Source of the DNA: Loktanella sp. DSM 29012
GTDB lineage: Bacteria; Pseudomonadota; Alphaproteobacteria; Rhodobacterales; Rhodobacteraceae
Length of the DNA: 64,000 bases
Direction: 5' to 3'
Assembly (NCBI RefSeq): GCF_900110705.1
Contig: NZ_FOEJ01000006.1
Coordinates: forward strand, 1 to 64,000
The notes beneath the pieces are model-generated. The model ran no database searches and had not been told where the DNA came from. It worked only from the letters and a program-made list of their open reading frames with translations. Of the stretch, positions 1 through 64,000 are shown piece by piece (position 1 is the first letter of the stretch; each line of letters starts with the position of its first letter). The position numbers and the translations under genes are program-made.

Positions 1-31
1 TCTGTTCTTCCGTGAACCTTGATCGCTTCAT
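1..31 (-). CDS. IS3-type transposase OrfA, first ten codons
   Basis: The partial reading frame gives MKRSRFTEEQ, the typical opening of OrfA proteins of IS3-family elements, which hold the helix-turn-helix that binds the element ends. A strong AAGGAG ribosome site precedes the ATG at 31. Only ten codons are inside the window, so the family assignment rests on this N-terminus and on the inverted repeat upstream. Whether the element is intact is unknown. Confidence 0.6.
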   Translation of the reverse strand, partial: MKRSRFTEEQ

Positions 32-95
32 CGTCCGTCTCCTTTACAAGGAACAGACTAACCCCAAATCGCGGACTTTTTAGGGGAGCAGGTCA
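1..95 (-). mobile_element. IS3-type insertion sequence, left end only
   Basis: On the minus strand the sequence from 95 downward begins TGACCTGCTCCCCTAAAAAG, which looks like an IS3-family terminal inverted repeat, and is followed about 60 bases later by a ribosome site and the start of a transposase frame. The rest of the element lies before position 1. The exact outer end at 95 is inferred from the TGA that usually opens IS3-type inverted repeats; the other end and the target duplication cannot be seen. Confidence 0.6.
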
Positions 96-145
96 GTTCG
101 GAGACAATTAACTGGATAGGTCTTTCCTGACTTATCGAATGCCAC

Positions 146-322
146 ATGCGCAATAATGTAAGACAACTAGCTCTCCCGAGTGAACTGGCCCCTATTTCGA
201 CCGAACGCCTTACATGGACCAAAGAGGCCTGCGGTGACGCGGTCGCAATTCAAACTTACCTTCATCAACAAATTGGCGAGATTGAGGCTTTCGTGCAAGG
301 CGGCGATCTATCGTGTCCTTAA
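146..322 (+). CDS. Possible 58-residue orphan protein
   Basis: An ATG-to-TAA frame of 58 codons lies between the IS end and the DUF932 gene. It starts MRNNVRQLALPSELAPISTE and ends DLSCP; it is mixed in composition and looks neither like a shadow of a GC-rich gene nor like low complexity. I see no good ribosome site, and I do not recognise the protein. It could be the remnant of a larger gene broken by the IS insertion or chance coding. It sits inside the integrated element. Confidence 0.25.
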   Translation: MRNNVRQLALPSELAPISTERLTWTKEACGDAVAIQTYLHQQIGEIEAFVQGGDLSCP

Positions 323-362
323 CGGGCCGCGACGCTGTTCGAAGGCCGCCACCCGAATGTTC

Positions 363-1556
363 TTAAACGACCTTCTCCAACAACACCTTCGCCTTCCCCT
401 CCATCACCAACCGCGCGTCCTGCTGCGGCTTTGACCGAGCCACCGCCGTGATCCCCTGCACGAAGTCGAAGACGCTCTCGGGCGGGCGGCCTTCTTCGGC
501 CAGCACCGACTCGACGATCCGCCCCGTCTCCGCCTTCGAGAAACCGCGCTTGCGCAGGAAGTCCTGACGGTCCTCGTCTGTCCGCGCGACGATCTTCTCG
601 CGCGCCGCGCGGATGCCGTCGATGAAGGGCACGGGCGAGGACTCGGCGAAGCGGCTGAGCGCAGGCGCAGCCTCGTGGGCAAAGCGGGAGGCGGCGTATT
701 TCGAATGCCGAATGGTGATCTCCTGGAAATCTTCGACGCCCCACAGGTTGCGGTTCTGGCAGACCGCGCGCAGGTAGAAGCTGGCGATGCCGAGCGTTTT
801 GGCCCCCACCTCGGAGTTCCAGCAATAGAACCCCCGGAAATAGAGGTCGGGCGAGCCATCGGGCAGCAGCCCCGCCTCGATCGGGTTGAGATCGTCGACG
901 AGGAACAGGAACACGTCGCGGTCCGAAGCGTAGAGCGTCGTCGTCTCCTTAGTCACGTCCACGCGGGGGTTGTAGATGCCCGTCGACCAGTCGAGCACGC
1001 CGGGCACCTTCCAGCGCGTGTCGCCCGTGCCGTTGCCCGCGATGCGCTGAACGGCGGAGACCAGTTCGTGGTCGTAGATACGCCCGTAATCGGGGCCGGT
1101 CACGGCGCGCAGTTCCGTGCGACCATTGGCGACTTCCATGGTCTTGATCTGCTCGGCCCGGTGGTTCGTCAGCCCGTATTGCAGGTTGATCCCCGCCAGC
1201 GGCGCGGGCAACTGTCGTAGATAGGCGGCAGGCGCGCCGACGAGGCTCGAGAGCTGGCCAAAGGACCAATGCGTCGGTGCGATGGGTTCATCCGCGCCCG
1301 GCAGGACAAGCCCGAGCTTCTCCGGGTCGTCGCGATGCGCCTCGACCCGGATCGCCGCACTCTCCACGGTGCGCGTCCGGCTCCGCTCCGCCCGGCCCTT
1401 GACCGAGGCGAAGAGATCGTCGAGCGACAGATACCGCTCGTCATCCGGCCGCGAGAACCACTCCGACGACACGCGGTCCACGTTGGTGCCGCGCGACACA
1501 TCCACCTTGTAGCCGCCGCTGATGTCACGCCCGGCATCGATAATCTGGGTATTCAT
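363..1556 (-). CDS. DUF932 family plasmid/phage-associated protein
   Basis: This 397-residue protein matches what I know of the DUF932 family (also called phage/plasmid-like protein TIGR03299), found mostly on plasmids, prophages and genomic islands; its biochemical role is not established. Visible family-like segments are YGLTNHRAEQIKT, GRTELRAVTGPDYGRIYDHEL (about residues 145-165) and the FYCWNSEVGAKTLG stretch near 245-258. There is no signal peptide or membrane segment. The ATG at 1556 has GGGAG eight bases upstream. It reads in the same direction as the integrase next door and is probably cargo or a replication/maintenance function of the island. Confidence 0.75.
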   Translation of the reverse strand: MNTQIIDAGRDISGGYKVDVSRGTNVDRVSSEWFSRPDDERYLSLDDLFASVKGRAERSRTRTVESAAIRVEAHRDDPEKLGLVLPGADEPIAPTHWSFGQLSSLVGAPAAYLRQLPAPLAGINLQYGLTNHRAEQIKTMEVANGRTELRAVTGPDYGRIYDHELVSAVQRIAGNGTGDTRWKVPGVLDWSTGIYNPRVDVTKETTTLYASDRDVFLFLVDDLNPIEAGLLPDGSPDLYFRGFYCWNSEVGAKTLGIASFYLRAVCQNRNLWGVEDFQEITIRHSKYAASRFAHEAAPALSRFAESSPVPFIDGIRAAREKIVARTDEDRQDFLRKRGFSKAETGRIVESVLAEEGRPPESVFDFVQGITAVARSKPQQDARLVMEGKAKVLLEKVV

Positions 1557-1645
1557 GGGTTTTCTCCCGCGACGGGCGGCCGAAAGCCTCTCTCTCGACC
1601 TCCAAACCCGTCACGGGCCGGGACGGCACCCCTCCGACCCTCCGG

Positions 1646-2734
1646 TCACTCGGCTACGCGGGTCTCGAGCGGGGAAGGGGCGCGCGACGCCGCGAGGCGG
1701 TGCAGCGTTTCCGGGCGGATATGCGTGTACCGGCGCAGCATCTTCCAATCCTTGTGGCCGGTGACCAGCGAGACCTGTTCGATCGCGAATCCGGCCTCGA
1801 ACAGGCGGCTTGTGCCCTCATGGCGCAAATCGTGGAAATGCAGGTCCTTTACGCTGACCTCGACGCAGGCGCGCCGGAAGGCCGTTCCGACCGATCTCGA
1901 GTTGTAGGGAAAGATCCGGCCTCTTGCGTGCCCGAGTTCCTTGGCCTGATCGGTGACCAACACCCAGGCATCGAACCCCGAGGCGGCGAAGAGCGGGATC
2001 CGCTGGTCGTTTCCAGTCTTGTTGCGCGGGTTTTTTCGGTCGCGGATCAGGAGCATCCGGCGGTCGACATCGAGATCGGTCCATTCGACCCGGCAGATTT
2101 CGTCGAGCCGCATGGCGGTGGTCACCGCGAACTTCACGATGCGTGTCATCGGCAGGGTCAGGCGTTCGTTGTCATCGAAGCAACGGAAGAGGCGGTTCAA
2201 CTCATCGGTGGTGGGGCGACGATCCCGCTCCGTGCCCTTGCCGATCAGGCCGAGACGCTTGAGCGCGACACGCGCCAGATCAACGGGTTCGGGAGAAATA
2301 TCGAGCCCGTGCACGGCGGCAGCGTGGGTGATGATCATCTTGATCACCCCGATGTCGATCCCGAGAGTCACTGGTCCCGCGCCTTGGTCCGCACGCATCT
2401 TGCCGTAGTCGATCAGCTTCTGCCGATCGAGGTGACCGATCCGTTCCTTCCCAAGATCGCGCTTCAACGTGGTGAGTGTGGCGGCCTTGCTGCGACGCGG
2501 CGGTTTCCCTACCTCGCACATATCGGTTATATGAAGGTCAATGAGGTCGCCAAAGGTCTGGAGGCGGGAAACGGACGACTTGTTCGGCGCCAACCCCTGA
2601 TCGACCCGGGTCTCCGCTTGGCGGGCCCAGCGATGGGCATCGTCGCGACGGAGAAACGTCTCGCTCGCGTAGCGGCCCTTTCGTCTGATCTGGACCCGGT
2701 AGGCACCGGAGGGGAGCTTGGTGATGGAGGCCAT
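1646..2734 (-). CDS. Tyrosine recombinase, dusA-associated integrase
   Basis: A site-specific recombinase that would insert and excise the element ending here. The C-terminal catalytic domain shows the family residues in order: Arg in TTAMRLDEICRVEW, Lys in RDRKNPRNK, His and Arg in HDLRHEG, His in VTGHKDWKMLRRYTH and the Tyr nucleophile in that last motif. The N-terminus (MASITKLPSGAYRVQIRRKG) resembles the SAM-like arm-binding region of phage integrases. I chose the ATG at 2734, giving 362 residues, over the upstream in-frame start at 2842, because family homology begins there. It is divergent from dusA with about 110 bases between, the arrangement known for integrases that target the 5' end of dusA. 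Confidence 0.88.
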   Translation of the reverse strand: MASITKLPSGAYRVQIRRKGRYASETFLRRDDAHRWARQAETRVDQGLAPNKSSVSRLQTFGDLIDLHITDMCEVGKPPRRSKAATLTTLKRDLGKERIGHLDRQKLIDYGKMRADQGAGPVTLGIDIGVIKMIITHAAAVHGLDISPEPVDLARVALKRLGLIGKGTERDRRPTTDELNRLFRCFDDNERLTLPMTRIVKFAVTTAMRLDEICRVEWTDLDVDRRMLLIRDRKNPRNKTGNDQRIPLFAASGFDAWVLVTDQAKELGHARGRIFPYNSRSVGTAFRRACVEVSVKDLHFHDLRHEGTSRLFEAGFAIEQVSLVTGHKDWKMLRRYTHIRPETLHRLAASRAPSPLETRVAE

Positions 2735-2847
2735 TTTCGTGTGCGCTGTGTGTGCAATGAGTCGTCGTAGAGGGGCAAATTCGGGGATATTGGGGCGTGT
2801 TCCAGCGTAGCAGCATCCGCCGCCAACAGTTTGAAGATACACAAAAA
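2735..2847. promoter_or_regulatory. Divergent integrase/dusA intergenic region
   Basis: This region must hold the integrase promoter and, after integration, also the promoter that now drives dusA. It turns AT-rich just before dusA (TACACAAAAAATGCAAATAA), unlike the flanking genes. No clear -35/-10 pair can be named with confidence. The change in composition fits sequence supplied by the element rather than the original chromosomal leader of dusA. Confidence 0.4.
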
Positions 2848-3837
2848 ATGCAAATAAATCAACACGCTAGATTGTCTACGGCCCCCATGATGGATTGGAC
2901 CGACAGGCATTGCAGGTATTTTCACCGGTTGATGTCGCGTCAGGCGTTGCTTTATACCGAAATGGTGACGGCACCTGCTGTGGTGCTGGGCGACACCGAC
3001 AGGCTCTTGCGGTTCAATGCACAGGAACATCCCGTGGCCGTGCAGCTGGGTGGATCAGAGCCTGCGCTCTTGGCAGAGGCGACACAAATCGCGACCGCAG
3101 CAGGTTATGACGAGGTCAATCTGAATTGCGGTTGCCCGTCGGACCGTGTGCAGTCAGGGCGTTTCGGTGCCATCCTGATGACAGAACCCGATCTGGTCGC
3201 GGCCTGTGTCACGGCGATGCAGGACGCCACGCATCTTCCGGTCACCGTGAAATGCCGGATCGGTGTGGACGATCAGGACCCCGCGCAGGTGCTGCCCGAT
3301 TTTCTGGAACGGGTCGCGGGGGCGGGTGTGACGCGGTTCACGATCCATGCGCGCAAGGCGTGGTTGCAAGGCCTCAGCCCCAAGGAAAACCGCGATATAC
3401 CCCCGCTGGATTACGACCTGGTGCTGGCGATGCGGGACCGCTTTCCAGACCTGCATCTCAGCGTGAACGGCGGGATAGACAGCCTTGATCTTGCAGAGGA
3501 TTTTCTGGCCAAGGGATTGGATGGCGTGATGGTCGGGCGGGCGGCCTATCACGACCCCAGCGCGATCCTGCTGGATGCTGACCGCCGCATCTTTGGCACC
3601 GATCACGCCATCACGGCGCATGAGGCGGTCATGCAGATGGTCCCTTATGTCGATGCGCATATCGCGCAGGGCGGCCGCCTGCACCAGATCACCCGGCACA
3701 TGCTGGGGCTGTTTCAGGGTCGGCCGGGTGCGCGGATGTGGCGACGTCACCTGTCGGAAAATGCATCGCGCGACGGCGCATCATCGCAAACGATGCTGGA
3801 CGCGCTCGCCTTCGTGACGCAGGTTGCCGCTGAATAG
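2848..3837 (+). CDS. dusA: tRNA-dihydrouridine synthase A
   Basis: A flavoenzyme reducing uridine to dihydrouridine in the D-loop of tRNAs; the DusA subfamily acts at positions 20 and 20a. The 329-residue TIM-barrel protein has the opening STAPMMDWTDRHCRYF, the active site VNLNCGCPSDRVQSG (catalytic Cys near residue 94) and the DusA-specific HARKAWLQGLSPKENRDIPP near 167-186. I chose the ATG at 2848; the first 8-10 codons lie in AT-rich DNA and are probably supplied by the integrated element, which would restore the reading frame. An upstream GTG at 2797 is less likely. TauE/SafE follows 12 bases later. Confidence 0.93.
   Translation: MQINQHARLSTAPMMDWTDRHCRYFHRLMSRQALLYTEMVTAPAVVLGDTDRLLRFNAQEHPVAVQLGGSEPALLAEATQIATAAGYDEVNLNCGCPSDRVQSGRFGAILMTEPDLVAACVTAMQDATHLPVTVKCRIGVDDQDPAQVLPDFLERVAGAGVTRFTIHARKAWLQGLSPKENRDIPPLDYDLVLAMRDRFPDLHLSVNGGIDSLDLAEDFLAKGLDGVMVGRAAYHDPSAILLDADRRIFGTDHAITAHEAVMQMVPYVDAHIAQGGRLHQITRHMLGLFQGRPGARMWRRHLSENASRDGASSQTMLDALAFVTQVAAE
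2881..2915 (+). other. Candidate attachment site within dusA
   Basis: The conserved codons for APMMDWTDRHC lie at the junction between AT-rich island-like DNA and normal dusA coding sequence. Integrases of the dusA-associated group are known to recombine within this 5' coding segment and rebuild the gene. The crossover core cannot be fixed without the other element end, so these coordinates are approximate and inferred. Confidence 0.4.
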
Positions 3838-3849
3838 GGGGAACCAGTC

Positions 3850-4662
3850 ATGGATGTTGTGTTGCTGTTGCAGATGGGGGCGCTGTTGCTGGTCATCGGC
3901 GCCTTTGGTGGGATTCTGGCCGGTTTGCTGGGCGTCGGTGGTGGCATCGTGTTGGTGCCTGCGTTCTATTACGCCTTCGTGGGGCTGGGGTTCGACGGGC
4001 CAGAGGTGATGCGCCTGTGCCTTGGCACATCCCTCGCTACGATCATCGTGACCTCGATCCGGTCGGTCATGTCGCACAACAAGAAGGGTGCGGTTGACTG
4101 GGATATCCTGAAAACATGGGCCCCGGGCATCGTGATCGGTGCAATCCTTGGCACCTTGCTGGTGGCACAGTTGCGCACCAGCGCGCTTCAGGCGATTTTC
4201 GGCGTTCTGGCCGTGATTGTCGGCCTTTACATGGCGACGGGGCGTAATCACTGGCGACTGGGCGATGCGATGCCCAAGGGCGTGCTGCGCGCGATCCTGT
4301 CACCGATGCTGGGTTTTTTATCGGTGCTGATGGGGATTGGTGGCGGGTCTTTCGGCGTGCCGGTGATGTCGCTGTTCGGGGTGCCCATCCACCGGGCTGT
4401 GGCAACGGCGGCTGGATTTGGCGTGATCATCGCGGTGCCTGCGGTCGTGGGTTTCCTGCTGACGCCAATGCAGGACGCGCCGCCGTTCACGATCGGGTCG
4501 GTCAATGCGGTGGCGTTCCTGCTGGTCATCGCCATGACGCTGATCACCGCCCCGATGGGGGCCGCGCTGGCCCACCGGATCGACGCAAAACCGCTCAAGC
4601 GGGGGTTTGGCGTGTTCCTGATCCTGGTGGCGCTGAACATGCTGCGCAAGGTGCTGTTCTAG
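3850..4662 (+). CDS. TauE/SafE (TSUP) family membrane permease
   Basis: An integral membrane protein of 270 residues of the sulfite exporter TauE/SafE family, whose members move sulfur-containing anions or sulfonate breakdown products. About eight hydrophobic segments are visible. The two half-repeats carry the family glycine motifs GGILAGLLGVGGGIVLVP (near residues 17-34) and MGIGGGSFGVPVMSLFGVPIHRAVATA (near 160-186). A good AGGGGGA ribosome site precedes the ATG. It follows dusA closely and may share its transcript. Its stop codon overlaps that of the convergent WYL regulator within CTAG. The substrate cannot be told from sequence. Confidence 0.85.
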   Translation: MDVVLLLQMGALLLVIGAFGGILAGLLGVGGGIVLVPAFYYAFVGLGFDGPEVMRLCLGTSLATIIVTSIRSVMSHNKKGAVDWDILKTWAPGIVIGAILGTLLVAQLRTSALQAIFGVLAVIVGLYMATGRNHWRLGDAMPKGVLRAILSPMLGFLSVLMGIGGGSFGVPVMSLFGVPIHRAVATAAGFGVIIAVPAVVGFLLTPMQDAPPFTIGSVNAVAFLLVIAMTLITAPMGAALAHRIDAKPLKRGFGVFLILVALNMLRKVLF

Positions 4663-5315
4663 AACGCATTTGCGCGGTAGTCGGCCAGCGTCTTGCCCGG
4701 TTCGTCGACGAATAGACCGGGCAGCAGGCGCAGCCCTGTCATTTGATCCAGTCGCAGGTCGTCGAACCTGCGACCGGTTTCGTTCCACGCCGTCAACGTC
4801 CAGAGCCTGCCCCAATAGTCCAGACGCAGCGGCCGCAAGGTCGCGGTCTGATCGCCTATTGTCACCTGCACGCGCTGGCGGGCCCGCACCGCCTGCCGCA
4901 ACGCCGCCAGGTGCTGAAACCCGCGTGCGGCATCGGCAAACGGATAGATCGCCAGTGCGTGATGCGCGGGATCGCCCGATTCCTCTGGCAAGAGCGCGTC
5001 CAGTTTTGCCGACAGACCCTGTGCAGCGCGCGACAGTTCCCCGTCATGGCCCTGTGCCACGACTGCAAGACCGATCGTCAGTGCCTCGACCTCGTCCATG
5101 GTCAAGTTCAGCGCGGGCAGTGTGACCGCTGCGGTGATCCGGTAGCCCACGCCGCGCTCCCCCGAGACCGGTACGCCAGAGGCGGCCAGCGTGTCCATGT
5201 CGCGATAGATCGTGCGGACGTGCACGCCTGTGGCCTGCGCCAGCGCCTCGGCCCGGTGAAGCCCGCCACGGCGCAGCAATTGCACGATCCGCATCAGCCT
5301 GTCGGCACGTTTCAC
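4659..5315 (-). CDS. YafY-type HTH/WYL transcriptional regulator
   Basis: A 218-residue DNA-binding regulator. Residues 1-55 form a DeoR/HTH_11 winged helix (MRIVQLLRRGGLHRAEALAQ and VHVRTIYRDMDTLAASGVPV). The C-terminal part has the WYL-like segment LRLDYWGRLWTLTAWNETG followed by a Phe-Asp-Asp-Leu-Arg turn. I chose the GTG at 5315 because GGAGGGAGGAT lies just upstream and the family starts with this residue run; the longer frame to 5414 adds unconserved sequence. It is divergent from tatA. The ligand and target genes are unknown. Confidence 0.82.
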   Translation of the reverse strand: MKRADRLMRIVQLLRRGGLHRAEALAQATGVHVRTIYRDMDTLAASGVPVSGERGVGYRITAAVTLPALNLTMDEVEALTIGLAVVAQGHDGELSRAAQGLSAKLDALLPEESGDPAHHALAIYPFADAARGFQHLAALRQAVRARQRVQVTIGDQTATLRPLRLDYWGRLWTLTAWNETGRRFDDLRLDQMTGLRLLPGLFVDEPGKTLADYRANAF

Positions 5316-5493
5316 AGGCGATCCTCCCTCCTGACAGGTTTCTGTCGCAAGTTGTGAAAAGTCCAGCAAAAAAAGGTGGATTGCCCGTTTGCAATTCCGT
5401 GAAAGCCCTTTCAAACGGGCGCACCGCGTTTTATGTCTGTTGGGTCATTACCGCCGTGGGAAGCCACCCGCCGCGCGCAAAGGGGAATTTGAA

Positions 5494-5721
5494 ATGTTGA
5501 ACAACATCGGCCTTCCGGGCCTTCTGCTGATCGCCGTCGTCGTACTGGTCCTGTTCGGGCGCGGCAAGATTTCGTCGCTGATGGGCGAGGTCGGCAAGGG
5601 CATCACCGCGTTCAAACGCGGTGTCGACGACGGCAAGAAAGAACTGGACGACAGCTTTGGCGACGCGCGCGACGTCACACCTGACGCAAGCGTCGACAAA
5701 GCCGACAAAGACAAAGTCTAA
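5494..5721 (+). CDS. tatA: Sec-independent translocase subunit TatA
   Basis: The 75-residue pore-forming subunit of the twin-arginine translocase, which carries folded proteins such as cofactor enzymes across the inner membrane. It has one N-terminal transmembrane helix ([20 protein letters not shown]) with the conserved FGRGKI hinge, then an amphipathic helix ([20 protein letters not shown]) and a short acidic tail. The start at 5494 has AGGGGAA upstream and gives the normal family length; an in-frame start 105 bases earlier is not conserved. First gene of tatABC. Confidence 0.95.
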
Positions 5722-5744
5722 GCCACAGATAGGGGGCGCTGCCC

Positions 5745-6218
5745 ATGTTCGGCCTTGGCGCGAGCGAAATGATCCTTTTGGGGATCGTGGCCCTGATCGT
5801 GATCGGGCCAAAGGACCTGCCTAACATGTTCCGCACGCTGGGACAGTTTACCGGCAAGGCGCGGGCCATGGCGTCCGAATTCAGCCGCGCGATGGAGGCT
5901 GCGGCCGACGATGCGGGGGTCAAGGATATCTCCAAGTCGATCAAGGCGGCGGCCAATCCGCAGGCCTTTGGACTGGACAAGGCCCGTGAGGCCGCCGGTC
6001 TGAAGGACAAGCCCGCATCCGCCACGGCCAAGCTGTCCGCCGAACGGCAGGCTGCTAAGGACAAGATCAGTGCCGCTGCCGCACAGGCGGCCGAGGACCG
6101 TCAGGCGCGCGAGGCGGCTCAGGCCGAAATGGACGCAGACAACGCCGATTTCATGTCAGCCGAGGCGACCGATACCACGGACACGCCCCCCAAACCCAAG
6201 GATGAGGCCAAGGCATGA
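5745..6218 (+). CDS. tatB: Sec-independent translocase subunit TatB
   Basis: TatB forms the substrate-recognition complex with TatC. The 157-residue protein has the typical N-terminus [20 protein letters not shown] with a single membrane helix, the [20 protein letters not shown] hinge and amphipathic helix, and a long Ala/Lys/Asp-rich cytoplasmic tail. It overlaps tatC by the ATGA at 6215-6218, so the two are translationally coupled. The tail is low complexity but within the usual length range for alphaproteobacteria. Confidence 0.95.
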
Positions 6219-7084
6219 GCGCTGCCGACGAACTCAACGACAGTGCCGCACCGCTGATCGAGCACCTGACCGAATTGCGCGACCGGCTGATCCGGTCGCT
6301 GGTTGCGTTCATCATCGGGATGATCATCTGTTTCACCGTCTGGAACCCGATATTTGATTTCCTGACACGTCCGCTGTGCCGCGCGCTTGAACTGGACGGC
6401 CAGGACTGCGGCCTGATCTTTATCGCCCTCGAAGAAGGTTTCTTTGTCGCGATCCAGATTTCACTGCTGGGCGGTCTGGTGCTGGCGTTCCCGGTCATCA
6501 GCTACCAGTTGTGGCGGTTCGTGGCACCGGGGCTGTACAAGACCGAAAAGGGCGCGTTTCTGCCGTTTCTGGTGGCCTCGCCGTTCATGTTTTTCCTCGG
6601 CGCGTCATTCGCCTATTTCGTCATCACGCCGCTGGCGTTCGATTTCTTTCTCGGGTTTCAGCAGGGCAACACACTGACCGACGGACCAGAAGGGGCAACG
6701 ACGCAGGCGGCGGGTCTGCTGTTTCAGGGATCGGCCAAGGCCTATCTGAACCTGACGATCAAATTTATCGTGGCCTTTGGCCTGTGTTTCCAGCTGCCCG
6801 TCCTGCTGACCCTGATGGGCAAGGCTGGTCTGGTCAGCGCGGTGGGTCTGCGCAACACGCGTAAATATGCCGTGGTCGGCATCCTGCTGGTGGCGGCGTT
6901 GGCGACACCGCCGGATGTCGTCAGTCAGGTGATCCTGTTTGTCGTAGTTTATGGCCTGTACGAGGTGTCGATCCAGCTTGTCGCGCGTGTCGAACGGCAG
7001 CGTCTGGCCAAGCTGCGCGCCGAAGGCATTGTCGGCGAAAATGAGGATCTTGACGGAAACCCGATCGATGATGACGCGAAATGA
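6215..7084 (+). CDS. tatC: Sec-independent translocase subunit TatC
   Basis: The 289-residue polytopic receptor that binds twin-arginine signal peptides. Six membrane helices are evident. Conserved features include the N-terminal [17 protein letters not shown] (residues 11-27), the conserved Glu in the first periplasmic region, [19 protein letters not shown] and a late helix with [10 protein letters not shown]. It overlaps both tatB and the following ATPase gene by four bases, so all four genes form one operon. In this genome it would export the molybdenum and other cofactor enzymes that need folding before transport. Confidence 0.95.
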
Positions 7085-7923
7085 GTGATGCAGCCCTCGA
7101 ACGGATCGCGGCCGCCCTGGAACGGCTGCGTCCGGGCCCTGCGGTCGCCCCGGATTTCAGCGCGGCGAACGCGTTCGTCTGGCAGGCCGATCCTGACAGT
7201 CTGGTGCCCGTTGATCGCGTGTCCCGCGTGGATGTTGACCTGCTGGTCGGGATCGACAGGTCGCGTGATACATTGCTGGAAAACACCCGCCGTTTTGCCG
7301 AAGGGTTGCCGGCCAACAATGCGCTGTTGTGGGGCGCGCGCGGGATGGGAAAATCCAGTCTGGTCAAGGCGGTGCATGGCAAACTGAATGCCAGCCATCC
7401 GCAGCTGAAGATCATCGAGATTCAGCGCGAGGACCTGCCGTCGATCAGCCGCTGCCTGCACCTGCTGCGCGGTGCGGACGCGCAGTTCATACTGTTTTGC
7501 GATGACCTGTCGTTCAGCCACGATGATGCGCATTACAAATCGCTCAAGGCCGTGCTGGACGGCGGCATCGAAGGGCGGCCCGACAATGTCGTGCTTTACG
7601 CCACATCGAACCGGCGGCACCTGATGCCGCGCGAGATGATCGAGAACGAACGCGCCACGGCGATCACACCGGGCGAGGCGGTCGAGGAAAAGGTTTCCCT
7701 GTCGGACCGTTTCGGCCTGTGGCTGGGGTTCCACGCCTGCGATCAGGATCAATTCCTGACCATGATCCGCGGGTATTGCGATTCCTACGGCATCGCCATT
7801 GATGACGCCACACTGCGCGCCGAAGCGATCGAATGGCAGGCCACCCGTGGAAGCCGGTCCGGTCGCGTGGCCTGGCAGTACTTTACGGATTTGGCAGGAC
7901 GACGCGGCGTGGCGATCCAGTAG
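7081..7923 (+). CDS. DUF815-type AAA ATPase
   Basis: A 280-residue P-loop ATPase of the DUF815 family, common next to tat, surE and sec genes in Rhodobacteraceae but functionally uncharacterised. The Walker A motif is WGARGMGKSSLVKAV (near residues 81-95) and Walker B is FILFCDDLSF (near 138-147); YATSNRRHLMPREM follows as sensor 1 region. There is no membrane segment. The start overlaps the tatC stop by ATGA, which argues for co-expression with the Tat translocase. A functional link with export is an inference from that context only. Confidence 0.8.
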   Translation: MSDAALERIAAALERLRPGPAVAPDFSAANAFVWQADPDSLVPVDRVSRVDVDLLVGIDRSRDTLLENTRRFAEGLPANNALLWGARGMGKSSLVKAVHGKLNASHPQLKIIEIQREDLPSISRCLHLLRGADAQFILFCDDLSFSHDDAHYKSLKAVLDGGIEGRPDNVVLYATSNRRHLMPREMIENERATAITPGEAVEEKVSLSDRFGLWLGFHACDQDQFLTMIRGYCDSYGIAIDDATLRAEAIEWQATRGSRSGRVAWQYFTDLAGRRGVAIQ

Positions 7924-7931
7924 GATCGCCC

Positions 7932-7980
7932 GGGGGCGCTGCCCCCGGACCCCCGGGATATTTCGGGCCAGAAGAAAGGC
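7932..7980 (+). repeat. Dispersed intergenic repeat, copy 1
   Basis: A GGGGGCGCTGCCCCC hairpin is followed by GGACCCCCGGGATATTT and CCAGAAGAAA. It fills the gap between the convergent ATPase and LytM genes. It matches copy 2 (23642-23690, minus strand) over more than 40 bases with only a few differences. It may also end transcription. Confidence 0.85.
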
Positions 7981-9195
7981 TCAGGGCAGGAATTCGTTCG
8001 GATCGACCGAGTTCAGCCCGCGCCGCACCTCGAAATGCACGAATGTCGGGTCACCTGCGCCAACCTGACCCAGATTGCCGCCGCGTGCGACGCTGTCGCC
8101 TTTGGCGACGCTCAGGTTCTCGAGGTTGGTGTAGACGGTGAGCAGGTTGTCTGCATGTTTGACAACCACGATGGATGTGCCTGACGTGTCTTGTGTGACG
8201 GCTGCAACGGTGCCGCTGTCGGCGGCCTTAACCGTGGTGCCCGCGGTCGCCGCGATGTCGATGCCTTCGTTGCGCCCGGGGCTGTAGTCGCGGATGATCG
8301 CGCCAGCCAACGGCCTGACGAAACGTGCCTCGTTTGCTGCGGGTGTGGCCGCCGGGGCGGGGGCTGGCGGTGGAGGCGGCGGCGGTGCGGATGCTGTTTC
8401 CGACACTGTCGGGGCCGCTGTCGTCAGATCGGGTGCATCGGGCAATGTCACAGGTGCCGCGACGGATGGCGTGCTGGCGGGCAGGGGGGCCGCAGCCGAG
8501 GGTGGCACGGGCGATGTGCTGCCGATACCGGGGGCCGTGATCGGGCCGCCCGCAGGATCGGCGGCACCGCCGCCCTGCGGCACCAGAATGAACTGACCCT
8601 CGCGCACGGTGAGGCTGGAATCCAAACCGTTCCATTCTGCCAGCGTGCCGACGGGGACGTTGTACAGGCGGCTGATCGAAAACGCCGTTTCACCGCGTTC
8701 GACGCGATGGCGGATCGGTTGGGTGGCGGTCGTCTGGGCCGGTGACGCGGCCGGTACGGCCAGCCCGCCGGATGTGGCATCTGCGCGGTCCAGCGCCGTT
8801 GTTGCCACCGCGGTCACATCCAGCGGCACCGTCGTTTGTGCGCCCGGAACGCGGGTCGGCAAGGCCAGCACCTCGCCATCGCGCAGCGTGACGCCCTTTT
8901 CGATCCCGTTGAAACTGGCAAGCGTCGCGGGATCGACACCGACGCGGGATGCGATCGAGGCGACCGTATCGCCACGTCGCGCGACGGCGACCTGATAGTC
9001 GGCATAGGTGATGACGCCGCGCTGGTCGGGATCGGGTCGATCCGGCAGATTTCCCACCGCCGGCGATGTATCGAATGCGCCGGTGCGATCCCGCAAGTCG
9101 ATGTCCGGCAGGCCGGCGTCGCAGGCCGCCATCAAGGCGATCCCCGCGCAACTGAAGGTCAGGCGCAGGGCTGCGTTACGGCGGGTCTGGGTCAT
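7981..9195 (-). CDS. LysM/LytM lipoprotein, NlpD-like, degenerate M23 domain
   Basis: A 404-residue envelope lipoprotein that probably regulates cell-wall hydrolysis during division. A lipobox (IALMAAC, Cys25) ends the signal peptide. Two LysM domains (near residues 65-105 and 150-195) bind peptidoglycan, then a Pro/Ala-rich linker leads to a C-terminal M23/LytM domain. The zinc-site motifs look degenerate: the usual His of HxGxD is Asn (RNEGIDIAA) and the usual HxH is VHFEVRRG, so it probably activates an amidase rather than cutting itself, as NlpD and EnvC do. The ATG at 9195 has CAGGAG upstream. Confidence 0.83.
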   Translation of the reverse strand: MTQTRRNAALRLTFSCAGIALMAACDAGLPDIDLRDRTGAFDTSPAVGNLPDRPDPDQRGVITYADYQVAVARRGDTVASIASRVGVDPATLASFNGIEKGVTLRDGEVLALPTRVPGAQTTVPLDVTAVATTALDRADATSGGLAVPAASPAQTTATQPIRHRVERGETAFSISRLYNVPVGTLAEWNGLDSSLTVREGQFILVPQGGGAADPAGGPITAPGIGSTSPVPPSAAAPLPASTPSVAAPVTLPDAPDLTTAAPTVSETASAPPPPPPPAPAPAATPAANEARFVRPLAGAIIRDYSPGRNEGIDIAATAGTTVKAADSGTVAAVTQDTSGTSIVVVKHADNLLTVYTNLENLSVAKGDSVARGGNLGQVGAGDPTFVHFEVRRGLNSVDPNEFLP

Positions 9196-9247
9196 GGATG
9201 GGCTCCTGTCCACTGCGGGGTCCGTCTTGCGCGGGTTGGCCATCGTT

Positions 9248-9889
9248 TTAGTCCTCTCCGAGGCCTTCAATCAAGGGAACAAAGCGCACATCGCGCAATT
9301 CCGCGTAATCAAGGCCCTGTGGTGTACGTGTCACGCGGATCAGGGTCTGAACGGTATCTGACTGGCCCACGGGCAGCACCATGATCCCGCCCTCGCGCAA
9401 TTGCGCCAAAAGCGGGCCGGGCGGGTCCTCGGCTGCTGCGGTCAGAAGGATGCGGTCGAACGGGGCCTGTTCCGGCAACCCGTGGCTGCCGTCGCCGACC
9501 AATGCGGTGATGTTGTGCAGATCGAGCGCGTCAAAGATCGTCTGGGCCTCGGTCACGAGGCGACGGAAACGGTCCACCGTATAAACCCTGCGCGCGAGCT
9601 GGCTGAGGATCGCCGCCTGATAGCCTGACCCGGTTCCGATCTCGAGGACCTTGTGTCGGGGCTGAACATCGAGGGCCTGCGTCATGATCCCGACGACCGA
9701 CGGCTGGCTGATGGTCTGGCCGCAGGCAATGGGCAGCGGCATGTCCTCGTAGGCACGTTCGGCAAAGAGGCCCTTGTTGACAAATCGCGACCGGTCGATG
9801 CGTTCCATCGCTGTCAGCACGCGTTCGTTCGTCACCCCCTTGGACCTGAGGGCAAAGAGGAACTGCATCTGGGTTTGCGGATCGGTCAA
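9248..9889 (-). CDS. pcm: Protein-L-isoaspartate O-methyltransferase
   Basis: This enzyme uses S-adenosylmethionine to methylate damaged isoaspartyl residues so that they revert to aspartate. The 213-residue form has [18 protein letters not shown], the SAM motif [19 protein letters not shown] and [12 protein letters not shown] near the end. I chose the TTG at 9889, which overlaps the surE stop as TTGA, because related proteins begin with a short Thr-Asp-Pro leader before [12 protein letters not shown]; the alternative is the ATG at 9868. It is translationally coupled to surE, as in many proteobacteria. Confidence 0.9.
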
Positions 9890-10668
9890 GCCAGCCTGTC
9901 CCGCATCTGGTCGATCACATCGTGCGCCGTGAGGTCCGCGCGCATCGGCGTGGCCGAGATATAGCCATCGACATTGGCCTGTGCATCGGTGCCTGCCCCG
10001 GTCGCGCGTTGCTGATCGCCTCCCTTGACCCATAAAAAATGCCGGTGACCCGGGGTTTCGGCGCGGACCACGTGATGATGACCGCCGCGGCGGAACCCTT
10101 GGGTCGTGACCTGAAATCCCGCCACCTCTGCGGCCGGGACGGGGGGGAAATTCACGTTCCAGAACAGGCAGTAGTCGGCATCGTCCCAAACGTCGGCGGC
10201 CAGCAGCCTGTTGATGGTGGCAACACCATGGGCGGCGGCGGCTGCAAAGGCATGTTCGGGGTCCATGTTCCGTGGACCATAGTACTGCGACAATGCGATG
10301 GCCCGGTGACCCTGCAACGCAGCCTCCATCGCGGCGCCGATCGTGCCGGAATAGAGCACGTTTTCAGCGGCGTTGTTGCCGCGGTTCACGCCCGACAGGA
10401 TCAGATCGGGTTCCCCGGGCAGGATGTCGAACAATGCGGCCAGCACGCAATCGGCCGGCGATCCCTGAACCGCGAAACGCCGCGGGTCCAGCTGTGTGAC
10501 CATCGTGGGATGGGTATAGTTGATGCAATGCCCGACGCCGGATTGTTCCTGCGCGGGGGCCACGGTCCAGACCTCGCCCGTGGGACCAGCGATTGCGGAC
10601 GCGATGTCGTGCAGGACGGCCAGACCCGGGGCGTTGATGCCGTCGTCGTTGGTGATGAGTATCCGCAT
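9886..10668 (-). CDS. surE: 5'/3'-nucleotidase SurE
   Basis: A metal-dependent phosphatase acting on nucleoside monophosphates and short polyphosphates, linked to stationary-phase survival. The 260-residue protein begins [15 protein letters not shown], with the metal-binding Asp-Asp pair, then has EQSGVGHCI (Ser), [11 protein letters not shown] and [25 protein letters not shown] (Asn). The ATG at 10668 was chosen because family homology starts there. It is followed by pcm with overlapping stop and start codons. The serS gene often found between tatC and surE in this group is absent here. Confidence 0.95.
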
Positions 10669-10706
10669 GACAGCCCTTTGCGCGTGTTGCCGCACGTTAG
10701 GTCATG

Positions 10707-10735
10707 GAAAAAGGCGGGGCAAGCGCTTGCCCCGC
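10707..10735 (-). terminator. Rho-independent terminator after SDR gene
   Basis: A perfect 22-base palindrome, GCGGGGCAAGCGCTTGCCCCGC, is followed on the minus strand by CTTTTTCC, right after the SDR stop codon at 10748. It separates the SDR transcript from surE. Confidence 0.8.
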
Positions 10736-10747
10736 GCGGGGTTAGGA

Positions 10748-11392
10748 TCAAGCCAGTATTTCGGGCAGCAGCCGGGCGGCCTCTGATGCCGGGCTGGCCA
10801 ATGCACTGCGGTCTTCGCCGGGATAGAACCGGGCGCGCAATGCTGTGGGCATCGGGGCGGGGTCGATCAGGCGGACCTGCGGTCCGGTCTTGACCGTCTC
10901 GGCGGCCCAACTGTTGACCAGCGCCAGCTGTGCGGCCTTGGTGGCACCATATGTGCCGTAGAATTTCTGACCTGCAGGGTGGTCGTTGCAGAACACCGCG
11001 CGCCCCTGCGCACCCAGAAGCGGCGAGACATAACCGATCAGCCGGGCCGTGGCCGTCACGTTGACATCGAGCGATTTCGCAAGGTCCTTGGGCCCGATGT
11101 GTCCGGCAGGTGCCAGGGGTGCCGCGTGGATGGCCGTGTGGACCCACAGATCCAGCTTGCCCCAACGATCAAAAATACCGCGGCACAGTTGCTGCATGGC
11201 TGCGTCGACGCAAATGTCCATCGGCGCTAGCGTGGCCTGACCGCCCGCGGCCTTGACCGCGTCGTCCAGTTCTTCGAGCGCGCCAACGGTGCGTGCAACG
11301 GCAACGATATGGTGCGTGGGTGCGAGGGCGGTGGCAAGTGCCGCGCCAAGGCCACGAGAGGCACCGGTGATGAGGGCGATCTTATCTGTCAT
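10748..11392 (-). CDS. Short-chain dehydrogenase/reductase
   Basis: A 214-residue classical SDR. The cofactor motif is ITGASRGLGAALATAL (residues 7-22) and the active-site pair is YGATKAAQ near residues 150-157, with the preceding catalytic Ser region replaced by a CNDHPAGQKF segment. The NNAG structural motif is also changed to HTAIHAA. These departures raise the chance of altered catalysis or substrate. The ATG at 11392 was preferred to the frame start 21 bases upstream. The substrate is unknown. Confidence 0.82.
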   Translation of the reverse strand: MTDKIALITGASRGLGAALATALAPTHHIVAVARTVGALEELDDAVKAAGGQATLAPMDICVDAAMQQLCRGIFDRWGKLDLWVHTAIHAAPLAPAGHIGPKDLAKSLDVNVTATARLIGYVSPLLGAQGRAVFCNDHPAGQKFYGTYGATKAAQLALVNSWAAETVKTGPQVRLIDPAPMPTALRARFYPGEDRSALASPASEAARLLPEILA

Positions 11393-11430
11393 GCGCACCC
11401 TTTGCCGCAGCAAGGCGGCGCTGTCCAGTG

Positions 11431-11703
11431 TCAGCCTGGCATCGTCAACCTGCGTGTGACACCGCTGCGGTCCAGAAGGCTGAGCCCTTGTTCAGATACG
11501 GCCACGACGGTCATGTTATCCACGCGATCACCGATCGTTACCTGGCTGATCGCACCGCGTGCGGTTCGGATCAGCGCCGCATTGCCGTTTTGCGACAGCC
11601 GCAGTCCGATGAGTGCCAAGGTCGTCATGTCCAGTTTTTCTTCTGCGACAGCGATCTGTGCCACGTCGTCGGGGATGGGGTTGGTCGTGCTTGCGTCGGT
11701 CAT
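11431..11703 (-). CDS. Small protein with GspC/PilP-like fold
   Basis: A 90-residue protein with no signal peptide or membrane helix in the chosen frame. The C-terminal half (AALIRTARGAISQVTIGDRV and LSLLDRSGVTRRLTMPG) resembles the small beta domain of GspC/PilP proteins, which interact with secretion or pilus components, but no such system is nearby. Related short proteins occur beside SDR and purF genes in this bacterial group. The ATG at 11703 follows a GGAG site. It lies 38 bases before the SDR gene and is probably co-transcribed. Function is unknown. Confidence 0.6.
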   Translation of the reverse strand: MTDASTTNPIPDDVAQIAVAEEKLDMTTLALIGLRLSQNGNAALIRTARGAISQVTIGDRVDNMTVVAVSEQGLSLLDRSGVTRRLTMPG

Positions 11704-11805
11704 GTTCTCGGCTCCATCTGGGCTCGCGCGCCAACTGAAGGAGTTCTGAATGAGGGAACAGCGGTAAATGCCGCAGCGCGGCATCCGTGCTGGGATGTGC
11801 TCAAA

Positions 11806-12273
11806 TCAGGTGACCGGATCGGCGGTTTTCAGCGCAGCCCCGCCCCGTTTTAAACCCTTGCGATCACGATCCCGCAAGGCGTCCGCGATGCGGCGCAGTC
11901 CAGGGTCGTCGCGGTTGGCGGGTCAGACCTCGCGTTGCCGCGACCTGATGCCGTCGCTGGCCTCTGTCTTGTCGTGGAACAGGTGCACCTGCGTGGGGTA
12001 AGGCAGACCGATACTGGCCTTGTCCAACGCGGTGCAGGTTTCCTGAATGAGATTACACCGAATGTGGATGCGGTCCACTTTCGATGATTTGGTCCACCAG
12101 CGCAGGCGGATGATATTGGCGGAATCGCCCTGCCTGACAGGGATGGTTTCAGGCGCGGGGTCGGCCATCACGCCGTCAAAGGATGCGTAGAAAATTGTAG
12201 ACGTCAGGACCACCACACAGTCAGAGCATATGTCTGCGTCGGGTGCGACGATACGAGCCCCCCTATGCCGCAA
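11806..12273 (-). pseudogene. Decayed mechanosensitive ion channel gene (C-terminal part)
   Basis: The minus-strand translation from 12273 contains the C-terminal cytoplasmic domain of a MscS-family channel: NIIRLRWWTKSSKVDRIHIR, then GLPYPTQVHLFHDKTEASDG and IRSRQRE. Functional relatives continue with Gly-Trp-Pro-Ala; here the frame reads GTC TGA CCC GCC, so the Trp codon TGG appears to have become TGA. After this stop the same frame stays open for 29 more sensible codons and ends at 11806. The N-terminal membrane domain is missing, the region toward purF being too short. This is best read as a truncated pseudogene. Confidence 0.8.
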
Positions 12274-12338
12274 TGGGCGTCAGACGGGGGCGTTGGTGCC
12301 CGGCACGATCATGAACCGGGCGGCAGGTGTTTTGCGCT

Positions 12339-13838
12339 CTATTCCGCCGGTTCCTTGGTCTTGAAACCGGCCTCGATCTTGTCCGAGGGCACAATGGGAT
12401 AGTCGCCGGAAAAACAGGCGTCGCAATATTGCGGGGATTTCGGATCGCGGCCACCGGGCTCGCCCACGGCACGGTAAAGCCCGTCCAGCGAGATGAACTT
12501 GAGGCTGTCGACGCCCAGATGGGCTGTCATCTCGGCCTCTGTCATGCGGGCGGCGAGCAGTTTTTCACGTTCGGGCGTGTCCACGCCGTAAAAGCAGGGC
12601 CAGACCGTCGGCGGGCTGGCGATACGGAAATGCACAGAGGCGGCGCCGGCCTCGAGGATCATTTCCTTGATCTTTTGGCTGGTGGTGCCGCGCACGACAC
12701 TGTCGTCGACCAGGATCACCCGCTTGCCCTGTATAAGGGCACGGTTCACGTTCAGTTTCAGGCGCACGCCCATGTTGCGGATCTGTTCGGACGGTTCGAT
12801 GAACGTGCGGCCCATGTATTGGTTGCGCACGATCCCCATCGCAAAGGGAATGCCGGATTCCAGCGAATAACCAATTGCAGCGGGCGTGCCGCTATCGGGA
12901 ACAGGGCAGACCAGATCGGCATCGACCGGTGCTTCCTTGGCCAGTTCGCGGCCGATGGCCTCTCGGGTTTCATAGACCGAACGGCCCCCCAGCGACGAAT
13001 CCGGCCTGCTGAAATAGACATGTTCAAAGATACAGAAGCGTGATTTCCGGCGGCGGAACGGGAAATGGCTTTGCACGCCGTCTTCCGCGCTGATGACCAA
13101 CATTTCGCCCGGTTCGATTTCACGGATGAAATCGGCACCCACGATGTCCAGTGCACAGGTTTCGGACGCGAGCACCCAGCCGTCGCCCAGCTGACCCAGC
13201 ACCAACGGACGCACGCCCAGCGGGTCACGACAGCCAATCAGCTTGGATCGGGTCATGGCGACCACGGAAAACGCGCCTTCGACTTTGCGCAGTGCCTCTT
13301 CCATACGGTCGGGGATCGTGCGGCCCATCGACCTCGCCATCAGGTGGATGATGCATTCGGAATCGCTGGACGATTGAAAGATCGAGCCACGCTCGATCAA
13401 CTCGCGCCGCAGGGCCACGGCATTCGTGATGTTGCCATTGTGCGCGATGGCCGCGCCGCCCATGGAAAATTCGCCAAAGAACGGCTGCACGTCACGAATC
13501 GCCGTCTGCCCCTTGGACCCGGCGGTGGAATAGCGCACGTGACCGATGCCGATATTGCCCGGCAGCAGCGCCAGCGTTTCCGCGCTGGTGAAATTGTCCC
13601 GCACCAGACCCATGCGGCGGGCCTGATTGAACCCCGTGGTGCTGTCGTAGGTCACGACACCACCGGCCTCTTGGCCACGGTGTTGCAGGGCGTGCAGGCC
13701 GAGTGCGATAAAGTTGGAAGCCTGCGAAACGCCGACGACGCCAAAGACGCCGCATTCCTCCTTGAGCTTGTCATCATCGGGATCGAACGGATGAGAAGGC
13801 AATGATTTCGCGGGGGCAGGATGGCTCGCATTGCGCAC
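12339..13838 (-). CDS. purF: Amidophosphoribosyltransferase
   Basis: This enzyme makes phosphoribosylamine from PRPP and glutamine, the first committed step of purine synthesis. The 499-residue protein has a short propeptide ending before the catalytic Cys29 (LKEECGVFGVVGV), glutaminase motifs HRGQEAGG and GHVRYSTAG, and the PRPP loop VILVDDSVVRGTTSQKI near residues 370-386. The start is the GTG at 13838 with a weak GGAG upstream. The Cys cluster near the C-terminus (CYGVDT, YCDACFSGDYP) suggests the Fe-S type found in Bacillus. A 14-base palindrome lies about 120 bases upstream. Confidence 0.95.
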   Translation of the reverse strand: MRNASHPAPAKSLPSHPFDPDDDKLKEECGVFGVVGVSQASNFIALGLHALQHRGQEAGGVVTYDSTTGFNQARRMGLVRDNFTSAETLALLPGNIGIGHVRYSTAGSKGQTAIRDVQPFFGEFSMGGAAIAHNGNITNAVALRRELIERGSIFQSSSDSECIIHLMARSMGRTIPDRMEEALRKVEGAFSVVAMTRSKLIGCRDPLGVRPLVLGQLGDGWVLASETCALDIVGADFIREIEPGEMLVISAEDGVQSHFPFRRRKSRFCIFEHVYFSRPDSSLGGRSVYETREAIGRELAKEAPVDADLVCPVPDSGTPAAIGYSLESGIPFAMGIVRNQYMGRTFIEPSEQIRNMGVRLKLNVNRALIQGKRVILVDDSVVRGTTSQKIKEMILEAGAASVHFRIASPPTVWPCFYGVDTPEREKLLAARMTEAEMTAHLGVDSLKFISLDGLYRAVGEPGGRDPKSPQYCDACFSGDYPIVPSDKIEAGFKTKEPAE

Positions 13839-13956
13839 GTGGCAGCTCCGGTTCCGGGGGCGGTTGCGATGCGTTTAACCAATGCCCGCGGCAGAGTCAC
13901 GAGACTGTCACACGACATTTGCATGGCGGGGCAGGTCAGACCGAAAATGGCCACCG

Positions 13957-13970
13957 CGATCACGTGATCG
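13957..13970. promoter_or_regulatory. Palindrome between purF and AI-2E exporter gene
   Basis: CGATCACGTGATCG is a perfect 14-base palindrome in the divergent promoter region, about 120 bases from the purF start and 85 from the exporter start. It may be an operator for one of them. The binding protein is unknown, and CACGTG-centred palindromes can also arise by chance. Confidence 0.3.
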
Positions 13971-14054
13971 GGAACATTGCGTGACCTGCGGTGTTGAAAA
14001 CCTAAGCTGCGGCGCTTTGCCCCAGTTGCAGCCAAAACGAAAGCCCCATCCCAA

Positions 14055-15182
14055 ATGAAATCAGCGACGCACCTTGAATCCATACGGCGCAGCCTGACCC
14101 TGTTGATGTTGATCGCGATTTTCGTGACCTGTTATTTTGCGCGTGACCTGATCCTGCCTGTCATGCTCGGGTTTCTGATTGCCCTGACATTGTCGCCGGT
14201 TTCGCGCGGGTTGTCGCGCATCGGGGTCCCGCACTGGGCATCGGGCGTCGGCCTGATCGCGATCACCACGACGTTGATCGGGCTGATCATTTTGTTTGGC
14301 GCGGGAACAGTCAGCACCTGGATGTCGGATTTCGATGATCTGGCGCGCGAATTGCAGTTCAAACTGGCTGGCGTGTTCCGCCAGCTCGAAAGTGTGCGGC
14401 AGGCTGGCGAGGACGTGGCCAAGATGGCCGCAGCGGGCGGTGAAGCAGCCCAAGAGGTCGTGGTGCAACAGCCGACCATGCTGGACAGTGCATTCGACAT
14501 GGCCGGCACATTGGGTGCCACATTGGCTGTGGCGCTGGTGCTGGCGACATTTCTGCTGGCGTCGGGTGACATGTTCTACATCAAGCTGGTCCAGAGCTTT
14601 GAAACCATGAGTGGCAAGAAACGCGCATTGACCATGGTCTATGACATCGAACGCAAGGTGTCGCATTACCTGCTGACGATTACGGTCATCAACGCGTCGC
14701 TGGGACTGTGCATCGGCGTCGCTCTGACGCTGCTGGGGCTGCCTTATGGCTGGCTCTGGGGCATCGTGGCGTTCTTGTTGAACTATCTGCCGTATCTGGG
14801 GGCGATGGCCGGGGTTTTGATGGTCGGGGCAATTTCGATCATCACCTTTGACGAATTCGGATATGCCCTGCTGGCCCCTCTGGTCTATCTTACCTTCACG
14901 ACGATCGAGGGCAATTTCGTGACCCCGTCGCTGTTGGGCCGTCAGCTCAAGATGAATACCGTCGCGGTTTTCCTGACGGTCGTGCTCTGGGCGTGGCTAT
15001 GGGGTATTCCCGGCGCGCTGGTCGCCGTGCCGTTCCTGGTGGTGTTCAAAGTGGTGGCAGACAATATCGACAGCCTGGCTATCGTCAGCAATTTCCTGTC
15101 AGGGGCCGACAGTTCGGAATTGCGGGACCTGCGGCGCGCGCCGATCGCCTTTGAGGATCACGGCGCGCACAAGGATGATTGA
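14055..15182 (+). CDS. AI-2E family (PerM/TqsA) membrane transporter
   Basis: A 375-residue polytopic protein with seven or eight membrane helices. The family includes TqsA exporters of autoinducer-2 and Na+/H+ antiporters, so the substrate cannot be inferred. A periplasmic or cytoplasmic helical region around residues 90-150 (FKLAGVFRQLESVRQAGEDV) splits the first helices from the rest. The C-terminal membrane part shows LGLPYGWLWGIVAFLLNYLP and VTPSLLGRQLKMNTVAVF, typical of the family. It is divergent from purF and converges on cvpA, whose stop lies three bases away. Confidence 0.85.
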   Translation: MKSATHLESIRRSLTLLMLIAIFVTCYFARDLILPVMLGFLIALTLSPVSRGLSRIGVPHWASGVGLIAITTTLIGLIILFGAGTVSTWMSDFDDLARELQFKLAGVFRQLESVRQAGEDVAKMAAAGGEAAQEVVVQQPTMLDSAFDMAGTLGATLAVALVLATFLLASGDMFYIKLVQSFETMSGKKRALTMVYDIERKVSHYLLTITVINASLGLCIGVALTLLGLPYGWLWGIVAFLLNYLPYLGAMAGVLMVGAISIITFDEFGYALLAPLVYLTFTTIEGNFVTPSLLGRQLKMNTVAVFLTVVLWAWLWGIPGALVAVPFLVVFKVVADNIDSLAIVSNFLSGADSSELRDLRRAPIAFEDHGAHKDD

Positions 15183-15184
15183 GG

Positions 15185-15754
15185 TTACTGAACGTCGGTC
15201 GTGGCACCGCATTCGCCGATCAACGCGGCATACTGCGACGTGATCCAGCCCAGTGCTGCCTCGGGGTCGCGATCTTCGAGCGTGCCGCCGAACTGGGTAA
15301 AGATGCGTGCGGAACGGCTGTCCTCGACCATGGCGATATCCTGTGCAGACAGTACCGTCTGATAGACAAAGAACGCCACCGTCACCAGCAGGACACCGCG
15401 GGCAACGCCAAACAGGAACCCCAGTCCCTGGTCCAGACCATTCAGCGCCGACCGCTGGATCACGCTGGAAAACAGGGGTGTGAATATCGAAACGACCACC
15501 AGCGCCACGGCGAACACCACGGCAAAGGCCGCGATGATCGACAATTCGCAGCTGTCACCGATGAAATCACCCAGCACCGGGATCTGGCGCACCAGCGGTT
15601 CGGCTTGACCGGCAAACAGGAACGCCAGAATCGTCGCCCCGATCCAGCCTGCGATGGCCATCGCCTCGCGGACCAGACCGCGCGAATAGGCCAGCAGCGC
15701 CGAAATAACGATTGTGGCGGCCACGATGCCGTCAATGATGGTGAAACCGTCCAT
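15185..15754 (-). CDS. cvpA: CvpA family membrane protein
   Basis: A 189-residue protein with four predicted membrane helices of the CvpA family. E. coli CvpA is needed for colicin V production and affects envelope resistance to bile salts. It opens MDGFTIIDGIVAATIVISAL with family motif YSRGLVREAMAIAGWIGA (residues 23-40). CvpA often precedes purF; here it lies between radA and the exporter gene, reading away from radA. A short acidic tail follows the last helix. Confidence 0.9.
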   Translation of the reverse strand: MDGFTIIDGIVAATIVISALLAYSRGLVREAMAIAGWIGATILAFLFAGQAEPLVRQIPVLGDFIGDSCELSIIAAFAVVFAVALVVVSIFTPLFSSVIQRSALNGLDQGLGFLFGVARGVLLVTVAFFVYQTVLSAQDIAMVEDSRSARIFTQFGGTLEDRDPEAALGWITSQYAALIGECGATTDVQ

Positions 15755-15781
15755 GTGCGTCCCCCGGCTGGCCCGTGGCCG

Positions 15782-17146
15782 CTAGCGCGCGCCAAAAACC
15801 TGTTCTACGAAACCGGCCAGATCCTGCATTTCCCGCAGGTCCATCCCGGCGCCTTGCGTGCCCTTGGGCGCGCGCGGCATGATCGCCGAGGTAAAACCAA
15901 GTTTCTGCGCCTCTTTCAATCTATTTTCCGTCTGAATGACCGGACGCAACGCACCCGACAGGCTGATTTCACCGAAAATGACCGCCTCCTTGGGCAGGGC
16001 GGCATCCTCTCGGGCGGAAACCAGTGCTGCGGCCACCGCCAGATCGGCGGCGGGTTCATTGATCCGCAGGCCGCCCGCGACGTTCAGATAGACATCCAGA
16101 CCGGTGAACGGCACGTCGCAGCGCGATTCCAGAACCGCCATGATCATGGCAAGCCGCCCGCCGTCCCAACCCACGACGGACCGGCGCGGCTGGCTGTGCG
16201 GCGAGGGTGCGACCAGCGCCTGAATTTCGCACAGGACGGGGCGTGTGCCTTCGACCCCGGCAAAGACGACAGAACCGGGGGCCGGTTCGCCGCGTTCGGA
16301 CAGGAACAGGGCAGAGGGGTTTTTAACCTCTGCCAGACCCTTGCCGGTCATTTCGAACACGCCGATTTCATCGGCCGGGCCAAAGCGGTTTTTCACACTG
16401 CGCAGGATGCGAAACTGGTGCCCACGCTCGCCTTCGAAATAGAGCACGGTATCGACCATGTGTTCGACGACGCGGGGGCCTGCGATCGCACCTTCCTTGG
16501 TGACGTGGCCGACCATGACGACGGACATGCCCCGCTTTTTCGCAAAGGTCGTTAATTCGTGCGCGCAGGATCGGACCTGACTGACGCTGCCCGGTGCGCT
16601 TTCGACGGTGTCGGACCACATGGTCTGGATCGAATCGATCACGCACAGATCAGGCGTGTCCTGATCCAATGTCGTCAGGATGTCGCGCAGGTTGGTTTCG
16701 GCGGCCAGACGCACGGGCGATTTTTCCAAGCCCAGCCTGCGGGCGCGCATCTGTACCTGTGCATTCGATTCCTCGCCCGAAATGTAGACGACCCGCAGGC
16801 CGTTGCGCGCAAACCGTGCCGCGGCCTGCAGCAGCAATGTCGATTTGCCGATGCCGGGATCCCCGCCGACGAGCAGGGCCGACCCCTTGGTCAGGCCGCC
16901 CCCCAGAACACGGTCCAGTTCCGTGACACCGGACTGCGTGCGGGGCGGTTCCGCCTCTTGGGTGGCAAGGTCGGTCAGCGGGATCGATTTGCCGCGATGT
17001 TTGCCCAGTCCCTGTTTTTTGGGGCCGCTGGACAGGCCCGCATCCTCGACGATGCTGTTCCATGCGCCACAGGCGTCGCAACGCCCCGACCATTTGGCCG
17101 ATGCCGCACCGCAGTCGGAACAGGTAAATGTCAGATCCTTAGCCAT
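15782..17146 (-). CDS. radA: DNA repair protein RadA
   Basis: A RecA-like ATPase that drives branch migration in recombination repair. The 454-residue protein starts MAKDLTFTCSDCGAASAKWS, with a four-Cys zinc finger (CSDCG, CDACG). The Walker A motif GGDPGIGKSTLLLQAA lies near residues 92-107, the RadA-specific KNRFG motif near 250, and a Lon-protease-like domain fills the C-terminus (GLDVYLNVAGGLRINEPAAD). The ATG at 17146 was chosen by family start. It precedes cvpA by 28 bases in the same direction. Confidence 0.95.
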   Translation of the reverse strand: MAKDLTFTCSDCGAASAKWSGRCDACGAWNSIVEDAGLSSGPKKQGLGKHRGKSIPLTDLATQEAEPPRTQSGVTELDRVLGGGLTKGSALLVGGDPGIGKSTLLLQAAARFARNGLRVVYISGEESNAQVQMRARRLGLEKSPVRLAAETNLRDILTTLDQDTPDLCVIDSIQTMWSDTVESAPGSVSQVRSCAHELTTFAKKRGMSVVMVGHVTKEGAIAGPRVVEHMVDTVLYFEGERGHQFRILRSVKNRFGPADEIGVFEMTGKGLAEVKNPSALFLSERGEPAPGSVVFAGVEGTRPVLCEIQALVAPSPHSQPRRSVVGWDGGRLAMIMAVLESRCDVPFTGLDVYLNVAGGLRINEPAADLAVAAALVSAREDAALPKEAVIFGEISLSGALRPVIQTENRLKEAQKLGFTSAIMPRAPKGTQGAGMDLREMQDLAGFVEQVFGAR

Positions 17147-17205
17147 GTTCACCTTTTGCCCCAAAGCAGGCTGACTGGCAACGGCGCATTTTCGCGGAGG
17201 TCAGC

Positions 17206-17997
17206 CTATTCGGCGGCTGGTTTCTGTGCGGGCAGATTAACGATGTTGCTGGGTGGTGCGTCTTGTTCCGTGTCCTGATCCAGCGATGTGTCATGTTCCA
17301 GCGCGTATCCCAGCAGCGGCAGAACGCTTTGCAACGCTTCGTCCAGATGCGCGAGCTGGTTTGCGACGCGAGATTCCTCCATCTCGACCTGCGCGGACCA
17401 ACTGCGGATCTGTTCGCAGATGTGCAACGCCTCCAGGATCTGTTCTTGCTGATCCTCGGCCTCTTTCTGGCGGGCGGCGAGGAACGCCTTGGCACGCGCG
17501 ACCCGATCTTCTGAATAGACTTCGGCCAGATGCCGGGACGTCTGGCCCATCTGTGCCGCCACCTCGAGGACGCCGGGTTCCAGACGCACGAGGTCGGGAT
17601 GATCGCGCAGATAGGCCAGCCGTTCGCGCACCGCATCAAATTCGGAGCTGAGGCTGAAGATGCCCTGACGGTCGGCATGATGCACCGCGTTATAGGCGAC
17701 CTTGATATCGTCCATGCTGATCTGGAAATCGCGGTGACTGCGTTCCAGCGCCATCATCCGGGCGTTGGTCGGCAGGAAAAACGCCATCGCGGACAGCAAG
17801 ACCGTCAGACCGATCTGAAGCCACATCCCCGCATGTGGATAGGGTACACCGCCCACAGATGCCTCGAATGTCAGCCAACCGGTCACGCCAAGCGCACTGA
17901 GCGATGTGAACACCAACGCTGACACCGCCACGACGGCCACGACAAACAACGACACGGCATGCAAGATCTGGATCACGTAACGAATGGAAAGCGACAT
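17206..17997 (-). CDS. Membrane protein with coiled coil, unknown function
   Basis: A 263-residue protein with two N-terminal membrane helices (ILHAVSLFVVAVVAVSALVF near residues 11-30 and LQIGLTVLLSAMAFFLP near 61-77), followed by a long helical cytoplasmic region rich in Glu, Gln and Ala (ARQKEAEDQQEQILEALHIC). Similar proteins upstream of radA in Rhodobacteraceae are often labelled DNA repair protein, probably because of their neighbour. I see no enzymatic motif. The tail is acidic and Pro-rich. It ends 59 bases before radA and may share its transcript. Confidence 0.65.
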   Translation of the reverse strand: MSLSIRYVIQILHAVSLFVVAVVAVSALVFTSLSALGVTGWLTFEASVGGVPYPHAGMWLQIGLTVLLSAMAFFLPTNARMMALERSHRDFQISMDDIKVAYNAVHHADRQGIFSLSSEFDAVRERLAYLRDHPDLVRLEPGVLEVAAQMGQTSRHLAEVYSEDRVARAKAFLAARQKEAEDQQEQILEALHICEQIRSWSAQVEMEESRVANQLAHLDEALQSVLPLLGYALEHDTSLDQDTEQDAPPSNIVNLPAQKPAAE

Positions 17998-18308
17998 CGC
18001 GGTGGGTCCGATCGGAAAGTCTCATACTACGGATTAACCATAGGGCGAATTTCGAGGGCGTCCTACATGCTTTGCGGAACGGCCTGTCTCGATTGTATAC
18101 ACCTGCGAAACAATGATTGACGGCCCCCCGGATTGGGTAGGCTATCGTCAATTGACAGTTGAAAAAACCGTCAGGATTTTCAGATTGTTAGGCGTTTTTC
18201 CGCCAGTCGAACCAGAATTGTGGATAATTTCGCTATCCCCTATCTGATTTCGACACTTTGACCGCCGGTGTTGCCGGAGAGCGTCAAAATATTGCCAGAT
18301 TCATCGCA
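17998..18308. other. 311-base gap without genes
   Basis: This stretch between the coiled-coil gene and alr has no convincing reading frame on either strand and is less GC-rich than its surroundings. It contains a perfect DnaA-box-like TTGTGGATAA at 18218-18227 and AT-rich runs such as TTGAAAAAACCG around 18160. It presumably holds the promoter of the minus-strand coiled-coil gene near 18000-18100. I see no tRNA or conserved RNA in it. Confidence 0.5.
18218..18227 (-). promoter_or_regulatory. DnaA-box-like site
   Basis: The minus strand reads TTATCCACAA, identical to the strong DnaA box consensus. It is a single site in a gene-free, relatively AT-rich gap. One box alone does not make an origin. 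Confidence 0.3.
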
Positions 18309-19364
18309 TTAGGACCCGAATCGGGTCGCTTCTCCGGCGTAGCGACGGCTGTAGCGCGCACCCAGGCTGGTCAGGATTTCATAGCCGATGGTGCCGGCCG
18401 CGCGGGCCAGGTCGTCAACGGTCTGATCCGGTGACAGGATGGACAGTGAAACGGGATCATCCCGCAGATCGGTGATATCCACCGTGATCAGATCCATCGA
18501 AATACGACCGACCAGCGGGCAGGGCTGTGACCCCGCCCAAAGCGTTGCCCGCCCCGATCCCGCGCGCAGCAACCCGTCGGCGTATCCGGCCGACAAGGTG
18601 GCGAGGCGCGTGGGACGTTCGGCCTGCCAGCTGTTCCCATAGCCCACGACCTCGCCTTCGGTCAGGTCGCGGATCTGCACGATCGGCAGATCGAGCCGGG
18701 CCACAGGCCGCGCCGCTGCAAAGGGCAGGCCACCATAAAGACCAATTCCGGGACGGCATTCATCAAAGTGATATTCGGACCCCAGCAGCATCCCGCCGGT
18801 CGCAGCAAGGCTGCGCGGTGTGGTGATGCCATCGGTCATCTGGTGAAACACGTCCAGCTGATAGGGATTCATGGGATGATCGGGTTCATCCGCGCAGGCA
18901 AGGTGAGACATCACCACGACAGGTTTGCGCCGAAGGGCGGGTTCGGCCACCTGTGCCCAGTCATCCCATTCCAGTCCCAGCCGGTTCATGCCGGTATCAA
19001 GCTGAAGACCAAAGGGATGGTCCGGCAGATCCCGAAAATGGCGGTCGATCTGTGACAGGCTGTTCAGGATCGGTGTCAGGTGGTGGTCCACCAGCAGCTG
19101 TGTGTCGCCTTTCATGTGGCCGGTCAGAACCCGTATCTGGGCCCGGTCGCCTAAGGCTGCGCGCAGGGCGGCACCTTCTTCGGCGACCGCGACGTAGAAG
19201 ATCCGCGCGCCCTGCTTTGCCAGCGCTGCCGCAACGCGGCCCGCCCCCAGGCCGTAACCGTCCGCCTTGACCACGGCAGCGGTTTCGCAGGAGGTCAGCG
19301 CGTTCAGGCTGCGCCAGTTTGCGCCCACGGCGCCGAGGTCGATCGTCAGATGTCCAGTGCTCAT
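18309..19364 (-). CDS. alr: Alanine racemase
   Basis: A PLP enzyme making D-alanine for peptidoglycan. The 351-residue protein begins [20 protein letters not shown], has the PLP lysine in [20 protein letters not shown] (near residues 32-51), and the C-terminal beta domain with GYADGLLR and [14 protein letters not shown], where Met follows the catalytic Tyr region. The ATG at 19364 fits the family; a frame extension of 22 codons upstream is not conserved. It lies a short distance after dnaB-linked genes on the same strand. Confidence 0.93.
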
Positions 19365-19426
19365 ACCTGCCTTGTGCCACTGTTTTGCGGGCTGGGCAAT
19401 CGGGAGGAGTAGCCAGCGGGGGTGAC

Positions 19427-19483
19427 GCATTTTCTGCGAAAATGCGGCGCCTCCGGCGGGAGTATTTCGGGCAAGATGATGCA
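19427..19483 (+). repeat. Dispersed intergenic repeat, copy 3
   Basis: A GCATTTTCTGCGAAAATGC hairpin is followed by CCTCCGGCGGGAGTATTTCG and GGCAAGATGATGC. It lies between alr and the ClpP-fold gene. The tail matches copies 4-7, while the hairpin is of a different, AT-rich type. Confidence 0.75.
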
Positions 19484-19516
19484 GGTGTCCGGTGCTGCCG
19501 GGGGTCGCGCGTCATC

Positions 19517-20284
19517 TTAGTCAGCCGTGACGATCCTGTATTCGGTCAGCTCCCCGGCGGTCAGCAGGTAGATTTCGTCAGGTGGGGTGACTAGCGCGTG
19601 CTGCATGACCAGCGGATCGACCCCCATGTCGTCGAGAAAGCTCATGACCTCGCCCTGGCCGCGCTGAATGTCCTCGACGGCGAGAAAGGCGGGCAGGGCG
19701 GTGTTTTCCCCAAAATAATGCTGATGCACGCCAACCAATGCGCCGTCCTCGACCTGTCGCGTGGTGCCGGACGACAGGATGTAGGGGCAGGCGGACAGGC
19801 AGATGTCCGTCGCTGTCATGCGCGTGCCGATCCCTGCGGCGCGCAGGGCACGACCAAGGGTCAGCGCATCGCTGACCGACCCGCCCGGACTGTTGAGAAA
19901 CGCCTGTTCCGGCGCGGGATCGACGGTCGCAAGAAAGGTGGCAAAGCGGTCGGCGTCACCCGGTGCAATGCTGCCCGTAAGGGTAATGACAGGTGCCCCG
20001 TTCCAGACCGTGTCGACGAATTCCAGCCGCGAGGGCATGTCCGTCGTTGCGGGGATCGGACGCGATCCTGGACGGGGTGCGCGCGGACTGACCTGGCTGG
20101 GATCATAGCGCCGGGTCTGGTCGCCGGGGCCCAGTGGTTCAGTCAGGCCGGGCGCGGTCGAGGGGCTTGCGATCTGCGGCAGGATGCGTGCCAGGTCAGA
20201 GCTGAGCATCACGCCCGCAAAGACGACCTGCAGCCCGAGGATCCATTTTAGCCAGCGGCCTGTCTGATGCGGTCTGGCCGTCAT
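19517..20284 (-). CDS. Membrane-anchored ClpP/crotonase-fold protein (COG3904-like)
   Basis: A 255-residue protein with an N-terminal membrane anchor (WLKWILGLQVVFAGVMLSSD) and a Pro-rich linker, then a ClpP-like domain. Visible motifs are FLNSPGGSVSDALTLGRALR (oxyanion loop near residues 131-150) and CLSACPYILSSGT with a Ser in the position of the ClpP nucleophile, followed by VGVHQHYF, where His may serve as base. Relatives are called predicted periplasmic proteins; no substrate is known. Its start overlaps the stop of the upstream gene by ATGA, so the pair is coupled. Confidence 0.72.
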   Translation of the reverse strand: MTARPHQTGRWLKWILGLQVVFAGVMLSSDLARILPQIASPSTAPGLTEPLGPGDQTRRYDPSQVSPRAPRPGSRPIPATTDMPSRLEFVDTVWNGAPVITLTGSIAPGDADRFATFLATVDPAPEQAFLNSPGGSVSDALTLGRALRAAGIGTRMTATDICLSACPYILSSGTTRQVEDGALVGVHQHYFGENTALPAFLAVEDIQRGQGEVMSFLDDMGVDPLVMQHALVTPPDEIYLLTAGELTEYRIVTAD

Positions 20285-21564
20285 GTGTCCGGCTCTTGGG
20301 CGGGCGGTGGTGGTGGCGGGACGGGCCGCGGCGCGCGATCAAGCGAAGTGTCCATGTCACGGATCGCCGTCACGGCCGCGCGCAGTTCGGCCAGGGTCAT
20401 GCTGTCCTCGGTGGCGGTGCCTTCGCGGCCGACACGGATCGCGGCCTGTGTGACGGCGAGGATCAGCACCAGCACGGCCGGAAGCAGGTCGATGGCGATG
20501 GCCCCCGCCCAACTGGGCACAAAGCTGCCGGCGTACTTGATCACGGCGTCTGCGGAAGAGATCGGCGTATAGCTGATGTCTGCAGGCGGCGTCATCGACA
20601 GCACGGCCTGTGCCGCCGATTGAAGCCCCTCGGCACGTTGGCGCAGCACGGCCAGCACGGCATCGATCGTTGCCTGCTGTCCGGCCCGCGTGGTGTCGTT
20701 GCTGCCGTCCAGTTGCGGCAGGACGACCGAATCCGCAAGGTCGGTGGCGGCGCGGCTGACCAGAGGCGCTACCGACAATTGCCGCAACTGCGTGATGACA
20801 TTGGCGAGGCGCACGGCCTCTTCGCTGAACGGCACCGATCGTGCCTCGACCGGACCTTGTTCCACGGTCAGCGCGCGCATCCGTGACAGGATCGCATTGC
20901 CTTCGACAAAGGCCTGTTCGACCAGGGGTTGCTGTGCGGTGATCTGGGCCTCGAGCGCCGTCAGCTCGTCCGATTTCTGGCGCAAGAGACGGAATACGGC
21001 CCCCTGACCGGCGAATCCCGAAAGCTGACCCGTTGCTTCTTGTTCGGACAGATCGTCAAAGGACTGCCGCACGCGGGCCACGTCACGCGCCAGCGATTGC
21101 GCGGATTGCGTGATCTCGTCCGCACGTTCGAGCGCGGCCTGGTAGTCCTGCACGGTTTCGGCCAGATGCTGTTCGACGGCGGCGGCCCCGGCCAGCGCTG
21201 CCGCGTTCAGCCAGGACGACATCGCAACGATGGCCAGCGACCCCAGCGCCATCGACAGCATCAGCCCGATCCGCGCGGCCCCGGTGCGCACAGCGGGCAA
21301 AAGGCGCATCATGTAGGACCAGAACACGAAGATCCCGACCGACACGGCCACCGAATAGGCAAGCGCCGCAAAGACCGACAGTGCACCGTTGTCATCCAGC
21401 AGCGATGACACGCCGAGGTAGGTATAGATGCCCGATGCCACGGCCAGCACACCCAGCGCCGTTCCCGTGATGCTGTCCAGCCAGTCGACATGGGATTGCA
21501 GGTCGCGGGCGTTGCGGATGCCGCGCGCCTGCGCACGGGACAGGCGGGGGTCGTCGTCGGACAT
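20281..21564 (-). CDS. Coiled-coil membrane protein, unknown
   Basis: A 427-residue protein I cannot assign. After a short N-terminal helix, four hydrophobic segments lie between about residues 30 and 125 (GTALGVLAVASGIYTYLGVS, then VFAALAYSVAVSVGIFVFWS, then a further pair). A long helical region follows (residues 125-330), and another membrane segment near 370-395 (AIAIDLLPAVLVLILAVTQA). The C-terminus is Pro-rich (RPVPPPPPPAQEPDT). It is coupled to the ClpP-fold gene, suggesting a membrane complex of a protease-like subunit and a sensor or scaffold. Confidence 0.6.
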   Translation of the reverse strand: MSDDDPRLSRAQARGIRNARDLQSHVDWLDSITGTALGVLAVASGIYTYLGVSSLLDDNGALSVFAALAYSVAVSVGIFVFWSYMMRLLPAVRTGAARIGLMLSMALGSLAIVAMSSWLNAAALAGAAAVEQHLAETVQDYQAALERADEITQSAQSLARDVARVRQSFDDLSEQEATGQLSGFAGQGAVFRLLRQKSDELTALEAQITAQQPLVEQAFVEGNAILSRMRALTVEQGPVEARSVPFSEEAVRLANVITQLRQLSVAPLVSRAATDLADSVVLPQLDGSNDTTRAGQQATIDAVLAVLRQRAEGLQSAAQAVLSMTPPADISYTPISSADAVIKYAGSFVPSWAGAIAIDLLPAVLVLILAVTQAAIRVGREGTATEDSMTLAELRAAVTAIRDMDTSLDRAPRPVPPPPPPAQEPDT

Positions 21565-21640
21565 GGGGGTGCTCCTGCTGGTTCAGCCCAAGATAGGCGG
21601 TGCTGAGCGGGATGCAAATAACGGGCGCGTGCGGTTTCGC

Positions 21641-22051
21641 CTAGGCCGGGTTCAAGACCTTGCGGAAGGCTGGACCGGGGTTTCGCCGGGCATAGCCCAT
21701 CGCCTCGTAGGCCGCCTGCGCGCCGGTATTGTCGGGATCAGTGCCGATGCTGACATATGCGCAATCCAGTCCGCGTGCATGTTCCTCGACAGCGGTGATG
21801 ATCGCACGCCCCAGCCCACGCCCGCGCAGGTCGGGTACGACAAAAATGTGGTGCAGGTTCAATCCGCGTCGTACGATCAGCCCCCACAGCCAGGGCGGTG
21901 TGCCAAAGAGATCGCGCGTCAGGGCATCCGGGCAGGCGTGGCTGTCGTCGCCATGAAATGCGCCAAGCGCGTCCGACATGACGACCAGATCGGGGATGTC
22001 TGCCGGCGTGACGACACGGATATCAAAATCCGACGTCGCCGCCGCCGCCAT
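21641..22051 (-). CDS. GNAT family acetyltransferase
   Basis: A 136-residue N-acetyltransferase with the acetyl-CoA loop VVPDLRGRGLGRAIITAVEE (near residues 74-93), preceded by NLHHIF, and the C-terminal DPDNTGAQAAYEAMGYARR. The substrate is unknown. I chose the ATG at 22051, which places the start inside the last codons of dnaB in another frame; a still earlier in-frame start at 22081 is less likely. The overlap suggests coupling to dnaB translation. Confidence 0.83.
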   Translation of the reverse strand: MAAAATSDFDIRVVTPADIPDLVVMSDALGAFHGDDSHACPDALTRDLFGTPPWLWGLIVRRGLNLHHIFVVPDLRGRGLGRAIITAVEEHARGLDCAYVSIGTDPDNTGAQAAYEAMGYARRNPGPAFRKVLNPA

Positions 22052-23525
22052 TGTCCTGCCAAGGCTTGACCAGGTTGCCAAAGCGGGTGAACCGGCCCTC
22101 GAACGACAGTTCCACCGTGCCGATGGGGCCGTGACGCTGTTTGCCGATGACGACCTCTGCCTTGCCGCGCAGGCGTTCCATTTCCTCTTGCCACAGGGCG
22201 ATCTTGTCCATCTCGTGGTCGCCGGGTTTTTCGCGTTCCTTGTAGTATTCCTCGCGGAACACGAACATCACGACGTCCGCATCCTGCTCGATCGAGCCGG
22301 ATTCGCGCAGGTCCGACAGCTGCGGGCGCTTGTCCTCGCGGGATTCGACCTGACGCGACAGCTGGGACAGGGCGATCACGGGGATGTTCAGCTCCTTGGC
22401 GATGGCCTTCAGGCCCATCGTGATCTCCGAGATTTCGTTCACCCGGTTTTCGCCCTTGCCGGTGCCGCGCACCAGTTGCAGGTAGTCGACGACCAGCACG
22501 TCCAGCCCGTGGGTCCGTTTCAGACGGCGCGCCCGCGCGGCCAACTGGGAAATCGGCAGCGCCGGGGTGTCGTCGATGAACAGCGGGCAGGATTCCAGTT
22601 TCTTGGCGGCATCCACGAAACGGCGGAACTCGACCTCTGACATGTCGCCGCGGCGGATCTGTTCGGACGGCACTTCCGCCGCCTCCGACAGGATGCGGGC
22701 GGCCAGCTGTTCTGCGGACATCTCGAGACTGTAGAACCCCACCACGCCACCGTTGACCGCACCCTCGGATCCGTCCGGCAAGGTGCCTTTCTTGTAGGCC
22801 TTGGCGATGTTGTAGGCGATGTTGGTGGCCAGCGACGTCTTGCCCATCGACGGACGCCCGGCAAGGATCAGCAGGTCGGATTTGTGCAGCCCGCCCAATT
22901 TCTTGTCCAGATCATTCAGACCCGTAGACACGCCAGCCAGGCCACCGTCGCGCTGGTAGGCGGCGTTGGCGACGTTGACCGCATCCGTGACCGCCCGCAG
23001 AAACGACTGGAAACCACTGTCGGCCGTCCCGCTTTCCGCCAGCGCATAAAGAGCCTGTTCCGCTTCGACGATCTGGTCCTTGGGTTCGGACGCCACATCG
23101 ACCTTGCAGGCCTTTGATGCGATCTCCTGACCGACCTGGATCAATTGCCGCCGGATCGCGAGGTCGTAGATCATCTGGGCATAGTCGCGTACCGCAAAGG
23201 CAGACACGGCAGAGGCCGCCAGCCGGACAAGATAGGCACCGCCGCCCAATTCCTTCAGGCCCTCATCCTCTTCCATGTAGCTTTTCAGGGTAACGGGGCT
23301 GGCCAGCGCGTTCTTGGCCAGCCGGGCCGCTGCGCATTCGAAAATCCGCGCATGTACCGGATCGTAGAAATGCTGCGGGCCGACGATGGATGCAATCCGG
23401 TCAAAGATATCGTTGTTGGTCAGGATCGCGCCAAGCAACTGCTGTTCGGCCTCGATCGAATGGGGCATCTGGTCGATGCTGGCCTCGTGCACGCCCGTCG
23501 CATTGAAAGTTGTTGCCTCGTTCAT
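22023..23525 (-). CDS. dnaB: Replicative DNA helicase DnaB
   Basis: The hexameric 5'-3' helicase of the replication fork. The 500-residue protein begins MNEATTFNATGVHEASIDQM, has the N-terminal primase-interacting domain (PHSIEAEQQLLGAILTNNDI), a linker, and the RecA-like domain with Walker A LAGRPSMGKTSLATNIAYN (near residues 220-238) and VVDYLQLVRG. The C-terminus ends in a Gly/Asp tail. The ATG at 23525 follows a GGGGACAGGG site. A DnaA-box-like sequence lies about 80 bases upstream. No intein or other insertion is seen. Confidence 0.95.
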   Translation of the reverse strand: MNEATTFNATGVHEASIDQMPHSIEAEQQLLGAILTNNDIFDRIASIVGPQHFYDPVHARIFECAAARLAKNALASPVTLKSYMEEDEGLKELGGGAYLVRLAASAVSAFAVRDYAQMIYDLAIRRQLIQVGQEIASKACKVDVASEPKDQIVEAEQALYALAESGTADSGFQSFLRAVTDAVNVANAAYQRDGGLAGVSTGLNDLDKKLGGLHKSDLLILAGRPSMGKTSLATNIAYNIAKAYKKGTLPDGSEGAVNGGVVGFYSLEMSAEQLAARILSEAAEVPSEQIRRGDMSEVEFRRFVDAAKKLESCPLFIDDTPALPISQLAARARRLKRTHGLDVLVVDYLQLVRGTGKGENRVNEISEITMGLKAIAKELNIPVIALSQLSRQVESREDKRPQLSDLRESGSIEQDADVVMFVFREEYYKEREKPGDHEMDKIALWQEEMERLRGKAEVVIGKQRHGPIGTVELSFEGRFTRFGNLVKPWQDNGGGGDVGF

Positions 23526-23602
23526 GCCCTGTCCCCTGATCCCCGGTCTGCTGTGTCGACGGGTGTAACCCAGCCGTCGGCCTGCCTCAAATTGTATGTT
23601 TC

Positions 23603-23611
23603 TGTGGATAA
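23603..23611 (-). promoter_or_regulatory. DnaA-box-like site upstream of dnaB
   Basis: The minus strand reads TTATCCACA, the DnaA box core consensus, about 80 bases before the dnaB start codon. It may let DnaA regulate the helicase gene. This rests on a nine-base match only. Confidence 0.4.
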
Positions 23612-23641
23612 CGCGATCGGCTGGATTCGCGCAGAACCCAG

Positions 23642-23690
23642 TTCTTCTTCTGGTCTGAAATATCCCGGGGGTCCGGGGGCAGCGCCCCCG
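23642..23690 (-). repeat. Dispersed intergenic repeat, copy 2
   Basis: Read on the minus strand, GGGGGCGCTGCCCCC is followed by GGACCCCCGGGATATTTCAG and ACCAGAAGAAG. It lies between pyrE and dnaB, in the same direction as both. It is the closest relative of copy 1. Confidence 0.85.
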
Positions 23691-23746
23691 GTCCGGCATC
23701 AGGATATGGTGATCAAACCAGGACGGTGATCAGACCACGAAATTGA

Positions 23747-24424
23747 TCAGACCATGATACCGGGTTGCCATCCGTTCGGATCGCGCAGGTAGGCCTCGAC
23801 CGTGTCCAGGGTCGCCGCGTCAAAGCTTTGGTTGGCGCGCGCCACGTCCAGCACGTCCCACCAGGTGCACAGAGACACCAGCTTGACCCCGTGGGCGGCC
23901 AGTGATTCCTCGACGTCAGGATAGATGCCGTAATAGAAAATCACAGCCGTGGCGTTGCAGTTCGCGCCTGTGTCGCGGATCGCATCCACGAATGACAGTT
24001 TCGATCCGCCATCGGTGGTCAGATCCTCGACCAGCAGCACGCGCTGGCCTTCTGACATCACGCCTTCGATCCGCGCATTGCGACCGTAACCTTTGGGTTT
24101 CTTGCGCACATAGGTCATCGGCAGCGCCATGCGTTCGGCCACCAGCGCCGAGAAAGGGATGCCTGCGGTCTCACCACCCGCCACGTTGTCAAAGGCCTCG
24201 AACCCGCAGTCGCGCATGATGCTGATGGTCAGGAAATCCATCAGCGTGGAACGGATACGCGGAAAAGAGATCAGCTTGCGGCAGTCGACATAGGTCGGGG
24301 CCTGTTTGCCAGAAGCATGGGTGAACGGCGTCGTCGCATTGAAATCGATCGCGCCGATTTCCAGCAGCATGGACGCGGTCAGGCGGGCGATTTCGGATTT
24401 TTCGGGAAAGGACGACGGGATCAT
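23747..24424 (-). CDS. pyrE: Orotate phosphoribosyltransferase
   Basis: This enzyme joins orotate and PRPP to give OMP in pyrimidine synthesis. The 225-residue protein contains [20 protein letters not shown] (residues 34-53) and [20 protein letters not shown], the PRPP motif [20 protein letters not shown] near residues 129-148, and [15 protein letters not shown] in the flexible loop. The length and loop resemble the alphaproteobacterial long form. It lies after pyrC on the same strand; the two act at nearby steps of one pathway and are probably co-transcribed. Confidence 0.94.
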
Positions 24425-24528
24425 GGCGCGGCTCCTGGCTGTGGGTTCGCGCGGGTTTAGGGCCTTTGGGACCGGATGTTAAGAGGCAGCACAGCCCCTG
24501 TGCTGCCCCATCGGCCCGTTATCCCGGG

Positions 24529-25581
24529 TCAGTCCACGACGCACCAGTGCAGTGGGAAACCGGGGTCAAACACTGTCACCGGCCCATCATCGGTGGCGAT
24601 ATGATCGGGATAGGTGACGGGATCGCCCTTGCGCAGCGTGATCGTATCCGCGTTCGGCGGCAGGCGGTAGAACGCAGGCCCGTTGAGCGAGGCAAAGGCC
24701 TCGAGCTTGGGCAATTTCCCGGCCGCATCGAACACCTCGGCCAGACAGGACATGGTGTTCGGCGCGCTGAACACCCCGGCGCAGCCGCATTCTTGCAACT
24801 TGCGTGCATCCGTATGCGGGGCGCTGTCGGTGCCCAGAAAAAACCGCACGTCACCCGACACGGCAGCCTGCACCAGTGCGACACGGTGCTTTTCGCGCTT
24901 GGCCACCGGCAGGCAATAGTAATGCGGGCGAATGCCACCGGCCAGAATGTGATTGCGATTGATGATCAGGTGATGGGTCGTGATCGTCGCGGCCAGATTT
25001 TTCGGCGTGTCGCGGACATAATCCACCGCATCCTCAGTGGTGACGTGTTCCATAATGATCCGCAGGTCAGGGTTCTTCTTGCGGATCGGCTTGAGGACCT
25101 TGTCGATGAACACCGCCTCGCGGTCAAAAATATCGACAGCGCTGTCAGTGACTTCGCCGTGGACGCACAACTGCATGCCGATTTCGGCCATCCGGTCCAG
25201 CACCGGTCGCACCTTGTCGAAATCGCGCACGCCCGATGCAGAATTCGTCGTGGCCCCGGCAGGATAGAGTTTGACAGCCGTTGCAATCCCTTCGGCGTGG
25301 GCGCGCGCCACATCGTCGGGATCCGTGTCCTCGGTCAGGTAGAGGGTCATCAGCGGCGTGAACTGCGCATCTGCGGGCATCGCGTCCATGATCCGGGCGC
25401 GATAGGCCGTCGCATCACGGGCCGTCACGACAGGCGGCACGAGGTTCGGCATCACGATGGCGCGGCCGAAATGCCGTGTGGTTTCGGGCAGGACCGCGCG
25501 CAGCATGGCACCGTCCCGCAGGTGCAGGTGCCAGTCGTCGGGGCGGCGGATCGTCAGTTCGGTCAAATCTCTATCAGGCAT
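24529..25581 (-). CDS. pyrC: Dihydroorotase, class II
   Basis: A zinc amidohydrolase closing N-carbamoyl-aspartate to dihydroorotate. The 350-residue protein shows the metal motif [13 protein letters not shown] (residues 15-27), MPNLVPPV, the carbamylated-Lys region [23 protein letters not shown] and [15 protein letters not shown]. This is the single-domain class II type as in E. coli, not the PyrC2 paired with PyrB. Start ATG at 25581. It is followed by pyrE with about 100 bases between. Confidence 0.94.
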
Positions 25582-25631
25582 GGCGCGTCTTTATACGCAA
25601 CCACCGGCCCTGACCAGATCACACCGACCGA

Positions 25632-26585
25632 TCAGACCGCGTCGATCTCGGCCTTGGCGGATTTGGGCAGCGGTTTGCCCATTTCCTGCAACTGCTTGGC
25701 AAAGAACGGGTTCGGCCCGCGCGCCAGAACGGCATAACATAGCTGTACGGCCAGTGCGTCATGCCCGGTGTCCAGCAGACGCTTGTGCAGGTTGCGCAGG
25801 TAGGCACCGGACTGCTTGCGCGCACGCATCAACTGACCAAAGCGGGCATGGGTCAGGGTGCCGTCCATGGCCGCCCGGATCACGTCATCCAGCACGCGCA
25901 GCGCCTCGAACATGACATCCATGCGACCGCCCAATCCCGATACGCGCAACATCGACACGTTGGGTTTCGTGAACAAGGCGGCATGCATCGCGTCCATGCG
26001 CTGCTGCGGGCAATAGGCGATATAGGCGCGCTGGGCCGCGTCGATCATGTCGGGGGCATAGCCATAGCGGCGGGTAAAGTTCTGGCCGCGGTATTTCACG
26101 AACCGCATGTCCCAGCCGGCAACAGCCGGGTCCAGCGTTGCCTGTGGCCGCAATGCCAGCACGCGCGCACCGGGTGCCGCAACGGCAAAGGCGGCAGCCG
26201 CATAGCCGCCCGCTTGGGCACCATAGAACAGCACGTCCTCGAAATCCTCGAAAAACCCGTCGTCGATCAGACGGTCGAAATGCCGGTAAACGCGTTCATC
26301 GCGAAACCAGCTTTCGCCGCGGCTGATGATGGCCAGGTGCGACCAGCCTTCGCGCCGGGCAAAGGCGAAGCCACGGGGGGCTGCATCGGGCAGGCTCATC
26401 ACTTCGGTCGCATTCTCGAACGTCACGAGCAGTTTCGGACCCGCATCCAGAAAGGCCGCTCCGAAATCATCCCCAAGCGGTGTGTAGGACCCGTGATCTT
26501 CGACCAGTTCCTCGAGTGCCACGAGCCAATCGTCGATTTCCAACCCCTTGAGGTCCGTCTCGAAGGTCAATCTGTGGTCGATCAT
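25632..26585 (-). CDS. Alpha/beta-hydrolase-like protein of unknown function
   Basis: A 317-residue soluble protein of a family widespread in Rhodobacteraceae and sometimes labelled phosphoadenosine phosphosulfate reductase, although I see none of that enzyme's cysteine or PP-loop motifs. The segment EDVLFYGAQAGGYAAAAFAV (near residues 125-144) looks like an alpha/beta hydrolase elbow in which the nucleophile position is Gln or Ala rather than Ser, so it may be non-catalytic. Other conserved runs are GWSHLAIISRGESWFRDERV and RYGYAPDMIDAAQR. The ATG at 26585 has GGAGA upstream. Function is unknown. Confidence 0.6.
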   Translation of the reverse strand: MIDHRLTFETDLKGLEIDDWLVALEELVEDHGSYTPLGDDFGAAFLDAGPKLLVTFENATEVMSLPDAAPRGFAFARREGWSHLAIISRGESWFRDERVYRHFDRLIDDGFFEDFEDVLFYGAQAGGYAAAAFAVAAPGARVLALRPQATLDPAVAGWDMRFVKYRGQNFTRRYGYAPDMIDAAQRAYIAYCPQQRMDAMHAALFTKPNVSMLRVSGLGGRMDVMFEALRVLDDVIRAAMDGTLTHARFGQLMRARKQSGAYLRNLHKRLLDTGHDALAVQLCYAVLARGPNPFFAKQLQEMGKPLPKSAKAEIDAV

Positions 26586-26779
26586 GGCAGTTCTCCGCGG
26601 TTCAGACATCTCAGATGCCGTCGCATTGGGGCGAAATTAGGCAGTCGGCGCGCCGCTTTTGGGACATTGTGCGGTGACGCCCTTAGCGCAAATCTACGGC
26701 CTTTGGCACGGGGCGTCCATGCCGTGCTTGACCTCTGCGCCCTGTGGTGCAGGTTTGAGGCACGAGGGGGAGGGCGACA

Positions 26780-27682
26780 ATGGAATTTGACAGTATCGAT
26801 GCCGTGCAGGCCGGGCTGGCGGAACAGGACTACATCTGCGGGCGCAGCCTTGCCACGGTGACATTCCTGGCGCTCAAGCTGGGCCGCCCCCTGTTCCTCG
26901 AAGGTGAGGCCGGCACAGGCAAGACCGAAATCGCCAAGGCGATCGCCGCGGCGCTGGGGCGCCGGCTGATCCGGCTGCAATGCTACGAAGGGCTGGACGC
27001 GGCGTCAGCGGTCTACGAGTGGAACTTTGCCGAACAGATGATCGCCATCCGCGCGGCAGAGGCAACGGGCGGCACCGACCGGAATGCGCTCAAATCAGAG
27101 CTATTTACCGAAGACTACCTGATCGAACGTCCTTTGTTGCAGGCCATGCGGCCGCAACCGGGCGGCGCGCCCGTGCTGCTGATCGACGAATTGGACCGGA
27201 CGGATGCGCCCTTCGAGGCCTTCCTGCTCGAGGCGCTCTCGGATTTTCAGGTCACGATCCCGGAACTGGGCACAATCGAGGCACCAGAGCCGCCCATCGT
27301 GATCCTGACCTCGAACCGCACCCGCGAAGTGCATGACGCTCTCAAACGTCGCTGTCTCTATCATTGGGTCGATTACCCGGATTTCGACCGGGAAATTGAC
27401 ATCCTGCACGCCCGCGCGCCGCAGGCATCTGCGGCCCTGTCGCGCGAGGTCGTGGCCTTCGTTCAGCGTCTGCGCACCGAGGATCTGTTCAAGAAACCGG
27501 GGGTTGCCGAAACAATCGACTGGGCGAAATGCCTGCTTGCACTGGATGTGATCGACCTGTCGCCCGCGGTGATCGCCGACACATTGGGCGCGATCCTGAA
27601 GTATCAGGACGACATCCAAAAGCTCGAAGGCTCCAAGGCCAAACAGATCCTGGACGAGGCACGCGCTTCGATTCCTGTCTGA
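26780..27682 (+). CDS. MoxR family AAA ATPase, CoxD-like
   Basis: A 300-residue AAA+ chaperone of the MoxR group; CoxD of carboxydotrophs is needed to assemble the Mo-Cu site of CO dehydrogenase. Walker A is LEGEAGTGKTEIAKAIA (residues 40-56), Walker B is LLIDELDRTDAPFEAFLLEA and sensor 1 is ILTSNRTREVHDALKRRCLY. It stands first in the cox-like cluster, followed after a repeat copy by its VWA partner. Together they probably remodel the molybdenum hydroxylase. Confidence 0.88.
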   Translation: MEFDSIDAVQAGLAEQDYICGRSLATVTFLALKLGRPLFLEGEAGTGKTEIAKAIAAALGRRLIRLQCYEGLDAASAVYEWNFAEQMIAIRAAEATGGTDRNALKSELFTEDYLIERPLLQAMRPQPGGAPVLLIDELDRTDAPFEAFLLEALSDFQVTIPELGTIEAPEPPIVILTSNRTREVHDALKRRCLYHWVDYPDFDREIDILHARAPQASAALSREVVAFVQRLRTEDLFKKPGVAETIDWAKCLLALDVIDLSPAVIADTLGAILKYQDDIQKLEGSKAKQILDEARASIPV

Positions 27683-27736
27683 TGCATCATCTTGCCGAAA
27701 ATACTCCACGGGGGTCTGGGGGTGTGAAACCCCCAG
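27683..27736 (-). repeat. Dispersed intergenic repeat, copy 4
   Basis: On the minus strand CTGGGGG-N7-CCCCCAG is followed by ACCCCCGTGGAGTATTTTCG and GCAAGATGATGCA. It fills most of the gap between the MoxR and VWA genes, reading against them. Confidence 0.8.
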
Positions 27737-27746
27737 TCGCCGCCGG

Positions 27747-29066
27747 ATGGTAGAACTGGCCGATCTCGACCTGCCGGAACACCCGAAGCTGGCGCAGAAC
27801 ATCGCGCATTTCGCGCGGGCGCTCCGTAGGGCGGGTCTGCCCATCGGGCCAGGGCGGGTGATCGACGCCGTGCGCGCGGTGCAGGTCGCCGGGTTCACCG
27901 ACCGGATGGATTTCTACTGGACCCTGCATGCCTGTTTCGTCTCGAAACGAGAGGAACAGGCGACCTTTGGCCAGATCTTTCGCCTGTATTGGCGCGATCC
28001 GCGCTACCTTGAACAGATGATGTCCTTCATGCAGCCCATGGTGCGTGGTGTGGCCGAGGAACGGACAGCGCAGGCCGCCGAAAAACGCGCGGCAGAGGCG
28101 CTGCTGGATGGTGAGGAACGTGACGCCCCCCAGCCAGAGGACGAGGCCAAGGACGACGAAATCCTGCTGGACATCGACGCAAGCCAGACCATCAGCACCC
28201 AGGAAAGGTTACGCAGTCTGGATTTCGAACAGATGAGTCTGGCCGAAATGGCTGCTGCAAAACGCATTCTTGCGCAGATGTCGCTGCCTGTGAAACCGCT
28301 GCAATCGCGGCGCACGCAGGCCTTGCCGGGGCGTATTCCCGACTGGCGCGGCACCCAGCGGATGGCGATGCGGCGCGGCGGCGAGATCACGGATTTTGCG
28401 ACCAAACGCAGGCGGTTGCGCTATCCCAATCTGGTGGTGCTGTGCGACATCTCGGGATCCATGTCGCAATATTCCCGCGCCGTGCTGCATTTCGTGCACG
28501 GTGTCGCCAATGCGCAGGGGCAGGGCTGGGCGCAGGTCCATGCCTTTACCTTTGGCACGCGGCTGACGAACATCACCCGTCATCTGCGCACCCGCGACGT
28601 GGACGCGGCGCTGTCCGCCGCCGGGGCAGAGGCGCAGGATTGGGAAGGCGGGACGCGCATCGCCGCCTGCCTGCACGATTTCAACCGCGACTGGTCGCGC
28701 CGCGTCATGGGGCAGGGGGCGGTCGTGTTGTTGATCACCGACGGGCTGGACCGTGACCCGACAGCCGATCTGGGGCGCGAAATGCAGCGCCTGTCATTGA
28801 CCGCGCGCCAGCTGATCTGGCTGAACCCGCTTTTGCGGTGGGACGGTTTCGCGCCCAAGGCCAAGGGGATCGCTGCGATGCTGCCGCATGTGTCCAGCTT
28901 TCGGTCGGGGCATAACATCGCCTCGCTCGCCGGGCTTGCGCAAGCCCTGGCGCGGCCCGATGATACGGGCGAGAAACAGCGACTGATGGCGGCCCTCGCA
29001 GACAATGCAACCGACGCACCGCAGAACCCGTTTGCGTTCACCCGCGCGGCCAATACCATAGGATGA
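27747..29066 (+). CDS. VWA domain protein, CoxE-like
   Basis: A 439-residue protein with a C-terminal von Willebrand factor A domain. The metal-binding MIDAS is seen as VVLCDISGSMSQYSRAVLHF (near residues 230-249), with later WEGGTRIAACL and VVLLITDGLD. The middle region (residues 100-170) is acidic and helical. CoxE proteins work with MoxR-type CoxD in maturing aerobic CO dehydrogenase. It is followed after seven bases by the XdhC-like gene, so one operon is likely. Confidence 0.87.
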   Translation: MVELADLDLPEHPKLAQNIAHFARALRRAGLPIGPGRVIDAVRAVQVAGFTDRMDFYWTLHACFVSKREEQATFGQIFRLYWRDPRYLEQMMSFMQPMVRGVAEERTAQAAEKRAAEALLDGEERDAPQPEDEAKDDEILLDIDASQTISTQERLRSLDFEQMSLAEMAAAKRILAQMSLPVKPLQSRRTQALPGRIPDWRGTQRMAMRRGGEITDFATKRRRLRYPNLVVLCDISGSMSQYSRAVLHFVHGVANAQGQGWAQVHAFTFGTRLTNITRHLRTRDVDAALSAAGAEAQDWEGGTRIAACLHDFNRDWSRRVMGQGAVVLLITDGLDRDPTADLGREMQRLSLTARQLIWLNPLLRWDGFAPKAKGIAAMLPHVSSFRSGHNIASLAGLAQALARPDDTGEKQRLMAALADNATDAPQNPFAFTRAANTIG

Positions 29067-29073
29067 TCCTGCC

Positions 29074-30039
29074 ATGACACCGCATCTGTTGACCCTCGCG
29101 CTGGACTGGCACCGCTCGGGCCGCGCTGTCGCTGTGGCCACCGTGATCGAGACATGGGGCAGTGCGCCGCGCGGGGTCGGTTCGCTGCTGGTCATCGACG
29201 GTGATGGCAACATGGAAGGCTCGGTCTCTGGCGGCTGCGTCGAGGGGGCGGTGATCCTCGAGGCCATCGAGGCGCTGCAAGATGGCAAGCCACGCCTGCT
29301 GGACTACGGGGTCAGCGACGACGATGCCTTTGCGGTGGGGCTTGCCTGTGGCGGGCGCATCCGGGTGCTGGTCGAACCTGTGGGCCGGGCGATGCCGCTG
29401 GATGTGTTGGAAACCCTGTGCGCCCGGATCGCGGCCAGAGAACCCGTGGCCTATGTCATCGACCTGGAGGGTGGCGCGCGCAGGGTTGGGGAACTTGCGG
29501 ACCATCCTGACCGTTTCCGGCTGGACCGGTCCGGTGTCGAGGACGACGCACGCACCTTTGTCGCCGTGCACAACCCGCCGCTGCGGATGATTGTCGTGGG
29601 GGCCGTGCATATCGCGCAGGCGCTCTTGCCCATGGCGCGGGCCTGCGGTTTCGATCCGGTGCTGATCGATCCGCGCGGCGTTTTTGGGTCGGCTGACAGG
29701 TTTCCGGGCGAGACGATCATCGAGGACTGGCCTGACGCGGCGTTGACGGCCCTGGCCCCCGACAGCCGCACCGCCGTCGTGACGCTGACCCATGATCCGA
29801 AACTGGACGATCCCGCGATCATGCAGGTTTTGGGGTCGGATGCATTCTACCTGGGTTGCCTGGGATCGACCCGCACCCACGCCAAACGTGTCGCGCGACT
29901 GACCGAGGCCGGTTTTACCGCCGCACAGATCGACCGTATTCACGCGCCCGTCGGTCTGGACCTGGGCGGGCGCGCACCTGCCGAAATCGCTGTCAGCGTG
30001 ATGGCGCAGGTGATCGCCACCCTGCGCCGCGCCACATGA
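29074..30039 (+). CDS. XdhC/CoxI family maturation protein
   Basis: XdhC-type proteins bind molybdenum cofactor, promote its sulfuration or insertion and protect it before insertion into molybdenum hydroxylases. The 321-residue protein has the N-terminal XdhC/CoxI domain with GSAPRGVGSLLVIDGDGNME and SVSGGCVEGAVILEAIE (residues 29-66). A C-terminal Rossmann-like domain follows, with MIVVGAVHIAQALLPMARAC, LGCLGSTRTHAKR and the closing GLDLGGRAPAEIAVSVMAQV. It overlaps the next gene by ATGA and fits as a dedicated chaperone for CoxL. Confidence 0.88.
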   Translation: MTPHLLTLALDWHRSGRAVAVATVIETWGSAPRGVGSLLVIDGDGNMEGSVSGGCVEGAVILEAIEALQDGKPRLLDYGVSDDDAFAVGLACGGRIRVLVEPVGRAMPLDVLETLCARIAAREPVAYVIDLEGGARRVGELADHPDRFRLDRSGVEDDARTFVAVHNPPLRMIVVGAVHIAQALLPMARACGFDPVLIDPRGVFGSADRFPGETIIEDWPDAALTALAPDSRTAVVTLTHDPKLDDPAIMQVLGSDAFYLGCLGSTRTHAKRVARLTEAGFTAAQIDRIHAPVGLDLGGRAPAEIAVSVMAQVIATLRRAT

Positions 30040-31040
30040 GGTTCGGCCCCGTTCGGACGGCAGAGGCGCTGGGCGCGATTCTTGCGCATTCGCTCGACGG
30101 TGCAACCATGCGGATTCGCAAGGGGACCGTTCTGACCGATGCGCATCTGGCAGAGCTTGCGGCAGCGGGTCACGATCCCGTCACGGTCGCATTGCTGGCA
30201 GTGGATGATCTGGATGAAAACCGCGCCGCAGCACAGCTGGGTGCGGCGCTGGTGCCCGAGGGGTCGCTGCACCTGCGGGTCACGCCTGCCAGCACGGGTC
30301 GGGTCAACATCGTGGCCACGCGGGCCGGTGTCGTGGGGATCGCGGCCGAAACGATAAACGCCGTCAATGCCGTCAGCCCGATGATCACCGTGGCAACGCT
30401 GGCACCCCTCACGCGGGTGGCGGTGGATACCTTGATCGCGACGATCAAGGTGATTTCTTTCGGGGTGCCCCGCGCGGATCTGGACCGGGCCTGTCAGGCT
30501 GCATCGGGCCAGCCTGTCACCCTGCATCCGCCGCGCCTGAACAGCGCCACGCTGATCGAGACGACAACCGATCGCACCATACCGAACCCGAAGGGGCGGC
30601 GCGCGCTGGCCACGCGCCTTGCACGGTTGGGGGTGACCCTGTCGGAACGCGTCGTGGTGTCGCATGATGCAGATGCGATTGCTGCGGCGCTGCATGATGC
30701 ACCGGGCGATCTTGCGCTGATCCTGACGGCGTCTGCTACGTCTGATGTGGCGGATACCGCGCCGACCGGCGTCATGCAGGCGGGCGGGAGATTGATCCAT
30801 TACGGCATGCCCGTCGATCCCGGCAACCTGCTGTTCATCGCGCAACTGGGCGAAAAACCTGTCATCGGCCTGCCTGGCTGTGCGCGGTCGCCTGCGCTGA
30901 ACGGGGCGGACTGGGTGCTGGAACGGGTCATCTGCGGCCTGCCGGTCGGTCCGGCCGAAATCGCCGCAATGGGTGTGGGTGGCCTGCTCAAGGAAATGCC
31001 ATCGCGTCCCTTGCCGCGCAGGCCGATCACCGCGCGGTGA
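30036..31040 (+). CDS. Molybdopterin-binding protein lacking nucleotidyltransferase domain
   Basis: A 334-residue protein with an N-terminal region (MRFGPVRTAEALGAILAHSL) and a C-terminal MoaB/MoeA-like molybdopterin-binding domain (GVMQAGGRLIHYGMPVDPGN and KPVIGLPGCARSPALNGADW). In many relatives this architecture is fused to a MobA-like cytidylyltransferase of about 200 residues; here that domain is absent and no remnant follows. It probably handles the cofactor for CoxL. The cytidylyltransferase needed to make MCD must then be elsewhere. ATG at 30036 overlaps the XdhC-like stop, whereas the longer frame upstream is out of family. Confidence 0.78.
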   Translation: MRFGPVRTAEALGAILAHSLDGATMRIRKGTVLTDAHLAELAAAGHDPVTVALLAVDDLDENRAAAQLGAALVPEGSLHLRVTPASTGRVNIVATRAGVVGIAAETINAVNAVSPMITVATLAPLTRVAVDTLIATIKVISFGVPRADLDRACQAASGQPVTLHPPRLNSATLIETTTDRTIPNPKGRRALATRLARLGVTLSERVVVSHDADAIAAALHDAPGDLALILTASATSDVADTAPTGVMQAGGRLIHYGMPVDPGNLLFIAQLGEKPVIGLPGCARSPALNGADWVLERVICGLPVGPAEIAAMGVGGLLKEMPSRPLPRRPITAR

Positions 31041-31146
31041 TGACGCGACGCAGCATCCGCCGATGCCGCAATGCAGCGTCAAGAAGGCCTTCTCAGACGT
31101 GAAATTGGGTGCTTAACTGATCCCAATGCGAAAGGGAGAGTTGCAC

Positions 31147-31629
31147 ATGAAACTGACGATGAAGGTGAACGGCAGGGAGGTGACCGGAGAGGTCGAGGGC
31201 CGCACACTGCTGGTGGATTTCCTGCGGTCCGACCTGCGTCTGACCGGGACGCATGTGGGCTGCGACACGTCGCAATGCGGTGCCTGCACCGTGCACGTGA
31301 ACGGAGAGCTGGTGAAATCCTGCACCATGTTCGCGGCAGAGGCCGATGGCGCAGAAATCGCCACCATTGAGGGTGCGGCTGCAGAGGACGGCACGCTGTC
31401 CGCGATCCAGCAGGCGTTTCAGGATCATCACGGTTTGCAGTGCGGCTATTGCACGCCCGGTATGGTGATGACGGCCGCAAGCCTGCTGAAGGAAAACCCC
31501 AAGCCCACCGAGCACGAGGTGCGCCAGTACCTCGAGGGCAATATCTGCCGCTGCACGGGCTACCACAACATCGTCAAGGCGATCATGGCGGCCAGCGGAC
31601 AAGAGATGCCCGCGATGGCGGCCGAGTAA
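31147..31629 (+). CDS. coxS: CO-dehydrogenase-like small subunit (2Fe-2S)
   Basis: The 160-residue iron-sulfur subunit of a molybdenum hydroxylase. The plant-type [2Fe-2S] cluster is [20 protein letters not shown] (residues 36-55) with a fourth Cys in VKSCTMF; the second cluster is [17 protein letters not shown] and [15 protein letters not shown] near residues 98-145. The ATG at 31147 follows AAGGGAGAG. It starts the S-L-M order typical of form II CO dehydrogenases; form I uses M-S-L. A repeat copy separates it from coxL. Confidence 0.93.
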
Positions 31630-31648
31630 TTTGCGGGCGGCGCGCAGG

Positions 31649-31690
31649 GAGGCGTGCCGCCGGTTCGAGTATTTTTGGCAAGATGATGCG
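31649..31690 (+). repeat. Dispersed intergenic repeat, copy 5
   Basis: GGAGGCGTGCCGCCGGTTCG is followed by AGTATTTTTGGCAAGATGAT and GCG, between coxS and coxL and reading with them. The hairpin is poorly conserved in this copy, but the tail matches copies 3, 4 and 6. Confidence 0.7.
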
Positions 31691-31734
31691 CAGGCGGGCC
31701 GAGAGGCGTCGATGCGCGGTTCAGGGAGAGAGCA

Positions 31735-34116
31735 ATGCCCAAAGACAGTGGAATTGGCGCTAGCAGCAAGCGGCGCGAAGATATCCGGTTTCTGACTGGT
31801 ACCGGAAAATATACTGATGACATCAACATTCACGGCCAGCTCTACGTGCATTTCCTGCGCGCTGATGTGGCCCATGCCAAGCTGAACGGTGTCGATACGG
31901 CAGAAGCCGCGGCGATGCCGGGTGTCGTGCGTATCTTTACGGGTGCGGATTTCGAGGCTGTCGGGTCGATCCCCTGTGGTTGGCAAATCACTGACCGTCA
32001 TGGCCAGCCGATGCAGGAACCGCGTCACCCAGTGCTGGCGCACGGCAAGATCAGACATGTGGGCGAACCGGTTGCCGCCGTGGTAGCTGAAACCCGTGCG
32101 CAGGCCCGCGACGCCGCCGAGGCGATCGTACTGGATTACGACGAACTGCCGGCCGTGGTCGATATGAAGGCCGCCGTGGCCGAGGGGGCCACCAAGGTCC
32201 ATGACGAACTGACGAGCAACTTGTGTTACGACTGGGGTTTCGTCGAGGAGAACAAGGCCGCGACCGATGCTGCATTCGAAGCGGCGGCGCATGTCACCAC
32301 CCTGGAACTGGTGAACAACCGTCTGGTCGCCAACCCGATGGAACCGCGGGTGGCCGTGGGTGAATACGACCGTGCCGACGACATGCACACGCTGCACACC
32401 ACCAGCCAGAACCCCCACGTGATCCGCCTGCTGATGGGTGCCTTTGTGCTGGGCATTCCGGAACACAAGCTGCGGGTCGTGGCCCCCGACGTGGGCGGCG
32501 GGTTCGGCACCAAGATTTTCCACTATCAGGAAGAGGCGTTCTGCACATTTGCCGCCAAGGCGCTGAACCGTCCTGTCAAATGGACGTCCACGCGGTCAGA
32601 GGCGTTCATGTCCGACGCACATGGCCGGGACCACGTGTCCAAGATCCAGCTGGCACTGGATGCAGACAACAACTTTACCGCGATCCGGACCGAAACCTAC
32701 GCGAACATGGGGGCCTATCTGTCGACCTTTGCGCCATCGGTGCCGACCTGGCTGCATGGCACGCTGATGGCGGGCAACTACAAGACGCCGCTGGTCTATG
32801 TGAACGTCAAGGCGGTGTTCACCAATACGGTGCCTGTCGACGCCTATCGTGGTGCGGGCCGACCCGAGGCGACCTATCAGCTGGAACGCGTTATCGACAT
32901 GGCCGCGCGCGAGCTGGGTGTCGATCCGGTCGCACTGCGTCGGCAGAACTATATCACCCAGTTCCCCTATGCGACGCCTGTCGCGGTGGAATACGATACC
33001 GGCGATTACAATGCGACGATGGACAAGCTGACCGAGATTGCCGATTTCGCGGGCTTTGACGCGCGGCGCAAGGAGAGCGAGGCCCGTGGCAAGCTGCGCG
33101 GTCTGGGTGTGAACAGCTATATCGAGGCCTGCGGCATCGCGCCGTCCAACCTTGTGGGGCAACTTGGCGCGCGGGCGGGTCTTTATGACGCGGCGACCGT
33201 GCGGGTGAACGCGACGGGATCGATCAGCGTCATGGTTGGGGCCCACAGTCACGGACAGGGGCACGAGACATCCTTTCCGCAGGTGATTTCCGAAATGATC
33301 GGTATCCCCGAGGACCAGATCGACATCGTCCACGGTGACACCTCGAAGATTCCGTTCGGGATGGGCACCTATGGGTCGCGGTCGCTGGCCGTTTGCGGAT
33401 CGGCCATGGTGCGTGCTGCCGAAAAGGTGATCAACAAGGCCAAGAAGATCGCAGCCCACCTGCTGGAGGCCTCTGAAGGGGATATCGAGCTGAAGGACGG
33501 GACATTCAGCGTCGCCGGCACGGACAAGTCGGTCGCCTGGGGCGATGTGACCCTGGCGGCCTATGTGCCGCACAACTATCCGCTGACGGATATCGAACCG
33601 GGGCTGGAGGAGACGGCATTCTACGATCCGGCCAACTTTACCTATCCGGCTGGCGCTTATGCCTGCGAGGTGGAGCTGGACCCCGAAACCGGCCATGTGA
33701 AGATCGAGCGGTTCTCTGCTGCGGATGATTTCGGTAATGTCATCAACCCGATGATCGTATCGGGGCAGGTGCACGGCGGGATTGCGCAGGGTATCGGTCA
33801 GGCGCTGTTGGAAAACTGCGCCTATGATGCCGACGGCCAGCTGATTTCCGCGTCCTACATGGACTACGCCATGCCGCGCGCGGATGATCTGCCGTTCTAT
33901 TCGGTCGATCATTCCTGCCAGACGCCCTGCACGCACAACCCGTTGGGTGTGAAGGGCTGCGGCGAGGCCGGTGCCATCGGGTCGCCACCTTCGGTCGTGA
34001 ATGCGGTCATCGATGCGATCCAGTCGGGAGGCATGAACGTGGCCCATATCGACATGCCGCTGACGCCCAGCCGCGTCTGGGCCGCGATGCACGCCGCACG
34101 GACCGACGCGGCCTAG
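31735..34116 (+). CDS. coxL: CO-dehydrogenase-like large subunit, form II
   Basis: The 793-residue catalytic subunit carrying the molybdenum cofactor. It begins GIGASSKRREDIRFLTGTGK, has the cofactor-binding GGGFGTKIFHYQEEAFCTFA (near residues 255-274), the form II active-site loop AYRGAGRPEATYQLE (about 370-384) and the C-terminal KGCGEAGAIGSPP with the catalytic Glu near 742. Form I CoxL enzymes carry AYxCSFR, so the Cys that binds copper is absent here. Form II enzymes are widespread in roseobacters but whether they oxidise CO or another small substrate is unsettled. Confidence 0.94.
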   Translation: MPKDSGIGASSKRREDIRFLTGTGKYTDDINIHGQLYVHFLRADVAHAKLNGVDTAEAAAMPGVVRIFTGADFEAVGSIPCGWQITDRHGQPMQEPRHPVLAHGKIRHVGEPVAAVVAETRAQARDAAEAIVLDYDELPAVVDMKAAVAEGATKVHDELTSNLCYDWGFVEENKAATDAAFEAAAHVTTLELVNNRLVANPMEPRVAVGEYDRADDMHTLHTTSQNPHVIRLLMGAFVLGIPEHKLRVVAPDVGGGFGTKIFHYQEEAFCTFAAKALNRPVKWTSTRSEAFMSDAHGRDHVSKIQLALDADNNFTAIRTETYANMGAYLSTFAPSVPTWLHGTLMAGNYKTPLVYVNVKAVFTNTVPVDAYRGAGRPEATYQLERVIDMAARELGVDPVALRRQNYITQFPYATPVAVEYDTGDYNATMDKLTEIADFAGFDARRKESEARGKLRGLGVNSYIEACGIAPSNLVGQLGARAGLYDAATVRVNATGSISVMVGAHSHGQGHETSFPQVISEMIGIPEDQIDIVHGDTSKIPFGMGTYGSRSLAVCGSAMVRAAEKVINKAKKIAAHLLEASEGDIELKDGTFSVAGTDKSVAWGDVTLAAYVPHNYPLTDIEPGLEETAFYDPANFTYPAGAYACEVELDPETGHVKIERFSAADDFGNVINPMIVSGQVHGGIAQGIGQALLENCAYDADGQLISASYMDYAMPRADDLPFYSVDHSCQTPCTHNPLGVKGCGEAGAIGSPPSVVNAVIDAIQSGGMNVAHIDMPLTPSRVWAAMHAARTDAA

Positions 34117-34130
34117 GTGAAAGTGAGGGA

Positions 34131-34177
34131 CCGGGGCGCTGCCCCGGACCCCGGAGTATTTTCGGCAAGATGATGCG
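34131..34177 (+). repeat. Dispersed intergenic repeat, copy 6
   Basis: CCGGGGCGCTGCCCCGG hairpin, then ACCCCGGAGTATTTTCGGCA and AGATGATGCGG, between coxL and coxM in their direction. It is the clearest full copy of the AGATGATG subtype. Confidence 0.85.
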
Positions 34178-34211
34178 GTGATCCCGCAGATCCGCCAAGA
34201 GGAGAGACATA

Positions 34212-35000
34212 ATGTACGCATTCGATATTGCGCGCCCCACCACTCTGGATGAGGCAAAGGCGGCAATCGCCGCAGGAGGACAGGCGCTGAGCGGAGGACA
34301 GACGCTGATCCCGACGTTGAAGGCGCGTCTGGCGATGCCCGAGACGCTGGTCAGCCTGCACGGGATCGCCGATCTCAAGGGGGTGAGCACCGACAGCGCG
34401 GGCCGGATCTGCGTCAAGGGTGCGACAGTGCACCGGGCGGTGGCCGAGGCTGTTGCCGACAGTTTTCCGGCCTTGAGCTATCTGGCAAGCCGGATCGGTG
34501 ATCCGGCCGTGCGCAACCGTGGCACCATCGGTGGTAGTGTGGCGAACAATGATCCGTCCGCCTGCTATCCGGCGGCGGTTCTGGCCTGCGATGCGACCGT
34601 TTGCACGGACCGGCGGGAGATCGCGGCCGATGATTACTTCCAAGGGATGTTCACGACGGCGCTGGAAGAAGACGAGATCGTCACCGAAGTGAAATTCCCC
34701 GTCCCGCAGGCGGCTGCCTATGAAAAGTTCATCCAGCCTGCGTCCCGGTTTCCGCTGGTTGCGGTCTTTGTCGCACGATTTGCGGATGGTGTCCGGGTGG
34801 CGATCACGGGCGCGTCTGAATCCGGCGTGTTCCGCTGGTCTGCTGCCGAGGAAGCGCTGTCGGCCAATTTCACGCCAGATGCGCTGGACGGGCTGTCTGT
34901 CGATGCGGACGGCATGATCGGCGATCTGCACGGATCCAAGGATTACCGCGCGCATCTGTGCGGCGTGATGGCAAAGCGCGCGGTCGCGCGGGCCGTCTAG
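34212..35000 (+). CDS. coxM: CO-dehydrogenase-like medium subunit (FAD)
   Basis: The 262-residue flavoprotein that passes electrons from the [2Fe-2S] clusters to the quinone pool or another acceptor. FAD-binding motifs are AAGGQALSGGQTLIPTLKAR (near residues 27-46) and RNRGTIGGSVANNDPSACYP (98-117). The end (KDYRAHLCGVMAKRAVARAV) is typical. The ATG at 34212 has AGAGGAGAG upstream. No coxG membrane-anchor gene follows, unlike some form I clusters; the next gene is an unrelated OmpA-like protein. Confidence 0.93.
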   Translation: MYAFDIARPTTLDEAKAAIAAGGQALSGGQTLIPTLKARLAMPETLVSLHGIADLKGVSTDSAGRICVKGATVHRAVAEAVADSFPALSYLASRIGDPAVRNRGTIGGSVANNDPSACYPAAVLACDATVCTDRREIAADDYFQGMFTTALEEDEIVTEVKFPVPQAAAYEKFIQPASRFPLVAVFVARFADGVRVAITGASESGVFRWSAAEEALSANFTPDALDGLSVDADGMIGDLHGSKDYRAHLCGVMAKRAVARAV

Positions 35001-35108
35001 GCGGAACCCCGCCACCGGTCCTGCGCAGCGGGAACGGTGGTGATTTCCAAGGGTTGATCAGGTGTCCCCGGCATGTGCCGGGGGCACCTTTTGTTTGCGA
35101 GGAACACC

Positions 35109-37052
35109 ATGACGCGATTGACCCTGACCTCCACCACAGCCCTGATGATCGGGCTGTCCGTCTCATCCGCTTCGGCGCAAGAGGCGGTCTTTCCCTGCAA
35201 TTTGCCTGACGGTGCCGCCATGGCGGATGCGCAGGCATTGGCGGTGGCCATCGGAGAAGAGGCCGTGACCGCTGATCTGGTCGTGACGGATGATCCCGCT
35301 GTCTGCGGTCCGGCGCAATTGGCGGCCGCCCAGGCGTTGATCGAAGACGCCACGGCTGAAGGCGAGCCTGTTGCTGTCGAAGATCAAGGCGAAGAGGCGG
35401 CACCAGATCCGGCAGAGGTTGCGACCGAGGCTGACGCACCTGCCACGCAGGACGAGGCTGTGCCTGCCGATACTGCACCGGTGGATGAGGCACCCGTCGC
35501 CGCCGAACCGGAAGCCCCGGCAAGCGCACCCGAGGCTGAGGCACAAGACACCGAGGAGCCTGCCACCGAAGCCGCACCGGTCGTAGAGCCTACACCTGAG
35601 GACATGCCGGTCGCGGAGCCAGCACCCGAGGCCATGCCGCCCGCCGAGGACGAGGCACCCGCTGCGACAGAGCCACAGGTGAATGAGGAAACACCGACCG
35701 AGGAGGCCGCCCCGACTGCTGAAGACGCTACGACCCCCGACGAGACTGTGGCACCCGAGACAACGCCTGCTGAGGCTGAAATCCCAGAAGAAGCCGAGGC
35801 ACCGGTAGCGCCGGAGGCGGAGGCCACTGCCGCGGACGACAGCACAGATGCCGCTGCGGGAGACGCCCCTGATGCGGCTGTCGCGCCAGACGCGCAGCAA
35901 GAAGATACGGCGGTCGAAGACGTGCCTGCGACCGGTCCGGCAGATGCCGAGACACTGGCAGAGCCGACTGCAGAAGAGCTGGCCGCCCGCGACGCGCGTC
36001 GTGCGGAACGCGCTGCGGCACGCCAGCAATCCGCCGCTGCAACGGCTGAATCTGACAGCGCAGAGGTCGTGACAGAGGAAGTCCAGTCAGAGGATGTGCG
36101 GTCCGCAGACGAGGATTTCGACACGCAGGTGCTGAGCGATACCGCCACCGCAGAGGATGACGATGACGGTCTGTCCCGGTTCGAGCAGGCACTGCTGCTG
36201 GGTCTGGGGGCCGCGACGGTCGGTGCGATCCTCAACAACGGCGACGCCGTCGTGTCCAATTCCGGTGACCGCGTGATTGTGGAACGTGAAGGCGAGTTGC
36301 GGGTGCTGCGTGACGACAACACGCTGTTGCGTCAACCGGGCGCGCAAATCGCAACCCAGACCTTTGACGACGGATCGACCCTGACGACCGTCACCCGAGA
36401 GGACGGCAGTTTCGTGACCACGATCCGTGCCGCCGACGGCACCGTCCTGCGCCGTACGCTGACGCGTGTGGATGGCACGCAGGTCCAACTGATCAACGAT
36501 CTGGAACAGGTGGACCCGATTGATGTCACGTCCCTGCCGCAGGTCCAGACCGGGCAGGAAACGCAGCTGGGCAATGCCGATGATGCGGCGTTGCGTGCGG
36601 CCTTGTCGGCGGGTCTGCTGACACAGACGGGCCGGTCCTATTCGCTGGAACAGATCCGCGATGTGCAGCAGGTACGCGAGTTGTCACCGCAGATCGAGTT
36701 GGACACGATTACCTTTGCCAGCGGTTCGGCTGCAATTCAGCCCAGCGAGGCCGAAGAGCTGGGTGCACTGGGCCGGGCGATGCTGGCGGTGATCGAGGAT
36801 GATCCGAGTGCGGTTTTCCTGATCGAAGGCCACACCGATGCGGTCGGCGATGCGGCCTATAACCTGGGCCTGTCGGACCGTCGCGCGGAAACGGTCGCGC
36901 TGGCGCTGACGCAGTATTTCGGCGTGCCGCCGGAAAACCTGGTGACGCAAGGCTACGGCGAATCCTATCTCAAGGTGCGCACGCTGGAAGCCGAGCGCGC
37001 GAATCGCCGTGCGGCTGTTCGCAACATCACACCGCTGCTGCGCGACAGCTGA
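35109..37052 (+). CDS. OmpA family protein with acidic Ala/Pro/Glu-rich linker
   Basis: A 647-residue secreted envelope protein. A signal peptide (TTALMIGLSVSSASA) is followed by a small domain with two Cys, then about 240 residues dominated by Ala, Pro, Glu and Thr (roughly 90-330), a hydrophobic stretch (LLLGLGAATVGAILNNGDAV), a repeated-beta region and a C-terminal OmpA domain (TFASGSAAIQPSEAEELGAL, EGHTDAVGDAAYNLGLSDRR, VTQGYGESYL) that binds peptidoglycan. The acidic linker is probably extended and may span the periplasm. ATG at 35109 was chosen from the signal peptide. Confidence 0.82.
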   Translation: MTRLTLTSTTALMIGLSVSSASAQEAVFPCNLPDGAAMADAQALAVAIGEEAVTADLVVTDDPAVCGPAQLAAAQALIEDATAEGEPVAVEDQGEEAAPDPAEVATEADAPATQDEAVPADTAPVDEAPVAAEPEAPASAPEAEAQDTEEPATEAAPVVEPTPEDMPVAEPAPEAMPPAEDEAPAATEPQVNEETPTEEAAPTAEDATTPDETVAPETTPAEAEIPEEAEAPVAPEAEATAADDSTDAAAGDAPDAAVAPDAQQEDTAVEDVPATGPADAETLAEPTAEELAARDARRAERAAARQQSAAATAESDSAEVVTEEVQSEDVRSADEDFDTQVLSDTATAEDDDDGLSRFEQALLLGLGAATVGAILNNGDAVVSNSGDRVIVEREGELRVLRDDNTLLRQPGAQIATQTFDDGSTLTTVTREDGSFVTTIRAADGTVLRRTLTRVDGTQVQLINDLEQVDPIDVTSLPQVQTGQETQLGNADDAALRAALSAGLLTQTGRSYSLEQIRDVQQVRELSPQIELDTITFASGSAAIQPSEAEELGALGRAMLAVIEDDPSAVFLIEGHTDAVGDAAYNLGLSDRRAETVALALTQYFGVPPENLVTQGYGESYLKVRTLEAERANRRAAVRNITPLLRDS

Positions 37053-37061
37053 AAACAAGCG

Positions 37062-37080
37062 GGCGGGAGAAAGTCCCGCC
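37062..37080 (+). terminator. Possible hairpin terminator after OmpA-like gene
   Basis: GGCGGGA-GAAAG-TCCCGCC forms a stable stem directly after the OmpA-like stop codon. It lacks a clear T-run, so it may act with Rho or protect the 3' end instead. Confidence 0.45.
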
Positions 37081-37113
37081 CCCGTGCCCGCTGAATATGG
37101 GCCTGTCGCAATG

Positions 37114-37144
37114 AAAAAGGGGTCAGCGCCGATGCGCTGACCCC
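37114..37144 (-). terminator. Rho-independent terminator of infC
   Basis: On the minus strand GGGGTCAGCGC-ATCG-GCGCTGACCCC is followed by a TTTTT run, starting about 20 bases after the infC stop codon. The stem has eleven paired bases. It also insulates infC from the convergent OmpA-like gene. Confidence 0.88.
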
Positions 37145-37166
37145 TGAACTTTGCCATATGGATCGC

Positions 37167-37715
37167 TTACTTGGGCAGCGGTCCGATCAACATGACCATC
37201 TGGCGGCCTTCCATCTTGGGAAAGTTTTCGACCTTGCCGTGTTCCTTGGTGTCCTCGGCCACACGTTCCAGCAGGGCGCGACCCAGTTCCTGGTGGGCCA
37301 TTTCGCGGCCACGGAAACGCAGGGTGATTTTCACCTTGTCCCCGTTTTCAAGGAACTTGTAGACGTTCTTCATCTTGACGCCGTAGTCGTGATCATCGGT
37401 GTTTGGACGGAATTTGATTTCCTTGATCTCGATGATCTTCTGCTTCTTGCGCGCCTCGGCTTCCTTCTTTTGGGTCTCGTACTTGTACTTTCCGAAATCC
37501 ATGATCTTGCAGACGGGCGGATTGGCGTTGGGGGAAATCTCTACCAGGTCCAGACCGGCCTCTTCGGCCATGGCCAGCGCCCGTTCGGGCGACACGACGC
37601 CGACATTCTCGCCTTCGGCGCCGATGAGTCTGATGTCTCCGCCCCGAATGCGGTCGTTGATGCGGGGGCCAGTGTCGCGCTGTGGTGGCGCGTTGTGGGG
37701 TCTGCGTCCTATGAT
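37167..37715 (-). CDS. infC: Translation initiation factor IF-3 with non-canonical start
   Basis: IF-3 binds the 30S subunit and checks start codons. The 182-residue form has the N-domain [20 protein letters not shown], the linker [20 protein letters not shown] and the C-domain [20 protein letters not shown]. Homology starts at (I)[11 protein letters not shown], preceded by AAGGA and the codon ATC at 37713-37715; no ATG, GTG or TTG lies there. Upstream the frame reaches a start at 37781, but that part is unconserved. A rare start codon is expected, since IF-3 represses its own mRNA by rejecting non-canonical starts. Confidence 0.88.
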
Positions 37716-37886
37716 CTTTATCCTTCGATCGTTGTCTTGAGGGTTGCAAATGTAGGTAATGCGCTGCACCGCGACCTTCAAGCGGCAATTGGTGGTTGCG
37801 GGTTACCCCTTTTCTTTTCTCGCGACCGACACCAAGTAGAAACCGGATCACCAAAAGGTGAAACTGGATCAGAAGGACCAAATGCC

Positions 37887-38816
37887 ATGCAAGCACTTGT
37901 CATTATCGTTGTCGTCGCTGTTCTCGGCTTTTTCGGGTATCAGTATTTTGTAGATGGGCAGGACCCTCAGGCTGTTGTGTCGGGCCAGACGGATGACGTC
38001 GCCGTCACCTCAGAAGACGCAGAGGCGGCCGTCGAAGACGCTGCGGCAGACACGGCAGCCGCAGTCGAAGACGCGACCGATGAAGCTGCCGCCGCAGCAG
38101 ATGCAGCGGTTGACGCCATGACGGACGTAGCAGGCGACGCGACCGAAGAAACGGCTGCTGCCGCCGAAGCAGCCGCTGCCGAAGCCGAAGCGTTGGCCGC
38201 CGAAGCTGATGCCGCTGCTGCCGATGCCGCCGCAGCCGTGCAGGAGGCCGCAGATGCAGCCGCCGCCGAGGTTGAAGCTGCAACCGAGGATGCCGCCGCT
38301 GCAACCGAAGACGCGGCTGCTGACGCCACCGCAGTTGTCGATGATGCGACCGCCGCCACCGAAGACGCAGCCGCTGACGCCGCCGCAGCTGTCGACGACG
38401 CGACCGCCGCAACGGAAGAAGCCGCCGCTGATGCCGCCGCTACCGTTGATGCCACCGCAGATGCAGCAGCCGAGGAGGTCGACGCAGCCGTAGATCAAGC
38501 TGATGCAGCAATGGACGAAGCCGTTGCACCTGACGCGGAGGTGGCTGCCGAGGCAGAGGTCGCAACCGCCGAGACAACGACCGAAGGCGACGCAGCCGCC
38601 GCCGATGCCGGCACTGACACAGCCGAGGTTCCGCTGAGCGAATTGCTGACCCCCGAAGGTTTCGACGCGGATACCGTCATTGCGCGTATCGAGGCAAGCG
38701 AGCTGGATACGATGCAGAAAACAGTCTTGACCCGCGCCGCCGAAACGGTGCGCGACAATCCCGACATGCTGTCCAGCGTGCTGGATCAGATCCGTGCCGC
38801 GATGGGCGTGAACTGA
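37887..38816 (+). CDS. Membrane-anchored Ala/Asp/Glu-repeat protein
   Basis: A 309-residue protein with one N-terminal membrane helix (ALVIIVVVAVLGFFGYQYFV), about 220 residues of Ala/Asp/Glu/Val/Thr sequence, and a small C-terminal domain (LLTPEGFDADTVIARIEASE to the end IRAAMGVN). The middle contains imperfect repeats of about 16 residues such as ATEDAAADATAVVDDATA, suggesting an amphipathic, apolipoprotein-like helix. It is very acidic with no Cys. ATG at 37887 with AGAAGGA upstream was chosen; the long frame upstream overlaps infC. The function is unknown; envelope tethering is possible. Confidence 0.78.
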   Translation: MQALVIIVVVAVLGFFGYQYFVDGQDPQAVVSGQTDDVAVTSEDAEAAVEDAAADTAAAVEDATDEAAAAADAAVDAMTDVAGDATEETAAAAEAAAAEAEALAAEADAAAADAAAAVQEAADAAAAEVEAATEDAAAATEDAAADATAVVDDATAATEDAAADAAAAVDDATAATEEAAADAAATVDATADAAAEEVDAAVDQADAAMDEAVAPDAEVAAEAEVATAETTTEGDAAAADAGTDTAEVPLSELLTPEGFDADTVIARIEASELDTMQKTVLTRAAETVRDNPDMLSSVLDQIRAAMGVN

Positions 38817-38834
38817 CCGCGCCAAGACGACGAC

Positions 38835-38872
38835 AAAAGGGCCGCATCATGACGGGATGCGGCCCTTTTTTT
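38835..38872 (+). terminator. Rho-independent terminator
   Basis: AAAAGGGCCGCATC-N5-GATGCGGCCCTTTTTTT forms a long stem with a T-run directly after the Ala-rich gene. The flanking A and T runs let it work in both directions, which suits the convergent ferredoxin reductase gene. Confidence 0.9.
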
Positions 38873-38893
38873 ATGATGTCTCGACAGGTGCGT

Positions 38894-39742
38894 TCAGCCG
38901 ACGAATGCCTTTTCGATGACGAATTCGCCGGGTTCGGAATTGGCACCTTCATGTAGGCCAGCGGCCTCCATCAGCGCCGCGATGTCCTTGTTGAAGGCCA
39001 GGCTGCCGCAGACCATCGCGCGATCATCCTGCGCGTTCAGTGGCGGCACACCCAGATCGGTGAACAGGTCGCCGTTCTCGATCAGGGTCGTGATCCGGCC
39101 CATCTTGTCGCTCTTTTCGCGGGTAGTGGTCGGGTAGTAGCGGATCTTGTCCAGCGCATCTTGGCCCAGCAGTTCGATCATCATCTCGTCCTGCTTGAGA
39201 TCGGCGATCAGATTCGCACCATAGGTCAGTTCCGCCACGTCGCGGCAGGTGTGCGTGACGATGACCTCTTCGAACCGTTCATAGGTTTCGGGTTCGCGCA
39301 GCAGCGACGCAAAGGGGGCAAAGCCCGTACCCGTGGCGAACATATACAGGCGTTTGCCGGGCAGCAGCGCATCATGCACCAGAGTGCCCACGGGTTTGGG
39401 GCGCAGGATGATCTGGTCGCCGGGCTGGATGTGCTGCAATTTCGATGTCAGTGGGCCGTTCTCGACCTTGATCGAATAGAACTCCAACTCGTCGTCCCAT
39501 GCGGGCGATGCGATGGAATAGGCGCGCAGCAGTGGTTTTTGCTTGCCGGTTTCTGGGTGCGGATCGCCCATCAGACCGATCATGACGAATTCGCCGGACC
39601 GGAACCGCAGCGATGCGGGGCGGGTCACACGGAATGAAAACAGTTTGTCCGTATAGTGCTGCACCGCCGTGACGGTCTGGGCGTCAGGCAGGGTGGGCAC
39701 GGGTCTTGCGGCGGTATCTGTCACGGGGCGTTGCTCTGTCAT
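38894..39742 (-). CDS. fpr: Ferredoxin/flavodoxin-NADP+ reductase
   Basis: A 282-residue FAD enzyme moving electrons between NADPH and ferredoxin or flavodoxin. FAD contacts are RAYSIASPAWDDELEFYSIK (near residues 75-94) and the NADP-binding part is MFATGTGFAPFASLLREPET and AMVCGSLAFNKDIAALMEAA; the end is FVIEKAFVG, with the Val-Gly tail typical of the bacterial subclass. It ends a run of sulfate-assimilation genes and probably supplies reduced ferredoxin to the sulfite reductase, as that enzyme has no flavoprotein subunit here. Confidence 0.93.
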   Translation of the reverse strand: MTEQRPVTDTAARPVPTLPDAQTVTAVQHYTDKLFSFRVTRPASLRFRSGEFVMIGLMGDPHPETGKQKPLLRAYSIASPAWDDELEFYSIKVENGPLTSKLQHIQPGDQIILRPKPVGTLVHDALLPGKRLYMFATGTGFAPFASLLREPETYERFEEVIVTHTCRDVAELTYGANLIADLKQDEMMIELLGQDALDKIRYYPTTTREKSDKMGRITTLIENGDLFTDLGVPPLNAQDDRAMVCGSLAFNKDIAALMEAAGLHEGANSEPGEFVIEKAFVG

Positions 39743-39804
39743 TGGGTCATCAGCGGCACGTCTGCGCCGCCCTCCGTCTAGTGCAAAAAGAAAAGGGGTG
39801 AAAG

Positions 39805-40200
39805 TCAGCCGCGCATACGCGCCTGATAGGCGTGGGCGCGCCAGTCAGCACGGGCGATCCATTGATCCTGCGGTTGCCGGGCGGCCAGCGTGTCGTCGAT
39901 CTCGACCTCGTCAAAACCACTGCGGCGCGCCATGGCGTATTGGTCGGCCAGCACGTGACCATGGGCCCGCAGACGCCCGGTAAAACCTGCCCGGCGCAAA
40001 ATCGCCGCGAGGGTGAATCCGCGCCCATCGGCAAAGCTGGGGAATGCGATCCGCACGACCTGCGCGCCAGTCAGCGCGCGCACGGCGTCGGGGTCGGCAT
40101 CAGAGGGCACGTCCACGGCCACGCCGTTTTCGCCCATGGGGACAAAGGTGCCTGTGAAATCATCGGGTGCAAACCCGCTATCGGTTACAATCACGCTCAT
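39805..40200 (-). CDS. DUF934 family protein
   Basis: A 131-residue protein of the DUF934 family, seen almost always beside cysI and cysH in proteobacteria and sometimes called an oxidoreductase probably involved in sulfite reduction. It contains RIAFPSFADGRGFTLAAILR and AHGHVLADQYAMARRSGFDE (residues 50-105). No cofactor site is evident. It follows cysH by 43 bases in the same direction and is likely co-transcribed. A partner role in sulfite reduction is known only from context. Confidence 0.88.
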   Translation of the reverse strand: MSVIVTDSGFAPDDFTGTFVPMGENGVAVDVPSDADPDAVRALTGAQVVRIAFPSFADGRGFTLAAILRRAGFTGRLRAHGHVLADQYAMARRSGFDEVEIDDTLAARQPQDQWIARADWRAHAYQARMRG

Positions 40201-40243
40201 CGGTTACTCCTGCGGGACATTGTGGTCCGCGCGTCTGTGATGT

Positions 40244-40978
40244 TCAAAGTCCGGCACCAGCCGGAATACGGACCATCTTGCCATCGACAAAATGGATGCC
40301 GCATTCGGTTTTTTCGCGGTTGCGCCAGCGGCCCGCCCGCGGGTCTTCGCCGGGTGCGACCTTGGTCGTGCAGGGGGCGCAGCCGATCGACGGATACCCC
40401 TGAGCCACCAGCGGATGCCGGGGCAGGCGGTTTTCGACCATGTAATCCTGCACATCGTCACGGGTCCAATGCGCCAGCGGGTTGACCTTGAGCAGGTCGC
40501 CATCTGCCTCGAAGAACGGCAATGCCTTGCGCTGACCGCCTTGGTATTGCTTGCGCCCGGTGATCCAGCCGTCGAATTCGCCCAAGGCGCGCATCAGCGG
40601 TTCGGTCTTGCGCAGGGCGCAGCAGCCGTCAGGGTCCGACAGGTGCAGCAGCCCTTCGTTGTCGCGTGCCAGCAGCGCATCACGATCGGGATGCAGGACG
40701 CGCACGTCGCCGAGGTGCAGGCGTTCCGCGACTTCCATCTGGTAGGTCAGCGTTTCCGCAAACAGCATCTCGGTATCCAGAAATAACACCGGCAGGTTGC
40801 GATCCAGCACCGACACCATATGCAGCAGCGCCACGGATTCCGCCCCGAAAGAGCTGACAAGCGTGAGTTTGCCTGTCTGGCCGTCGGTCAGGGCGCGTTC
40901 CAGAACAGCGCGGGCCGAATGGTGTTTGTAGGCCTCGTTCAGGGACGTGACCCTGTCGGACAGGTTATCAAGCGGCAT
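40244..40978 (-). CDS. cysH: Assimilatory APS reductase (Fe-S type CysH)
   Basis: This enzyme reduces adenylyl sulfate to sulfite with thioredoxin. The 244-residue protein has VSSFGAESVALLHMVSVLDR, the Cys pair in PDGCCALRKTEPL and the second pair in IGCAPCTTKV; these four Cys bind a [4Fe-4S] cluster and mark APS rather than PAPS reductase. The catalytic Cys is in KTECGIHF near the C-terminus. Start ATG at 40978 overlaps the cysI stop by 11 bases. Sulfate activation genes are not in the window. Confidence 0.93.
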   Translation of the reverse strand: MPLDNLSDRVTSLNEAYKHHSARAVLERALTDGQTGKLTLVSSFGAESVALLHMVSVLDRNLPVLFLDTEMLFAETLTYQMEVAERLHLGDVRVLHPDRDALLARDNEGLLHLSDPDGCCALRKTEPLMRALGEFDGWITGRKQYQGGQRKALPFFEADGDLLKVNPLAHWTRDDVQDYMVENRLPRHPLVAQGYPSIGCAPCTTKVAPGEDPRAGRWRNREKTECGIHFVDGKMVRIPAGAGL

Positions 40979-42641
40979 CGCGTGCGCCTTCCTTGTCAGG
41001 ATAAAGGACCGCCTTGAACGGACCCGCGCCCAGACGGCGGTAGGCCTGAAGAAATGTCTCGGACGCGTCCTCACGCAGATCAAGGTAGCCCAGCACCAGC
41101 CGTTCGATGGCTGGGATGATCTCATCGGCGCTGAAACCGGGACCGGCCCGCTCGCCGATCGCCGCGTCCTCGGACCCGTCGCCGCCCAGCGTGATCTGAT
41201 AGTTTTCCACCCCTGCACGGTCGAGGCCAAGGATGCCGATGTGACCCACATGGTGGTGACCACAGGCGTTGATGCAGCCTGAAATCTTGATCTTCAGCGG
41301 GCCGACCTCGTGTTCCAGTTTGAGTTCGTCGAACCGGGTCGCGATTTGCTGTGCAATGGGGATCGACCGCGCTGTTGCCAGCGCGCAGTAGTCCATGCCG
41401 GGGCAGGCGATGATGTCGGACGCCAGCCCGATGTTCGCCGTCGCAAGGTCCGCCGCACGCAATGCGGCATAGACGGCAGGCAGATCGGATTGATGCACAT
41501 GCGGCAGGATCACGTTCTGTTCGTGGCTGATGCGCAGCTCGTCATGACCGTAGGTTTCGGCGATATCGGCCAGCGCGCGCATCTGGTCAGATGTCGCATC
41601 GCCCGGCGTGGCACCGTGTTTTTTGATCGAGACGCTGACGATGGCATATCCGTCCGCCTTGTGCGCGGTCAGGTTGGTATCTGACCAGGACCGGAACGCA
41701 GGGTTGGCCAGGCGGGCCGCCTCATACCCGTCGGTTTCCGCGGTCTTGAACGCAGGCGGCGCAAAGGCGGTCTGGATTTCCGCCAGCAAGGCCTGATCGA
41801 CGCCTGAAAACTCTGCGCGGATGCGTGCAAACCGTTCATCCACCAAGGCCCGTATCTGGTCGATACCATTCTCGTGCACGGTAATCTTGATGCGTGCCTT
41901 GTACTTGTTGTCGCGGCGGCCCAGCAGGTTGTAGACGCTGACGATCGCCTCGCAGTAAGGCAGGAGGTCGGCCACGGGCAGATAGTCCGTCAGCACCTTG
42001 CCGATCATCGGCGTCCGGCCCAGACCACCGCCCACCAGCACGCGGAACCCGATTTCTCCAGCGTCATTACGGACCAGTTGCAGTCCGATGTCATGGGCGC
42101 GGATGACCGCGCGGTCGGCCTCGGCCCCGGTCACCGCGATCTTGAACTTGCGCGGCAGGAACTGAAATTCGGGATGGTCCGTGGACCACTGCCGCAACAG
42201 TTCCGCATAGGGGCGGGGGTCCGCGATTTCATCTGCAGCGGCACCGGCGAAATGGTCCGCCGTCACGTTGCGGATCGTGTTGCCGCTGGTCTGGATGGCG
42301 TGCATTTCCACGTCCGCCAGTGCGTCAAGGATATCGGGGACGTCACGCAGTTCCGGCCAGTTGTACTGGATGTTCTGCCGCGTGGTGAAATGGCCATAGC
42401 CCTTGTCCCAACGGTCCGCGATCATGGCAAGCTGGCGCATCTGCGCGCTGTTCAGCGTGCCATAGGGCACGGCCACACGTAGCATGTAGGCGTGCAGTTG
42501 CAGATACAGACCGTTCATCAGGCGCAGCGGCTTGAATTCGTCCTCGGTCAGGGACCCGTCGATGCGGCGTTCGACCTGACCGCGGAATTGGGCGACACGT
42601 TCGCGAACGAATGCGGCGTCGAAATCGTTATACTTGTACAT
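40968..42641 (-). CDS. cysI: Siroheme-dependent sulfite reductase
   Basis: A 557-residue hemoprotein reducing sulfite to sulfide with six electrons. It begins MYKYNDFDAAFVRERVAQFR, carries GHFTTRQNIQYNW, and the coupled siroheme and [4Fe-4S] ligands are in CPGMDYCALATARSIPIAQQ and KISGCINACGHHHVGHIGIL near residues 405-460. Sequence alone could also fit assimilatory nitrite reductase, but neighbours cysH and cysG favour sulfite. Electron donor is probably ferredoxin through the fpr product. Stops overlapping cysH indicate coupling. Confidence 0.9.
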   Translation of the reverse strand: MYKYNDFDAAFVRERVAQFRGQVERRIDGSLTEDEFKPLRLMNGLYLQLHAYMLRVAVPYGTLNSAQMRQLAMIADRWDKGYGHFTTRQNIQYNWPELRDVPDILDALADVEMHAIQTSGNTIRNVTADHFAGAAADEIADPRPYAELLRQWSTDHPEFQFLPRKFKIAVTGAEADRAVIRAHDIGLQLVRNDAGEIGFRVLVGGGLGRTPMIGKVLTDYLPVADLLPYCEAIVSVYNLLGRRDNKYKARIKITVHENGIDQIRALVDERFARIRAEFSGVDQALLAEIQTAFAPPAFKTAETDGYEAARLANPAFRSWSDTNLTAHKADGYAIVSVSIKKHGATPGDATSDQMRALADIAETYGHDELRISHEQNVILPHVHQSDLPAVYAALRAADLATANIGLASDIIACPGMDYCALATARSIPIAQQIATRFDELKLEHEVGPLKIKISGCINACGHHHVGHIGILGLDRAGVENYQITLGGDGSEDAAIGERAGPGFSADEIIPAIERLVLGYLDLREDASETFLQAYRRLGAGPFKAVLYPDKEGARDAA

Positions 42642-42644
42642 GGA

Positions 42645-42944
42645 TCAGGCCCTCGTCTGTTTGCCGTGGGGATAGTTCGATGGTCCGCGCGTGCGGAACG
42701 CCTCTCGGAAATGCACGGGCTCTGGTCCCGCTTCGCCCTCTTGTGCGTCGGCCAGATAGGCCCCTGAGATTTCGGACTGACGCGCGCTGGCCTCCAGCAG
42801 GCGCAGTTCGGCGTGGGCCTCGTCGGTCAGCAGTTCGGCCTCTGCGATGTCGCGCGACCAGCGGTCGTCGTCGGTCAGCCAGACGGCGTCACCCTCGAGA
42901 AGCGCGTTGGCGGTGATGACCTTTGGAGTGAAAGCCTTGGGCAT
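42645..42944 (-). CDS. DUF2849 family protein
   Basis: A 99-residue protein of the DUF2849 family, found between cysG and cysI in Rhodobacteraceae and Rhizobiales. The N-terminal region (KAFTPKVITANALLEGDAVW) is followed by DDDRWSRDIAEAELL; the rest is charged. It starts at the ATG overlapping the cysG stop as TAATG and ends three bases before cysI, so translation is coupled on both sides. The role is unknown; a small accessory protein in sulfite reduction is plausible. Confidence 0.88.
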   Translation of the reverse strand: MPKAFTPKVITANALLEGDAVWLTDDDRWSRDIAEAELLTDEAHAELRLLEASARQSEISGAYLADAQEGEAGPEPVHFREAFRTRGPSNYPHGKQTRA

Positions 42945-44341
42945 TATGCAAATTCCTCTGCGGGGATGTCGGTGCTGGCGGCCAATGCGTCGCGCGGTGC
43001 AAGACCGAGGAACGTCAGGGCCGGACCTGATAAACGGGCCTCTGTCAGGGTCGGTTCCAGCTGGGCCAATGTGGTGGCCAGAATACGCTGATCGGTGCGG
43101 CTGACGTTTTCGATGATGGTCACGGGGGTTGCGGGATCGGCCCCATGCATCAGCAGGCGGCCCTGAATGAACCGTGCCGCCCGTTTGCCCATGTAGATCG
43201 CGGCGACCTCGCCGGGGCGGGCCAGCGCTTTCCAGTCGTGATCGGCAAAGCCGCGTGTGTCGTGGCCGGTCATGTACCGCACGGATGAATTGCGGCCACG
43301 TTTGGTCAGGCTCTGGCCCAGACCTGCGACGGCGGCACTTGCGGCGGTGATACCGGGGATGATGCGCCAGCTGACACCGGCGGCGGTGCAGGCCTCAATT
43401 TCCTCGTCCAGACGTCCGAACACGGTAGGATCACCGGATTTGAGGCGCACGACATGGTGCCCGTCCTGCGCATGCTGCACGATCAGCGCATCGATGTCGT
43501 CCTGCGCCATGGCGCTGCCGAAACCTTCCTTGCCGGCGTCGATCATCAGCGCCTCGCGCCGCGCCAGTTCCAGAATCTCGGACGTCACCAGCCGGTCGTA
43601 GATCACCACATCAGCGGTATCGAGCGCGCGACGCGCCTTGAGCGTCAGCAGATCCGGGTCGCCCGGTCCCGCCCCGACCAGATCGACATGACCGACCTTG
43701 GCGGGTGCGTTGATCGCATCATCGAGCAGGGTGTTCAGTGTCTGCAGGATTGCCTCCTCGCCGCCAGCTTCCAGCGCCTTCGGCCCCGCATCGAAATAGA
43801 ATGCGGACCAGAAATCGCGGCGCACGCGACCCATGGGCAAAACATCGACCGCAGACCGAAACGTCTTGCCGATCCGCGCCAGCAGGCCCAGCGATGTCGG
43901 CAGACGTTCCTCGAGGTCGGCCTTGATCTTGCGGGCCAGAACGGGTGCGGCCCCTTCGGTGCCGATCGCGATGACAACGGGGTCACGGTCCACGATGGCA
44001 GGCGTGATGAATTGGCTGTCGGCCAGATTGTCGACGATGTTGACGCGCGCCCCATCGCGATGCGCTAGGTCCGCCACGCGGGCATCCTCCGTATCGTCCT
44101 CATTGGCGGCATAAAACAGCACGGCGCACATGGCGTCGCCGGGCTCCATCGCGCGCTGGACCAGCGTCAGCTTGCCCTCATGCGCCAATCGGTGCAGGTC
44201 GGGATGGGCGTCAGCGGCAAAGACCGTCACATGGGCGCGGGTCTTGAGGATCAGGCGCAGCTTGGCCAGGGCGGCCTCGCCACCACCGGACAGGACGATG
44301 CGGCGTCCAGCGACGGCCATGAAAACGGGAAAATGATCCAT
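42944..44341 (-). CDS. cysG: Siroheme synthase, trifunctional CysG
   Basis: A 465-residue fusion making siroheme from uroporphyrinogen III. The N-terminal dehydrogenase/ferrochelatase (MDHFPVFMAVAGRRIVLSGG, NAD motif) covers about residues 1-150, and the SAM-dependent methyltransferase starts near 215 with VDLVGAGPGDPDLLTLKARR, then VVRLKSGDPTVFGRLDEEIE and MTGHDTRGFADHDW. The product serves the adjacent siroheme enzyme. It is the first gene of the minus-strand sulfur operon and is divergent from the Lrp/AsnC regulator. Confidence 0.94.
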   Translation of the reverse strand: MDHFPVFMAVAGRRIVLSGGGEAALAKLRLILKTRAHVTVFAADAHPDLHRLAHEGKLTLVQRAMEPGDAMCAVLFYAANEDDTEDARVADLAHRDGARVNIVDNLADSQFITPAIVDRDPVVIAIGTEGAAPVLARKIKADLEERLPTSLGLLARIGKTFRSAVDVLPMGRVRRDFWSAFYFDAGPKALEAGGEEAILQTLNTLLDDAINAPAKVGHVDLVGAGPGDPDLLTLKARRALDTADVVIYDRLVTSEILELARREALMIDAGKEGFGSAMAQDDIDALIVQHAQDGHHVVRLKSGDPTVFGRLDEEIEACTAAGVSWRIIPGITAASAAVAGLGQSLTKRGRNSSVRYMTGHDTRGFADHDWKALARPGEVAAIYMGKRAARFIQGRLLMHGADPATPVTIIENVSRTDQRILATTLAQLEPTLTEARLSGPALTFLGLAPRDALAASTDIPAEEFA

Positions 44342-44372
44342 TGCGCATCCTTTCGGTTCTGCCCTGACATAT

Positions 44373-44385
44373 AGAACATTGTTCT
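44373..44385. promoter_or_regulatory. Candidate operator between cysG and Lrp-type gene
   Basis: AGAACATTGTTCT is a perfect 13-base inverted repeat about 30 bases upstream of cysG. The half site ATGTTCT recurs at about 44451-44457, and GAAC-N4-GTTC lies at 44415-44426. Such spaced related sites fit autoregulation by the divergent Lrp/AsnC protein. This is inference from symmetry. Confidence 0.5.
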
Positions 44386-44471
44386 GGTATTTTGACAGTG
44401 GCCCGCTTAGTTAAGAACGCACGTTCCAGTGGCCGCACTGTTTTGGTGCAATGTTCTACAAATGGCAGGAT

Positions 44472-44939
44472 ATGCGAATGTCGATCCGTATCGATGACAC
44501 AGACCGGAAAATTCTTGCGGCATTGCAGCGCGACGCATCACGGTCGCTGGACGAGATCGCCACCGAAATCGGGTCGTCCAAGACGCCGGTCTGGAACCGG
44601 ATCCGCAAGCTGCGCGAGGCGGGGATCATCAAATCGCAGACCGTCCTGCTGGACGCCGAGGCCCTGGGGTTCGAGGCGTGCTTCTTTGTTCTGATCCGCA
44701 CCAGCGAACACGATGCGGTCTGGCAGGAGCGGTTCCTGAATGCGCTGACCGCCCGGCCAGAGGTGCAAGAGGCGCACCGCCTCGCAGGCGACATCGACTA
44801 CATCCTCAAGGTGCGCGTCGCCAATGCCCGCGCCTATGACATCTTTTATCAGGCGCTCATTTCAGAGGTAAAGGTCCACACCGTCACGGCGCTGCTGTCG
44901 ATGGAGGAAATCAAATCCACGGTGGCGCTGCCGCTCTAG
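44472..44939 (+). CDS. Lrp/AsnC family transcriptional regulator
   Basis: A 155-residue regulator with an N-terminal helix-turn-helix (DDTDRKILAALQRDASRSLD, residues 6-25, and SSKTPVWNRIRKLREAGIIK) and a C-terminal RAM effector-binding domain (AHRLAGDIDYILKVRVANAR). It is divergent from cysG across 130 bases containing an inverted repeat, so it probably controls the sulfur operon; a link to a sulfur amino acid as effector is a guess. I chose the ATG at 44472 (another at 44478 is possible). Its 3' end runs into a dispersed repeat. Confidence 0.87.
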   Translation: MRMSIRIDDTDRKILAALQRDASRSLDEIATEIGSSKTPVWNRIRKLREAGIIKSQTVLLDAEALGFEACFFVLIRTSEHDAVWQERFLNALTARPEVQEAHRLAGDIDYILKVRVANARAYDIFYQALISEVKVHTVTALLSMEEIKSTVALPL

Positions 44940-44940
44940 T

Positions 44941-44976
44941 CGCATCATCTTGCCTCAAATACTCCCGCCAGAGGCG
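44941..44976 (-). repeat. Dispersed intergenic repeat, copy 7
   Basis: On the minus strand GCCTCTGGCGGGAGTATTTG is followed by AGGCAAGATGATGCG. It overlaps the last seven codons and the stop of the P450 gene and abuts the Lrp-type gene stop. Confidence 0.7.
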
Positions 44977-46130
44977 TCCCGCACCATCAAACGTTCCAGC
45001 CCGTGGAAATGAAACGCATCCGCATAGACAGGCCTTGTCACCTGTTCCAGATGCGGCAGCCTTTCCCACAGCACATCGAGAGCGACACGCAACTCCAGAC
45101 GTGCCAGCGGTGCGCCGACGCAGAAATGGATGCCGCCGCCGAACGCCACATGTGCCGGACCCGAACGGTCGGGGTCGAACCGGTGCGGCTCTGACCAGAT
45201 CGCAGGGTCGCGGTTGGCAGCCCCCAGCAGGCATGCAATTCGGTCGCCGCGTTGAAATGTCTGTCCCAGCACCTCGCAGGGGGCATAGACCCAGCGGGTG
45301 AACATGTGCAGCGGCGGGTCATGGCGCATGATTTCCTCGACCGCGGCGGCATCGGCGCGGCGCTGTCCGGTTTTCAGCATGGTCGCCACGCCGTTGCCCA
45401 GGGTGTGAACCGTCGCCTCGTGGCCTGCATTCAGCAACAGGATCGCAGTCGAAATCAGTTCCGGTTCCGACAGGCGGGCGTCGCCGTCGCGGGCGGCGAT
45501 CAGCGTCGACAACAGGTCATCGCCGGGTGTCGCGCGCTTGGCAGCGATATGATCCCGAAGAAAAGCGGTAAACGCGCGAGTGGCACTGTCCGCCTCGGCC
45601 ATGATCTGCGGTGTCAGGCGGGCCTGATACATCGCAACCATAGCGTTTGACCAGCGCAGCAGGTCATCCGCCGCCTGTTCCGGAACACCCAGCAGGCGGG
45701 CGATGGTAATGACCGGCACGGGCCGGGCGTATGCGTCCAGCAAATCGAAGTCGCCGTCCGGAAAACGGTCGATCAGGTCATGGCACAGTGACCTGATTCC
45801 GTCCTCGAGGGCGGCAATGGTGCGCGAGGTAAAGGCGCGCAGCACCAGACCGCGCAGGCGAGTGTGGTCCGGGGCCTCAAGTTCCAGCATGGAATGGGCC
45901 TCGACGGCGTCGAATGCGGCGCGCGCGGGGTCGGCTGCTGGTTGCGTCAGTGGCGCGCGGCCCATGCGTTTGTCACGCAGCACGGCTGATACGGCGGCAT
46001 GGCTGACCGCACAGGGCATGGCATAGTCCGTCCAGTAGGCGAAATCACCGGCTGCCCGCATGCTGTCGTAAAACGGATATGGGTCCTGCACGAAGGCCGG
46101 ATCGGTCGGGCTTTGATCAAAATGTTCCAT
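44955..46130 (-). CDS. Cytochrome P450
   Basis: A 391-residue soluble bacterial P450 monooxygenase. The I-helix is seen as AILLLNAGHEATVHTLGNGV (oxygen-binding AGHEAT in place of AGxDT), the ExxR motif region precedes RWVYAPCEVLGQTFQRGDRI, and the heme-binding loop is FGGGIHFCVGAPLARLELRV (near residues 336-355) with the Cys ligand. No ferredoxin partner is adjacent. The last codons and stop lie within a repeat copy. The substrate is unknown. It is divergent from a B12-binding protein. Confidence 0.92.
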   Translation of the reverse strand: MEHFDQSPTDPAFVQDPYPFYDSMRAAGDFAYWTDYAMPCAVSHAAVSAVLRDKRMGRAPLTQPAADPARAAFDAVEAHSMLELEAPDHTRLRGLVLRAFTSRTIAALEDGIRSLCHDLIDRFPDGDFDLLDAYARPVPVITIARLLGVPEQAADDLLRWSNAMVAMYQARLTPQIMAEADSATRAFTAFLRDHIAAKRATPGDDLLSTLIAARDGDARLSEPELISTAILLLNAGHEATVHTLGNGVATMLKTGQRRADAAAVEEIMRHDPPLHMFTRWVYAPCEVLGQTFQRGDRIACLLGAANRDPAIWSEPHRFDPDRSGPAHVAFGGGIHFCVGAPLARLELRVALDVLWERLPHLEQVTRPVYADAFHFHGLERLMVRDASGGSI

Positions 46131-46223
46131 GATCTCTGCATGCTACCAGTCGCGACCATGTGCAAGCATGGGTTGCGGCATTCTGTCCCCCCGGTCGGCA
46201 TACCAAAGCATTCCGTAAAAAAA

Positions 46224-46261
46224 TGTATACAACGGGGTGCAGGATAAGTCAGGCTACTGAC
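46224..46261. promoter_or_regulatory. Candidate operators between P450 and B12-protein genes
   Basis: TGTATACA at 46224-46231 is an eight-base palindrome, and GTCAG-GCTA-CTGAC at 46248-46261 is an inverted repeat about 30 bases before the B12-protein start. They could be binding sites for a regulator of this divergent pair. Both are short. Confidence 0.3.
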
Positions 46262-46290
46262 AGCGCTTGAGTCTGCCGGGAGGGGAGACC

Positions 46291-47073
46291 GTGACCGATA
46301 AAGACAGCCGGAAAAACCAAGGCGAAGCAGCGTACCGGCGCACGTCGGATGACTCCGTGCGTGATGTGGCCAAGGAGGCGATGCGTCGTCTGGCCTTCAG
46401 GATGCCAAAGGCGGCAGAACAGGGATTCGATCCCGGCCGCGCCGAAATCGACCGCCTGTGCCAGCTGCTGACAGAGCCGGACAGCAAGCCGCTGAAGCAA
46501 TACATCAAGGGGTTGCTTGATGACGGCAATTCGCCGGCCAAGATCTACATTGGCTATATCGCATCCGCGGCGCGCAGGCTGGGGCAGGATTGGGCCGAAG
46601 ATAGCCGCAGCTTTGCCGAGGTGACACTGGGATCCGGACGACTGCATCAGATCGTCCGTGAACTCAGCGCGCATCAGGACCGCGCAGATGGGCGCAAGGG
46701 CGATGCGCCCCACGCCATGCTGGCGCTGGCCCCGGGTGAAACCCATACGCTGGGAATCGAGATTTTCGCCAACCTGCTGCGCGATGACGGATGGGATGTC
46801 GAAATCTGCATTGGTGGGACGCAGGCGAGTATCCTGAAACGTGCCCGCGAAGGCAGCCACGATGTCGTGGTGCTTGTGGGTTACGGGCAGGGGGACGGGC
46901 TGATCTTTGCCAGCCTGGTGGATGACCTGCGTGCAGCACTGCCCGACGGGGCAGTGCTGATGGCGGGTGGTATTGTGGAATCAGCGCCCGAGATTCCCGG
47001 TGTCCCGCCCGAGGACTGGCTGACGGATCTGCCCAGCGCCGTGTTGCGGTTGCGGCAGCGCTTGCCGGGCTGA
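46291..47073 (+). CDS. Cobalamin-binding domain protein
   Basis: A 260-residue protein with a helical four-helix cap (IYIGYIASAARRLGQDWAED and RSFAEVTLGSGRLHQIVREL) and a Rossmann B12-binding domain whose lower-ligand motif reads GETHTLGIEIFANLLRDDGW (near residues 150-170), His replacing the usual DxHxxG His position. The architecture matches AerR/PpaA and MtaC-like proteins; AerR-type proteins sense light or oxygen through B12 and regulate photosynthesis genes. No enzyme partner is near. I chose the GTG at 46291, after GGGAGGGGAG, over an upstream TTG. Confidence 0.8.
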   Translation: MTDKDSRKNQGEAAYRRTSDDSVRDVAKEAMRRLAFRMPKAAEQGFDPGRAEIDRLCQLLTEPDSKPLKQYIKGLLDDGNSPAKIYIGYIASAARRLGQDWAEDSRSFAEVTLGSGRLHQIVRELSAHQDRADGRKGDAPHAMLALAPGETHTLGIEIFANLLRDDGWDVEICIGGTQASILKRAREGSHDVVVLVGYGQGDGLIFASLVDDLRAALPDGAVLMAGGIVESAPEIPGVPPEDWLTDLPSAVLRLRQRLPG

Positions 47074-47075
47074 CC

Positions 47076-47819
47076 TCAGGCGTTTTCCAGCGCCGACAGG
47101 ATGGGAGAGAAATCGGCGGCCTTCAGGCTGGCGCCACCGACCAGAGCGCCATCCACATCCGCGACGGCAAAGATTTCGCCCGCGTTCGATCCCTTGACCG
47201 ACCCACCATAAAGCAGACGCACGCCCTCGGCCTGTTTCATCAGGTCGCGCAGGGTGGCGCGCAGGGTACCATGCACCTCGCCGATCTGTTCGGTGGTGGG
47301 CACCTTGCCGGTGCCGATCGCCCAGACCGGTTCGTAGGCGATGACCGTGTTGGCGGCTGTCGCACCGGGCGGCAGCGATCCGCGCAGTTGGTCTGTGATG
47401 ACCGTCAGCGCATGACCGCTTTCGCGTTGGTCCAGCGTTTCACCGATGCAGATCACCGCCACTAGGCCTGCTGCATGAGCGGCTGCGGCTTGCCCTGCGA
47501 CATCGGCGTCAGTTTCGCCGTGATCGGTGCGGCGTTCGGAATGGCCGACCAGCACATGGCTGGCACCTGCATCACGCAGCATCGGTGCGCTGATGTCGCC
47601 CGTATGTGCGCCGCTGCGTTCGGCATGGCACGTCTGACCACCGATCTGAAGCGCATGGGTCCCACGCGCCCAGGCCATTTGTGCGATCAGTGTGGCGGGG
47701 GCGCAGATCAGCATATCCACGTCCGGGTCCGGGTGTGCCTCGGTCAACGCCTTGATTTCGCTCAGGTCATCGACCAAGCCGTTCATCTTCCAGTTGCCTG
47801 CCGCCAGTTTGCGTCGCAT
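47076..47819 (-). CDS. tpiA: Triosephosphate isomerase
   Basis: A glycolytic isomerase of 247 residues. It begins [14 protein letters not shown] with the substrate-binding Asn and Lys, has the catalytic His in [19 protein letters not shown], the Glu in [16 protein letters not shown] and the phosphate loop [16 protein letters not shown]. The ATG at 47819 is the family start; the frame extends upstream by 59 unconserved codons overlapping the divergent oxygenase gene. Its stop lies two bases from that of the B12-binding protein. Confidence 0.96.
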
Positions 47820-47886
47820 GAGAGGTCCCCTTTGCCAATGCCCGCGGCTTTGGTAGCAAGTCGCACACAGAACGGAAAGGGCGACC

Positions 47887-48807
47887 ATGATCCCACGTAT
47901 TGACGCCGCCGCATTGACCGATCCGCAGCACGCAGGCCACGCTGCAGCGCGTGACGCGGCCGCGACCGCAGCAACCGGGGTTGGGTTCCTGACCATTCAC
48001 AACACGGCGTTGACGCCCGCACGCGTGTCAGAGGTCATTGCGGCCTACCGCGCATTTTTCCACCTGCCAGCCGCGGCCAAGCAAGCCGTCGACATGTCCC
48101 GCACCGGATCGAACCGGGGCTGGGGGGCGTCCGGGTCGGAACAGGTCAATCCCGACGCCAATCCCGATTACAAACAGGTTTTTGATTGTGGCGTCACGCT
48201 GCCTGCCAGTCATCCCTATCGGACGGCGGGCATTCCGGCCTATGCGCGCAACCAATGGCCCGATCAGCCAGCCGATTTCGCGCCGCTGCTGCGGCGTTAT
48301 TTTACCGATGCCTGTCTTGTGGCGCGCGGTCTGCTGGTCGCGATTCTAAATGCCGTGGGCGAGGATGGCCCATTTTTTGCGGACAAGTTCGGCACACCGA
48401 TGGCCCTGCTGCGTGGGAATTTATATCCGCGGCGGCCGGCCTCGGCGGGGGCCAAGGATTTCGGGATCGCGACGCATACCGATTACGGGTGCCTGACCTT
48501 GTTGGCGACTGACGGATCGCCCGGTCTGGAGGTTCGCCAGCGCGGTGGCGGCTGGATTCCCGTCAGCGCACCACCCGGTGAATTCGTCATCAATTTCGGA
48601 GAGATGCTGGAAATCTGGACCGGTGGCAGGGTCAAAGCGACCCCGCATCGCGTCATCGGCACGCAGGACGAACGGATTTCAGTGCCGTTGTTCTTCAACC
48701 CTGACCATGATGCAAATGTCGCCCCTGCGGGTGCCGCACCTGTGATGGCATTGGATCATCTGCAAAGACGGTTCAACGAAACCTATGTCCACCTGCAAAA
48801 GACCTAA
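47887..48807 (+). CDS. 2-oxoglutarate/Fe(II) oxygenase, isopenicillin N synthase type
   Basis: A 306-residue oxygenase of the IPNS/flavonoid-synthase fold. The N-terminal DIOX_N region contains [20 protein letters not shown]; the iron site is [20 protein letters not shown] (His and Asp near residues 197-199) with the distal His and Arg/Ser in [20 protein letters not shown]. The substrate is unknown; bacterial relatives act on small metabolites. It is divergent from tpiA and converges with the IscA-like gene, overlapping its stop by four bases. Confidence 0.88.
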
Positions 48808-49166
48808 GTGGTCGTGATCGCCTCGTTGAACTTGATCGATTCGCCGCAACCGCAGGCGTCGACCACGTTCGGATTGCGGAATTTGAAACCGCTTTCCAGC
48901 AGAGTGGTTTCATAGTCGATTTCCGTGCCGAACAGGAACATTTGCGCCATGGGTGCAATCATCACCCGTGCGCCATCCTGTTCCACGACCTCGTCCATCG
49001 GATCGACCTCTGACACGTAGTCCATCGTGTATTCCATGCCAGCGCATCCGCCTTTCTTGACGCCGATACGCAGGCCCTGCGACCCGTCCTTGGCCATCAG
49101 TTTCGCGATCTGGCGCGCGGCCTTGTCGGTGATTGTGACGGCCTGTTTGCCGGGAATGCCGAACAT
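48804..49166 (-). CDS. HesB/IscA family Fe-S assembly protein
   Basis: A 120-residue A-type carrier that transfers iron-sulfur clusters to target enzymes. The three conserved Cys are visible in GVKKGGCAGMEYTMDYVSEV and DACGCGESIKF near the C-terminus. The ATG at 49166 follows AAAGGA and the frame beyond it is not conserved. It is followed upstream on the same strand by a SufT/DUF59 gene, so both are likely from an Fe-S assembly cluster whose SUF core genes are not in this window. Sub-type SufA or ErpA is unclear. Confidence 0.92.
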   Translation of the reverse strand: MFGIPGKQAVTITDKAARQIAKLMAKDGSQGLRIGVKKGGCAGMEYTMDYVSEVDPMDEVVEQDGARVMIAPMAQMFLFGTEIDYETTLLESGFKFRNPNVVDACGCGESIKFNEAITTT

Positions 49167-49339
49167 GGGATGTCCTTTCTGATGCCTTTTCAATGTAGGC
49201 GGGATGGCACCGTGTCTCAAGGGGGGCGGTCTCGCAGTGCGCAAGAGGGAGCAGCCCGATGCGATCGCACAAGATCGCATGCGCGTGGTGCATCGTGGTC
49301 GCGCCCCGAAGATCGGGTCTGAAACGACGGCAGTCGGGG

Positions 49340-49699
49340 TTACATGAACCCCAGTTCCAGCCGCGCCTCGTCCGACATCATGTCCATGCCCCACTGCGGC
49401 TCGAAGGTCATTTCGACGTCGACGTGCTTCACACCTTCGAGAGGTTCGACCGCATCGGCGACCCAGCCCGGCATTTCGCCAGCCACGGGGCAACCCGGGG
49501 CCGTCAGTGTCATCGTGATGTTCACTGCGTTTTCGTCGTCGATCGCGATCGTATAGATCAGGCCCAGGTCATAGATATTGACCGGGATTTCGGGATCATA
49601 GACGGACCGGCAGGCCTCGACGATCTTTTCGTGCAGTGGATGATCGGTAGAGGAGGGCGCAATCAGTGGCGTGCCTTCCATCGGTGTCTGATCGGTCAT
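49340..49699 (-). CDS. SUF-type Fe-S assembly protein, DUF59/SufT-like
   Basis: A 119-residue MIP18/DUF59 protein thought to help mature Fe-S proteins. It has SVYDPEIPVNIYDLGLIYTI (residues 33-52) and MTLTAPGCPVAGEMPGWVAD with the conserved Cys near 72, then VEPLEGVKHVDVEMTFEPQW. Related PaaD proteins act in phenylacetate degradation but no such genes are near. It is followed by the IscA-like gene after about 170 bases with no other gene. Confidence 0.88.
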   Translation of the reverse strand: MTDQTPMEGTPLIAPSSTDHPLHEKIVEACRSVYDPEIPVNIYDLGLIYTIAIDDENAVNITMTLTAPGCPVAGEMPGWVADAVEPLEGVKHVDVEMTFEPQWGMDMMSDEARLELGFM

Positions 49700-49779
49700 G
49701 TCTTCGATTCCCGGCTATTCCTGACCAATCATATAGGATTAGCGGCGCGGGCCGTAAAGGGTGACCCGCGCGGCCGTGA

Positions 49780-51018
49780 TTACAGGCCCATGCAGTTGGC
49801 GTAATAGGTGACCGTCGCAGGCCAGTCGCTGAACATGCCTTCGATGCCGACGTCTTGTGCCAGAACGTCCAGCACTTCGTAGTAGTCGCCGTCACTGCTG
49901 ATCGCGTCTGCAACGGACTGGAAATACCATCCACCACCGGTGGCCAGTGGACCGCTGCGCTCGTAGCTCCATGCGATGATGTTCAGACCGGCGTCCTTGG
50001 CCGCAGTCGCATAGGGCGACGGAACGATCTGGCCTGCATCGTCCAGCGTGATCAGCATCCAAAGCGGCGGTGCGATATAGTTCACGCCCATATCGGCCAG
50101 TTCCTGCATCGTCGGCTGAAAAGTCGCGGTGTCCAGCGGGTCGATCGCACCTTCGTCATCGTCCGATGCCTCATAGCGGTCGTCGAGATAAACGGCCTGC
50201 GCGCCGAAATCCGGGGTGTTCGCGATCCAGTATTTCACATCGTCCAGATTGAACGATTGCAGCCAGACATCTGCGGGATCGACCCCGGCGGCGACGTATT
50301 CATCGACCAGTTTCTGTGCATAGTCCTCTTGCGTGAAATCACCGTCGGGCATCGGCACGCTGGCGGATTTCAGTTCGGGGGTGAACTTTGCGCCAAGGTC
50401 GGCAAACAGCGCAATGCTCTCGGCGTGGGTCATCAGCTGTGCGTTGTCGTCGTACAGGTTCGTGCGCCAGTCTGCAGTGCCGCCCAGATAGGCCTCTACC
50501 GTGGTGGCGGTGGAATCGGCGGCGTCCATCTTGGGCCGCAGGGTCTGGAATTCGGCCAGTGTCAGATCCGACGTGCGGCATTCCGCGCTGGCCGGCGTAT
50601 CGCCATCGGCGGGGGTAAAGGGTGCGGTGCATTTCTCGGCCAGATCGGTAGCCAGAATGTTCGTCGTCGTGTGCAGGTCGTTCTGCGCGTGACGGCAGAC
50701 CAGTGCGTGATCGGCGGTAAATGTCACGTCACATTCAAGGATGCCTGCGCCCATGCCAGCGGCGGCGCGGTTCGCTTCGACGGTATGTTCGGGGAACATC
50801 AGCGGCGCGCCGCGGTGACCGATCGAGAAATCGGTGCGGGCGATCTGCTGACCCTCGCAGGCGGCAAGCGCGTCCTTCAGCGGGCCGTCCTGCATCTGGC
50901 TGATCAGATATGCAGGGCGCGGGCCATAGCCATCCAGCGGTCCAGAGGCGCTGTGCGTCTCGGCCAGGGCGGATGTTGCGGCCAGGGCTGCAACACATGT
51001 CAGCATGCGGGTTTTCAT
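49780..51018 (-). CDS. Periplasmic glycerophosphodiester phosphodiesterase
   Basis: A 412-residue secreted enzyme releasing glycerol-3-phosphate from deacylated phospholipids. A signal peptide ([15 protein letters not shown]) precedes the GDPD domain with the catalytic pair in [20 protein letters not shown] (near residues 65-84) and metal ligands in [24 protein letters not shown]-like N-terminal leader of about 45 residues comes first. The length resembles the GlpQ-type family. The enzyme helps phosphate scavenging; no Pho box was seen upstream. Confidence 0.88.
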
Positions 51019-51171
51019 CGGGTTCTCCCTAATTGGTTATCGCAGGCGGTCTAGAACCTGCAGTTGTAACGCTGACGCATCAGGTTTGTGACGGCCAGAT
51101 GAAATCCTCTGAGTGGCAGGTCTTCGCCCATGCATTCCATCCGCGCGCACTTCGCATTAAGGAGGGGCGAC

Positions 51172-52320
51172 ATGACCGGGGCCAATACAATGACAGACCG
51201 CTTTTCATTCGATTTGCATGTGACGGACGGGGCGGCCCGCACGGGTGTGATCCACACGCCGCGCGGCGACATCCGCACACCGGCCTTCATGCCGGTGGGG
51301 ACGGCGGCCACGGTCAAGGCGATGCTGCCGGACAGTGTTGCGGCCACCGGGGCGGATGTGCTGCTGGGCAATACCTATCACCTGATGCTGCGCCCCACTG
51401 CGGAACGCATCGACCGGCTGGGCGGGCTGCACGGGTTCATGAACTGGAACAAACCCATTCTTACCGACAGCGGCGGGTTCCAGGTGATGTCACTGGCAGA
51501 GCTGCGCAAACTGACCGAGGACGGTGTGACCTTTCGCAGTCACGTCGACGGATCCCGCCATCATCTTTCACCGGAACGCAGCATGGAAATCCAGCGCCTG
51601 CTGGGGTCGGACATTGTGATGGCCTTTGATGAATGTCCCGCCTTGCCGGCGGACCGCACGCGCATCGAGGACAGCATGCGGCTGTCGATGCGCTGGGCTG
51701 CGCGCAGTCGCGCGGCCTTTGGTGACCGGCCGGGATATGCGCTGTTCGGCATCCAGCAGGGTGGTCTGGAACGCGACCTGCGCGCCGAAAGCGCAAAGGC
51801 CCTGATTGACATCGGGTTTGAGGGGTACGCCGTCGGCGGACTTGCCGTGGGCGAAGGACAAGAGGCGATGTTTGGCTGCCTTGATTATGCGACCGACATG
51901 CTGCCGGTGGACAAGCCGCGCTATCTGATGGGGGTGGGCAAACCCGACGACATCGTGGGTGCGGTCAAACGCGGGATCGACATGATGGATTGCGTGCTGC
52001 CCAGCCGGTCCGGGCGCACGGGGCAGGCGTTCACCCGCTACGGCGTCGTGAACATCAAGAACGCCCGCCATCAGGACGATCCCCGCCCGCTGGACGAGGG
52101 ATGCAACTGCCCGGCCTGCACAGGCTATTCCCGCGCCTATCTGCACCACGTGTTCCGGGCCAAGGAAATGATTTCGGGCATGCTTTTGACATGGCATAAC
52201 CTTCATTACTTCCAAGTCATCATGCAAGAGATGCGCACGGCCATCGCAGCGGGCACCTTTGCTGAATGGGAGGCCGGCTTTCACGCGGGACGCGCACAGG
52301 GCGATATTGACCCGCTATAA
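51172..52320 (+). CDS. tgt: Queuine tRNA-ribosyltransferase
   Basis: This enzyme exchanges guanine 34 for preQ1 in tRNAs with GUN anticodons, including the tRNA-Asp(GUC) genes in this window. The 382-residue protein has [20 protein letters not shown], the catalytic Asp in [14 protein letters not shown], the second Asp in [15 protein letters not shown] and the zinc site in [21 protein letters not shown] chose the ATG at 51172 with AAGGAGG seven bases upstream; another in-frame ATG lies at 51190. The gene is followed closely by a secreted protein gene. Confidence 0.95.
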
Positions 52321-52336
52321 ATTCAGGAGCCAAGCC

Positions 52337-52897
52337 ATGCGTTTCATTCTTGCCATCCTCTTGCTGCTGCCCGCGGGCTTGCGCGCAGAAAGCCTGTGCG
52401 GCGTCACCGACAATGCGGCCCTGCTGGACATGCTGGCAGGTGATTGGCGCGGTGACACCTATCTGTCGGCGGTCAACGCGGTCATCGACCAGACGGAAAT
52501 CCAGCCCCGCGCCGAGGCCGAACGTGTCACGATCGGGACGGACGGTATCCTGAGTGTCGAGGCGATCGCGGCGGCGATGGGGGGCGAGGGTCTGCCGATG
52601 GTCCTGTCACCCACCCCCGTCTATAACGTGGATCAGGTGGATGATCTGCTGGAGACCACACAAGCCGAGGTGCTGGCCGATGTGCTGTCGGACACGCCCT
52701 GCGGACCAGAGGAGTTGCCGCAATTCGTGGCCACATTCGGTTTCGATCAGGCGGATACCGATGGCGTGCGGTTCGAAGGGCAGGTGGTGTTGATCCCCTA
52801 TTTCGACGACCGCATCCTGCGTCTTGATCAGTTTGACGTGAACACGGGCGAGATGGTCCTGTTCGTGACCGTCGCCTCGGTGCTGACCCGCGAATGA
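52337..52897 (+). CDS. Secreted protein of unknown function
   Basis: A 186-residue protein with a clear signal peptide (MRFILAILLLLPAGLRA) cleaved before ESLCG. The mature part has two Cys (LCGVTDN and DTPCGPEEL), probably a disulfide, and a hydrophobic beta-rich end (VVLIPYFDDRILRLDQFDVN). A central segment reads LDMLAGDWRGDTYLSAVNAV, resembling a lipocalin-like entry. I do not recognise the family. An AGGAG site precedes the ATG, 16 bases after the tgt stop, so it is probably co-transcribed with tgt. Confidence 0.75.
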   Translation: MRFILAILLLLPAGLRAESLCGVTDNAALLDMLAGDWRGDTYLSAVNAVIDQTEIQPRAEAERVTIGTDGILSVEAIAAAMGGEGLPMVLSPTPVYNVDQVDDLLETTQAEVLADVLSDTPCGPEELPQFVATFGFDQADTDGVRFEGQVVLIPYFDDRILRLDQFDVNTGEMVLFVTVASVLTRE

Positions 52898-53062
52898 CAG
52901 ATGGGGCGGTCCGCATCGGCCTGCCTTTTCATTGATAGCGCTGTAGGGCAGGCCGGACGGGCTGCGGGGTCGAGCGTGCGGCGCCGGCTGAATTGATATC
53001 TGCGGGTTGTTATTGTGCGGCGCAGGTTTCATCATGACCGTCAGTGCGCGGCAATCGTCTGG

Positions 53063-53092
53063 TTGAAATGCATCGGTTGATGCCCCAGATAT
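53063..53092 (+). promoter_or_regulatory. Candidate heat-shock (RpoH) promoter of lon
   Basis: GTTGAA is followed, after 15 bases, by CCCCAGATA, close to the heat-shock consensus CTTGAA-N13-17-CCCCATNT. It lies about 75 bases before the lon ATG. Lon is a known heat-shock protease in proteobacteria, so an RpoH promoter is expected here. Confidence 0.6.
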
Positions 53093-53163
53093 TGTGTTCG
53101 AGGAGATGGACGAGCGCCGCCGCATTGGGGCCGGTCCGTCTTGCCAAAACAAGGAAAAATACC

Positions 53164-55572
53164 ATGCAAGAGCCACTTGCGACATCATACCCCGTCCTGC
53201 CGCTGCGCGACATCGTTGTGTTCCCGCACATGATCGTGCCGCTGTTCGTCGGCCGCGAAAAATCCGTCCGCGCGCTCGAAGAGGTGATGCGTGACGACAA
53301 GCAGATCCTGTTGTCCAGCCAGATGAATCCGGGCGAAGATGATCCCGCGATCGACGGCATCTACCGGACCGGCGTTCTGGCGAATGTGCTGCAATTGCTC
53401 AAATTGCCCGATGGTACGGTCAAGGTGCTGGTCGAAGGGCGTGCGCGCGTCGAAATCACGGAATTCCACGAGAACGACCAGTTCTTTGAGGCATCGGCCC
53501 GTTATCTGGAGGAAGTCCCCGGTCAGGAGGACGAACTCATGGCGCTGACCCGCACTGCCGCGGCAGAGTTCGAACGCTATGCCAAGGTCAAGAAAAACAT
53601 CCCCGAAGAAGCCATGGCCGCCGTGAGCGAAGCGACGGAGCCTGCCAAGCTGGCCGACCTGATCGCAGGTCATCTGGGGATCGAGGTGGATGAAAAGCAG
53701 AAACTGCTGGAAACCCTGTCCGTGTCCGAGCGTCTTGAAAAAGTTTACGGCCAGATGCAGGGCGAAATGTCCGTGCTGCAGGTCGAGAAGAAGATCAAGA
53801 CCCGCGTCAAGACCCAGATGGAGCGCACGCAGCGCGAATACTATCTGAACGAACAGATGAAGGCGATCCAGAAGGAGCTGGGCGACGGCGAGGACGGCCA
53901 GAACGAGGTCGACGAGCTGGAAGCGCGGATCAATGACACCAAGCTGTCCAAGGAAGCCCGCGAAAAGGTCGATGCCGAGCTGAAAAAGCTCAAGAACATG
54001 TCGCCTATGTCGGCAGAGGCTACTGTCGTGCGCAATTACCTGGACTGGATCCTGGCGGTGCCATGGGGCACCAAATCGCGCACGAAAAAGGACCTTGGTC
54101 ACGCGCAAAAGGTGCTGGATGACGACCACTATGGCCTTGAAAAGGTCAAGGAACGCATCGTCGAATACCTCGCCGTGCAGCAGCGCAGCAAAAAGCTGAA
54201 AGGCCCGATCATGTGTCTGGTCGGCCCTCCGGGCGTGGGTAAAACTTCGCTTGGTAAATCCGTGGCCAAGGCGACGGGACGCGAGTTCATCCGCATCTCG
54301 CTGGGTGGCGTACGCGACGAATCCGAAATCCGCGGTCACCGTCGGACCTATATCGGGTCGATGCCGGGCAAGATCATTCAGGCGCTGAAAAAGGCGAAAA
54401 CCACAAACCCGCTGATCCTGCTCGATGAAATCGACAAGATGGGTCAGGATTTCCGTGGCGATCCTGCGTCTGCCATGCTCGAGGTGCTGGACCCGGAACA
54501 GAACGGCAGCTTTGTCGATCACTACCTCGAGGTCGAATACGACCTGTCGAACGTGATGTTCCTGACGACGGCGAACTCTTACAACATGCCGGGGCCGTTG
54601 CTGGACCGGATGGAGATCATCGGCCTGTCCGGCTACACCGAGGACGAAAAGCGCGAGATCGCGCGCCAGCACCTGCTGCCCAAGGTCATGAAAAACCATG
54701 GGTTGAAGTCCAAGGAGTTTGCCGTCGACGACAGCGCCCTGACCGATATCGCGCGGTATTACACTCGCGAGGCCGGTGTGCGTAACTTTGAACGCGAACT
54801 GGCCAAGGTTGCCCGCAAGGCGGTGACGAAGATCGTCAAGAAAGAGGTCGAAGCCGTTGATGTGACGGCCGAAAATCTGGGCGACTATCTGGGTGTGCGC
54901 AAGCATCGCTACGGTCTGGCCGAACAAGAGGATCAGATCGGTGTCGTCACCGGGCTGGCCTATACGTCGGTCGGTGGCGAACTGCTGAGCATCGAGGCGC
55001 TGCGCCTGCCGGGCAAGGGCCGGATGAAGACGACCGGAAAACTGGGCGACGTGATGAAGGAATCCATCGACGCCGCCAGTAGCTATGTCCGGTCGGTGGC
55101 ACCGCAGATCGGGGTCAAGCCGCCCAAGTTCGACACGCTGGACATCCACGTGCACGTCCCCGACGGGGCCACGCCTAAGGACGGACCCAGTGCCGGTCTG
55201 GCGATGGTCACGTCGATTGTATCGGTCCTGACGCAGATTCCGGTACGCAAGGATATCGCCATGACCGGCGAGGTATCTCTGCGCGGCAACGCGATGCCGA
55301 TTGGCGGGCTCAAGGAAAAACTGCTGGCCGCCCTGCGCGGCGGGATCAAGACCGTGCTGATTCCGGCGGAAAACGAAAAGGATCTGGCCGATATTCCCGA
55401 CAACGTGAAGGAAGGTCTGACCCTGATCCCCGTAACGCATGTGTCAGAGGTTCTGGAACATGCATTGGTGCGCCAGCCCGAGCCGATCGAATGGGACCAG
55501 GAGGCAGAGGATGCCGCCGCAGCGGCCACGCTGGCCCGTCGGGGCCTGGAGGCATCGACCGGCTTTCACTGA
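53164..55572 (+). CDS. lon: ATP-dependent protease Lon
   Basis: A 802-residue AAA+ serine protease degrading misfolded and regulatory proteins. The N-terminal LAN domain starts [20 protein letters not shown] (residues 9-28). A coiled linker precedes the ATPase domain with Walker [21 protein letters not shown] (near 350) and Walker [16 protein letters not shown]. The protease domain contains the catalytic Ser in [15 protein letters not shown] (near 677) and Lys in [15 protein letters not shown]. Start ATG at 53164 with AAGGAAA upstream. A likely heat-shock promoter lies upstream. Confidence 0.96.
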
Positions 55573-55595
55573 CCCTCTGTAAACCTAGCCAACGC

Positions 55596-55628
55596 AGCCC
55601 CGCCACACCGGCGGGGCTGTTTGCGTTT
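55596..55628 (+). terminator. Rho-independent terminator after lon
   Basis: AGCCCCGCC-N5-GGCGGGGCT is followed by TTTGCGTTTT about 25 bases after the lon stop. The stem is strong and the tail T-rich. Confidence 0.85.
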
Positions 55629-55728
55629 TGGCGGCACGGTCGTCACAGGTCGTGAATTCCTGTGGATCGGTCATGGTCAGGCCGCAAAGTTTCGCTAAGG
55701 TTGGTTCAAACCGGAATCGGAGCCTGCG

Positions 55729-56172
55729 ATGTCATCGAAAACGAACCCCGCCACCGAGGGCAAGACCGTCACACTCAAGCCTGCGACGCCAAAGGTCGAC
55801 ACGACCCCGGCCAAGGCGCAAGTGGCCGCCCCGGCGCCCAAGGTGGTCGGGACCGCGACCGCATTGGACGCAGGCGAGCCAATCAAGAAACCCGAATTCA
55901 TCGACCGTGCCGTGGCGCGCTCTGGCGTCAAGAAAAAAGACGCCAAACCCGCGATCGAGGCCGCCATGGCGGAACTGGCCGATATCCTGCTGGCCGGTGG
56001 CGAGCTGATATTACCACCGATGGGCAAGTTGAAATCGATCAAATCAAAGGATCTGGGTGAGGGCGCGCAGATGTTGACGCTCAAGCTGCGCACGATGAAG
56101 GATGGCGCTGGTCAGGGCGCGGGGCCAAACACTTCAAAAACCGGGGTTGCAGACGACGACGAGGACGGCTAA
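55729..56172 (+). CDS. HU family DNA-binding protein with N-terminal extension
   Basis: A 147-residue nucleoid-like protein. Residues 1-50 are a Lys/Thr/Ala/Pro-rich, probably disordered tail, and residues 55-125 look like an HU/IHF fold (KKPEFIDRAVARSGVKKKDA and LADILLAGGELILPPMGKLK), ending in an acidic tail. Classical HU is about 90 residues, so the extension is the odd feature. It lies just after lon with its own gap and before a tRNA-Val gene. The DNA-binding arm is recognisable as LPPMGKLKSIKSKDLG. Confidence 0.83.
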   Translation: MSSKTNPATEGKTVTLKPATPKVDTTPAKAQVAAPAPKVVGTATALDAGEPIKKPEFIDRAVARSGVKKKDAKPAIEAAMAELADILLAGGELILPPMGKLKSIKSKDLGEGAQMLTLKLRTMKDGAGQGAGPNTSKTGVADDDEDG

Positions 56173-56184
56173 ATCCCCACTCGC

Positions 56185-56259
56185 GGGTGATTAGCTCAGT
56201 GGTAGAGCGCTTCGTTCACATCGAAGATGTCAGGAGTTCAAATCTCTTATCACCCACCA
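56185..56259 (+). tRNA. tRNA-Val (anticodon CAC)
   Basis: A full cloverleaf is visible: acceptor arms GGGTGAT and ATCACCC, D-loop TAGCTCAGTGGTAGAGC, anticodon stem CTTCG/CGAAG around the loop TTCACAT with anticodon CAC, T-loop GTTCAAAT. The discriminator is A, and CCA is encoded at 56257-56259. Confidence 0.97.
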
Positions 56260-56265
56260 GAATAC

Positions 56266-56296
56266 AAAAGGCGTCACCGCAGGGTGGCGCCTTTTT
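56266..56296 (+). terminator. Rho-independent terminator after tRNA-Val(CAC)
   Basis: AAAAGGCGTCACC and GGGTGGCGCCTTTTT pair around a three-base loop directly after the tRNA. The T-run points to termination of the tRNA transcript before the phosphatase gene. Confidence 0.85.
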
Positions 56297-56329
56297 GCAT
56301 TGTTGGCGCATGAACAAGGGACCAACGGG

Positions 56330-56935
56330 ATGACCTATCCGGACCTCTACATACTGCGGCATGGCGAAACCTTCTGGAACGCCGAGGGTCGCATGCAGGG
56401 CCACCTGAATTCACCGCTGACACCGCGCGGCGTGGCGCAGGCCCATGCACAGGCAGCGCTGCTGGCCGGTGCGGACCTGACCGGATTTGCCTTCTACACC
56501 AGCCCGCTGGGCCGGGCTGTGCAGACGGCTGCGATCGCGTTGGGACCGCTTGCCACCACGATCCGCACGGATGACCGCCTGATGGAAATCGACGTGGGCG
56601 CGTGGCAGGGCTGTTTGCGACGCGACCTCGTCACGGGTGACCTGGTCGAGGGACCGGACGGGGATGTCACGCTCTATGCGCGGGCACCGGGTGAGGGGCT
56701 GGCGGCACTGACCGCCCGCGCGCAGGCGTTTCTGGATGATCTGGACGGTCCTGCCGTCGTCGTGTGTCACGGCATCATCAGCCGCGTGCTGCGCCGTCTG
56801 GTGCTGGGACTGGGGCCCGAGGCGCTGGCTGATCTGCCGGGGGGGCAGGGCAACGTATTTTACCTCAGCCAGGGTCGCCAGGAAGAGTTGCGCTCGCCCT
56901 CGGCATTGGGTAATCCGTCTTCAGCGGGTGGTTAG
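56330..56935 (+). CDS. Histidine phosphatase (phosphoglycerate mutase-like)
   Basis: A 201-residue phosphatase of the histidine acid/dPGM superfamily. The phosphorylated His is in LYILRHGETFWNAEGRMQG (residues 7-25), the second Arg in YTSPLGRAVQTA, the Glu in MEIDVGAWQG and the second His in AVVVCHGIISRVLRRL. The substrate is unknown; relatives act on phosphoglycerate or cobalamin precursors. The start at 56330 matches the family opening. The frame runs into the next tRNA-Val gene: its TAG stop lies at positions 8-10 of that tRNA. Confidence 0.87.
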   Translation: MTYPDLYILRHGETFWNAEGRMQGHLNSPLTPRGVAQAHAQAALLAGADLTGFAFYTSPLGRAVQTAAIALGPLATTIRTDDRLMEIDVGAWQGCLRRDLVTGDLVEGPDGDVTLYARAPGEGLAALTARAQAFLDDLDGPAVVVCHGIISRVLRRLVLGLGPEALADLPGGQGNVFYLSQGRQEELRSPSALGNPSSAGG

Positions 56936-57001
56936 CTCAGTTGGTAGAGCGTTTCGTTTACACCGAAAATGTCGGGGGTTCGAGCCCCTCACCACCCACC
57001 A
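56926..57001 (+). tRNA. tRNA-Val (anticodon TAC)
   Basis: Acceptor arms GGGTGGT and ACCACCC, D-loop TAGCTCAGTTGGTAGAGC, anticodon stem TTTCG/CGAAA around TTTACAC with anticodon TAC, T-loop GTTCGAGC. CCA is encoded at 56999-57001. Its first ten bases overlap the phosphatase reading frame. Confidence 0.97.
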
Positions 57002-57062
57002 TCGCCCCTGACGCCATCACACGAAGCTTGACGTGCGCATCGGTGCGGGGCCAGATCGGCAG

Positions 57063-58655
57063 ATGTTGAGCCAGAAATCCGACTATGCCCGGACCCGTGA
57101 TGCGTTTCGCTGGGATATTCCGCGCCACTACAACATCGGCGTTGATTGTTGCGACCGCGTCGCGGACTTGAGTCCGGATGCGGCCGCGATCATCGACGCC
57201 TCCGGTGACAATCCGCGCACCGTGACATTTGCCCGGTTGCGCAGCCTCAGCAATCAGATGGCAAGGCTGCTGTCACGCCACGCAAGCGCGGGCAGCCGGA
57301 TCGGCGTGCTGCTGCCGCAATCGGTCGAAACAGCGATGACACACCTTGCAGCGTTCAAGCTGGGGGCCATTTCCATCCCGTTGTTCACCCTGTTCGGGCC
57401 TGACGCCCTGCGCCACCGATTGCGCGATTCGGGTGCCTGCGTGCTGGTGACCGACGCTGCGGGGGCAGCCAAGATCGACGCGATCCGCGCTGATCTGCCC
57501 GATCTGGTCTGCGTCATCGTGATCGGCCCGGATCTGGATGCCACCCTGGCAGGATTGCCCGATGATTTCACCCCTGCCCGGACAGCAGCGGACGACCCTG
57601 CGCTGCTGATCTACACCTCTGGCACCACTGGCGCACCCAAGGGGGCGCTGCACGCCCACCGCGTTCTGCTGGGCCATCTGCCGGGCGTCGAGATGAGCCA
57701 CGATTTCCTGCCGCAACCCGGTGACCGGATCTGGACGCCGGCCGATTGGGCATGGATTGGCGGATTGCTGGATGTGCTCCTGCCCGCATTGCATCACGGC
57801 ATTCCCGTCGTGGCCTGCCGCTTTGCCAAGTTCACGGCAGAGGCAGCCTTTGCCTTGATGCGGGATCATGGTGTGCGCAACGCGTTTCTGCCGCCGACCG
57901 CGCTCAAGATCATGCGGCTGATGCCGGATCCGCCGCAGTTGAACCTGCGCTCTGTCGCCAGTGGCGGCGAAACGCTGGGCACAGAGCTGATCGACTGGGG
58001 CCAGCGGGTGCTGGGGTGTACGATCAACGAATTTTACGGCCAGACCGAATGCAACATGATCGTCAGTTCGTGTGCGGCACTGGCACCGGCTGTCCCCGGC
58101 GTAATGGGGTTTGCTGTGCCCGGTCATGATGTGCAGGTCATCGATCCCGACGGCCAGCCCTGCCCAGTCGGGGCAGAGGGCGATATCGCCTGCCGCAGTC
58201 CCGACCCGGTCATGTTCCTGCGCTACTGGAACAATCCGGCTGCGACAGAGGCGAAGATGCGCGGCAACTGGCTGCTAACCGGTGATCGTGGCACATGGTG
58301 CCCGGATGGGCGCATCCGGTTCAAGGGACGGGACGATGACATCATATCATCGGGCGGTTACCGGATCGGTCCTGCGGAAATCGAAGATTGTCTGCTGACG
58401 CATCCTGCCGTGCAGATGGCCGGCGTCGTCGGTGCCCCCGATCCAATCCGGGGCGAGGTGATCGTGGCATTCGTGCAACTGGTGTCAAGTGCGGTGGGGG
58501 AAGATGCACTTGCCGACACGCTGATCGCGCATGTTCGCAATCGGCTGGCTGCCCATGAGGCACCGCGGCGCATCATCTTTGCAGGCTGCCTGCCACTGAC
58601 CACCACAGGCAAAATCATCCGCGCCGATCTGCGGGCGCAACTGGCGCAGGGCTGA
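57063..58655 (+). CDS. AMP-dependent acyl-CoA synthetase
   Basis: A 530-residue adenylate-forming enzyme activating a carboxylic acid as acyl-AMP and then acyl-CoA. Motifs: the P-loop LLIYTSGTTGAPKGALHAHR (near residues 180-199), NEFYGQTECNMIVSSC (near 323-338), LLTGDRGTWCPDGRIRFKGR (near 405) and the catalytic Lys in TTTGKIIRADL close to the end. Relatives include acetyl/propionyl-CoA and medium-chain synthetases; the substrate is not predictable. I chose the ATG at 57063; a GTG 30 bases upstream is possible. Confidence 0.88.
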   Translation: MLSQKSDYARTRDAFRWDIPRHYNIGVDCCDRVADLSPDAAAIIDASGDNPRTVTFARLRSLSNQMARLLSRHASAGSRIGVLLPQSVETAMTHLAAFKLGAISIPLFTLFGPDALRHRLRDSGACVLVTDAAGAAKIDAIRADLPDLVCVIVIGPDLDATLAGLPDDFTPARTAADDPALLIYTSGTTGAPKGALHAHRVLLGHLPGVEMSHDFLPQPGDRIWTPADWAWIGGLLDVLLPALHHGIPVVACRFAKFTAEAAFALMRDHGVRNAFLPPTALKIMRLMPDPPQLNLRSVASGGETLGTELIDWGQRVLGCTINEFYGQTECNMIVSSCAALAPAVPGVMGFAVPGHDVQVIDPDGQPCPVGAEGDIACRSPDPVMFLRYWNNPAATEAKMRGNWLLTGDRGTWCPDGRIRFKGRDDDIISSGGYRIGPAEIEDCLLTHPAVQMAGVVGAPDPIRGEVIVAFVQLVSSAVGEDALADTLIAHVRNRLAAHEAPRRIIFAGCLPLTTTGKIIRADLRAQLAQG

Positions 58656-58670
58656 GGGGGTCGCTGTTTT

Positions 58671-58717
58671 TCAAATATCCCGGGGGAGGTCTGCAAGACC
58701 GGGGGCTGGCCCCCTCC
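58671..58717 (-). repeat. Dispersed intergenic repeat, copy 8
   Basis: On the minus strand GGGGGCCAGCCCCC is followed by GGTCTTGCAGACC and then CCCCCGGGATATTTGAAAAA. It lies just after the acyl-CoA synthetase stop and is more divergent than copies 1 and 2. Confidence 0.65.
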
Positions 58718-58781
58718 AACCTAGCAAGCGGGCGCATCGCAATCATTTTTGCGTTGTGCCGCATTTTGCGCATTCTCGCGC

Positions 58782-58810
58782 TTGACGGGGGTGGGGGGCT
58801 TGCATAGAAG
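58782..58810 (+). promoter_or_regulatory. Candidate promoter for the tRNA-Asp pair
   Basis: TTGACG is followed after 17 bases by TAGAAG, about 40 bases before the first tRNA-Asp gene. The spacing and the -35 match fit a strong housekeeping promoter of stable RNA genes. Confidence 0.6.
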
Positions 58811-58848
58811 CGCGGCACGCTTTGCGACACGCAAGGTGGTCAAGATGC

Positions 58849-58925
58849 GCGGTTGTAGCTCAGTTGGTTAGAGTACCGGCCTGTCACGCCGGGGGTCGCG
58901 GGTTCGAGCCCCGTCAACCGCGCCA
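58849..58925 (+). tRNA. tRNA-Asp (anticodon GTC), copy 1
   Basis: Acceptor arms GCGGTTG and CAACCGC, D-loop TAGCTCAGTTGGTTAGAGT, anticodon stem CCGGC/GCCGG around CTGTCAC with anticodon GTC, T-loop GTTCGAGC. The discriminator is G, and CCA is encoded at 58923-58925. The GUC anticodon is a substrate of the tgt gene product. Confidence 0.97.
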
Positions 58926-58961
58926 TTGACCCCCGAAACGTACGCAAACGTGATGAAATGC

Positions 58962-59038
58962 GCGGTTGTAGCTCAGTTGGTTAGAGTACCGGCCTGTCAC
59001 GCCGGGGGTCGCGGGTTCGAGCCCCGTCAACCGCGCCA
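58962..59038 (+). tRNA. tRNA-Asp (anticodon GTC), copy 2
   Basis: It is identical to the first tRNA-Asp over its full length and lies 113 bases downstream, with a 36-base spacer after the first CCA. The two genes are probably processed from one transcript. CCA is encoded at 59036-59038. Confidence 0.97.
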
Positions 59039-59070
59039 TTTCACCCCTTCCTGAACCTGTTTTCCGGTGC

Positions 59071-59090
59071 CGATTTTTCGCGAAAAATCG
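59071..59090. repeat. Perfect palindrome, copy 1
   Basis: CGATTTTTCGCGAAAAATCG reads the same on both strands, 33 bases after the second tRNA-Asp. It recurs 40 bases further on. It might serve as a processing or termination hairpin for the tRNA transcript, or as a protein-binding site. Confidence 0.7.
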
Positions 59091-59129
59091 GTTGCACGTC
59101 CGACCCTGCGACAGGCCGGACGTATTCTT

Positions 59130-59147
59130 GATTTTTCGCGAAAAATC
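59130..59147. repeat. Perfect palindrome, copy 2
   Basis: GATTTTTCGCGAAAAATC is a perfect 18-base palindrome identical to the inner part of copy 1, ten bases before the M20 peptidase stop. Between the two copies lies a further inverted repeat, CGTCCGACCC and GGCCGGACG. Confidence 0.7.
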
Positions 59148-59156
59148 GCGGCCCCG

Positions 59157-60530
59157 TCAGCGGGTCATCGCATGCAGGATTCGCGCCCAACTGCGCGTGC
59201 CCTTGTGAAAGGATGACAGGTCGTATTTCTCGTTCGGGGAATGAATTTGATCGTCGTCCTTTCCGAAACCGATCAGCATGGCGTCCATGTCGAGGTAGGA
59301 CTTGAAATAGGCGGCGATGGGAATCGAACCGCCACAGCCGACATATGCTGCTGCATTGGGCCATTCGTCCGACAGGGCGCGGCGGGCCTGATCGAACGCC
59401 GGATGTGTTGTCGTCATCTGGCCCGCTGCCGAGGCCCCGTGCGCGTGAAACGTCACACCGCAATCGGCAGGAATCATGCCGCTGACCTGCTTGCGGAACG
59501 CGACGCGGATCGCCTCGGGATCCTGCTGGCCCACAAGGCGGAAACTGATTTTCGCGCTGGCCTGCGCAGGCAAGACTGTCTTGAACCCGTCACCGGTATA
59601 GCCTGCGGTCATGCCGTTGACCTCGCAGGTGGGGCGCGACCAGATCATTTCCAGCGGGCGGCGGCCTTGTTCGCCAGCAGGATATTTCAGACCGACTTCG
59701 CCCAGGAACGCTTCGGCGTCAAAATTTAGGTCGTCCCAGGCGGCGGCCAGTTCGTTCGACAGTTCGGGTACGCCGTCATAGAAACCAGGCACAGTGATAC
59801 GTCCCGTTTCATCGTGCAGTGCTGCAATCACCTTGGCCAGGACGCGGGCAGGGTTCATCGCGATCCCGCCATACATGCCCGAATGCAAATCCTTGGACGG
59901 GCCGGTGATCGTGACTTCTTCGCCCAGCAGTCCGCGCAACTGCGTGATGATCGCAGGTGTCGCGTCGCCATACATGCCGGTGTCGCAAATCAGCGCGATA
60001 TCCGCGCGCAACAGGTCTGCGTTGTCTTTCAGAAACGGGATCAGCGACGGCGACCCTGATTCCTCCTCACCTTCGAAAAAGATGGTGATGTTTCCGGGCA
60101 GGGTGCCATGCACCGCTTTCCAGGCGCGACAGGCCTCGATGAATGTCATCAGCTGGCCCTTGTCGTCCGATGCGCCACGCCCGCGAATGACTGGCCCTTT
60201 GTCCGTCTGCTCGACTGCGGGGTCGAACGGGTCGCGGTCCCACAGGTGCAGCGGGTCCACGGGTTGCACGTCGTAATGCCCGTAAAACAGGATGTGCGGG
60301 CCGTCGCCGCCGGACTGCGCGACCACCATCGGGTGTCCTGTTGTCGGGTGCTTGGTGGCCTCGAATCCGATGGATTGCAGGTCCGCAACCAGCCAGTCGG
60401 CCGCACGGTCGCAATCACCCTTGTATGCGGGATCGGTGGAAATGGACGGAATGCGGAGCAGGTCCAGCAGCCGTTCGGTCGCAGGATCAAGGTTTGCGTC
60501 GATGTGGTCGAGTACTGGGTCAAGGGACAT
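59157..60530 (-). CDS. M20 family metallopeptidase (dipeptidase)
   Basis: A 457-residue zinc dipeptidase or aminoacyl hydrolase. Metal and catalytic motifs are in ILFYGHYDVQPVDPLHLWDR (near residues 80-99), IRGRGASDDKGQLMTFIEAC (bridging Asp), ITIFFEGEEESGSPSL (catalytic Glu pair), ALICDTGM and a late His in IPIAAYFKSYLDMDAMLIGF. The dimerisation domain lies near residues 210-330. The substrate is unknown. It is divergent from hemA. Confidence 0.92.
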   Translation of the reverse strand: MSLDPVLDHIDANLDPATERLLDLLRIPSISTDPAYKGDCDRAADWLVADLQSIGFEATKHPTTGHPMVVAQSGGDGPHILFYGHYDVQPVDPLHLWDRDPFDPAVEQTDKGPVIRGRGASDDKGQLMTFIEACRAWKAVHGTLPGNITIFFEGEEESGSPSLIPFLKDNADLLRADIALICDTGMYGDATPAIITQLRGLLGEEVTITGPSKDLHSGMYGGIAMNPARVLAKVIAALHDETGRITVPGFYDGVPELSNELAAAWDDLNFDAEAFLGEVGLKYPAGEQGRRPLEMIWSRPTCEVNGMTAGYTGDGFKTVLPAQASAKISFRLVGQQDPEAIRVAFRKQVSGMIPADCGVTFHAHGASAAGQMTTTHPAFDQARRALSDEWPNAAAYVGCGGSIPIAAYFKSYLDMDAMLIGFGKDDDQIHSPNEKYDLSSFHKGTRSWARILHAMTR

Positions 60531-60557
60531 TGCGGCATCTTTCTCTGCTGTTTGAAA

Positions 60558-60576
60558 TGAAACTTAGCCGGTTTCA
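60558..60576. promoter_or_regulatory. Candidate operator upstream of hemA
   Basis: TGAAAC-N7-GTTTCA is an inverted repeat with six-base arms, 98 bases before the hemA start and 28 before the peptidase start on the other strand. It may bind a regulator of either gene. No FnrL or PpsR site of the usual form was seen. Confidence 0.3.
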
Positions 60577-60673
60577 CCGCATGTGCCAGTAGCGTGACAG
60601 TGGGTCGCGTATTGTCGTCCGGTGATGCGCCCTATATGTCCGGAACCGAAGAAACGATAACAGGACCTGCCCG

Positions 60674-61897
60674 GTGAATTACGACGCTGCCCTCGCGACC
60701 GCTATCGACCGTCTGCATGCCGAAGACCGGTATCGCACCTTTATCGACATCGAACGCACCCGGGGTCAGTATCCACATGCTGTCTGGAACAAACCCGATG
60801 GCAGCACCCAGCAGGTCACCGTCTGGTGCGGAAACGATTATCTGGGCATGGGTCAGCATCCCGTCGTGCTGTCCGCCATGCACGAGGCACTGGATGCGAC
60901 CGGCGCGGGATCGGGCGGCACCCGCAACATTTCCGGCACCACCGTCTATCACAAGCGGCTGGAGGCCGAGCTGGCCGATCTGCACCGCAAGGAAGCAGCA
61001 CTGCTGTTCACCAGCGCCTACATCGCCAATGACGCGACGCTGTCGACCCTGCCGAAACTGTTTCCCGGTCTGATCATTTATTCAGACGCACTGAACCATG
61101 CGTCCATGATCGAAGGTGTGCGTCGCAACGGCGGGGCCAAGCGGATCTTTCGCCACAACGATGTGACGCATTTGCGCGAATTGCTGGCAGCGGATGATCC
61201 CGCCGCCCCCAAGCTGATTGCATTTGAATCGATCTATTCGATGGATGGTGATTTTGGTCCCATCGCCGAAATCTGCGACCTGGCACAGGAATTCGATGCC
61301 CTGACGTATATCGACGAGGTCCATGCAGTCGGCATGTATGGCCCGCGCGGTGCGGGCGTGGCCGAACGTGACGGATTGATGGGGCGGATCGACATCATCA
61401 ACGGGACGCTGGCCAAGGCGTATGGCGTCATGGGGGGCTATATCGCGGCCTCGGCCCGAATGTGCGATGCGGTACGGTCCTATGCACCCGGTTTCATCTT
61501 TACCACCTCGATCCCTCCAGCCGTCGCCGCAGGGGCAGCGGCCAGTGTGCGCCACCTCAAGACCGACCAGGGATTACGCGACGCGCAGCAGACGCAAGCC
61601 GCCATTCTGAAAACCCGGCTCAAGGGGATGGGTCTGCCCATCATCGACCATGGCAGCCATATCGTGCCGCTGATCGTGGGTGATCCGAAACACACCAAGA
61701 AACTGTCCGACATGCTGTTGCAGGATTTCGGGATCTATGTGCAGCCGATCAACTATCCGACCGTGCCGCGCGGAACAGAACGTCTGCGTTTCACACCATC
61801 ACCGGTGCATGGTCCGCGCGAGATGGACACGTTGGTTCGTGCGTTGGACGGTCTGTGGTCCCATTGTGCGCTGAATCGCGCCGATTTAGCGGGCTGA
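60674..61897 (+). CDS. hemA: 5-aminolevulinate synthase
   Basis: A PLP enzyme joining glycine and succinyl-CoA, the first step of tetrapyrrole synthesis in alphaproteobacteria; the products feed heme, siroheme (made by the cysG product here) and, in some relatives, bacteriochlorophyll. The 407-residue protein has [20 protein letters not shown] (residues 78-97), [20 protein letters not shown] with the PLP Asp, and the PLP Lys in [20 protein letters not shown] (near 240-259). The start is the GTG at 60674. Confidence 0.96.
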
Positions 61898-62026
61898 CCT
61901 TTCTGCGAGTGCAAAGGCTGTGACGCTCTGCTAGATGTTGTGTGTCAAATTTCTACAAATAAATCGACTTTAGGTCGCATTTATGTGAGATAATGGCACA
62001 AGGCAGGGCAGACGGCGGTTAAGCAC

Positions 62027-63226
62027 ATGATCGTAAAGACTTTTCGGCGAAACAAAACGCCCGATGAGATCGAATCCAAGGGATTCGACGCATTCGACTT
62101 GCGCCTTGGCGACCTGATGCGTGGTGAGCGTGCCACATTGGGCAAGAGCCTCTTGGACGTTCAAAGCGAGCTTAAAATCAAGGCGTCTTACATTGCCGCG
62201 ATTGAAAATGCCGATCCTGCCGCGTTCGACACACCGGGTTTCATTGCCGGTTATGTGCGGTCCTATGCGCGCTATCTCAAGATGGATCCGGACTGGGCGT
62301 TTGATACATTCTGCCGCGAAAGCGGGTTTGCCACAGCTCACGGTATGTCCAAGGCGGCATCATCTGCCAAACCGGCTGTCGGCACCGCAACCCCGAGTGC
62401 GGGTCGTGATATCTTTGCCAGTTCCGCCACGCCATTCATTCCGCGGGGCGACCGGATGTTCACGGGTGTCGAACCCGCGGCTGTTGGTTCCCTCATGGTG
62501 TTGGTTGCATTGATCGGCAGTCTGGGCTGGGGCGGTTTCGCCATTCTGCAAGAAGTACAAAAGGTACGCCTGGCACCCGTGGAACAAACGCCGGTCGTGC
62601 TGACCGACCTGGATCCGCTGGCTGGTGCCACCGCATTGCCCGACACTGACACCGATGCAACGCCGGAACTTGCCGGAACCAGCACCGAGGCGCTGGACCG
62701 TCTGTATCGCCCCCAGGCTCTCGAGGTGCCGGTGCTTGTGGCGCGAGATGCGCCAATCTCTACGTTGAACCCCGGCACGATCGGCACATTGATCCCCAAT
62801 AGCGTCGATGCAGGGCTTGCGCAGGCGGTGGCCGATGCGACGCCGACACTCGAAACGCCGATCGGACCAGCCATTCAAGTCAGCGAAGACCCGGCACCCG
62901 GCGTGCAACTGGTTGCTGTGCGACCCGCATGGGTGCGCGTGCGCGCGGCTGACGACTCCGTCATTTTCGAAGGCATCATGAACGCGGGCGACACCTTTGC
63001 CCTGCCCAATACCGAAGAGCCGGCAACCCTGCGGGTCGGAGAAAGCGGCGCTGTGTATTTCGCCGTGAATGGTCAGCACTACGGGCCGGCCGGTGCCGCA
63101 GGCACAGTCACCTCGAACGTTGCGCTGTCCGCAGAGAGTCTGACTGCCACTTATGCGCTGGCTGATCTCGAGGCCGATGGCGATTTGGCAGCCGTGGTGA
63201 ATGTCGCCGAAGTGGTGACTGAATAA
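62027..63226 (+). CDS. RodZ-like HTH and DUF4115 membrane protein
   Basis: A 399-residue protein with an N-terminal helix-turn-helix (LGKSLLDVQSELKIKASYIA, residues 42-61), one membrane helix (GSLMVLVALIGSLGWGGFAI near 155-174), a Pro/Thr-rich periplasmic linker and a C-terminal DUF4115 beta domain (VRPAWVRVRAADDSVIFEGI and ESGAVYFAVNGQHYGPAG). This is the RodZ architecture, which links the MreB cytoskeleton to the cell wall in rod-shaped bacteria. The position just before ispG is typical. Confidence 0.85.
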   Translation: MIVKTFRRNKTPDEIESKGFDAFDLRLGDLMRGERATLGKSLLDVQSELKIKASYIAAIENADPAAFDTPGFIAGYVRSYARYLKMDPDWAFDTFCRESGFATAHGMSKAASSAKPAVGTATPSAGRDIFASSATPFIPRGDRMFTGVEPAAVGSLMVLVALIGSLGWGGFAILQEVQKVRLAPVEQTPVVLTDLDPLAGATALPDTDTDATPELAGTSTEALDRLYRPQALEVPVLVARDAPISTLNPGTIGTLIPNSVDAGLAQAVADATPTLETPIGPAIQVSEDPAPGVQLVAVRPAWVRVRAADDSVIFEGIMNAGDTFALPNTEEPATLRVGESGAVYFAVNGQHYGPAGAAGTVTSNVALSAESLTATYALADLEADGDLAAVVNVAEVVTE

Positions 63227-63300
63227 ACCGTGCCGGTGGTTGCCGCTGCACTGTGCAGGGATTAGGTTCTGATCAACATTCCTGATCCGAAAGCTGCGTG

Positions 63301-64000
63301 ATGTCGCTGAATTCAATCCGTCCCTGGCGCGAGATCGATCGCCGTAAATCCCGTCAGATCATGGTCGGCAATGTGCCGGTCGGGGGGGATGCGCCGATCA
63401 GCGTCCAGACGATGACGAATACCCTGACCACCGACGTCAAGGCGACGATTGCGCAGATCCAGGCGGCCGCAGATGCCGGTGCCGACATCGTGCGTGTGTC
63501 TGTCCCCGACGAGGCATCGAGCAAGGCGCTGAAGCTGATCGTGCCAGAGGTCAGCGTACCCATCGTGGCGGACATCCATTTCCACTACAAACGCGGGATC
63601 GAGGCGGCAGAAGCGGGTGCGGCCTGTCTGCGGATCAACCCGGGCAACATCGGTGACGAAAAGCGCGTCAAGGAGGTCATCAAGGCCGCGCGCGACCACA
63701 ACTGTAGCATCCGGATCGGCGTGAACGCCGGTAGCCTCGAAAGGCACCTGTTGGAAAAATACGGCGAACCCTGTCCCGATGCGATGGTCGAAAGCGGGCT
63801 GGATCATATCAAGATCCTGCAAGACAATGATTTCCACGAATTCAAGATCAGCTGCAAGGCGTCCGACGTGTTCATGGCGGCGGCTGCCTATCAGCAGTTG
63901 GCCGATGCCACCGACGCGCCCATCCATCTGGGCATCACCGAAGCCGGGGGCCTGATTTCCGGCACCGTCAAATCCGCCATCGGCATGGGCAACCTCTTGT
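63301..64000 (+). CDS. ispG: 4-hydroxy-3-methylbut-2-enyl diphosphate synthase, partial
   Basis: The 5' part of ispG (gcpE), the [4Fe-4S] enzyme of the MEP isoprenoid pathway; 233 codons are inside the window and the gene runs off the end. It begins [20 protein letters not shown], has [20 protein letters not shown] (residues 30-49), the conserved [14 protein letters not shown] (near 87-100) and [14 protein letters not shown]. The Cys residues that bind the cluster lie in the missing C-terminal part. ATG at 63301, 74 bases after the RodZ-like gene. Confidence 0.95.

Follow-up and report, generated by a model that had tools for sequence, protein, structure and literature searches.

Short dispersed repeats with a constrained core at gene ends of Loktanella sp. 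DSM 29012 and their dialects in Rhodobacteraceae

The window, i.e., the whole stretch of 64,000 nucleotides of the marine bacterium Loktanella sp. DSM 29012 that was analyzed (contig NZ_FOEJ01000006.1, positions 1 to 64,000), includes a “cox” cluster of the carbon-monoxide-dehydrogenase type with genes for Fer2_2, MoCoBD, FAD_binding_5, and VWA_CoxE proteins. Copies of a short repeat are found at eight places in the window (Table 1). The element is about 60 bases long and consists of a GC hairpin and a fixed 22-base signature including two free letters. This 22-bp core is laid out as a head, TATTT, two free bases (NN), and a 12-base tail. All eight places have a GC-rich hairpin with GGGATATTT or (G)GAGTATTT after it; the stem is weak in the fifth. 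Seven of the eight copies carry a fixed core, either A (GAGTATTTNNGGCAAGATGATR, five copies) or B (GGATATTTNNRACCAGAAGAAG, two copies). The A core has five exact matches in the window and the B core has two, vs none for either in 100 shuffles; both are far beyond chance. The first-pass annotation described the eight places as a dispersed repeat family. The family is real and larger than was stated there, with 111 copies in the genome. The division by tail into copies 1, 2, and perhaps 8 on one side and copies 3–7 on the other was wrong: GGCAAGATGATG occurs in copies 2, 4, 5, 6, and 7 (type A), CCAGAAGAA occurs in copies 1 and 3 (type B), and copy 8 keeps the hairpin and GGGATATTT but has neither tail. 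The presence of both orientations and the location at gene ends were borne out, with two copies (31667 and 34154) inside one operon.

Table 1. Copies of the repeat in the window
Copy	Type	Span	Strand	Components and location
1	B	7932..7977	+	G5/C5/C5 hairpin 7932-7955, core 7956-7977
2	A	19427..19482	+	AT-rich palindrome 19427-19445, mini-hairpin GCCTCCGGCGG 19449-19459, core 19460-19481
3	B	23644..23691	-	core 23644-23665, G5/C5/C5 hairpin 23666-23691
4	A	27684..27736	-	core 27685-27706, hairpin 27707-27736; gap between AAA-ATPase gene and VWA_CoxE gene
5	A	31649..31689	+	weak stem 31649-31666, core 31667-31688; gap between coxS-like and coxL-like genes
6	A	34131..34176	+	G4/C4/C4 hairpin 34131-34153, core 34154-34175; gap between coxL-like and coxM-like genes
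7	A	44942..44975	-	core 44943-44964, mini-hairpin 44965-44975; between convergent genes
8		58671..58717	-	three-arm hairpin plus head GGGATATTT; tail matches neither type (degenerate or other)

Matches to the two cores were counted genome-wide, as the first-pass annotation had proposed. The 3.42-Mb genome contains 64 matches to the A core with at most three mismatches, 41 of them without any mismatch, and 47 matches to the B core at the same threshold. Single mismatches to A are mostly A in place of the last G. No match in this genome was obtained with either pattern read backwards, nor with a pattern having one N fewer (a spacing control). The 111 distinct copies were collected with one script pattern from fetched stretches. 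Counted by position, about 18 letters hardly vary among these copies and two are free; 42 of the 111 have TT at NN, and the others are mixed. Most copies are single, and two inverted pairs lie within 250 bp. The matches are confined to seven of the 21 contigs, and the remaining 14 (412,619 bases) have none. Chromosome-only placement was rejected as a general rule: in Roseinatronobacter, Roseobacter ponti, and Paracoccus denitrificans, the element, or its hairpin and head joined to a different tail, is also found on large plasmids. Strand polarity was set aside as well: by inspection of this genome of 21 contigs, copies occur on both strands along the large contigs.

We called genes with a simple custom codon-model caller and placed 110 of the 111 copies. 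Between codirectional genes there are 39 sense and 30 antisense copies, so that sense is not significantly above antisense (p = 0.34). Convergent genes flank 34 copies (25 expected from gene-end counting) and divergent genes only four; three copies lie inside genes as called. Divergent gaps are depleted: they hold four of 107 copies but make up ten of the 39 window gaps of at least 50 nt (p = 3e-4). Where the hairpin side faces a gene end, 33 of 73 stop codons are 30–45 nt before the core (counted by eye), so that the hairpin occupies the gap. Of 64 stop codons faced by the tail, 41 are within 15 nt of it. Placement thus follows gene 3' ends in either orientation. TT at the free dinucleotide is commoner in sense (20/39) than in antisense copies (7/30, p = 0.025).

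The modules upstream of the core vary. They include GCCTCCGGCGG mini-hairpins, G-run/C-run hairpins with a second C-run, the same with an intervening hairpin, AT-rich palindromes, and ordinary terminator-like stems, and a stem lies near TATTT in most of them. Several copies have only a weak stem or a T-stretch and no clear strong hairpin. With a custom parser that requires one arm to be G-rich, 61 of 110 copies gave an arm pair. The arms covary: of 27 short-linker copies, 25 have a second C-run exactly complementary to the G-run, whereas 10,000 shuffles gave 8.7 such copies on average and never more than 17. The matched sets are G4-C4-C4, G5-C5-C5, G6-C6-C6, and GGAGG-CCTCC-CCTCC. The G-run would thus be able to pair with the first or the second C-run, suggesting a hairpin with two states. 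For 12 window segments, fold z-scores range from -2.75 to +1.06. A hairpin within the core (GUAUU...GAUGC), found in folds of two A copies, was rejected because the pairing letters are absent from B and from other dialects.

Persistence of the copies was followed in a sister species (genome G122), which has 94% identity over window positions 27000-35100. Flanks allowed us to pair 100 of the 111 copies; the other 11 had no counterpart among the fetched loci of this genome. In the 100 ortholog pairs, substitutions affect 4 of 799 sites at core positions 1–8 and 3 of 1000 at positions 12–21. Position 11 is substituted in 5 of 100 pairs and position 22 in 9 of 100, while the NN pair is substituted at 34 of 200 sites. 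The corresponding numbers are 220/3980 in the 40 bases before the core, 176/2498 at flank bases -65 to -41, and 39/492 in the bases directly after the core. Positions 1–8 and 12–21 together have 7 changes in 1,799 sites vs 215 in 2,990 flank sites (Fisher p = 7e-36). The core is about 18 times more constant than the flanks, with NN drifting inside it. Hence, purifying constraint acts on the core at about 100 places in this genome pair, and NN is nearly free. A constant core around a drifting dinucleotide is unlike neutral or freshly copied repeats, and therefore something appears to read the element.

The initial search in the sister species tolerated a single mismatch and might have passed over decayed copies; for this reason, seven of the 11 unpaired places were fetched by synteny. 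The element was present at all seven with few differences: one copy has an extra T, and another differs in one head letter and in NN-tail. The remaining four copies could not be placed in the sister genome. Thus 107 of 107 testable copies are retained (100 by flank pairing and seven by synteny), and no empty site was found among them. Since all testable copies are in place, the family is not mobile now. The first-pass annotation, which suggested a mobile repeat, named invariant presence between close strains as evidence against its proposal. Presence is indeed invariant in the sister species, which argues against present mobility and not against the reality of the family.

Over longer distances the element changes. 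Type A with at most one mismatch is found in five of nine genus genomes. At orthologous gaps of other Loktanella the element mostly stays and its core differs. The coxL-coxM gap has the element in the same orientation in all eight loci recovered from seven other genus genomes, with one A core and seven non-A cores (e.g., GGGATATTTCTGGCAAGAAGAAG, AAAGTATTTCTGACCAGAAGAAG, and GAGGTATTTTTGACCAGAAGAAG). The coxS-coxL gap has it in seven of eight recovered loci, and the gap at 27684 has a full core in only two of six. Differing cores and losses at orthologous gaps indicate that, over longer periods, sites are rewritten and some disappear. Among 80 coxM loci of the family, 28 have a core-like match, with 43 matches vs five in the reversed sequence; two of the 43 are overlapping readings of one site, and some lie inside genes and are chance-like. 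In 17 of the 80 loci the match is directly upstream of coxM in the same orientation, including those of Phaeobacter italicus, Ruegeria marisrubri, Puniceibacterium antarcticum, and Oceaniglobus trochenteri.

The A core with at most three mismatches matches in 75 of 120 family genomes. The general pattern TATTTNNNNNMAGAWGAWR matches in 96 of 149 family genomes, with ten or more copies in 58 of them (counted by eye, twice) and 136 copies at most; controls gave no more than three per genome. Many family genomes have few or no matches to this pattern, which would miss dialects outside it. None of 140 genomes from other alphaproteobacterial families has ten or more copies (maximum seven, controls up to five). 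Copies within one genome are coherent: among the matches listed, the 3' end is AACAGAAGAAR in 26 of 26 for genome G290, CAAAGAAGAAR in 14 of 14 for G276, and RACAAGATGAAG in 25 of 26 for G272. The 14 copies of G276 include four tail-to-tail inverted pairs. To judge from these sequences, lineages use different, internally coherent core dialects. Such differences between related genomes suggest that a component of the cell reads the element.

The first-pass annotation also considered a non-coding structural, REP-like repeat. The form fits: like REPs and BIMEs, the element is short, dispersed, intergenic, and associated with hairpins, and has around a hundred copies in both orientations with some inverted pairs. 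The copy number outside genes is high (111 copies, 107 of the 110 placed being outside called genes). The REP head and the RAYT do not fit. The REPs in the table of PMC2817692 have a GTAG- or GTGG-type head 5' of the palindrome. The aligned copies have no such head, and their conserved letters are 3' of the hairpin. What is conserved is a 22-mer without palindromic symmetry, next to a hairpin that varies, and it is fixed in place and constrained. The REP-associated transposase that the first-pass annotation proposed to look for was absent: RAYT-type Y1_Tnp (PF01797) was found neither in this genome and eight others of the genus nor in four other family genomes, while the same search was positive in three of eight class genomes. 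RAYT-driven mobility was rejected on the absence of PF01797 in the genus and of empty sites. A relic family of REP- or MITE-like elements, spread long ago by a putative transposase and now static, would account for the dispersal, the gene-end placement, the subfamilies, and the inverted pairs here and in G276. We consider it improbable: purifying constraint with a free NN inside is unexpected for dead copies, no testable site is empty, and PF01797, the only transposase family searched, is missing from all nine genus genomes. A signal of the DNA uptake type, maintained like the DUS of Neisseriaceae through biased uptake and recombination, is very improbable, even though the lineage dialects, near-exact copies, gene-end placement, and both orientations resemble DUS, which, according to PMC3630211, also have dialects and an association with terminators. 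The dialects counted there number 2,245 to 5,918 DUS per genome, in contrast to 111 copies in 3.4 Mb here and at most 136 per genome in the 149 family genomes. The copies here contain a free dinucleotide, and almost all of them are outside genes. The relic family and the uptake signal are both less likely than a reading on DNA or mRNA. To our knowledge, DUS have no counterpart to the free two-base spacer or to the hairpin arms.

The main rival is an mRNA 3'-end module, in which the hairpin and U-tract (UAUUUYY) would end, process, or protect transcripts and an RNA-binding protein, an RNase, or else a small RNA would read the tail. The element resembles intrinsic terminators and intercistronic stabilizing hairpins in having a T-rich stretch behind a GC stem and in being located after stop codons and within operons, and intercistronic hairpins can give unequal mRNA stability. 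The stem near TATTT, the complementary second C-run (25/27 vs 8.7 on shuffling), the excess of TT in sense copies, and the recurrence across genera of operon-internal sense copies between cox subunit genes speak for such a module. On the other hand, antisense copies are similar to sense copies in number and exactness, the fold z-scores extend from -2.75 to +1.06, and we know of no terminator with a conserved 12-base tail after the U-tract. A terminator consensus scan of 18000-36000 found 16 sites (11.1 expected by shuffling) and none of the five copies there, so that a canonical terminator was rejected. Of the terminator or mRNA-end module in the first-pass annotation, the stem abutting TATTT stands, whereas terminator-like copies and a sense excess were not found. 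Taken together, we regard an mRNA 3'-end module as rather unlikely, though less so than the two preceding explanations.

A known RNA family was rejected at the copies. Rfam 15 finds only four tRNAs in the window and, in 20 element loci, a single hit (5_ureB_sRNA at L073 2740-3029) away from the core, which is at about L073 3532-3553. The core was also compared with sigma-54-, IHF-, and serine-recombinase-like sites; these readings were dropped because of its spacing or symmetry. PMC6238624 includes a passage on an RNase E motif and a reference on the puf hairpin. No report of the motif was recognised among open-access papers, represented mostly by titles and the beginnings of abstracts.

The most likely reading, which we hold tentatively, is a selected gene-end site recognized on DNA by a putative sequence-specific reader and marking a gene-end boundary. 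A reader of DNA is favored for two reasons: sense and antisense copies hardly differ in frequency or exactness, and divergent gaps are avoided. A trans-acting factor would contact the head and the tail and skip the two bases between them. The bound protein, beside an extruding GC hairpin, might stall RNA polymerase or absorb supercoiling from either side. If the factor changed its specificity and the sites followed, dialects would arise. With slightly more reserve, we propose that these sites may form an undescribed class of genome-wide Rhodobacteraceae gene-end sites: about 20 fixed letters around a free dinucleotide and a three-arm hairpin in either orientation, with a putative reader that re-specifies and dialects that switch in concert across the genome.

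Several observations do not sit easily with a boundary on DNA. NN is not wholly free, and its TT bias in sense copies hints at a role in RNA. Some copies are without a clear strong hairpin and three are inside called genes; the full core in only two of six genus loci at the 27684 gap means long-term loss. The covarying arms are readable at the RNA level too. As A and B coexist in one genome, a single reader must accept both, or two readers share them.

Dispersed repeats of bacteria are often taken to be selfish or passive. In the present genome, the letters of about a hundred sites are preserved while the inner two drift, and something seems to read them. This opens a testable hunt for the reader in Rhodobacteraceae, a family that includes tractable laboratory strains, and could explain gene-end insulation or the setting of mRNA ends in a GC-rich lineage. 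The dialects provide a natural experiment in which a recognition factor and many scattered sites would change together.

Divergent gaps are a rare setting of the element (a GC hairpin followed by a fixed 22-base core), and two of the four copies found in them each lie upstream of a gene. Judging by sequence, we take the genes downstream, at loci L081 and L208, to be ilvC and leuA, both of which serve branched-chain amino-acid synthesis. At another locus, a match to the Rfam family 5_ureB_sRNA (127 bits) and a copy of the element are separated by about 0.5 kb.

Coordinates of the features
Feature	Sequence	Position
Divergent-gap copy	L081	3585-3606
Divergent-gap copy	L208	1542-1563
A copy near 3' part of called ORF	L007	161-1717
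5_ureB_sRNA match	L073	2740-3029
54-nt repeats	window	38012-38497
Called ORF with 54-nt repeats	window	37887-38816
tRNA-Asp(gtc) pair	window	58845-59047
Palindromes GATTTTTCGCGAAAAATC	window	59075-59145

The palindrome in the table occurs twice, about 58 bp apart, and the element core is absent from both; similar palindromes were found upstream of several element copies elsewhere. Also in the window are two tRNA-Asp(gtc) genes spaced 113 bp apart, contained in a 90-bp direct repeat (97% identity between units), and 17 imperfect direct repeats (60-83% to the reference) coding for an Ala/Asp/Glu-rich stretch. In the genus relative G123, four coxL-coxM-like regions (loci L108, L110 and L119), split three and one over two contigs, are about 80% identical to the window.

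The A copy (element with the type A core) at L007 precedes the next ORF, and its in-frame position may be an error in the called ORF. Since the called ORF and the following one resemble, on our assumption, BchB and BchH respectively, genes for photosynthesis seem to be present in this genome.
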